IMG/VR virus record: IMGVR_UViG_3300047550_002684
Span: 1-23,642 of that record
Length of the DNA stretch: 23,642 bases
Origin: a virus
Strand: one strand, 5' to 3'
In this document: piece after piece, positions 1-23,642 of the stretch
Numbering within the stretch: position 1 is the stretch's first letter
How the letters are laid out: every line of letters starts with the position of its first letter
The notes under the pieces: model-generated
Seen by the model: only the letters and a program-made list of their open reading frames with translations
Database searches by the model: none
What the model was told of the DNA's origin: nothing
Program-made: the position numbers and the translations under genes

Positions 1-260
1 CCCCTAACTAAGGTCGTAAAAGTTGTCCCAGAGCCACCTGTTACCGTGGTTGCTGATATATATTCTCTCTTAGTTGGAGTTCGTGTCCCGTTCGCATCAA
101 CCCTATCAATACATAAAATGATAAGTCTTGTTGCTGATACGTCTGATAAATAGCTTGACCAATCATCTGCGATTGCAAAACTTGTTGTCTCCGCCAATGA
201 AAGCGTCGAACTTAGTGTGCTTTGTAAAGCATTCTTGGTCGGTATTGCGTGTATTGCCAT
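1..260 (-). CDS. Partial tail/structural protein (N-terminal part)
   Basis: This is an open frame starting at ATG 258-260 and running off the left edge, with about 86 codons visible. The N-terminus reads MAIHAIPTKNALQ, followed by the stretch IDRVDANGTRTPTKREYIS and TTFTTLVRG. The combination of IDRVD, a TPTKREYIS strand and a TxLxRG turn resembles small beta-rich tail or baseplate-type proteins of tailed phages; this is recalled family resemblance, not a search. It lies 32 bases after the tail-nozzle stop codon. The start is set by the repeated CCAATTAAGA element, which ends 3 bases before the ATG; there is no normally spaced Shine-Dalgarno (AGAGG sits only 1 base from ATG). The function beyond 'virion/tail protein' is inference. 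Confidence 0.75.
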   Translation of the reverse strand, partial: MAIHAIPTKNALQSTLSSTLSLAETTSFAIADDWSSYLSDVSATRLIILCIDRVDANGTRTPTKREYISATTVTGGSGTTFTTLVR

Positions 261-295
261 ACCTCTTAATTGGGAGTCTTAAAACAGGTTTTCTA
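261..295 (-). promoter_or_regulatory. Two-part start-linked element, copy 1
   Basis: On the coding strand TAGAA (the TAG is the stop of the nozzle gene) is followed by CCAATTAAGA and, 3 bases later, the ATG of the next gene. Nineteen bases separate TAG from CCAATTAAG. A short palindrome, AAAACAGGTTTT at 281-292 on the plus strand, lies in the spacer. Promoter or start-associated operator; the role is inferred from repetition and fixed spacing. Confidence 0.7.
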
Positions 296-2248
296 TACTC
301 TGGTTGATGGTGACAATGACCCTATACCCAAAGGTTGAGCCATCATCTTAACTGCAATAAGTTCCCAGTTATCCGATGCACCGGTTGATATGACCTCTAA
401 TTGGACGACACGGACTGTTTTATATACCTGGCTCCATCTTACGAAATCACCGGAGGATACATTGACAGCGTCTTGGGACTCCCCATATGTAGCATCGCCC
501 CATTGATCTTGTCCGTGGCCTGCCTCACCTGCAACAACGCCTGTTATTGTGTATGACTTAAGTGATGCCATTTGTCCTGATTTTTCCTCACCTAGAATGG
601 TAACCTGCACGGATCCCCTAATGTTTCTGAAAAGAACAAAGAACTTGTCGGTCATCTTCATATTAGACCAGTCATCGAACGGCTCACGTCTTGTTAAGAG
701 CTTCTTAGAAATAGCTGTCCCCTCGTCGGAGTTTAGGTCTTCACTGAAATACTTGATGTTACCATCATCTGCCCCAGCTAACCACTTCTCGGCGTTTGTC
801 GTGTCAAAGTATTTAAACCATTTCGTAATCCCATAAGGAGTTATCCACCTGCCTAAAAAGGCTCTGCGTTCATAGTCATATACGATCGTTTCTTTGCGTG
901 TCGGGAACGATAAAATATATTTATGATCGATATATGTAGCCGTTGCCTCACTATAGTCTGTGTCGGTTAAGTTATTCATGTAGCTTCTTATTCTTGTGGA
1001 GATTTCTTTACTTCTAATTTCATTAAGGTAGTTAGCCTCTGAACCAACAGAATATAATCCCTCTAAGGATAAGAAGAATACATCGTTTTCCACTCTAACC
1101 ACTGAATCCGCCGATTTTGTACCCACTGGCAATAGTTCCTGATATTGTGGATCTAAAATCACATAGTTGCCAATAGTGACAGTCTTAAGCACCATTGCGA
1201 ATGTCTTGCGTTCTTTAAATACCAGTATGGTTGATGGTACGTTACCACCTTTAGTATTAGAGCCTACAAACGATGTACAAGTAACCCGATCTCCATCGTT
1301 AGGTGCGACCCTTATATAACCGCCACCATAAGCCCAGTTAAACCTAGACTCATATGGGTATCTAGCAGATATTTGTACGAGTGATGGATCGGTCGGGAAA
1401 TCAGAAACGACGAGTCTGTCGTCAAGACTTAATACATGTCCTGCCTTTGGTCCACCAGTTGAGTCTGCCACAGGGGCTAGAATCGTATCCGATGGCGTTG
1501 ATCCCACATCAAAGAACGTCGTCGTATTCGAGTCTACCTGTGATAGGTACCGCTCATCTCCGGCACTTCCTCTGTATATCGAATACGCCCTGATCATTCC
1601 ACTAACCGCACTTGGAGCTGTCCATGCTACCCTGACCGATGTTCTAGTTAAATCCTGAGGTAAATTGGCAAGTATCACTGATGTAGAACCTAGTGTTTCC
1701 CCCACATCTGTAATTGCTGTAATCCTCCAGCCATATGTATTTGTACCTGAAACACCCGATAAGTTCGTTGCTGTAACCGCTGTAGGTGCTGATATTGTAG
1801 CGTAACTTAGGAGTGTAGCACCAGAGTATCTAACCATTTCACGTGCCTTAGAGACAAGATAAACGTTGCCACCCAATTGCGTACCGCGTACGTCATAACC
1901 CGATACCCACGATGCCCCTGTAATTCTTGTATAAGATGCTCCAGATTTCTTAACTAGATATCCCTCATCTGTACTCGATAAAAGCTCGTTTATAAATGTT
2001 TCCGGCACTTTATAGTCACCTAGGAACCTTATTCTACCTGTCCCCGAATTGGCGTATAAATCACTACCCCATCTGCCGGTCACAGTCCCACGACCTTTAA
2101 TCATTATGTTATCGGCGATTGTTAGTTCATTTGGCTTGATTTCTGTAGCGTTAAAAAAATCGTTCCAGCCACCATCCCAGCCCTCCCAGTTAACCTCGAG
2201 TTTTTTCTGTGGTGTATATGATGGTGTTCTCCTATCTAAAATAGGCAT
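293..2248 (-). CDS. Tail nozzle / tail tubular protein B-like (T7 gp12 / P22 gp10-like) with an FN3-like insert
   Basis: This 651-residue protein has the character of podovirus tail-nozzle proteins: an N-terminal segment naming the gene product's contact region (LEVNWEGWDGGWNDFF, then TIADNIMIKGRGTVTGRWG), repeated beta-propeller-like strands (FLSLEGLYSVG, KYILSFPTRKETIVYDYERRAF, WLAGADDGNIKYFSED) and a beta-rich C-terminus. Residues about 152-258 look like an inserted fibronectin-III/Ig-like domain (SAPTAVTATNLSG, then VRVAWTAPS, AYSIYRGS, TTTFFDVGS). The start follows a strong GGGAGGAG ribosome site and lies one base after the connector stop, so the pair is co-translated. It probably forms the distal tail tube or plug through which DNA leaves. 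The family call is by motif memory. Confidence 0.75.
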   Translation of the reverse strand: MPILDRRTPSYTPQKKLEVNWEGWDGGWNDFFNATEIKPNELTIADNIMIKGRGTVTGRWGSDLYANSGTGRIRFLGDYKVPETFINELLSSTDEGYLVKKSGASYTRITGASWVSGYDVRGTQLGGNVYLVSKAREMVRYSGATLLSYATISAPTAVTATNLSGVSGTNTYGWRITAITDVGETLGSTSVILANLPQDLTRTSVRVAWTAPSAVSGMIRAYSIYRGSAGDERYLSQVDSNTTTFFDVGSTPSDTILAPVADSTGGPKAGHVLSLDDRLVVSDFPTDPSLVQISARYPYESRFNWAYGGGYIRVAPNDGDRVTCTSFVGSNTKGGNVPSTILVFKERKTFAMVLKTVTIGNYVILDPQYQELLPVGTKSADSVVRVENDVFFLSLEGLYSVGSEANYLNEIRSKEISTRIRSYMNNLTDTDYSEATATYIDHKYILSFPTRKETIVYDYERRAFLGRWITPYGITKWFKYFDTTNAEKWLAGADDGNIKYFSEDLNSDEGTAISKKLLTRREPFDDWSNMKMTDKFFVLFRNIRGSVQVTILGEEKSGQMASLKSYTITGVVAGEAGHGQDQWGDATYGESQDAVNVSSGDFVRWSQVYKTVRVVQLEVISTGASDNWELIAVKMMAQPLGIGSLSPSTRV

Positions 2249-2249
2249 G

Positions 2250-2912
2250 TTATCTCCTCCCTATTCGATAACCTCTTCTGCTGTAATAATCCCTTACACG
2301 GTTTTCTCCACCGCCACTATTGAGTACATTTTGGTGTTCTAACATAGATGCTAGTATTTTTTCTGCGTCTGCCTTAGCTGTTGGGAATCTTGTGTCTCCC
2401 CTGCTTTCCAACACAAAGGCTATTCCACGTTGCACAAGATAATTAGGATTACTTAATGCAGGGATTTGTCCTAGTGATGCTAGACTTGCTGGTAGTTTCT
2501 GGTATTTGATCTGTATAGTTGCACCACTTGTTAACCCTTTTGGTATACGTGCAACATAACCCGACTCTCTGTTACCCTCAATATAGAAAACCTCATCCCA
2601 TGAGTTATACATCTCAAAGTCATTAGGTCTTATCTGTGCGTATTGTCTCGGTCTAGTCAACTCGTCTGAGTCCTCATAAAGAGGTGATTGTGATTTTATA
2701 AAATCCGTTGGTAATGCTAAAGACACTGTCGATGCTTGTGTCGCTGTTGCTGTATAGGTCGTTTTGAGTTCGTCCCAATCATAGGCTAAAGCCCAGTCCT
2801 CATAAGCGTAGTTAATGAATTTCTTCCTGATATCCAAATCGGTATCCGTTGGTGTTGTTGCGTCCTGATCTACATAGCTCCCTATGCGTTGTAGGATTTC
2901 TTCTAGTGTCAT
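2250..2912 (-). CDS. Head-tail adaptor / connector-like protein (tail tubular protein A-like)
   Basis: This 220-residue protein begins with a helical segment (MTLEEILQRIGSYVD, then RKKFINYAYEDWALAYDWDELKTTYTA), followed by a beta section containing SLALPTDFIKSQSPLY, then IQIKYQKLPASL and a basic tail rich in Arg and Tyr. The helix plus 'LPTDF' strand plus 'YxKLP' strand is the pattern seen in connector/adaptor proteins that join portal to tail nozzle in podoviruses. It sits directly upstream of the nozzle gene, as expected for a neck module. The start is fixed by the CCAATTAAGAGGT element immediately before ATG, in sequence identical to that before gene 1-260 over 13 bases. Specific family membership is an inference. 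Confidence 0.65.
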   Translation of the reverse strand: MTLEEILQRIGSYVDQDATTPTDTDLDIRKKFINYAYEDWALAYDWDELKTTYTATATQASTVSLALPTDFIKSQSPLYEDSDELTRPRQYAQIRPNDFEMYNSWDEVFYIEGNRESGYVARIPKGLTSGATIQIKYQKLPASLASLGQIPALSNPNYLVQRGIAFVLESRGDTRFPTAKADAEKILASMLEHQNVLNSGGGENRVRDYYSRRGYRIGRR

Positions 2913-2947
2913 ACCTCTTAATTGGTATGAGTCGAAATTATTTTCTA
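2913..2947 (-). promoter_or_regulatory. Two-part start-linked element, copy 2
   Basis: Coding-strand TAGAA (overlapping the stop of the 105-residue gene), 19 bases from TAG to CCAATTAAGA, then GGT and ATG. The whole 32-base gap between stop and start matches copy 1 in length. It heads the connector-nozzle pair. Confidence 0.7.
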
Positions 2948-3262
2948 GGAATAACTTAAAGAGGCTCGGTTGTCATAAACATTGTCGTAAAACGGGTCGC
3001 CATCGGCATATAACACCGTGTTATTTGCTATGGTTATTCGCTTGATCTTCCACGTAGCACTTGATGTGGCTGTTCCAGGTATTGCGTAACCTATGTATGT
3101 ATAAGTCGCACCAGCGTCTACCCTAACCGTTTGGTCTGCTCTTAGAGTACGTTTAAAACCTTGTCCTGACTCACTATTACCTACGCGTCCGAACTCATAA
3201 TATTCTGTGGGTAGATAGTCTCTTGATTTTATAGCATTTTTAAGTTCATTTGCTTCTGCCAT
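2945..3262 (-). CDS. Small beta-rich phage structural protein, unknown role
   Basis: This is a 105-residue protein. The visible pattern is beta-rich: VRVDAGATYTYIGYAIPGTATSSATWKIKRIT in pieces, then LYADGDPFYDNVYDNRASLSY at the C-terminus. The sequence order YIGYA-PGT, WKIKRI, ADGDPxxDxxxDxRxSLxY resembles a small hypothetical family found near neck and tail genes of tailed phages. It overlaps the preceding 132-residue gene by 17 bases and has no clear Shine-Dalgarno of its own, so it is probably translationally coupled. A head-tail junction or decoration role is only a guess from position. Confidence 0.7.
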   Translation of the reverse strand: MAEANELKNAIKSRDYLPTEYYEFGRVGNSESGQGFKRTLRADQTVRVDAGATYTYIGYAIPGTATSSATWKIKRITIANNTVLYADGDPFYDNVYDNRASLSYS

Positions 3263-3644
3263 AATCGTATTTCTTTAACTCGCGTTCTATACTGGCTTTC
3301 TCACTATTAAGGAAAGCGTAACGATACATACGTTTGATTTGTGATTCTCCCATTGCGTCCCTGCCGACCTTATTTGATAGGAGCCTTACTTCCCATAAAA
3401 CATCGTTAAACTCTTTTGCTCCTGTCGATTGCTTGACGTAATCTACAATTGCCGTGATCTCTTTTAAGTATCTTGATGGATCAATCGCACTGTCTCCAAC
3501 CTCTTTAATGATGTTTTTGAGTTGTGTTTCTTCAAGGGTAAAAGCGTCACCACGAGGCTCTGTGCTTTCAACCTCTGGGACTTTCTCTTTGACTTCTACT
3601 TCGTTGTTCTTGATTTGTTTTTTTACGTCCTCTTCGCCTAGCAT
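3246..3644 (-). CDS. Hypothetical acidic/helical protein in the neck module
   Basis: This 132-residue protein is not recognised. The first about 35 residues are highly charged and likely disordered (EEDVKKQIKNNEVEVKEK), followed by predicted helices (LEETQLKNIIKEVGDS, YLKEITAIVDYVKQSTGAKEFNDVLWEVRLLSNKVG) and a basic C-terminus ending YDYGRSK. There is no membrane segment or catalytic motif. It starts 6 bases after the CCAATTAAG core (AATTAAGATAT-ATG) and lacks an ordinary ribosome site. It heads a two-gene unit with the 105-residue protein. A head-tail assembly factor or chaperone would fit the position, but this is inference only. Confidence 0.65.
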   Translation of the reverse strand: MLGEEDVKKQIKNNEVEVKEKVPEVESTEPRGDAFTLEETQLKNIIKEVGDSAIDPSRYLKEITAIVDYVKQSTGAKEFNDVLWEVRLLSNKVGRDAMGESQIKRMYRYAFLNSEKASIERELKKYDYGRSK

Positions 3645-3680
3645 ATATCTTAATTGGTAATAATCACTTCAAGTATTCTA
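3645..3680 (-). promoter_or_regulatory. Two-part start-linked element, copy 3 (TAGAA inside the upstream gene)
   Basis: CCAATTAAGA lies at 3648-3657 (reverse complement) with ATG 3 bases beyond. TAGAA lies at 3676-3680, exactly 20 bases from TAG to CCAATTAAG, as in copies 4-6, but here it is inside the coding sequence of the upstream glycosyltransferase (CTA GAA, Leu-Glu) rather than at its stop. This shows the TAGAA part is not just a by-product of stop codons. Confidence 0.7.
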
Positions 3681-4359
3681 GCCTTGGATTAGGATAGCTG
3701 ATTCTGTCCATCTCCTTTATAAGATTATGTTCATCCCAGTTCTCAACCCTACCGTGCGTCAATGAATAACTTTTAAGTGTCTGATCCAAAAAGAATTTAT
3801 ACCCCAACTTATCTAGTCTCTGATTAACGTAGAACCCATCCATGCCAAAGCCCCTAAAATCGAGAGCCTCATCAAAGCCACCAACATCATACATAGCCAC
3901 CCTAGGTACGGATGATAAGTTCCACTCCACATCATTCGGGAAACACTCATAGAATGAACCATTCTTGTCTGTTTCTCTTGGGTCTTTCCATACCATCTCA
4001 CCTAGTTCGGGGTAGACTGATAGATACTTATTTCCAACTGCTGAAACAAAGCCAATCGGATAGTTCTCATAGTGTGTCCAAAACTTCTCTAGTGCCGTAG
4101 GGTCTGCAAACGTGAAGTCTTGCCAACTGATAATCAATTCGCCTTGTGATTCTTTAATAAGTTTGTTGTAAATCCTGTTAAGTGTCCAATACCCTCCCTC
4201 AAAATCATCTTTTACCCATTTTACAGCCCGTAAATCAGGATCGAATGGGCTACCGACCAACCATTCCCAATCTTTAAAGGTCTGTCTTTTTAAGGCCAGT
4301 AATACGGTTTCTAAGCCCTCTGGACGGATTGTAGGTGTAATTATCGATATCTTCCCCAT
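3664..4359 (-). CDS. Glycosyltransferase, GT-A fold, family 2-like
   Basis: This 231-residue protein begins MGKISIITPTIRPEGLETVLLALKRQ in pieces, the classic first strand and helix of GT2 enzymes, then FKDWEWLVGS. The expected metal-binding DxD is not canonical; SWQDFTFADP at about 79-87 occupies the place after the IISW strand. Later GGFDEALDFRGFGMDGFYVNQRL at about 157-180 matches the acceptor-side segment of GT2 enzymes, with the GxDxxxxxR-like pattern. It is the last gene of the glycosylation island and its stop lies 19 bases before the 132-residue neck gene. It starts within the end of the preceding gene (19-base overlap), with AGGAAG abutting the ATG. The donor and acceptor are unknown. 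Confidence 0.8.
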   Translation of the reverse strand: MGKISIITPTIRPEGLETVLLALKRQTFKDWEWLVGSPFDPDLRAVKWVKDDFEGGYWTLNRIYNKLIKESQGELIISWQDFTFADPTALEKFWTHYENYPIGFVSAVGNKYLSVYPELGEMVWKDPRETDKNGSFYECFPNDVEWNLSSVPRVAMYDVGGFDEALDFRGFGMDGFYVNQRLDKLGYKFFLDQTLKSYSLTHGRVENWDEHNLIKEMDRISYPNPRLEYLK

Positions 4360-4745
4360 CTTCCTATTGAAACAATATTAACTCCGTCTTGTGGCTTAAT
4401 TATTCCCCACGGATCATAGACTGTAGAACCTTTTGGGAACTTGTAGTCTTTGAATTCGTCTTGCTCTTTGTTATCTATGAACAGTTGATCATATGCTCCT
4501 AATGGTTCTAGCTTTTTCTTGCGAGTCGAATCTATCTCCCAATAAAAAACAGGCACACCACCTAATTCATTATTCTTCATGTCTTGGTTACAAGCACTTG
4601 GTGGTAAGAATATGGCTAGATCAAGCCCACTAACCGCCTCATGATAGACTTCGTGACCTAAATTTTTGAATGCTCTTTCTAAAAAGTACCCCACTGGGTC
4701 ATATGGGTTATCTTGATATTTATAGCTTAGAAATACTTTTGCCAT
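4341..4745 (-). CDS. Glycosyltransferase-like GT-B half domain (hypothetical)
   Basis: ATG 4743-4745 is preferred because the longer frame to 4838 would lie deep inside the upstream gene; from there the protein is 134 residues: MAKVFLSYKYQDNPYDPVGYF to start, FLERAFKNLGHEV, then a strand GLDLAIFLPP, VPVFYWEIDST, YDQLFIDNKEQDEF and a C-terminal VNIVSIGRW. The alternation of strand-helix units with 'FYWEID' and 'YDQLFIDNKE' resembles the N-terminal Rossmann half of CgeB/GT4-like enzymes, but no second half follows, so it may be a truncated or accessory domain. The start overlaps the previous stop by 19 bases; AAGC before it is a weak ribosome site. The function is uncertain. Confidence 0.6.
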   Translation of the reverse strand: MAKVFLSYKYQDNPYDPVGYFLERAFKNLGHEVYHEAVSGLDLAIFLPPSACNQDMKNNELGGVPVFYWEIDSTRKKKLEPLGAYDQLFIDNKEQDEFKDYKFPKGSTVYDPWGIIKPQDGVNIVSIGRWGRYR

Positions 4746-5368
4746 GATATGCTTGGTGATAACCACGCACTCTCCATATGCGTTGCAAGCGAGGGTGTAG
4801 GTTGAACTAAAGTATACTTTTTCGTTAGCTCCTTCCACATGGGCTCATCAGCCCAGCCGTATTTCTTCATAAGTTCGATATTCATCTTTACCAGCTTTCC
4901 ATGAGTCGCAAATGTTAATGTAGTTGAGGGAATACTGAACCAGCCATCCTTAGCTGTCTCTTGTCCCCTGTTAATCATTTCTGGATGTTCATAAGGGGTT
5001 ACAAAGTCAAACTCGTCTAAAACACCTACCATCTGTCCTGCTGTTGGTAGAAAATAATAGTCATCTTCGACGAAAAATACTTTGTCATCCACCTCTGTTG
5101 CTAAATCAAGTTGTCTATAATAACTGTCTCTATTGCCTGAATCCCAATCAAGAGTTCGTAATATTTCGGCTGTATGTTTAAGTGAACACGCCTTAACTAA
5201 ATCTACAAGTTCAAATGTAGGTTTATCTATAATAAAATGCACTTCGATATCGGGGAATGCTTTCACAAACGAGCCTAGACATAGCTTAATTAGATCAAAC
5301 TTAGAACACTCAATAGGTCTTGGCTTATTTATACTCGGTATTGAGGTCATCCGATAAAATGCTTTCAT
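4727..5368 (-). CDS. Glycosyltransferase-like protein, GT-A type
   Basis: This 213-residue protein has an N-terminal pattern MKAFYRMTSIPSIN, a strand VHFIIDKPT, and an acidic cluster FVEDDYYFLP at about 99-108 that fits the DxD metal site at the end of a GT-A strand. Downstream DFVTPYEHPEMI, then STTLTFATHGKLVKMN are consistent with an acceptor-binding half. The ATG overlaps the preceding stop as ATGA, implying translational coupling inside the island. The call rests on the acidic motif position and the company of other glycosyltransferases; the exact family is not recognised. Confidence 0.65.
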   Translation of the reverse strand: MKAFYRMTSIPSINKPRPIECSKFDLIKLCLGSFVKAFPDIEVHFIIDKPTFELVDLVKACSLKHTAEILRTLDWDSGNRDSYYRQLDLATEVDDKVFFVEDDYYFLPTAGQMVGVLDEFDFVTPYEHPEMINRGQETAKDGWFSIPSTTLTFATHGKLVKMNIELMKKYGWADEPMWKELTKKYTLVQPTPSLATHMESAWLSPSISWQKYF

Positions 5369-5898
5369 AGATTACGCCCCCATTTCTCATTAAACTTACG
5401 CCTGTTAGTTTCCCTCCATACATTCATGTTATCTATCTTGTGTAGTGTGTTCCCGCCCTGTGGTGGATGTGAGAAGTCAACCGAATCTATAGGCTGTCTC
5501 CTAAATCCCTTAGACTCAACATTCGCCCAAAAATCGTTGTCATCATAGTAGGCCTGCTCGTAGGTCTCGTCGTAGCCACCTGTTACCTCGAATATCTCCC
5601 TTGGGACACAGAAAACGTGTGCGTGAAATGGTATCTGATTACCATTAATCTTAGGACACGTAATAGCGGACTTAACACATAAATCACTAAGATCACCCGA
5701 TTGATAGACTGCGTCGTCATTAAGAATAAGGATGTAATCGCCTTTAGCCATTCGCATGCCTTGGTTAATCTTCTCCCCTAACCACGATTTTTTTGAGGAA
5801 ATAATAATCGTTTCATCAACCTTACCCTGCAAAGACTTAAAGCAGTCCACAAGCAAAGGCTCGTCTGGATTGTAATTAGTAATTACAGCACTAAGCAT
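5365..5898 (-). CDS. Family 2 glycosyltransferase (short GT-A)
   Basis: This 177-residue enzyme starts MLSAVITNYNPDEPLLVDCFKS in pieces, the donor-binding strand of GT2 proteins, has KINQGMRMAKGDYILILNDDA with the NDD metal-binding motif at 60-62, and a C-terminal acceptor segment FEVTGGYDETYEQAYYDDNDFWANV with the expected ED/DD-type acidic cluster. It is shorter than typical GT2 enzymes (about 230-300), so it is a minimal catalytic domain. It overlaps the cytidylyltransferase-like gene by 8 bases and ends in a TGA overlapping the next ATG. It likely adds a sugar to a phage protein or cell-surface glycan; the substrate is unknown. Confidence 0.85.
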   Translation of the reverse strand: MLSAVITNYNPDEPLLVDCFKSLQGKVDETIIISSKKSWLGEKINQGMRMAKGDYILILNDDAVYQSGDLSDLCVKSAITCPKINGNQIPFHAHVFCVPREIFEVTGGYDETYEQAYYDDNDFWANVESKGFRRQPIDSVDFSHPPQGGNTLHKIDNMNVWRETNRRKFNEKWGRNL

Positions 5899-6319
5899 TG
5901 CTCATTCTCCTTTTAATCTCCGTTGTAGAGATTGATTCAGTATAAGGCACATAAATGAGATCTATCTTCATATCATCGAGCCACGCTTGAGTTACCCCTA
6001 TTTGTGTATAATAGTCTTTCTTCGCCCAATCAGAGCCAACAACCAGAAAATCAGGTCTTATATCCATTAGCAACGGCTTAAGTGTCTCGTTGCCGTAGTT
6101 CTCTATGACGGTATCTACCCACTTGCAGGCTATAACGTTTTGACACCTCTCATAATAACTAAGTACCGGCGGTCTACCTTTATATTTTTGAATAAACGCA
6201 TCCGTGTTGATGCCTACAACTACTTTCCCATTTCCGACAATCTTTTTGCACCTCTCAAAGAGTCGATAATGCCCGTAATGTGTAAGATCATATGTCCCTA
6301 CAGTTAATATTGTTTTCAC
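5891..6319 (-). CDS. Cytidylyltransferase (glycerol-3-phosphate cytidylyltransferase / TagD-like)
   Basis: This 142-residue protein, close to the 129-132 residues usual for TagD-type enzymes, carries both signature motifs: TVGTYDLTHYGHYRLFERC with HxGH at 14-17 (nucleotide binding) and ESISTTEIKRR at 128-138. VVGINTDAFIQKYKGRPP and FLVVGSDW also match the fold. Such enzymes make CDP-glycerol or related CDP-alcohols from CTP and the phosphate. The start codon is GTG 6317-6319, overlapping the previous TGA as GTGA. Its presence among glycosyltransferases implies that an activated polyol-phosphate or CDP-linked precursor is made locally for a phage-controlled decoration. The exact alcohol cannot be told from sequence. 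Confidence 0.88.
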   Translation of the reverse strand: MKTILTVGTYDLTHYGHYRLFERCKKIVGNGKVVVGINTDAFIQKYKGRPPVLSYYERCQNVIACKWVDTVIENYGNETLKPLLMDIRPDFLVVGSDWAKKDYYTQIGVTQAWLDDMKIDLIYVPYTESISTTEIKRRMSNA

Positions 6320-6882
6320 TTAAAATGCTCCTCCCATTTAGAGGCGATTAATGGCCACTCAAACTGTTTAGCAAACTCCTTTCCTTTCTCCGATTCCTCT
6401 TTCCAGCGTTTCTCGTCTTTCATTAAAGCAATTAGTTCTTTCTTGTATTTGTCGAAGTCCTCATCAAAGTAAATGTCACCATCAATCTTGACTCCTGAAC
6501 CTACAGTCTCTTTAAGTCCTGCGAGGTTAATAACAACTGGCACAACACCGTCTTTTTGACAATCCAAAGCGGTTATGCAATTTGTCTCCGTAAAATCGGT
6601 AGGATAAGCCCATATACCACAACTTTGGCGTAGTTTTGCGAGTTCAGTCTTATTAAGCCTGCCGTGTTCCTTGATTCCGTCTTGAGACATAAGTTTAACC
6701 ATCTTAGCTTTCCAACTCATGCGTTCTGGATTATTCTTGAATGTTCCGTCAAAAAGCGTCCAGCCGTAACAAACATCTAGTGTTGCATCTGGTATTTCTT
6801 TCTTGATATCCGCCCACATCTTTAAAAGGTGAATTAAACCCCTGTCATAGCTCGAGCCATAGAATAGTTTGTGTTGTTTCAT
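6316..6882 (-). CDS. C-terminal half of a split GT-B (GT4-type) glycosyltransferase
   Basis: This 188-residue protein starts exactly where the second Rossmann half of a GT4 enzyme begins: KLFYGSSYDRGLIHLLKMW, then ATLDVCYGW, KEHGRLNKTELAKL, and the donor-binding segment WAYPTDFTETNCITALD at 91-107, with E99 and an acidic residue 8 positions later in place of the usual EX7E second Glu. GVVPVV follows, as in GT4 enzymes. The first Rossmann half is at the C-terminus of the preceding 603-residue gene, whose last residues are the hinge strand VISNGIL. The two genes overlap by ATGA. The two polypeptides probably associate to make one active site; the split is discussed under findings. Confidence 0.8.
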   Translation of the reverse strand: MKQHKLFYGSSYDRGLIHLLKMWADIKKEIPDATLDVCYGWTLFDGTFKNNPERMSWKAKMVKLMSQDGIKEHGRLNKTELAKLRQSCGIWAYPTDFTETNCITALDCQKDGVVPVVINLAGLKETVGSGVKIDGDIYFDEDFDKYKKELIALMKDEKRWKEESEKGKEFAKQFEWPLIASKWEEHFK

Positions 6883-8690
6883 AAGATCCCGTTACTAATC
6901 ACTATTGCCTTTGATTCCGGTAGTTTAGGAACGTTGTTTCTGTGATATTTGCTCTTGAAAAAGACCTTATCCACTCTATCCATACGCTTTTCTGTGTAAT
7001 CTAATTGACTGGCTACATCATGCAAATCTAAGAATAGTCTCTTGGCGTCTACATCCCGCTCTAGTAAATGTGGTGATCTCCACAAGATAAGTATGTTGAA
7101 TTTGTCATGCCAGTTGAGCTTGTACCAGTGTTTCCACTTAACCCCTGCTGGGCTTGTGCTTTCCTCTTCGACATCAGCGTATACAGTCACGTCGTAACCC
7201 TTTTTAGCCCATTCGTCTGATAAACAGATTACGGCTGTCTCTGAACCTCCGATTCCGGTAGATAACGACCTCCAGTCCCACTTCTCAAAGTGTTCCATAC
7301 CAAATGAGGCAAAGTAAACGATACTCTTCTTGCCCCATTTCTTAGCTGTAGCTGGTGAATTAGCGATCATCTGTGCAAAAGGCAAGTTTCCTAGTACCGG
7401 TGGTAATATGTTCAGTATCTCTGGCACATACTTGTCGAAGTTGTGATTTTTAAGCCATAAAGCATACTGCACGAGGTTATTGGCAATATCATTGGCTTCT
7501 TTTTGCTCTTTGGTCATCTCATACATACGATCTTCGTCTGCACCGAGTAATTTGACTCTAACATCAGCCCAATATAAAGCGTCGTCAACGTCTCCTCGTT
7601 TCTGTGCGTCTTTAAGTTTAAGCGTTGCCGATAAGTATTTAATCTCAAAAGGTTCGTGTATCATTGCGTCCGCGTCTGGTAACTTCTTCTTAACTGCTGT
7701 GTCTAGCCATTCACGAGCAAACTCGTCTTGTCCCGCTTCAAAATAGGCGTTAGCAAGTCTCAAATACACCATTAAGTTACGAGGATATTCATAAGTTGCC
7801 CTATGATAAGTCTCTATCGCTTTAGCTAGGTTCTTTTGTTTCTCAAAACACATCCCTAGGTACTCCATAGCATCTGATCGTTCAGCATCCCAACCACTAA
7901 GCTCCATGTATTCGTACAATAAAGCCTTTGATTTCTCTATATATTCAGGCGTAGCAATATCAAAATACACCTTAGCGAGGCTGTAAAGTGTTCTAGGGTC
8001 TTTGTGTTTCTCTTCTTCGACCTGTATCTCTAGTATCTGTCGGTTTCTGATGAGTGCTGTATCTATTCTCTGTTGATCCGTTAAATGTACCCATACACAC
8101 TCACGGCCGTCTTTCATGTTCCATTCTTTCTGTTTGAGTTTGTAGTTAGGGTCAAGTGGGACAGCTACCTCGTGTAGTCTTGATACCCACTTATAAGTAT
8201 TAGGTTTAAGTAATCTCTCTCTAATTTGCGTAATAGCAACGTCTGTAGGCTTCCCTGTTCCTCTGTTATAGTGAAGTGCGTACCAGTAAGTGAAAAAAAC
8301 ACCGTCTAAGCCCTCTTTTATACCGATTTCTGCACACTTCTCTAGCTCAAAGCCATTGTTAATAATATCGTCAGTGTCAGCCCATGTAAGATAATCATAT
8401 TCTTTATCAACTAAGCTAAATGAGACATTCCTAGCCTCTGCAAAGTTAGCAAAGACCTGTTTACCATCTATCTCTGCGTATATTAATGGGTGCGTCTCAG
8501 GATTTGTAGAGATTGATTTACCTTTATACTTCTTAACTATCTCGTGTATCTTAGAATGTTCTCCGCTTGTGCCTGTTACAGCTACATAAAGCCCAGCCAT
8601 ATAAGGCATAAAAGAATTAAGACATCTCTCTAGCATTACGCTTTCGCTGTCGTCTTTAGAGATCATACATAGTGCAATACGTGGTTTCAT
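6879..8690 (-). CDS. Multidomain glycosyltransferase: GT2 + TPR repeats + GT-B N-terminal half
   Basis: This 603-residue protein has three parts. Residues 1 to about 200 are a GT2 domain (RIALCMISKDD, FAEARNVSFSLV, YLTWADTDDIINN with DTDD at 105-108). Residues about 230-345 hold tetratricopeptide-like helix pairs (RTLYSLAKVYFDIA, AMEYLGMCFEKQKNLAKAIE, MVYLRLANAYFEAGQDEFA). Residues about 454-603 are the first Rossmann half of a GT4 enzyme (KSIVYFASFG, GIGGSETAV at 479-487, LFLDLHDV, FFKSKYHRN, ending VISNGIL). The matching second half is the next gene. The TPR section may bind the acceptor or partner enzymes. ATG overlaps the upstream stop as ATGA. Confidence 0.85.
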   Translation of the reverse strand: MKPRIALCMISKDDSESVMLERCLNSFMPYMAGLYVAVTGTSGEHSKIHEIVKKYKGKSISTNPETHPLIYAEIDGKQVFANFAEARNVSFSLVDKEYDYLTWADTDDIINNGFELEKCAEIGIKEGLDGVFFTYWYALHYNRGTGKPTDVAITQIRERLLKPNTYKWVSRLHEVAVPLDPNYKLKQKEWNMKDGRECVWVHLTDQQRIDTALIRNRQILEIQVEEEKHKDPRTLYSLAKVYFDIATPEYIEKSKALLYEYMELSGWDAERSDAMEYLGMCFEKQKNLAKAIETYHRATYEYPRNLMVYLRLANAYFEAGQDEFAREWLDTAVKKKLPDADAMIHEPFEIKYLSATLKLKDAQKRGDVDDALYWADVRVKLLGADEDRMYEMTKEQKEANDIANNLVQYALWLKNHNFDKYVPEILNILPPVLGNLPFAQMIANSPATAKKWGKKSIVYFASFGMEHFEKWDWRSLSTGIGGSETAVICLSDEWAKKGYDVTVYADVEEESTSPAGVKWKHWYKLNWHDKFNILILWRSPHLLERDVDAKRLFLDLHDVASQLDYTEKRMDRVDKVFFKSKYHRNNVPKLPESKAIVISNGIL

Positions 8691-9070
8691 ATTTTGTTTC
8701 CTAAACTAAAATCTCCTATTTCGTTTGGTAATCGTTTGTAAAAGTCTTTGTCAAATCGTTGTTGTGGAAAAAAACTCTCTAGTAAGAATAAGAACGTGTC
8801 AGGTACGTTCCCTAAGTGTTGGATAAACCCTCCGCCCTCTTCTTTAACTCCGTATTTGTTCGTCTTGTAGCCGTCGTTATAGCCCCTCATCTCTCGCATA
8901 AAGGCTTTGTAGTGTGATTCTTGGTTGGTTTTCCAGTATTTCCAGAGTATACGGACGAAATCCCAGTCTTTCGGTGTGTGGATATAACCGCTCCTGTCGG
9001 TCTGGTTATATAACTCCATGATCTTATCTATTGTTTTGAGTTCGCCCATCCTAACTTCCATGAAATCCAT
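8687..9070 (-). CDS. Hypothetical protein, first gene of the glycosylation island
   Basis: This protein of up to 127 residues is not recognised. It has helical, aromatic-rich character (TPKDWDFVRILWKYWKTNQ, FLFLLESFFPQQRF) and no transmembrane segment or catalytic motif. It is the first gene after the capsid terminator, so it is expected to share a transcript with the glycosyltransferases; its stop overlaps the next ATG (ATGA). Start choice is open: ATG 9070 has no clear ribosome site, whereas the internal ATG at 9049 (MGELKTIDK) has GGAAG at 5-base spacing. A role in the decoration pathway, such as scaffold or acceptor, is inference from position only. Confidence 0.6.
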   Translation of the reverse strand: MDFMEVRMGELKTIDKIMELYNQTDRSGYIHTPKDWDFVRILWKYWKTNQESHYKAFMREMRGYNDGYKTNKYGVKEEGGGFIQHLGNVPDTFLFLLESFFPQQRFDKDFYKRLPNEIGDFSLGNKI

Positions 9071-9079
9071 TGCCGTGAT

Positions 9080-9107
9080 TGTCTACCCTAAAATCGACCT
9101 CACGCAA
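9080..9107 (-). promoter_or_regulatory. Possible sigma-70-type promoter for the glycosylation island
   Basis: Just downstream of the capsid terminator the coding strand reads TTGCGT (9102-9107) then, after 16 bases, TAGACA (9080-9085). A promoter is expected here because transcription is interrupted upstream. The -10 match is weak, and none of the CCAATTAAG elements is present. Confidence 0.3.
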
Positions 9108-9112
9108 GTAAC

Positions 9113-9137
9113 AAAAAACCCCCTATTGCTAGGGGGC
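9113..9137 (-). terminator. Intrinsic terminator after the major capsid gene
   Basis: On the minus strand, CCCCCTA, a GCAA loop and TAGGGGG form a perfect 7-bp hairpin followed directly by six T. It lies 26 bases after the capsid stop and separates the scaffold-capsid unit from the glycosylation island. GC-rich stem plus U-tract is the standard rho-independent form. Confidence 0.92.
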
Positions 9138-9162
9138 TTAATGAACCTGTCTCTACCGATTA

Positions 9163-10074
9163 TTAGTCAGCTTCGATACGGTAACCTGTTCTCTTTGCAG
9201 AGGACTTTTCTGCTAAGGATTCTAATGTAAGTTCAGTAATATACTGTCCTTTTTCATAGTCTCCGCTAACAGCTAATGGTTGCCACTTTGGTTTCCTTAA
9301 GTACGAGACTCTGAACATATCTTCGTTAATAAGATATACAGTTGCTGTACCGCCGGTTTTTCTCACATCTTTGTGAGGTACGATCTTGATCTCACCAGTT
9401 GAGCCTTGGAAAGTCTTAATGTTTCTATAGACTTTATCTGTCTCGTTGACATAGTTGGTTATATTTGTCGTGAAGCCAGAGATTTTTCTTGCTACTCCCA
9501 TAGGGACTAACAATGTTTTGCCCATAAATCCACCATCGACATTATCCCAGACACTCTGCATGATATCTTCGAGTTCCGTTACGCTCATTGAAGTACCTGA
9601 TGATCTAGCTGTGACGTTTGATGAAATAACTCCATCTAATCCGGCCATGCCTCTTGCGACTCCAGATGAACCCGAGACTTTCGCCCCGTTAACTAATGCG
9701 AACTCGATATCTTGGACCAATTGTTTCATAGCGATCTCTTTTTGATGAGCCATTGGATCTCTACCTGTAGCCGTTGAGACTTCAGATTCGGTTCCTGTAA
9801 CTTGGACGACTCTTGAGAGTATCGCGGTTACGTTGTCTGATCTAGTTGGAGCTGTATGATCTACCACTGTTGCATCTGCACCCTCAGCTTTGAATGTGAC
9901 TGAAGTCGCTCGTGAAATGTGGAGTATTGGCCATTGATGGACTGTCTGTTGTGCTGACGATTGTCCTAAATTCGAGTAAAGGTAATTACCACCCAAAGGT
10001 GATATATCTTTTAACAAGGAAATTAGATCTTCTCGTCTGCTGGTATCGTCAAATGTTTGTAATCCGATTGCCAT
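9163..10074 (-). CDS. Major capsid protein (HK97-fold, DUF5309/SU10-like)
   Basis: This 303-residue protein starts MAIGLQTFDDTSRREDLISLL, has KDISPLGGNYLYSNLG, then HQWPILHISRATSVTF, EGADAT and a central VVQVTGTESEVSTATGRDPMAHQKEIAMKQLVQDIEFALVNG in pieces: the DUF5309 / SU10-like capsid order of an N-terminal ISP-type strand, a VTGTxxxVxxAxG turn and a long helix with DIExALVNG. It would form the icosahedral shell. It follows the scaffold-like gene by 22 bases with a good AGGAG ribosome site 6 bases before ATG, and is followed by an intrinsic terminator, so it should be the highest-expressed product of this unit. The family call is by recalled motifs. Confidence 0.85.
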   Translation of the reverse strand: MAIGLQTFDDTSRREDLISLLKDISPLGGNYLYSNLGQSSAQQTVHQWPILHISRATSVTFKAEGADATVVDHTAPTRSDNVTAILSRVVQVTGTESEVSTATGRDPMAHQKEIAMKQLVQDIEFALVNGAKVSGSSGVARGMAGLDGVISSNVTARSSGTSMSVTELEDIMQSVWDNVDGGFMGKTLLVPMGVARKISGFTTNITNYVNETDKVYRNIKTFQGSTGEIKIVPHKDVRKTGGTATVYLINEDMFRVSYLRKPKWQPLAVSGDYEKGQYITELTLESLAEKSSAKRTGYRIEAD

Positions 10075-10096
10075 TGTGATCTCCTAAAAATAAACA

Positions 10097-10885
10097 CTAT
10101 AATCCAGCACGTCTTATACGTTCCTGTAAGGCTGTTGAGTCTCCGGAACGTGTCTTAACTCTTAAATCGTCAAGGTCATTTGCTGGTTCTCTCTTTTGGG
10201 TAGGTGCGGTATTAGCGATGGCTCTAGTAGCTTGGGATTGTTTATATCCCTCGACTGCTTTTTGCTTCTCGACTTCTACCTTTTCCTGCGTGATCGTTGG
10301 CTTATAAAAATCAGCGATCTCGTCGGCCACTTCTGCAAGTGGTTTCTCTATACCCTCAGAAAAATATCTGACCATGCGATCCCTAACCGCTTCGTAAAAC
10401 TTACGATCGTGTTGGGGGCTTCTAGGGTCTAAGTACGGGTGTTTCAAATGTGCTTCCTGCACCATTCTCGACTCCCTTTCTTTGACATTAGAAAGAGCTA
10501 GTTCTTCCGCTCTTCTCGCTCTATCATTAGCTTCTTTCAAAGCCCGATTGAGTGTGTTTACATCGACATATCCGTTTTGATCTACGAAATCAGTTTTGAT
10601 TTCTTCGGTCTGACGTTGTGTCAAATGTGACGGAAGATAATCAGATAAGTCGTTTTGACTACCTTTGGCATCTAGGGCTTCTTTAAGTTTTCGATTCGCT
10701 TCTTTGAGCTTCTCGAACTCCTTACTAGTTCGCTCTGATACGCCGTCTGGTAAAGATCCCTCTACTTCAGGACCCATCTCCGATTCCACTTCTTCTGTGC
10801 TAGGCAATGGCACTTCGTTGTTCGGTAACGACTGATCCACTACTTGTGGGTCGTCTTGCCCTGTGACTTGGTCTTGGTCACTCAT
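10097..10885 (-). CDS. Scaffold-like capsid assembly protein
   Basis: This 262-residue, highly charged protein lacks hydrophobic core motifs. Residues 1-50 are acidic (VTGQDDPQVVDQSLPNNEV, TEEVESEMGPEVEGS), 55-80 and 115-145 are likely coiled coil (SKEFEKLKEANRKLKEALDA; LNRALKEANDRARRAEELAL), and the C-terminus is basic (LQERIRRAGL). Position immediately upstream of the capsid gene, acidic N-terminus, coiled coil and basic capsid-binding tail are the usual signature of phage scaffolding proteins. The start has AAGGA 6 bases upstream; the ATG also overlaps the stop of a 14-codon leader frame. The assignment is by character and position, since scaffolds rarely share sequence. Confidence 0.75.
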   Translation of the reverse strand: MSDQDQVTGQDDPQVVDQSLPNNEVPLPSTEEVESEMGPEVEGSLPDGVSERTSKEFEKLKEANRKLKEALDAKGSQNDLSDYLPSHLTQRQTEEIKTDFVDQNGYVDVNTLNRALKEANDRARRAEELALSNVKERESRMVQEAHLKHPYLDPRSPQHDRKFYEAVRDRMVRYFSEGIEKPLAEVADEIADFYKPTITQEKVEVEKQKAVEGYKQSQATRAIANTAPTQKREPANDLDDLRVKTRSGDSTALQERIRRAGL

Positions 10886-10928
10886 ATATGTCCTTTCATG
10901 CTCTTAAATAAGGGATAGAGCATCATCC
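10884..10928 (-). CDS. Possible 14-residue leader peptide before the scaffold gene
   Basis: A short frame begins at ATG-ATG (10926-10928), reads MMLYPLFKSMKGHI and ends in a TGA overlapping the scaffold ATG (ATGA). AAGG lies 5 bases before its start. It sits after element copy 4 and spans a 7-bp hairpin, so translation of it could influence scaffold expression. It is short enough to occur by chance. Confidence 0.3.
10898..10923 (-). repeat. Inverted repeat in the scaffold leader
   Basis: ATGCTCT and AGAGCAT, 7 bp and perfect, are separated by 12 bases, a few bases upstream of the scaffold ribosome site. The hairpin could form in the leader RNA. The loop-side TTTAAGAGC-ATG also resembles a degenerate copy of the AATTAAGAGN-ATG element. 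Confidence 0.5.
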
Positions 10929-10938
10929 CGACCTTATC

Positions 10939-10971
10939 TCTTAATTGGGTGTGTGGTTGTTGGGTTTTCTA
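10939..10971 (-). promoter_or_regulatory. Two-part start-linked element, copy 4 (distant from start)
   Basis: TAGAA (overlapping the stop of the 1417-residue gene), 20 bases from TAG to CCAATTAAGA. Unlike the other copies it lies 53 bases before the scaffold ATG (10939 to 10885), so the element does not depend on being a ribosome site for the adjacent gene. Confidence 0.65.
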
Positions 10972-13900
10972 CATTCCAGCTCTGATACGTGGATCGAGCC
11001 TTAGTGCTAATGGTTTAGATTGCACTTTGAATGGTTGAATATTGATCTTAGGTTGCTGTACCTTTGGTGCGATGTTTCCTAGTTGTACTGGTTTAAGTTG
11101 TTGAAAATTAGGTGCTTTAATAGCCTTGATCTTAAGTTTTTGTGCTTTCTTCTTGCTCCCGGAAGCTTTTTTGGTCTTAACTCTTGCCTGTTGTGACTTT
11201 AATATACTAATCAGTTTATTAGCCTCTTCTGCTGTCAATTGTTCATCCTCATAAAGTTTGTATATCTGTGTGATACGCGTGCCTATCTTGCTGTAATAGC
11301 TAGACCTAGCCTTTGTATCTAGCTCTTTAAGTCCTGTTGGCGTAGGTTTCGTGATCGGTTGTGATAGATCGATGACGGTTTCTGAGCCTGTCTCGGGATT
11401 CTTTAGTATAAACACACCCTTGCCAGCTACTTTTGCCGTTTTTGTCGGGTTTTTGGTAGTTTCAGCAGTTTTTTTACTAGCTAAAGACGCAACATAGTCT
11501 TTGGTTTTCGCCGATATTGGTTCACCCACACCATTATCTGCTATAAACTGCCTAATCTGTCTTTGTGCTTCTTCTTTGTTTATCTTTCCACTGTCTAACT
11601 GTCGCCAAAGCTGTTTTTCTAATTTGTCTTTTACTGCTTTTATCTTTGGATCAGTCCCTAATAGGTTTTCGGGTGAGTTATCTCCTCCTAGTGATAAAGG
11701 TATTATGTGGTCATATTCCAAACCATTATCTCCGGGGTTTATATTCGTTTTTCTCTCGAAGATTAAAGCGTCATTGGTTATCTTACGCATAACTTCTTCG
11801 GTGAAAATAGCCTTAATGGTATTTTGTGGGTCGACTGTGATACCTTTGGCGGCTAGAGATATCTTGTCCATTATCGTCTTAGGTGCTTCTGGTGACTGTT
11901 CCCTGCTATTACTAAATCTAGGTGCTGTTGCTTCTTCTTCTGCTAGCAGTTTATCTATCTGTTTTGTGGTAAGTCCTGCCTCATATAAGTCGTTTAACTT
12001 CTTGCCTCCTCTAACTTTCACAAACCTACTCTGTATGTCAGATGTCACACTTCTACCCCCTACTTGTTCTTGCGGGATAACACCCTGATTAGCTAGCACC
12101 CTATCCGATAGGTTTAAAAGCTGTCGGCCCGTACCTGCGCCTGATGAGCTTACAAAATTCTCTACCTTTAAGGGTGATGTATTCAAAACCCCACCAATTA
12201 TGCGAGCTGTACCACTTGTTTTATCTCTTACTTGTTCACTGGCTGGCAACTTAGTCATGTACGAGGGTACAATATCTTCTCCTGTGTAGAAGTTCTTATT
12301 TAAAATAGGCTCAAGACCTAGTTTTAATCCTTGTGGTGTAAACTGGTTCGCAAGTTTTCTCACCGAGTCGCCATCTGTGGGCAACTCAAAAGAAGTGCCT
12401 GCTGCTGAAAGATCGCTCAATACCCGCATAGCTTCTTGTGGGTTCGCACCAGCCCCCTCTATCTGTCTCCTGATGATACTACCCAAATTAGCAAGTCCAG
12501 GCGTTATAGGGATCTTAATCGCATCATAATTACCGTTCTCGTCTTTTACAGGCTTCTCAGGCATTATGATAATGTTTCCCTCTTTTTCGTAGTCTTGTAT
12601 ATCCTCATAGGCCGCCTTTCTTTCATAGTTTGAAACGTTCCAAAGTGTCGCTGCCGCTATAGGCGTACCCACGAATGCTGTAAATCTTAGAGACGTACCC
12701 TTAGGATCTGATATAAACGACTGTCTAAGTGACCTTGCCCCCTGTATACCTGCATTAAAGAAAGGAATTACAGCGTTCAATACTTTCCCGTACTCCCCTT
12801 TCCTAGCGAAGTTGGCCGTATTTGTTCTCGACGCTGCACCAGCCATTAATTCGGCATCGGCTAGTGTCCTGCCCTCTTTTAGCAGTGCGTTTTTAGTACC
12901 GGCATACTGTTGTATTCTTGTTAGATTCTCGGTGGTTCCCACTATGTCCTCTAAAGCTCTAAATAATTGGCCAGGGTTAGTTGCTAGATATTTGACCTTG
13001 CTTGCCACGTTTTTATTGCTCCTAATACTAGCTATAGTGCTTGGCGCTGACCCTCTAGCTATATCAAAACTGGTGAAAGAAGAACCAGACCTTATCCAAT
13101 CTGCATAAAGATTGTCGTGCTTAACCGCCGAGAATAAGGCCTTAACAAAGTTAATGGGGTTAATTATCGATGTCGACAAGGGTTTTTTAGAAATTACCGA
13201 GGCTGTTAGCTGGTCTTTGACTAAGTTCCCTATAATAAAAGGAACATTCACGCCTGTTGCTCCTAACTGTAAAACTCTAGCTGGCACAGCTATTATCTTT
13301 AAAGCTTTAGATAACTGATCCGCATTCAAGTCTTTGGCTGCAGCAGCTATATCCGGTGATACCTCATAGGTCTTTTTCACTCCATTATCTAAAAATGACA
13401 CTGTGTGTTTAGCCCCGATAGTACCTTTAACCTCTTTGCCTGGGATAATACCGTTTTTAATGTAACCACCAAGCATTCTAGCCCCCTTGTTACGTTCTCC
13501 CTCTCTAAATGCTACGCCTGTACTCTCAAGCAAGCTTTCAAGTGGGTTAACTATCTCCCTTTCTGAACCTTTCAGTCTTTTAACTACATTTTGTGAGCCT
13601 ATGGAAGCTGGCCCACCTCTACCACTAGGTGATTTAAGTGCTGATTGCTCTACTTCTGTGAATATTCTCTTTAAGGGTACGTAGTTCGGATATTCTTTAG
13701 CTAAGGCATCAGACAAGTCCTGTGATATTAAGCCGCTTTCTACTAAATAGTTTCTTAACTTGGCGTTATATGCGTAAATCTGTTGTGCAACTGGCTCGTA
13801 TTTACTACCTAGTGACTCTATCAATTGCTTGTCACTTGTTAAGTCTCTACCCGTCCTTATACCCTTTGAGGAGACATCTGTGGCCTGTTTAGCTATTAAA

Positions 13901-15222
13901 TATTGATTTAATCCATCTAGGTTGTCTGTGTTCTTAATTACATCGGCCAAACCGTTGTCTTTTATGAATTGTGTACCCAAGCTATCCGCTCTTAACACTT
14001 TGTCTATCTGATAACGTATGTCCTGTTGTGGAAGTATCTTAAACTTACCCGCCTTTTCGGCTCTGTTTAAAGCTGTTTCTATCGGTGTAGTAAAGTCCTC
14101 AAACTTAGTCTTAATAGACTGTAGAGTATTATCTGCTTTAGTTTTAAAGGATATATTATCTGGAGTTATGCTCTGTTTAGCAGCTTGTTCTCTGATGTAT
14201 TGGTCGGTATTAAACTCAACTTTGCCAGCTGTGTCTCCAACGATGCCCGCTTTCATGCCTAATTTCCTAGCCATTTGCCTATTCTTGACTATCTCTCGAT
14301 ACGCGTTATCTATAGCCTTTTGGTATTGTTTGATTGCTGTCTTACTACCACCCGATTCACTTAATGATTTGATTTTTTGTTCTAGTGTCTTTATGTGTTC
14401 TTGGATGTTCTTATTTTTTAGTGCGTATACGTTACCATCTATGCCCTCAACACGTGGTCTATTTGCTCCGCCTGTAACTGCACCTATCCCGACATCTAAA
14501 AGTGCGTCTGTTGGTGTGTAGTTCTTAATCCCTAGGCTACGGTTCATTATCATGCCCTCTGGGATAGACAATAGACCTGTGACACCTCTGTTAATCACAC
14601 CTCTCGTTGCAGGATTTACTATGTTTTGCCCAAGTCTGCCTGCTGTGTTTGTTATTAGTGGGTTAGTAATCCCGCTTACCATTCTTATTGGTGCATACGC
14701 TGATATTCCCTTGGTAGCACCCTCAAATGGGTCACCACCAAAGAGTTTGCTAACTCCTGCTCCGATTGTCCCTTGTGCAGCTATACCCGGAGTTGCTCTT
14801 AGCATATTTCCTGCGATGCTACCGCCTCCTAGGACACCTGCCGTTGTGAAAGCTGGTAAAGATGCACCTGTTAACCTTGCTACTTTGCCACCTACTGTTT
14901 GTGGTGCGTTAGCAACTTTATCTCTAAAGATTAAGCCCATACCGGGCATTGAACGTAAACCCTCTAAGCCTTGCGCTACATAACCCCTTGCGGAGTTTTC
15001 CGGAGCTTGTTTAGCGAGTTGTGCGAATTGTCTATTGGATTGTTGGAACTCTCTGCTTGTTGGGACAAATGTTTCTTTGAATGCTGTGCCTGCACTATTG
15101 CTGAGACGTTGATTAAACTTTGATACACCTGTAGCCCCCTGTGAGAGACCACCTAACATATTTAATGCGTCGTCTTTAAGTTTGGAAAATCTTGCCTTTA
15201 ATGCGTCTTGTACACTTGCCAT
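10969..15222 (-). CDS. Giant virion-internal/ejected protein: LPD38-like with an HNH nuclease domain
   Basis: This is a 1417-residue protein. Its N-terminal quarter is Gly/Ala-rich with hydrophobic stretches (AGVLGGGSIAGNML, TIGAGVSKLFGG). Residues about 380-520 have helices typical of large polyvalent proteins (KVLRADSLGTQFI, YVPLKRIF). Residues about 650-910 resemble the LPD38 domain (IIGNLVKDQLTASV; NAVIPFFNAGIQGARSL; AAATLWN). Around residues 1140-1220 is an HNH nuclease domain: LEYDHIIPLSLGGDNSPENL with D1171 H1172, then KAVKDKLEKQLWRQLDSGKI, matching bacterial HNH proteins of the DHxIPLxLGG...KDxLExxL type. The C-terminus is Lys/Pro rich. It lies among head genes, as expected of ejection proteins. 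The start has AAGGAG plus element copy 5. Confidence 0.8.
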   Translation of the reverse strand: MASVQDALKARFSKLKDDALNMLGGLSQGATGVSKFNQRLSNSAGTAFKETFVPTSREFQQSNRQFAQLAKQAPENSARGYVAQGLEGLRSMPGMGLIFRDKVANAPQTVGGKVARLTGASLPAFTTAGVLGGGSIAGNMLRATPGIAAQGTIGAGVSKLFGGDPFEGATKGISAYAPIRMVSGITNPLITNTAGRLGQNIVNPATRGVINRGVTGLLSIPEGMIMNRSLGIKNYTPTDALLDVGIGAVTGGANRPRVEGIDGNVYALKNKNIQEHIKTLEQKIKSLSESGGSKTAIKQYQKAIDNAYREIVKNRQMARKLGMKAGIVGDTAGKVEFNTDQYIREQAAKQSITPDNISFKTKADNTLQSIKTKFEDFTTPIETALNRAEKAGKFKILPQQDIRYQIDKVLRADSLGTQFIKDNGLADVIKNTDNLDGLNQYLIAKQATDVSSKGIRTGRDLTSDKQLIESLGSKYEPVAQQIYAYNAKLRNYLVESGLISQDLSDALAKEYPNYVPLKRIFTEVEQSALKSPSGRGGPASIGSQNVVKRLKGSEREIVNPLESLLESTGVAFREGERNKGARMLGGYIKNGIIPGKEVKGTIGAKHTVSFLDNGVKKTYEVSPDIAAAAKDLNADQLSKALKIIAVPARVLQLGATGVNVPFIIGNLVKDQLTASVISKKPLSTSIINPINFVKALFSAVKHDNLYADWIRSGSSFTSFDIARGSAPSTIASIRSNKNVASKVKYLATNPGQLFRALEDIVGTTENLTRIQQYAGTKNALLKEGRTLADAELMAGAASRTNTANFARKGEYGKVLNAVIPFFNAGIQGARSLRQSFISDPKGTSLRFTAFVGTPIAAATLWNVSNYERKAAYEDIQDYEKEGNIIIMPEKPVKDENGNYDAIKIPITPGLANLGSIIRRQIEGAGANPQEAMRVLSDLSAAGTSFELPTDGDSVRKLANQFTPQGLKLGLEPILNKNFYTGEDIVPSYMTKLPASEQVRDKTSGTARIIGGVLNTSPLKVENFVSSSGAGTGRQLLNLSDRVLANQGVIPQEQVGGRSVTSDIQSRFVKVRGGKKLNDLYEAGLTTKQIDKLLAEEEATAPRFSNSREQSPEAPKTIMDKISLAAKGITVDPQNTIKAIFTEEVMRKITNDALIFERKTNINPGDNGLEYDHIIPLSLGGDNSPENLLGTDPKIKAVKDKLEKQLWRQLDSGKINKEEAQRQIRQFIADNGVGEPISAKTKDYVASLASKKTAETTKNPTKTAKVAGKGVFILKNPETGSETVIDLSQPITKPTPTGLKELDTKARSSYYSKIGTRITQIYKLYEDEQLTAEEANKLISILKSQQARVKTKKASGSKKKAQKLKIKAIKAPNFQQLKPVQLGNIAPKVQQPKINIQPFKVQSKPLALRLDPRIRAGM

Positions 15223-15260
15223 ATACTCCTTAATTGGTTAGTTATGGGTGTGTAATTCTA
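15223..15260 (-). promoter_or_regulatory. Two-part start-linked element, copy 5
   Basis: TAGAA (overlapping the coiled-coil gene stop), 20 bases from TAG to CCAATTAAG, then GAGTAT-ATG. Here the core runs into a true AAGGAG Shine-Dalgarno. It heads the LPD38-HNH gene. Confidence 0.7.
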
Positions 15261-16442
15261 TGGTCCGTAGCCGTAGATGTCGTCGTAGGATTTCTTTTTA
15301 CCATACGCACCCGTTGCTGTTGCTAATGGATCAGAACCATATCCCATTGCGTTGTTATATGCGATCTCTTGTCCTGATGCGTCTAAGTTAGAGCTAATGT
15401 TGTCAACTCCTGCTTGTGCTGTACCTACTGTGCCACCAAAGTCATTAACGAGTTTGTTGTATAGTGCTTGTAGTTCACTGTCTTTCAATGCACTATCCGA
15501 CGCGACACCTGATTGTAGTTCTCTTGTGTATTTATTAATATCAGCGACTTCTTGTCGGTATTCTCTTAATAGATTGATCTTGTCAATCTTTTTGCTCTGT
15601 TTAGTCTGGTATTCCATTTGGTCTATCTGGGCTAACTTGTCTCTGAAGTTAAGTTCTGCCTGTGTGATTGCTTGTTGTTTTTGACTCTCAATCTCGTTTA
15701 GCTTAACGTCACGCTCTCTTTGTACGTTAACGATCTGCTTTTCTATATCTCCTATTTGAGCTGAGACCTGTGTTCTTATATCTCCAAATTGTCGTGCTTG
15801 ATCTCGTGCTAATAACTCGCTCGATGCTTGCCCTGCACTAGATAATGCACCACTACCGAACACCTGTTGATTACGTGAACCTAATTCACCATATAAGCGT
15901 CTTGCTGAATCCAAAGCGTTCTCACCTTGTGCTTGTGCTTGAGTTGTTAGGCCTTGTAAATTAGTAACAGCTTCGTCTGCTGATGCTTGCACTCGTGGTT
16001 TCAAACTTTCGTAAGGATTTGACGCTAGTTTTAAAATATCACCCTTGGATTTATTTAAGTTATCTCTCTGCTTACCTATATAGTTCATTATGTCGTCATA
16101 GATGCTATTAACCTCTGATTGTTGTCTCTCCATCTCTTTTTGTGCCTCTGATTTACCGGAACCCCCACCTGACGAACCTGATGATTTGTCCTTTGTTTTG
16201 GGTGTCGGAGCAGGAGCCTGTGTTTTATCACCGAGAATATTGCCCTTAGGTGCTGGTGGACCATACACGACCGGTTTTGATTTTGGAATTGTGATATTCT
16301 TTGCCTTTTCCACAACCGCCATAGATTTATTAATCATGTCAGTTGTAGCCTTTGCTTCTTCAACGGATTTCTTATTACCGCCGAACTTTTCAGTTATTTG
16401 AAATTCTGGTAAACCCCATGAGCCTGTCCCTGCATATGGCAT
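15258..16442 (-). CDS. Coiled-coil virion-type protein, unknown
   Basis: From ATG 16440-16442 this is 394 residues. The order is: an N-terminal segment MPYAGTGSWGLPEF, a Pro/Gly/Ser-rich low-complexity linker (KSSGSSGGGSGKSEAQKEME), then a long Gln/Glu/Lys coiled coil (about 110-320: SEVNSIYDDIMNYIGKQRD; QKQQAITQAELNFRDKL), ending KKKSYDDIYGYGP. Such proteins next to the LPD38 protein are common as internal virion or ejection proteins; no enzyme motif is present. The frame could extend to GTG 16487, but that lies inside the divergent CAP gene and neither start has a ribosome site; an AT-rich stretch, GTATATATTATAAC, abuts the ATG. The function is unknown. Confidence 0.7.
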   Translation of the reverse strand: MPYAGTGSWGLPEFQITEKFGGNKKSVEEAKATTDMINKSMAVVEKAKNITIPKSKPVVYGPPAPKGNILGDKTQAPAPTPKTKDKSSGSSGGGSGKSEAQKEMERQQSEVNSIYDDIMNYIGKQRDNLNKSKGDILKLASNPYESLKPRVQASADEAVTNLQGLTTQAQAQGENALDSARRLYGELGSRNQQVFGSGALSSAGQASSELLARDQARQFGDIRTQVSAQIGDIEKQIVNVQRERDVKLNEIESQKQQAITQAELNFRDKLAQIDQMEYQTKQSKKIDKINLLREYRQEVADINKYTRELQSGVASDSALKDSELQALYNKLVNDFGGTVGTAQAGVDNISSNLDASGQEIAYNNAMGYGSDPLATATGAYGKKKSYDDIYGYGP

Positions 16443-16456
16443 GTTATAATATATAC
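16442..16456 (+). promoter_or_regulatory. Extended -10 promoter for the CAP gene
   Basis: TGTTATAAT (16442-16450) is a perfect extended -10 (TGnTATAAT), and the GTG start at 16457 falls 7 bases after the last T, where transcription would begin. No -35 match is apparent, which extended -10 promoters can tolerate. The transcript is predicted leaderless. Confidence 0.65.
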
Positions 16457-16990
16457 GTGAAAAACCTTGTAAAATACTTACTAGCACTTACCGTACTAGG
16501 GTCTTTTCTCGCTTATCTCTTTATTGGTAAATCCCAAGCACAGTTTTCTATTGCCCCTACTACCGACACTACGAAGCCATATATGTTTAAGTCAGAAGAA
16601 GCCGTTGCTCCCGTGTATACACTACAAACACCGGTCGAATTAGATGAATATGTCATCTATGAACTAGTCAACAAGGAGCGATCTAATCATAAGCTTAAAG
16701 AACTAAGGCTTGATCCCGCACTTTGTGAATACACAGAATTTAGACTAAGCCAAATTAAGGTCAATTTCTCTCATAATGGTTTTAAACAAACATCACTCCA
16801 ATATGTACAAGAAAATAATCTAAAACAGGTTGGGGAAAATCTCGTTAAGGACTACGCATCCGAGAGTGCAACAGTTCATGACTGGATGAACTCACCAACA
16901 CATAGGGAAAACATCCTCGATGCGACCTATAAAGACACCTGTGTCCGCTGCGATGGTCAGTACTGTGTTCAGATCTTTGCTACGAAGTAA
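16457..16990 (+). CDS. Secreted CAP-superfamily (YkwD/SCP-like) protein
   Basis: This 177-residue protein starts at GTG 16457. Residues 1-29 are a signal peptide: Lys-containing N-region, hydrophobic YLLALTVLGSFLAYLFIG, cleavage probably after SQA. A short linker precedes a CAP domain (65-177): YELVNKERSNHKLKELRLDP, FSHNGF with H106, VGENL with E127, WMNSPTHRENIL with H149, the residues that line the CAP pocket. Four Cys (90, 162, 165, 170) could form disulfides. It is the only plus-strand gene, and its own promoter plus leaderless start suggest host-driven expression, as in moron genes. CAP proteins are exported, with roles in surface or cell-wall biology that vary and are often unknown. Confidence 0.88.
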   Translation: MKNLVKYLLALTVLGSFLAYLFIGKSQAQFSIAPTTDTTKPYMFKSEEAVAPVYTLQTPVELDEYVIYELVNKERSNHKLKELRLDPALCEYTEFRLSQIKVNFSHNGFKQTSLQYVQENNLKQVGENLVKDYASESATVHDWMNSPTHRENILDATYKDTCVRCDGQYCVQIFATK

Positions 16991-17116
16991 CTTACCACGT
17001 ATTACGACCTCCCCCTTATAACCCCCTCTTTCTTCCCTATTCCCAGTCGCCCCATCCGCGTCGTCTCTCTTATTCTTTTCTTACCCCCTTTCTATTCCCT
17101 AAGCTCCTGCGTATTC

Positions 17117-17126
17117 CTAGATCTAG
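17117..17126. repeat. Perfect 10-bp palindrome CTAGATCTAG
   Basis: It lies 3 bases before the GGTGAGCT hairpin. Short palindromes of this kind can bind a dimeric regulator or be fortuitous. Confidence 0.35.
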
Positions 17127-17129
17127 AGA

Positions 17130-17156
17130 GGTGAGCTACTGTTCTTTAAGCTCACC
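17130..17156. repeat. Inverted repeat GGTGAGCT / AGCTCACC
   Basis: Perfect 8-bp arms (17130-17137, 17149-17156) with an 11-base loop. AGAGAG on the left and TCTCTCT on the right can extend the stem past a small bulge. No T-run follows on either strand, so it is not a plain intrinsic terminator. Confidence 0.65.
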
Positions 17157-17165
17157 GTGTCTCTC

Positions 17166-17216
17166 TGAGTCTGAGGTTTCCGCTTTTGATTGCTCAAAAG
17201 AGTCACTTCTCTCAGG
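17166..17216. repeat. Nested hairpin region
   Basis: An inner perfect 7-bp stem CTTTTGA / TCAAAAG with TTGC loop (17184-17201) is enclosed by CTGAG (17166-17170, repeated 17172-17176) and CTCAG (17212-17216). The arrangement suggests a folded RNA or a protein-binding site. There is no U-tract. Confidence 0.5.
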
Positions 17217-17253
17217 TATATAGTCGGGTCATGACAATTCTTTTACACCTATC

Positions 17254-17264
17254 ACGGTGACCGT
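17254..17264. promoter_or_regulatory. Operator-like palindrome ACGGTgACCGT
   Basis: Perfect 5-bp arms around one central base, in the gene-poor interval upstream of the CAP side and downstream of the zinc-type gene. It has the size of a small dimeric repressor half-site pair. No matching regulator is encoded in the window. Confidence 0.4.
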
Positions 17265-17300
17265 ATACCATAAAGTCAAGTTCACGATAGATACAATTTT

Positions 17301-17486
17301 TTACTCAGTTTTCTGGAACTTCTTGTTTGCTTCTTTGATAGGAAACTTACCCTCCGGGTCAAAGAACCCTAGACCACATTTAGTACACTCAACGTTTAAA
17401 CCCATGCGTACAAAGTTGTGTTGACAGCCCTTGATCTCACCTAGATTGAACACTTTATCGTTGATTATGACCTGTTTGTCCTCCAT
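17301..17486 (-). CDS. Small zinc-ribbon-like protein
   Basis: This 61-residue protein carries C21-x-H23 and C34-x2-C37 in KGCQHNFVRM and VECTKCGLGFFDPEGKFPI, a plausible mononuclear zinc site of the short ribbon kind. Such tiny proteins are frequent near phage terminase and portal genes with unknown roles. ATG overlaps the sigma-factor stop as TAATG, with AAGGAGAG 6 bases upstream, so the two are translationally coupled. An accessory factor of transcription is conceivable given this coupling, but there is no direct evidence. Confidence 0.75.
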   Translation of the reverse strand: MEDKQVIINDKVFNLGEIKGCQHNFVRMGLNVECTKCGLGFFDPEGKFPIKEANKKFQKTE

Positions 17487-18112
17487 TATGCTCTCCTTAT
17501 GTTAACTCGGTGACTTAAAATGTCTGCTAACATGATCTGTTCACGCTTACGGATCGTTTCTATGCCTAAACCTAGGATATGTGCGATCTCTGATAGTGTT
17601 CTTGGGATCCCACCTGTCACTCCTAGCCTTAGTTTGATGATTGCTCTATCTTTTGGGTCGTATTTGGAGATAAGTGTGTCTAAATAGTCGCGTCTTACTT
17701 GCATTTCTTCTTGTAAGATCTCATTTCCGAGTATTTCATCTTCCATTTCTAAAGTATCGGGTATCATATCCGCGTAACCTTTAGCATCTTCGTTGAAAAT
17801 CGACTCTGTGAGGTCTACATTACGGTAATCACAAGCACTTTGGAGTGCATCTAGCATGTAAAAGTAAACATATGTAGTAATAGACATGGATTGTTTGACC
17901 TTTTCGGGGTTAAAGTTCCTAGTTGCTTTCATTAGTCCTATGTGTGCTTCTTGTACGAGGTCGTCAAACTCGATTAACCGGCTGTATTTTTTAGCATATT
18001 TATCAGCGTAGTACTTAAATAGTCCGTCAAAATGGTCGTGTAACTTTGCTTGAGAGGCTCTGTTCCCCTCTTTGGTCTCTTTGATAAGCTGGATTACTTG
18101 ATCCATCTCCAT
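17486..18112 (-). CDS. Phage sigma-70 family factor
   Basis: This 208-residue protein has a sigma region 2 at about 45-98 (RLIEFDDLVQEAHIGLMKATRNFNPEK, then MSITTYVYFYMLDALQSACDYRN) and region 4 at about 145-200 (DRAIIKLRLGVTGG, RTLSEIAHILGLGIETIRKREQ, the recognition helix-turn-helix). In between is an acidic linker (DTLEMEDEILGN). It lacks region 1.1 and region 3, as small alternative and phage sigmas do. It probably redirects host RNA polymerase to phage promoters; the repeated TAGAA/CCAATTAAG elements in this window are candidates. It overlaps the preceding gene by 19 bases, with GAGG before the ATG. Region 2 has fewer aromatic melting residues than housekeeping sigmas. Confidence 0.88.
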   Translation of the reverse strand: MEMDQVIQLIKETKEGNRASQAKLHDHFDGLFKYYADKYAKKYSRLIEFDDLVQEAHIGLMKATRNFNPEKVKQSMSITTYVYFYMLDALQSACDYRNVDLTESIFNEDAKGYADMIPDTLEMEDEILGNEILQEEMQVRRDYLDTLISKYDPKDRAIIKLRLGVTGGIPRTLSEIAHILGLGIETIRKREQIMLADILSHRVNIRRA

Positions 18113-18423
18113 TTTTTGTCCTCCTGTTTAGATTTGATGTTTTGGATGATTTTATCCTGTTGGTTTAAGATCTCGATTACGTTTTTGACTACTTCAGTAC
18201 CACCTCTCGCAAAGGTATAAGCTAGAGTCAGTGACTCGTAGTCCTTATACTCCTTGGGGTTGGGGTAGCATCGCTTCTCCTCCGCCAAGAGGATTTGCAG
18301 GAAGTCCGACCATCCCCTGTGCTGGATTAACTCCAGTAACCTCTGGGCTTTGTCCAGTTGCTCCTGCTGTGATTGGGTTAACTTCGACTCGTTCAAAGAA
18401 CTTGTCTGCGTCTTGTAGTCCAT
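18094..18423 (-). CDS. Small helical protein overlapping the portal C-terminus
   Basis: This 109-residue protein is not recognised by name, but its order LDKAQRLLELIQHRGWSDFLQILLAEEKR, then YESLTLAYTFARGGTEVVKNVIEILNQQDKI resembles short proteins that follow portal genes in many tailed phages. It overlaps the portal gene by 179 bases in another frame, so about 60 of its residues share DNA with the portal tail. AGAAG precedes the ATG. It also overlaps the sigma gene by 19 bases. If the start were later, only the unshared C-terminal half would remain. A role in portal assembly or stability is a guess from position. Confidence 0.6.
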   Translation of the reverse strand: MDYKTQTSSLNESKLTQSQQEQLDKAQRLLELIQHRGWSDFLQILLAEEKRCYPNPKEYKDYESLTLAYTFARGGTEVVKNVIEILNQQDKIIQNIKSKQEDKKWRWIK

Positions 18424-20257
18424 TATCTTCTAATACTTGTACTAATAAGTCTTTGATCTTAACTTTCTCCTGTTCGACTTGTAACATTCCTTGTATTTCA
18501 GGAGTCATTAACATCTCAAGTGCTTTACCTCTACCAGCTTTGTTTGCTTCGTTAGCGTTCAAAGCCATTGATTGTACACTTGGTATATAGTCATACACCC
18601 CATCTACGTCCTCAGGCAATAAGTAAAGTTCACCACTCTCACCACGTTCATCGATCTTTAACTTGGGTTGGATGTCGTAATTTGCTGGGTCTTGTTCTTC
18701 AGGGTTCATTATTACAGAATGTTTATAACTCTTACCCATATCAAGCATCTGGTTCATTGCAAAGTCACTCATCTCACCATCTGTTTCGTTGATCATGCCC
18801 CTTACTTCATCTAGTACCATAGGGTCTAAGATCTCTTGGTCTAGTTCCATAGCTTGTAGATCTTTGATCGCTGATTTACCCACAATCCTTAGTATGTGCA
18901 TCTTTTTTGTTGGGTCATCGAACAAGAACTGCTGGTTGTTAAGTAACCAGAGTAACATCTGATCTTTCAATGCTTGTTCCAAGTAGATTTGGTTTTGTTG
19001 GTCTCTTGATAACTTCTGTCTCTCTGATGCTCTGACCTCTGTTGCGGTCTTATCTGTAGCAAACGGGTCTCCAACTCCAACACCTTGGCTCATCTCGCCC
19101 ATAGCTGTGTTATATGCGTTTAAAAGAGCTGAATATATTGTTTGGAAGTTAGACATGACATCGCTTGCGGACACCATCTCTTGTACGTTGTTAGTAGAGT
19201 CACCTACTATCCATTGTGCGTTTGGCCCCCATTCGATTGTGTCCATTCTCACTGTTTGGTTGTTAGCAATCTTGACTGGTGGTCGTTGTCTTAGGTTAAT
19301 CTCATCGATCGTACCACATAGTAAAGCCGTGATGGCTCTCCATACTGGTAACACTGGCTCGACTTCTGACTCACCATAGATATCGTCGCCGACACCGTAA
19401 TATCTTAATTGGATAACCGGTATTCTTTTATGTTTATAAGGGTTAGGGACGTCTCTTATGATGATTCCTAACCTTGGACAAAACGTAATCCATCTATCTT
19501 TTCTGTATTCTGTAACAACCTCGAGTGTTGGGAATGCTGTATCTGATCCGACCCTATCCTCTAAGCCTTTCATATCTTTAACTACAGAGTCATACTTAGC
19601 GTCCCTACGGTCTCCGTTACCACCCTCTTGGAGTAGGTCTTTGACTGCACTTAGGTTGATATACATAGGCTCCGGACTTGATTCGTTCTCTTCTTCTAAC
19701 TCACGGTATGTTTTCCACTCTCTGACCTGTACCCAGTTAGCGTTTTTAACATGGTTTGCTGTGTAATCAACAACAACATCTCTATTGTCTAGGACTTTCA
19801 TTTCGTTGCCATCAAATATACGCTTACCGTCTGATTCCTCGGTTCTCCAGTATACTAAAGCAAAGGATGCACCAAACAAACGTGTCTGTACGTCCATTAA
19901 CGCCCATTTCTCTAGCATCGAGCCACCTAACTCTGCGTTGTCCCATTGAAACTCTAGTAATGCGTTGTTGAGTTTAGCTTTGATCATGTCACCACCCTCT
20001 CTTGGTACGAGTCGGCCTCTTAGTTTACCGTTGAATAGTCTAGCGTTCTTCTCTAGGATTGTTGTTCTGATAAGTGGAATAGACACCATTGATAGATAAG
20101 GCCATGTAGCCTCGTCTAACTTGCCGTAATATGCTTTGATTGTGTCGTTCCAACCGTTCTCTCTTAGTCTGCGTTGGTCGTTGTCGATCGTTCCCTTTTG
20201 GTAATGATCTAAGAGAATAGGTAATATAGACTCATTTTTAGTGGATTTCTTGGCCAT
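18245..20257 (-). CDS. Portal protein
   Basis: This 670-residue protein is the size and sequence style of podovirus-type portals: an N-terminal wing (LLDHYQKGTIDNDQRRLRENGW, IPLIRTTILEKNARLFNGKLRG), a mid section (DVQTRLFGASFALVYWRTEES; IPVIQLRYYGVGDDIYGES), a stem-associated segment (TALLCGTIDEINLRQRPPVK; SAGAL-like GVGVGDPFATDKTATEVRASERQKLSRDQ) and a C-terminal disordered GQSPEVTGVNPAQG tail ending QPQGV. It forms the dodecameric ring at the packaging vertex and nucleates head assembly. It is the first gene of its unit, headed by element copy 6, with the start set by CCAATTAAGAGTT-ATG. Its last 179 bases overlap the next gene. It also contains one CCAATTAAG copy in coding sequence at 19403-19412. 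Confidence 0.85.
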   Translation of the reverse strand: MAKKSTKNESILPILLDHYQKGTIDNDQRRLRENGWNDTIKAYYGKLDEATWPYLSMVSIPLIRTTILEKNARLFNGKLRGRLVPREGGDMIKAKLNNALLEFQWDNAELGGSMLEKWALMDVQTRLFGASFALVYWRTEESDGKRIFDGNEMKVLDNRDVVVDYTANHVKNANWVQVREWKTYRELEEENESSPEPMYINLSAVKDLLQEGGNGDRRDAKYDSVVKDMKGLEDRVGSDTAFPTLEVVTEYRKDRWITFCPRLGIIIRDVPNPYKHKRIPVIQLRYYGVGDDIYGESEVEPVLPVWRAITALLCGTIDEINLRQRPPVKIANNQTVRMDTIEWGPNAQWIVGDSTNNVQEMVSASDVMSNFQTIYSALLNAYNTAMGEMSQGVGVGDPFATDKTATEVRASERQKLSRDQQNQIYLEQALKDQMLLWLLNNQQFLFDDPTKKMHILRIVGKSAIKDLQAMELDQEILDPMVLDEVRGMINETDGEMSDFAMNQMLDMGKSYKHSVIMNPEEQDPANYDIQPKLKIDERGESGELYLLPEDVDGVYDYIPSVQSMALNANEANKAGRGKALEMLMTPEIQGMLQVEQEKVKIKDLLVQVLEDNGLQDADKFFERVEVNPITAGATGQSPEVTGVNPAQGMVGLPANPLGGGEAMLPQPQGV

Positions 20258-20293
20258 AACTCTTAATTGGGTATAGAGTGGCGTTCTTTTCTA
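20258..20293 (-). promoter_or_regulatory. Two-part start-linked element, copy 6
   Basis: TAGAA (overlapping the upstream stop), 20 bases from TAG to CCAATTAAGA (20261-20270), then GTT and ATG of the portal. It heads the portal-to-zinc-protein unit, including the sigma factor. Confidence 0.7.
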
Positions 20294-20512
20294 TGTATCT
20301 TTGGCTAGCTTGTTTATGATCCTCTCGACTGATTTCTGACCCCTTGATTCGTTCGGTAGATACATCGTCTCCATGGTAGCTATGATTACCTCGTAAGCCT
20401 TGTTAATAAGTGGTAGTACACTCGCACCACTCGCCATCGATGCGACTATCGTGTAAGTCTCGTATGTCCACTTACTTATCTTCTGGAACTCTTTGAGATC
20501 TATCTGTGACAT
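20291..20512 (-). CDS. Hypothetical protein between terminase and portal
   Basis: Starting at ATG 20510-20512, with GGTGGG as ribosome site, the protein is 73 residues: MSQIDLKEFQKISKWTYETYT, an Ala/Ser/Gly-rich helix IVASMASGASVLPLINKA, and YEVIIATMETMYLPNESRG with a basic C-terminus. The hydrophobic middle is moderate, possibly a membrane-associated or packed helix pair; no motif is recognised. Longer in-frame starts exist upstream (ATG 20527), but the ribosome site favours this one. It overlaps the preceding gene by 13 bases. Confidence 0.6.
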   Translation of the reverse strand: MSQIDLKEFQKISKWTYETYTIVASMASGASVLPLINKAYEVIIATMETMYLPNESRGQKSVERIINKLAKDT

Positions 20513-20754
20513 ATTTCCCACCCACATTTGGAACAAATAAAACGGACTCGTTTCCTGCGGATCTCTTCGTATAAAACACTCGTCTTATCTGGTCTTATGA
20601 TAACCACATTCTCTACGTCAATAGTGTGATCTGGGCACGGTGTATCTGATATCTCGGTCTCATGGAGTTCTCTCCAGACTACATTCTTTGATCTACCCAT
20701 AAATTCTGGGAAAATATTTAACTCACGCGTTATAGACTTTACTTGATTTTCCAT
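20500..20754 (-). CDS. Small Cys/His protein, possible zinc ribbon
   Basis: This 84-residue protein contains C40-x2-H43 (DTPCPDHTIDV) and C74-x2-C77 (FICSKCGWEICHR), compatible with a zinc ribbon whose halves are 30 residues apart; C82 and H83 could be alternative ligands. It overlaps the terminase large subunit stop by 16 bases, so it is translated in the packaging block. The pattern resembles the 61-residue zinc-type protein at 17301-17486. The role is unknown. Confidence 0.65.
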   Translation of the reverse strand: MENQVKSITRELNIFPEFMGRSKNVVWRELHETEISDTPCPDHTIDVENVVIIRPDKTSVLYEEIRRKRVRFICSKCGWEICHR

Positions 20755-22004
20755 TTGTCAAATTTCTTTGGAACGAAACTATTTACACTACTAACTCCGT
20801 CTATGTTCACAAAGTAATACTCTAATGCCCTCATAGCATGAGAATACTCGTCGTGCATAGGTATCTCGTTTGATTGATTGATAGCTGTGTTGCTCTTCTC
20901 GGGGTATCTGTAGTTAAGTATGCAATCCCTTAGCCTTGTTAGCTTGTTGTCCACAAATAGACTCGGCATATACTTATGCGTGACTCTTACTTGATCGGGT
21001 ATCTGCACACCATCTTTTGATCTGATAAAGATACCCGACCTTGAGTATTCTTCAATAGGACTTGTACCTGTAACAATGGATCTAGCTTTACCCGCAGGAT
21101 CGCCCGTGAACATCTCTGGTTCTTTGTATGGCTTCCCCCTGATAACTTGAATAAAGTGTGCTATATCAGCGTTAGATGTCTCATAATGGTCTATAATCCT
21201 AAACTCTCCACCTTGTCGCTGTAACCATATGATAGATGTCGGATCATTCACCCCAAAATCCATCGTAACGTGTACTGGTAAATAAGGATCGTATTGAATC
21301 GGTATGAACTGTTTGACAAAATCCCATTCCTTATACACTTGGCCACTAACCGATACAAACTGTGCCATGTACTCTTGGTTGAACTCGTCTAATGTCCCCG
21401 TGCGTTCAGCTTCTAACTTAACCTTGTCTACCTCGTCTGCTAAGATAAAAGGATTGTCATAAGTGCTAAACCTAAACGACTCAAAGTCACTATCATGTTG
21501 TGCTTGATTGAATAGATCATAGAAGTGATTGAACCCTTTGGGTGTACCAATAAACAATGCTTGACCTCTGCTATCAGTAAGTGTAGGCCTCAAGACCTCT
21601 CTCCATATCGTATCCCATCCACTCATAGAGGCAACCTCATCAACAACGAGAAAGTCTATCCTTAGCCCTCTTAGCGACTCAATGTTCTCTGAACCTCTTA
21701 ACCATATATCCGAAGTCTCACCATTAACACATCTAATCTTTAGCTCTAGTCTTGTTTCATTTGGCGTTTCAGCCCATGCCGGTCTTGTAATCTCTTTAAG
21801 CATAGCCCATGCAATATCCCTAGCTTGTTTGATCGTAGGTGCAATGTAAACCACTTTGCTTTTAGGTCTATACATAGCAAACCCCAACATTTCCCATACA
21901 GACAAAGTTGTTTTGCCAAATCTTCTACCTGTTACACAAACTCTAAACCTTGCCCTAGAGTCTACGATCTTCTGTTGTGCCAAGTGTAGTTCCGGTGTTT
22001 CCAT
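20739..22004 (-). CDS. terL: Terminase large subunit (ATPase-nuclease)
   Basis: This 421-residue protein carries the full DNA-packaging motor signature: Walker A GRRFGKTT at 26-33, Walker B FLVVDE at 118-123 with D122 E123, coupling motif FIGTPKG at 151-157, and RNase H-like nuclease acidic residues at D249 (MDFGVND), D302 (FTGDPAG) and D385 (HDEYSHAMRALEYYF). The length is normal for small phage terminases. It translocates DNA into the prohead and cuts concatemers. It overlaps the small subunit by 50 bases. The end of the gene is overlapped by the 84-residue zinc-type gene. Confidence 0.95.
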   Translation of the reverse strand: METPELHLAQQKIVDSRARFRVCVTGRRFGKTTLSVWEMLGFAMYRPKSKVVYIAPTIKQARDIAWAMLKEITRPAWAETPNETRLELKIRCVNGETSDIWLRGSENIESLRGLRIDFLVVDEVASMSGWDTIWREVLRPTLTDSRGQALFIGTPKGFNHFYDLFNQAQHDSDFESFRFSTYDNPFILADEVDKVKLEAERTGTLDEFNQEYMAQFVSVSGQVYKEWDFVKQFIPIQYDPYLPVHVTMDFGVNDPTSIIWLQRQGGEFRIIDHYETSNADIAHFIQVIRGKPYKEPEMFTGDPAGKARSIVTGTSPIEEYSRSGIFIRSKDGVQIPDQVRVTHKYMPSLFVDNKLTRLRDCILNYRYPEKSNTAINQSNEIPMHDEYSHAMRALEYYFVNIDGVSSVNSFVPKKFDKWKIK

Positions 22005-22371
22005 ATCTGTTAATCACGCCACTAGGTACTATTACTATATTGTTCTGCACGTTTGTCTGCTGTTGTGCGTTCTTAAACTGTCTCTTCTCTAGCCACCACT
22101 TCGCAGTATCAACACTTCTACCCTTAACGATGTCATCTACAACAACATTCTTTGCCACTATATCAGCATAATGCTGTGCTGACGCCATTTTTGTTGCAAA
22201 ACCCTCATTTTGTTCCAACCACCTATAATATGTTGTCTTGTTTATGCCTGCATAAGCACACGCCTCTTCTACTGTTCCACCAACCTTGAATATGCTGTCA
22301 AGTTTCACAACTATCTCGTTGTCTAATTTGCTTGGTCTACCGCCTAAATTCTTGGTGATATGCTTACCCAT
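21955..22371 (-). CDS. terS: Terminase small subunit (HTH, DNA recognition)
   Basis: This 138-residue protein begins MGKHITKNLGGRPSKLDNEIVVKLDSIFKVGGTVEEACAYAGINKTTYYRWLEQ in pieces: the basic GRPSKL leader and a helix-turn-helix (GTVEEACAYAGINKTTYYRWL) typical of small terminases, then an oligomerisation helix region AQHYADIVAKNVVVDDIVKGR. It recognises the packaging site and presents DNA to the large subunit. It overlaps the methyltransferase end by 28 bases and the large subunit start by 50, an order expected in packaging modules. Confidence 0.85.
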   Translation of the reverse strand: MGKHITKNLGGRPSKLDNEIVVKLDSIFKVGGTVEEACAYAGINKTTYYRWLEQNEGFATKMASAQHYADIVAKNVVVDDIVKGRSVDTAKWWLEKRQFKNAQQQTNVQNNIVIVPSGVINRYGNTGTTLGTTEDRRL

Positions 22372-23528
22372 TCTTCCTCCTTTCCTATAAACTTTGCATA
22401 TCTTTTACGAATCACGTCACAATATTTAGGATCAAGCTCCATCATGTAACAGGTTCTATTTAATTGTTCACAAGCTATTAGGGTTGAACCACTACCACCG
22501 AATAAATCTAATACTGACCCACTGCTTAATGTCTTTATTGCAAGTGCCGGTAATTCCACAGGTTTCTGCGTTGGGTGGGAATAGGTCATTGAACCATCTT
22601 TTCCAATACTCCAAACACTCCCAAGTCTTTTACCTGTAATTTTGTTCCCTCTGTTATACGCTAGAATAATCTCATAGTCTGTCAACAGACTATGCTCTAA
22701 ATCGCCTATACCTCCTCCTCCCTTATCCCAAATAATCATATTTGATAATTCACCTATTTCACTCCCTATTTCTAACCATTCGCCCAAAACCTTCCATGTC
22801 GTACAGAATAACAACCATCCCGTTGAAAATGTAACCGCTGGGGCAATCCAATCTGTAAGCATCACACTATCATTTACAAGAACATCAAACTTATCTGATC
22901 TTGTTCTCATGTTAGATTGGAAATCTACACCATACGGCGGATCAGTAAACACAATATCCGCTTTTTGTCCGTTCATTAACTTTTCCACATCTTCAATCTT
23001 TGTGCTATCCCCACACATAAGCCTGTGTCTACCTAACTGATAAACCTCACCTAGTTTTGACTTAGGTTCTTCATTTGATACCTCTGGTGCTTCGTCCTCT
23101 TCTACCGCGTTTATATCAGCTAAGACTTTATCAAGTGTCATAGGTGCATCCATATCGACCGCATAATCAGCCCACTCGAAATTGGGATAATCACTTGTTA
23201 AGTTTGCTAGTAAATCATCATCATAATAACCCGCTCTGTCGTTATCAGATAAAGCGTATTTGAGTAGTTCGGCTTCGTCCTTTGGGTTGACTACCGACAC
23301 CCATATATCCTCGATGCCTGATTCTTGATAGGCTCTCATTCTCATATTTCCACCAATAACCGTGCCATCTGTCGTAATAAGGATTGGCTTGTATTGCCCT
23401 AACTCTTGTATCTGTTTCTTTAGACGATTGAAGTCTTTTTCTTTTATGCTTCTGGGGTTTTTATCCCACAATTTAAGATCGTGTATTTTTTTGTATATTA
23501 GCTTCTCGTTAATCTGCATGTTTGTCAT
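22344..23528 (-). CDS. ParB-like domain fused to a DNA methyltransferase (beta class, N4/N6)
   Basis: This is a 394-residue protein. Residues 1 to about 110 form a ParB/sulfiredoxin-like domain (WDKNPRSIKEKDFNRLKKQIQEL in pieces, IGGNMRMRAYQESG at 58-71). Residues about 160-394 are the methyltransferase: catalytic DPPY at 196-199 (VFTDPPYGVDF), HPTQKP at 318-323 and the S-adenosylmethionine loop DLFGGSGST at 341-349. DPPY before the cofactor loop places it in the beta class (Pfam N6_N4_Mtase). It modifies adenine or cytosine in a short target. Its place just before the terminase genes, with a 28-base overlap, suggests protection of phage DNA or regulation of packaging; no cognate restriction enzyme is seen. 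Confidence 0.9.
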   Translation of the reverse strand: MTNMQINEKLIYKKIHDLKLWDKNPRSIKEKDFNRLKKQIQELGQYKPILITTDGTVIGGNMRMRAYQESGIEDIWVSVVNPKDEAELLKYALSDNDRAGYYDDDLLANLTSDYPNFEWADYAVDMDAPMTLDKVLADINAVEEDEAPEVSNEEPKSKLGEVYQLGRHRLMCGDSTKIEDVEKLMNGQKADIVFTDPPYGVDFQSNMRTRSDKFDVLVNDSVMLTDWIAPAVTFSTGWLLFCTTWKVLGEWLEIGSEIGELSNMIIWDKGGGGIGDLEHSLLTDYEIILAYNRGNKITGKRLGSVWSIGKDGSMTYSHPTQKPVELPALAIKTLSSGSVLDLFGGSGSTLIACEQLNRTCYMMELDPKYCDVIRKRYAKFIGKEEEWVSISPRI

Positions 23529-23642
23529 AAAAAAGCCTTCTTCCGCATAGTTATCCCGACCGTATGTTCCTCGTGCTTATTTGGCTTTTCCCAAAAGATC
23601 ATCTCGGAATCAGCAAAATAGTTTTCCACCATAGTCTCAGCC
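23525..23642 (-). CDS. Partial C-terminus of an unidentified gene
   Basis: An open frame enters from the right edge, and the last 38 codons read AETMVENYFADSEMIFW and continue through KPNKHEEHTVGITMRKKAFL to a TGA that overlaps the methyltransferase ATG (ATGA). The overlap and absence of stops argue for a real gene, but the piece is too short to identify. Confidence 0.55.
   Translation of the reverse strand, partial: AETMVENYFADSEMIFWEKPNKHEEHTVGITMRKKAFL

Follow-up and report, generated by a model that had tools for sequence, protein, structure and literature searches.

What is the short two-part sequence that recurs ahead of the virion genes of an uncultured tailed phage, and what does it do there? 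The DNA analysed, referred to below as the window, is a 23.6-kb virus fragment (23,642 nt; IMG/VR virus record IMGVR_UViG_3300047550_002684) with genes for a terminase large subunit (TerL), a portal protein, an SU10-type major capsid protein, a large LPD38 protein and a sigma-70 family factor. A first-pass annotation had proposed that the repeats are a promoter class or a start-associated operator. We put the probability at roughly 0.85 that the element is a leaderless late promoter of the sigma70 type, this phage's own version of an architecture that would be family-wide. The identification as a promoter is well supported by comparison with related phages, whose sequences establish positional conservation, a -35/-10 architecture, absence of Shine-Dalgarno (SD) sequences and covariation in a leader stem. 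The promoter half of the earlier proposal gained from this comparison, as orthologous starts in the relatives have, equally far from the ATG, two boxes resembling a -35 and a -10; the operator half is not needed.

Megablast of the window and tblastn of the portal protein against named phages gave no match, and TerL reached only 30-32% identity with Pelagibacter and Klebsiella phages; therefore, the phage has no close cultured relative. The tail protein had one weak match among the named phages. The sole match of the portal protein in GTDB is a 40.6-kb "loop" contig in a Bacteroidetes MAG, which is possibly a misbinned phage.

Six copies of a two-part element

An exact search for TAGAA-N17/18-CCAATTAAG returned exactly six copies in the window, every one on the minus strand and none on the plus strand, whereas the number expected by chance (100 dinucleotide shuffles) is 0. 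The set of six, their single orientation and their nearly constant spacing (17, 17, 18, 18, 18 and 18 bases in copies 1-6) are all as the first-pass annotation had described them. The copies and the features next to them are as follows.

265-295, minus strand: copy 1, TAGAA at 291-295 and CCAATTAAG at 265-273; TAG is the stop codon of gene 293-2248, and the ATG of gene 3-260 is at 258-260
2917-2947, minus strand: copy 2; TAG is the stop codon of gene 2945-3262; upstream of gene 2250-2912
3649-3680, minus strand: copy 3; TAG is out of frame in the upstream ORF; upstream of gene 3246-3644
10940-10971, minus strand: copy 4; TAG is the stop codon of gene 10969-15222; -35 sequence TAGAAAACCC, then the leader RNA
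10969-15222, minus strand: LPD38 protein gene (1417 aa), behind copy 5
15229-15260, minus strand: copy 5; TAG is the stop codon of gene 15258-16487; upstream of gene 10969-15222
18245-20257, minus strand: portal gene, behind copy 6
19404-19412, minus strand: lone CCAATTAAG without TAGAA, inside the portal gene
20262-20293, minus strand: copy 6; TAG is the stop codon of gene 20291-20536; upstream of portal gene 18245-20257

Five of the copies end just ahead of an ATG (genes 3..260, 2250..2912, 3246..3644, 10969..15222 and 18245..20257), with 4-6 bases between CCAATTAAG and the start codon, or the 3-5 bases given originally if one counts past a tenth base. The exception is copy 4, which has a structured leader next and no start codon of a long gene directly behind it. 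There are seven exact copies of CCAATTAAG by itself; the one without TAGAA, already noticed in the first reading, was found again and is taken as a chance coding match.

The TAG doubles as the stop codon of the upstream gene in five of the six copies (ORF ends 293, 2945, 10969, 15258 and 20291). At 3680, the frame of the upstream ORF reads ..CTA GAA.., and that ORF stops at a TGA (3664-3666) inside the element. TAGAA is kept here where TAG is no stop codon, which argues that it is conserved for itself.

We propose that TAGAA(AACC) is the -35 element and that CCAATTAAG contains the -10 element, so that the window would have a diverged version of the promoter with TAGAAAACC at -35 and CAATTA at -10. 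CAATTA lies at -12 to -7 from the ATG in four copies and two bases farther upstream in the copy at 15229-15260. The promoter would fill the whole intergenic gap, with the upstream stop codon inside the -35 box. Because the -10 box is at -12 to -7, transcription is predicted to start at the A of the downstream ATG or no more than a couple of bases away from it. Five virion operons, presumably of the late class, would thus have leaderless mRNAs, and an mRNA that begins at its start codon would be translated without a ribosome-binding leader. Some of the window copies have a weak SD-like AAGAGG(T) or AAGGAG very near the ATG. At the sixth place, the same promoter would start a scaffold/capsid mRNA with a structured leader of about 50 nt and an SD-like sequence.

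Counterparts at the gene starts of related phages

Searches with the portal and tail proteins collected about 100 related uncultured phage contigs, some of them present twice; no tRNAs were found in the scanned pieces of five of these relatives. The exact element is in no relative. A scan of viral contigs for it gave 32 single matches in 32 contigs, and these are read as chance because none of the contigs had a second full match. The counterpart in the relatives is TTG[A/C][A/T]AACC, whose first T lies 36-37 bases ahead of the ATG, followed by TANNNT at -12 to -7. For example, G002, which shares 44% identity with the window in the portal and 58% in TerL, has TTG-N15/16-TTTATTATTTATA at orthologous gene starts, with TTTATTA exactly at -17. 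The earlier expectation that both parts would be conserved in related phages is therefore borne out in position and architecture and fails in the exact letters, because every phage has its own consensus.

The TTG pattern was spotted by eye before it was counted, and so the test lies in how its frequency differs from position to position and not in its existence. Among 1935 non-identical starts from the relatives, which are not phylogenetically independent, TTGNNAA occurs 37 times at -37 and 55 times at -36, compared with a background of about 6 and with 4 at internal ATGs; TTGATAA occurs 24 times at -37 against 0.4. The 142 aligned sites were chosen for their TTG, and the -10 columns played no part in the choice. 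Among sites with the TTG at -36, strong columns are also found at T-12 (0.80), A-11 (0.88) and T-7 (0.76), which make up a TANNNT box, and the spacer between the -35 and -10 boxes is 18 bases. Upstream stop codons cluster at the -35 box, where 72 of 142 fall between -6 and +3, and in 20 cases the TGA of TTGA itself serves as the upstream stop. Orthologues of gene 2250-2912 have a TTG at -40 to -34 in 48 of 55 cases; by a strict count, only 19 of 33 portal orthologues have it in the expected place. Of the ten larger genomes examined, nine have the pattern exclusively or chiefly on the strand of the virion genes, and in G052 the strands are mixed (4/28 vs 3/7).

SD words precede 9% of the promoter genes of the relatives and 34% of the others (anti-SD pairing energy, p=5e-18). 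The comparison sets include some spurious ORFs, and a recount with overlapping ORFs removed gave 11%, compared with 39% for other genes on the same strand and 52% on the opposite strand, where AAAGGATAA-like SD sequences are often present. Promoter and SD are nearly mutually exclusive in the 55 orthologues of gene 2250-2912: the SD is absent in 45 of the 48 with TTG and present in six of the seven without it, the latter a small count (Fisher 1.9e-5). Five other genes gave no significant result in this test. In one of them, the portal gene, the SD is almost absent with or without TTG, and in the other four the TTG is seldom in place.

The -7 box of Bacteroidetes promoters is TAnnTTTG, and it does not fit the family logo. 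Some relatives have inverted repeats between their two boxes, such as AACCTAG..CTAGGTT in L142. A repeat in G004, TAATAAAGA, turned out to be coding and was dropped.

A candidate leader RNA ahead of the scaffold and capsid genes

Behind copy 4 lies the following feature.

10899-10929, minus strand: candidate leader RNA, with a GGGATG/TATCCC stem and a loop, ATGCTC, that can pair with a downstream GAGCA (pseudoknot)

A pseudoknot-like RNA of this kind, with a covarying stem and a loop complementary to a downstream GAGCA, is common to 24 aligned relatives. In the alignment, 39 cells show a change on both sides, every one of them in the stem, compared with 16 in shuffles (0/500) and 7-19 when the pairing is slid. 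The helix between the loop and GAGCA is invariant in the 24 sequences, so that its pairing is consistent with the data and not proved by covariation. The sequences were gathered in part on the condition that they have GAGCA and four or more stem pairs, which favours the structure, but these leaders could already be seen in the list of orthologues to which no filter had been applied. The row of the window is one base out of register in this alignment. Minimum free energy folding of the window leader was no better than for shuffles (z -0.3), but the folding program cannot predict pseudoknots, and so the evidence for the leader is the covariation. The window has no Rfam match, and at a lax threshold three leaders (the window and two relatives) returned only sub-threshold microRNA and lncRNA noise. 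The leader is most likely a previously undescribed folded RNA ahead of capsid genes. The leader of T4 gene 32 contains a pseudoknot; it differs in sequence, gene and phage from the one predicted here.

In 25 of 26 relatives, a TTG, often as TTGNAAACCT, stands 46-54 bases ahead of ATGCTC; the corresponding distance for TAGAAAACCC in the window is 48 bases. This aligns the -35 of the window with that of the family without reference to start codons. When the RNA by itself was used as a search pattern, 20 contigs were returned, among them contigs with capsid or scaffold genes and the family promoter. One of the 20, L156, had been counted with the family loci before; the other 19 were checked afresh, and a capsid gene was found in 15 of them. 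Another, L276, ends just past the RNA and has the same promoter. Neither the capsid gene nor the promoter is present in L266, L270 and L273, which look like chance coding matches.

Other readings, known systems and the reader of the element

Could the repeats be something other than promoters? Chance, or a TAG kept only as the end of the upstream gene, has practically no probability left: the stop codon accounts for five of six copies, yet TAGAA persists out of frame at 3680, the AA after the TAG and CCAATTAAG are kept as well, and zero copies are expected by chance, so that this reading is refuted as the sole cause. A translational start signal in the mRNA, such as an unusual ribosome-binding site or a repeat like the start-associated sequences (SAS) of mycobacteriophages, would explain why the element is directly ahead of the ATG and why some copies have AAGAGGT or AAGGAG, which resemble a weak SD. 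However, the conserved part reaches -36 with sigma70-like spacing, copy 4 does not adjoin the start of a long gene, the same -35 in the relatives precedes a structured leader at a near-fixed distance, and anti-SD pairing is lower, not higher, in promoter genes; we consider a purely translational role very unlikely. An operator for a phage regulator that overlaps the start sites is hardly more probable, and it could coexist with promoter function. Repeats upstream of operons and the inverted repeats between the boxes of some relatives (L142) would agree with an operator, but the element is non-palindromic and in a single orientation, the distances from part to part and to the ATG match a -35/-10 promoter, and the consensus across the family consists of a -35 and a -10 box.

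The promoter reading has known parallels. Leaderless genes of bacteria have TANNNT about 12 bp ahead of the start codon (Zheng et al. 2011, PMC3160421), and such promoters also occur in Deinococcus-Thermus (PMC12340547). The phage family resembles them in its TANNNT at -12, in lacking an SD and in leaving no room for a leader, and differs in that the promoters serve phage virion operons, that a -35, TTGNNAACC, is conserved at -36/-37 and that the upstream stop codon lies in or beside the -35 box. The family consensus fits the TANNNT position and the absence of an SD, whereas the copies in the window have CAATTA at that place and, in some cases, the weak AAGAGG or AAGGAG; because of CAATTA, the window promoter would work like the leaderless class with a diverged -10 and is not a plain member of it. 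Leaderless middle and late mRNAs were reported for the Thermus phage phiYS40 (Sevostyanova et al. 2007, as cited in PMC3594737). What the two would share is late phage genes expressed without leaders; phiYS40 is unrelated, and its leaderless transcripts were reported whereas ours are predicted. The element here could also be delineated in a whole family, in which one operon has kept a structured leader. The first-pass comparison with the SAS of cluster K mycobacteriophages is a weak one. The SAS is a 13-bp GGGATAGGAGCCC with an SD core (the SD-like AGGAG), located among non-structural genes and proposed to act in translation (PMC3203893). The likeness is in repeats a few bases ahead of the ATG, in a single orientation and specific to a phage group, but the window element is bipartite, reaches -36 and has no good SD. 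None of the six copies matches GGGATAGGAGCCC, and they precede the portal gene, the LPD38 protein gene and other genes of the virion cluster.

Thus the kind of promoter is known, and what is new is its presence in this phage family and the packing of stop codon, promoter and start codon. The analysis predicts leaderless expression of virion genes across a phage family known only from metagenomes and gives exact predicted transcription starts; it also shows that the promoter consensus drifts from one related phage to the next, and it brings to light a conserved RNA in the capsid leader that has no Rfam match. The fullest picture would be a large uncultured family with mostly leaderless virion mRNAs, stop-promoter-start units, a consensus that drifts from phage to phage, a sigma factor of its own in this phage, and a capsid operon that alone has a new pseudoknot leader controlling capsid expression; the odds are somewhat against all of this holding together.

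The remaining question is what reads the element. The window encodes a candidate.

17486-18112, minus strand: sigma-70 family sigma factor (P0006), with regions 2 and 4 (PDB sequence matches) and a good SD at its start; downstream of the portal gene

A protein search of the first 30 relatives, run without a positive control, found no sigma homologues; a later search with phrog_351, which matched its controls, found sigma genes in the window, G041 and G045 and in no other family contig that was searched. The promoter is also present in family contigs in which no sigma gene was found, and so the element needs no phage sigma factor in general. The -10 of the window, CAATTA, has neither the T-12 nor the T-7 of the family consensus and keeps only A-11, so that a host sigma70 would be expected to bind it poorly and a special reader must be assumed.

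The phage's own sigma factor may read the diverged version in the window, and a link between the two is plausible. That the promoter would be read specifically by the product of 17486-18112, as a late class dependent on a phage sigma, is a sub-case that falls slightly short of an even chance. In its favour, the window pairs a sigma factor with the most diverged -35/-10 among the phages examined, at a -10 without the two Ts that ordinary sigma70 prefers. On the other hand, G045 and G041 have sigma factors and yet fairly ordinary TTG/TAGTT elements with their own -10, whereas G002, G033 and G052 have a non-standard -10 of their own with no sigma found. With a sigma factor in just three phages, no correlation can be drawn. 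Moreover, the sigma gene, downstream of the portal, is probably in an operon driven by the element and would need another first source. In Bacillus phage SPO1, middle and late promoters are read by phage sigma factors and have diverged -35 and -10 sequences, and leaderless placement is not known to be a feature of them. What the two phages share is a phage-encoded sigma factor together with a diverged -35/-10 consensus; in the window, the sigma factor is a candidate reader of the element.

Candidate leader RNA of the scaffold/capsid genes

Upstream of the scaffold/capsid genes is a candidate for a new structured RNA, predicted from sequence, which is also present in related phages.

10899-10929, minus strand: the window's leader
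L205:2098-2160, L230:2327-2385 and L149:12605-12660: leaders of relatives

The stem displays covariation, and both the loop ATGCTC and a GAGCA further downstream are invariant. Rfam gave no match for the window, and for three leaders (its own and two relatives') a lax threshold yielded nothing beyond sub-threshold microRNA and lncRNA noise.

Start-proximal sequences in relatives

L258/L259 (contig G052, minus strand) and L260/L261 (G035, plus strand): opposite-strand genes with start-proximal GTTAAAGAAAGGATAAA-like sequences
L142:3711, 4995 and 10001: AACCTAG..CTAGGTT, an inverted repeat flanked by the -35 and -10 boxes

The opposite-strand genes, which have in common a strong Shine-Dalgarno within the GTTAAAGAAAGGATAAA-like sequences, are probably early genes. 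The inverted repeat, noted in one phage, is possibly an operator. Another family member, L231, is a 40.6-kb 'loop' contig within a Bacteroidetes MAG, presumably through misbinning.

Other genes of the window

16352-16990, plus strand: CAP-domain (YkwD-like) gene
5365-8690, minus strand: glycosyltransferase and cytidylyltransferase gene run (Glycos_transf_1, Glycos_transf_2, CTP_transf_like, TPR protein)

The CAP-domain gene lies between the sigma factor gene and gene 15258-16487, on the strand opposite to both, and the transferase run is enclosed by the virion cluster.

Follow-up and report, generated by a model that had tools for sequence, protein, structure and literature searches.

A phage-encoded sigma factor and a shared promoter-like element suggest a private start signal for the late genes of a virus

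A phage-coded sigma factor gene is situated among the late genes of the virus studied here, and the question raised by this locus is which promoters such a factor would read. The window, i.e. the whole stretch of DNA that was analysed, is an IMG/VR record of 23,642 bases, which is all that exists there for this phage and represents part of the genome only, the early region being absent. Its capsid protein is of the SU10 family (Pfam), SU10 being described as a podophage with C3 morphology (PMC4281155). We consider it rather probable that the phage sigma factor, together with host core polymerase, would read a two-box element found at the head of the late units, and would in this way drive the late genes as well as its own gene. 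The evidence described below suggests that the late genes have been switched to a private start signal.

The sigma open reading frame begins with an ATG that is preceded by a Shine-Dalgarno-like AGGAGG, and its product matches both Sigma70_r2 (2.1e-6, residues 33-75) and Sigma70_r4 (1.3e-6, residues 152-191) of Pfam over the cut-offs, so that the limits of 45-98 and 145-200 given for the two regions in a preliminary description of this DNA are about right. The best PHROG match is PHROG 351, 'RNA polymerase sigma factor' (1.3e-21), and the broad sigma model TIGR02937 of NCBIfam also passes its cut-off (1.6e-16). Models of the SigE, RpoD and SigK types score the protein alike, all far under their cut-offs, and only the broad superfamily model passes. 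The layout is like that of ECF (group 4) factors, with 208 residues, regions 2 and 4, and no Pfam match for region 3. As had been described, the gene belongs to the portal unit, being placed after the portal gene and the 18094-18423 gene and behind the portal copy of the element (Table 1). No close homologue could be found in viral_contigs, and a tblastn search of 50,697 phage records returned one weak match, MT838730.1 (27.8%). An alignment-free structure prediction gave a mean pLDDT of 45.6, which is too low to use.

Table 1. Genes and promoter-like sites of the window discussed in the text (window positions).
Feature	Position	Strand	Remarks
Sigma-70 family protein, 208 aa; proposed late sigma	17486..18112	-	Regions 2 and 4, short linker
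Portal / head-tail connector, 670 aa	18245..20257	-	First gene of the unit; Pfam, PHROG
Small gene preceding sigma	18094..18423	-	Overlaps Zn-motif gene directly, sigma absent, in 10/10 relatives in which both were found
Zn-motif gene, small, CxxC...CxxC-type, after sigma	17301..17486	-	Its ATG overlaps the sigma stop
CAP-domain secreted protein	16457..16990	+	Opposite strand, outside the proposed regulon; Pfam
TG-T-TATAAT of CAP gene	16442..16457	+	At -12..-7 of GTG (16457); host-type leaderless promoter, not the element
Element copy, portal unit (portal, 18094 gene, sigma, Zn-motif gene)	20255..20293	-	CAATTA at -12..-7 of portal ATG
Element copy, seventh, TAGAAAA..ACCAATAAAG	16519..16550	-	Antisense inside CAP gene
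Element copy, LPD38-type gene (10969-15222)	15229..15260	-	Box 2 nt farther from ATG than others
Element copy, scaffold-capsid unit	10940..10971	-	Leader ~57 nt; box 17 nt before leader GATGC
Element copy, 3246-3644 gene	3642..3680	-	
Element copy, tail/connector unit (2250-2912, then 293-2248)	2910..2947	-	
Element copy, gene running off left end (3-260)	258..295	-	

The element consists of TAGAAA, a spacer of 17-18 bp and CAATTA, all seven copies having CAATWA. The pattern TAGAA-N16..24-AATTAA has six matches in the window, all on the minus strand, where 0.41 would be expected, and the stricter TAGAA-N17..18-CCAATWAAG has seven, where 0.01 would be expected. With a two-box weight matrix the seven sites score 23.8-31.1, and the next best site 16.1 (spacer 14/15) or 17.8 (wider spacers). 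The maximum in 400 Markov copies was 20.8, compared to 26.2 for the seventh copy; in block shuffles scanned with the wider spacers, one of 20 reached 26.2, equal to the score of that copy. A chance origin of the element is rejected by the expected counts together with the maximum of the Markov copies. Another candidate, CCAATTAAG within the portal gene (19404), was discarded, being without a TAGAA box and having a low weight-matrix score of 15.8. The six copies listed in the preliminary description are all present, but the seventh, which heads the 15258-16442 gene, had been overlooked; it is located about 72 nt upstream of the likely ATG (16442) of that gene, and AATAAA replaces AATTAA. Likewise, TAGAA holds as a -35-like box, but the -10-like hexamer is better taken as CAATTA at -12..-7. 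The element looks like a promoter, and a shared, apparently non-host promoter appears to head the late units.

The CAP gene and the glycosylation genes had been described as being without the element, and indeed no copy is found at the head of either. Two promoter types are therefore present within one window, CAATTA at the late units and TATAAT at the CAP gene. The CAP gene has an extended -10 sequence of its own, TGTTATAAT, at leaderless distance (window 16442-16990); in the sister genome G003 the CAP gene has TTGACT...TATAAT at the same distance to its ATG. We take CAP proteins and lytic proteins as possible hints of a bacterial host with a small genome, which is not put forward as a claim; genome_contigs was scanned twice, using alignments of the tail nozzle and the capsid, and no relative was returned. 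A strong terminator-like hairpin (9116-9139; 10 pairs and a T-run), 3' of the capsid gene, divides this gene from the glycosylation island, which is without the element.

When the corrected element pattern was searched in viral_contigs, 12 contigs with one copy each were found, and tblastn to the window proteins gave only a weak match of 32 residues to the 3664 gene in one of them (L292), and none in the others. Eight of these contigs (L289-L291, L293, L294, L296, L298, L300) have in common one conserved stretch that fits the pattern by chance; it is present as a single copy in each, is accompanied by no window protein match, and looks like a coding match rather than the element.

In the copies that directly adjoin a gene the -10 box is located at -12..-7 from the ATG in four of five cases, and is 2 nt off in the remaining one. 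Since CAATTA is usually exactly at this distance, leaderless late mRNAs are predicted: in five of the seven copies the box is at, or two bases beyond, the distance at which the A of the ATG would be the first transcribed base, and the late mRNAs from these copies probably have no leader. For the scaffold and 15258 units, leaders of about 57 and 72 nt, respectively, are expected. In the comparison described below, strong Shine-Dalgarno pairing was found at 1 of 61 headed starts, as opposed to 44% of 328 other starts. Leaderless transcripts for the headed genes but not for the inner ones would give such a difference, and a reading of the element as a Shine-Dalgarno sequence is rejected on this basis.

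Relatives were gathered by capsid, terminase and nozzle searches, and the late genes found in 13 of them (G001-G004 and G007-G015) have the same order. The sigma slot is empty in all ten relatives in which both the 18094-type and the Zn-motif genes were found, the two genes overlapping there. Sigma70_r2 scored over the cut-off in two of the 13 (G002 and G007) and in none of 18 further relatives; the same two were the only ones of the 13 with region 4 over the cut-off, again with none of the 18, and a search with the window sigma itself found only these two. 'Without a detected sigma' is used here for genomes with no match in the available sequence, several records being fragments. The G002 and G007 sigma factors are SigA-like, have 270-273 residues, and are encoded elsewhere in the late region than the window sigma. 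The two share 39% identity, and over the aligned part the identity of each to the window sigma is about 21-23%.

In the concatenated tree G002 and G007 are joined (support 100), the window and G003 are joined under midpoint rooting, and the rest of the relatives, in which no sigma was detected, group as a single clade. Single-gene support for the G002-G007 pair is 100 (capsid), 72 (nozzle) and 49 (tail), and the portal tree splits the two. The sister G003 is a 26 kb fragment with an empty sigma slot and TTGAAA...TAT promoters. Independent gains of a sigma factor thus number about two (one in G002 plus G007, one in the window), and with each of them the late promoters have changed as a complete set; with only about two such gains, the correlation between sigma and promoter is thin. 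As an observation aside, G002 encodes an integrase-like protein (L213 18557-19504), as judged by reading the sequence, and its terminase is only 33% like that of the window; G002 may be temperate and mosaic.

The late promoters were compared in 12 genomes, leaving out the near-duplicates G011 (of G012) and G015 (of G013). Excluded were the 15258 orthologue of G000 (copy at a distance) and of G001, G009, G012, G013 and G014 (TTG longest-frame or unsettled start), the LPD38 gene of G002 (truncated at the end of its contig) and all scaffold genes (leaders); the 3246, tail and last genes of G010 and the 3246 gene of G008 were not found. In two G007 genes the in-frame ATG following the TTG was taken as the start. 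In all 12 genomes a -10-like box is located at -12..-7 from the start codon. Stretches of 40 nt preceding the orthologous late genes have a mean within-genome similarity of 0.45-0.72, compared to 0.31-0.35 for other genes, and none of 2000 random sets reached the late-gene value in any of the 12 genomes. In the nine genomes without a detected sigma the sites are of the type TTGAAA/TTGACA...TATnnn, with the triplet TAT at -12..-10 in 41 of 45 sites; a regular motif is also present in these relatives, and hence does not need a phage sigma. TAT is absent from this position at all 16 sites of the three genomes with a sigma, the triplet being TAG in 10 of 11 sites of G002 and G007 and CAA in four of five sites of the window. 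Partial relatives without a detected sigma add TAT in 17 of 17 further sites, a count that omits a capsid row and nine distant relatives in which the motif is absent (L266, L267, L269, L273, L274, L277, L278, L283 and L285); L266, L267 and L274 have a TTGA box but no TAT at -12, and the starts in L277, L278 and L285 are of the Shine-Dalgarno type or of other types.

At the scaffold unit a -35/-10 pair could be identified in eight of 11 scored genomes, with the box 17-20 nt before the leader GATGC: TTGACA...TATTTC or TATTTA in seven genomes, and TTGCAA...TATGTA in G003. G000, G002 and G004 misfit the search pattern, and the CAATTA-GATGC distance of 17 nt in the window was found by reading the sequence; the scaffold copy of the element occupies the orthologous promoter position. 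The leader itself is conserved (window 10883-10943; L202, L219, L204 and others), reading GGTGATGCTCGCC...AGAGCA in most relatives and GGGATGATGCTC...GAGCAT in the window. A regulatory role of this leader is possible; its folding in four sequences gave z values of -0.7 to -3.8, clearly better than shuffles in one of the four, and no structure is proposed for it.

The residues expected to contact the promoter were compared by aligning the window sigma to SigA (SigA1). Around the helix that reads the -10 box this alignment extends up to residue 94, but the sequence there is divergent and the alignment weak (17.7 bits in region 2); the Pfam region 2 match stops at residue 75, short of this helix. 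Positions were numbered according to what we take to be the E. coli sigma70 sequence. In this weak alignment the window sigma has D for Q437, Q for T440, and F and Y for W433/W434, while E585 is kept; the element has C at -12 and retains the G of the -35 box. The changes Q437H and T440I are reported to suppress a T-to-C change at -12, and E585 to contact -33 (PMC2613000). A change of residues reading base -12 where that base went from T to C fits a reading of the element by the window sigma, and is not proof of it.

Based on the sigma gene, the seven sites, their spacing and the promoters at orthologous genes, we infer that the 208-residue sigma factor joins host core RNA polymerase and reads the element as a late promoter (-35-like TAGAAA, spacer of 17-18 bp, -10-like CAATTA). 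It would drive the portal-sigma, 15258, LPD38, scaffold-capsid, 3246, tail and last-gene units, and as its gene is inside the portal unit, it would amplify itself by positive feedback. The first sigma transcript could come, for instance, from read-through from the upstream terminase unit. The preliminary description had called this a candidate self-contained late regulon, in which 'self-contained' is too strong, since the sigma depends on the core polymerase of the host and on an initial transcript to prime it, and the early region lies off the record. Its connection of this sigma with this element has gained comparative support, in that promoter class tracks the presence and type of the sigma and the residues aligned to 437/440 are changed where base -12 is changed, and is still to be regarded as a proposal. 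With regard to evolution, host-type late promoters would have come first, followed by capture of the sigma and then by conversion of the sites. That seven sites have changed in concert is most readily explained by a changed reader, for which the sigma acquired on this branch is the only visible candidate. Whether the group captured unrelated sigma factors at least twice, each time with the whole late set rewritten (TAT to TAG and TAT to CAA) and including the match of residues 437/440 to base -12, is a proposition for which we find the balance about even.

Some other readings of these data have to be weighed. The product that switches on the late promoter might be a different phage protein (activator, second sigma factor or appropriator) encoded in the missing early region, with the 208-residue sigma acting elsewhere. 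The record does cover part of the genome only, and with fragments for the window, G003 and several other relatives, it is conceivable that a sigma factor, an activator or a polymerase has gone unseen; the regular motifs of relatives without a detected sigma also agree with such a factor. We nevertheless regard this reading as unlikely, since relatives of 42 kb (G001) and 43 kb (G012) have no sigma match over the cut-off and host-like late promoters, and in the window the phage sigma is the only visible specificity factor, its -12-reading residues having changed together with base -12.

That the host primary sigma reads the sites, with CAATTA resulting from drift or from what the host prefers and with the phage sigma as a recent passenger that has host targets, is quite improbable. 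Host reading is the likely ancestral state, given that relatives without a detected sigma have TTGACA/TTGAAA...TATnnn before these genes, but TAT at -12 is found in none of the five start-abutting window copies and CAATWA in all seven, the CAP gene of the same window keeps TATAAT at -12..-7, and seven separate sites would not drift alike. Very improbable, finally, is a function of the element in RNA, as a ribosome-binding or processing signal and not a promoter. It would agree with the element containing AAGAG and with most copies abutting the start codon, but for two copies the distance to the start is about 57 and 72 nt, conservation extends to two boxes with 17-18 bp between them, anti-Shine-Dalgarno pairing is weak (-1.4 to -1.7) at four of five scored headed starts (the fifth having -8.7), and TTGACA...TATTTC is found at the same place in relatives. 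Reading of the element by the phage sigma is our preferred interpretation. If true, a virus group has been caught moving its late genes from the host transcription code to private codes, more than once, and ancestral-looking and changed promoters can be compared at the same genes. The group would form a natural series of changes in the sigma-promoter code, permitting direct tests of the joint change of a sigma factor and its promoter set and of the ways in which phages become independent of the host sigma; that late mRNAs are leaderless throughout the group would be testable too.

A literature search on leaderless phage late genes and phage sigma co-evolution, which covered few subscription papers, returned nothing on the present group. 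Leaderlessness alone is not new, as phage transcripts are remarked to be often leaderless (PMC5312081). As in mycobacterial leaderless genes (PMC4633059), the promoter is so close to the start codon that the mRNA would be without a leader; unlike there, we deal with a prediction from sequence, in a phage group. Phage phiEco32 offers a likeness in that its sigma factor gp36 serves middle and late genes through a short conserved promoter, tAATGTAtA (PMC8948821, PMC4331800). As described, however, gp36 has nothing homologous to region 4 and uses a one-box promoter, whereas the window sigma has region 4 and the element two boxes. From the available account, the nearest known system in kind is phage 7-11, by analogy, the sigma factor SaPh711_gp47 of which is reported to use late promoters of the type GTAAtg-(16)-aCTA (PMC8948821); in the related phiEco32 both the sigma and the promoters differ from these, their positions in the genome being similar (PMC8948821, PMC4331800). 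In 7-11, as proposed here, a sigma factor with region 4, encoded deep among the late genes, directs host core polymerase to a bipartite late promoter. The promoter sequences differ and those of the present group abut the start codon; unlike in the 7-11 system as described, the present group also includes members without a detected sigma that have host-like late promoters at the same genes.
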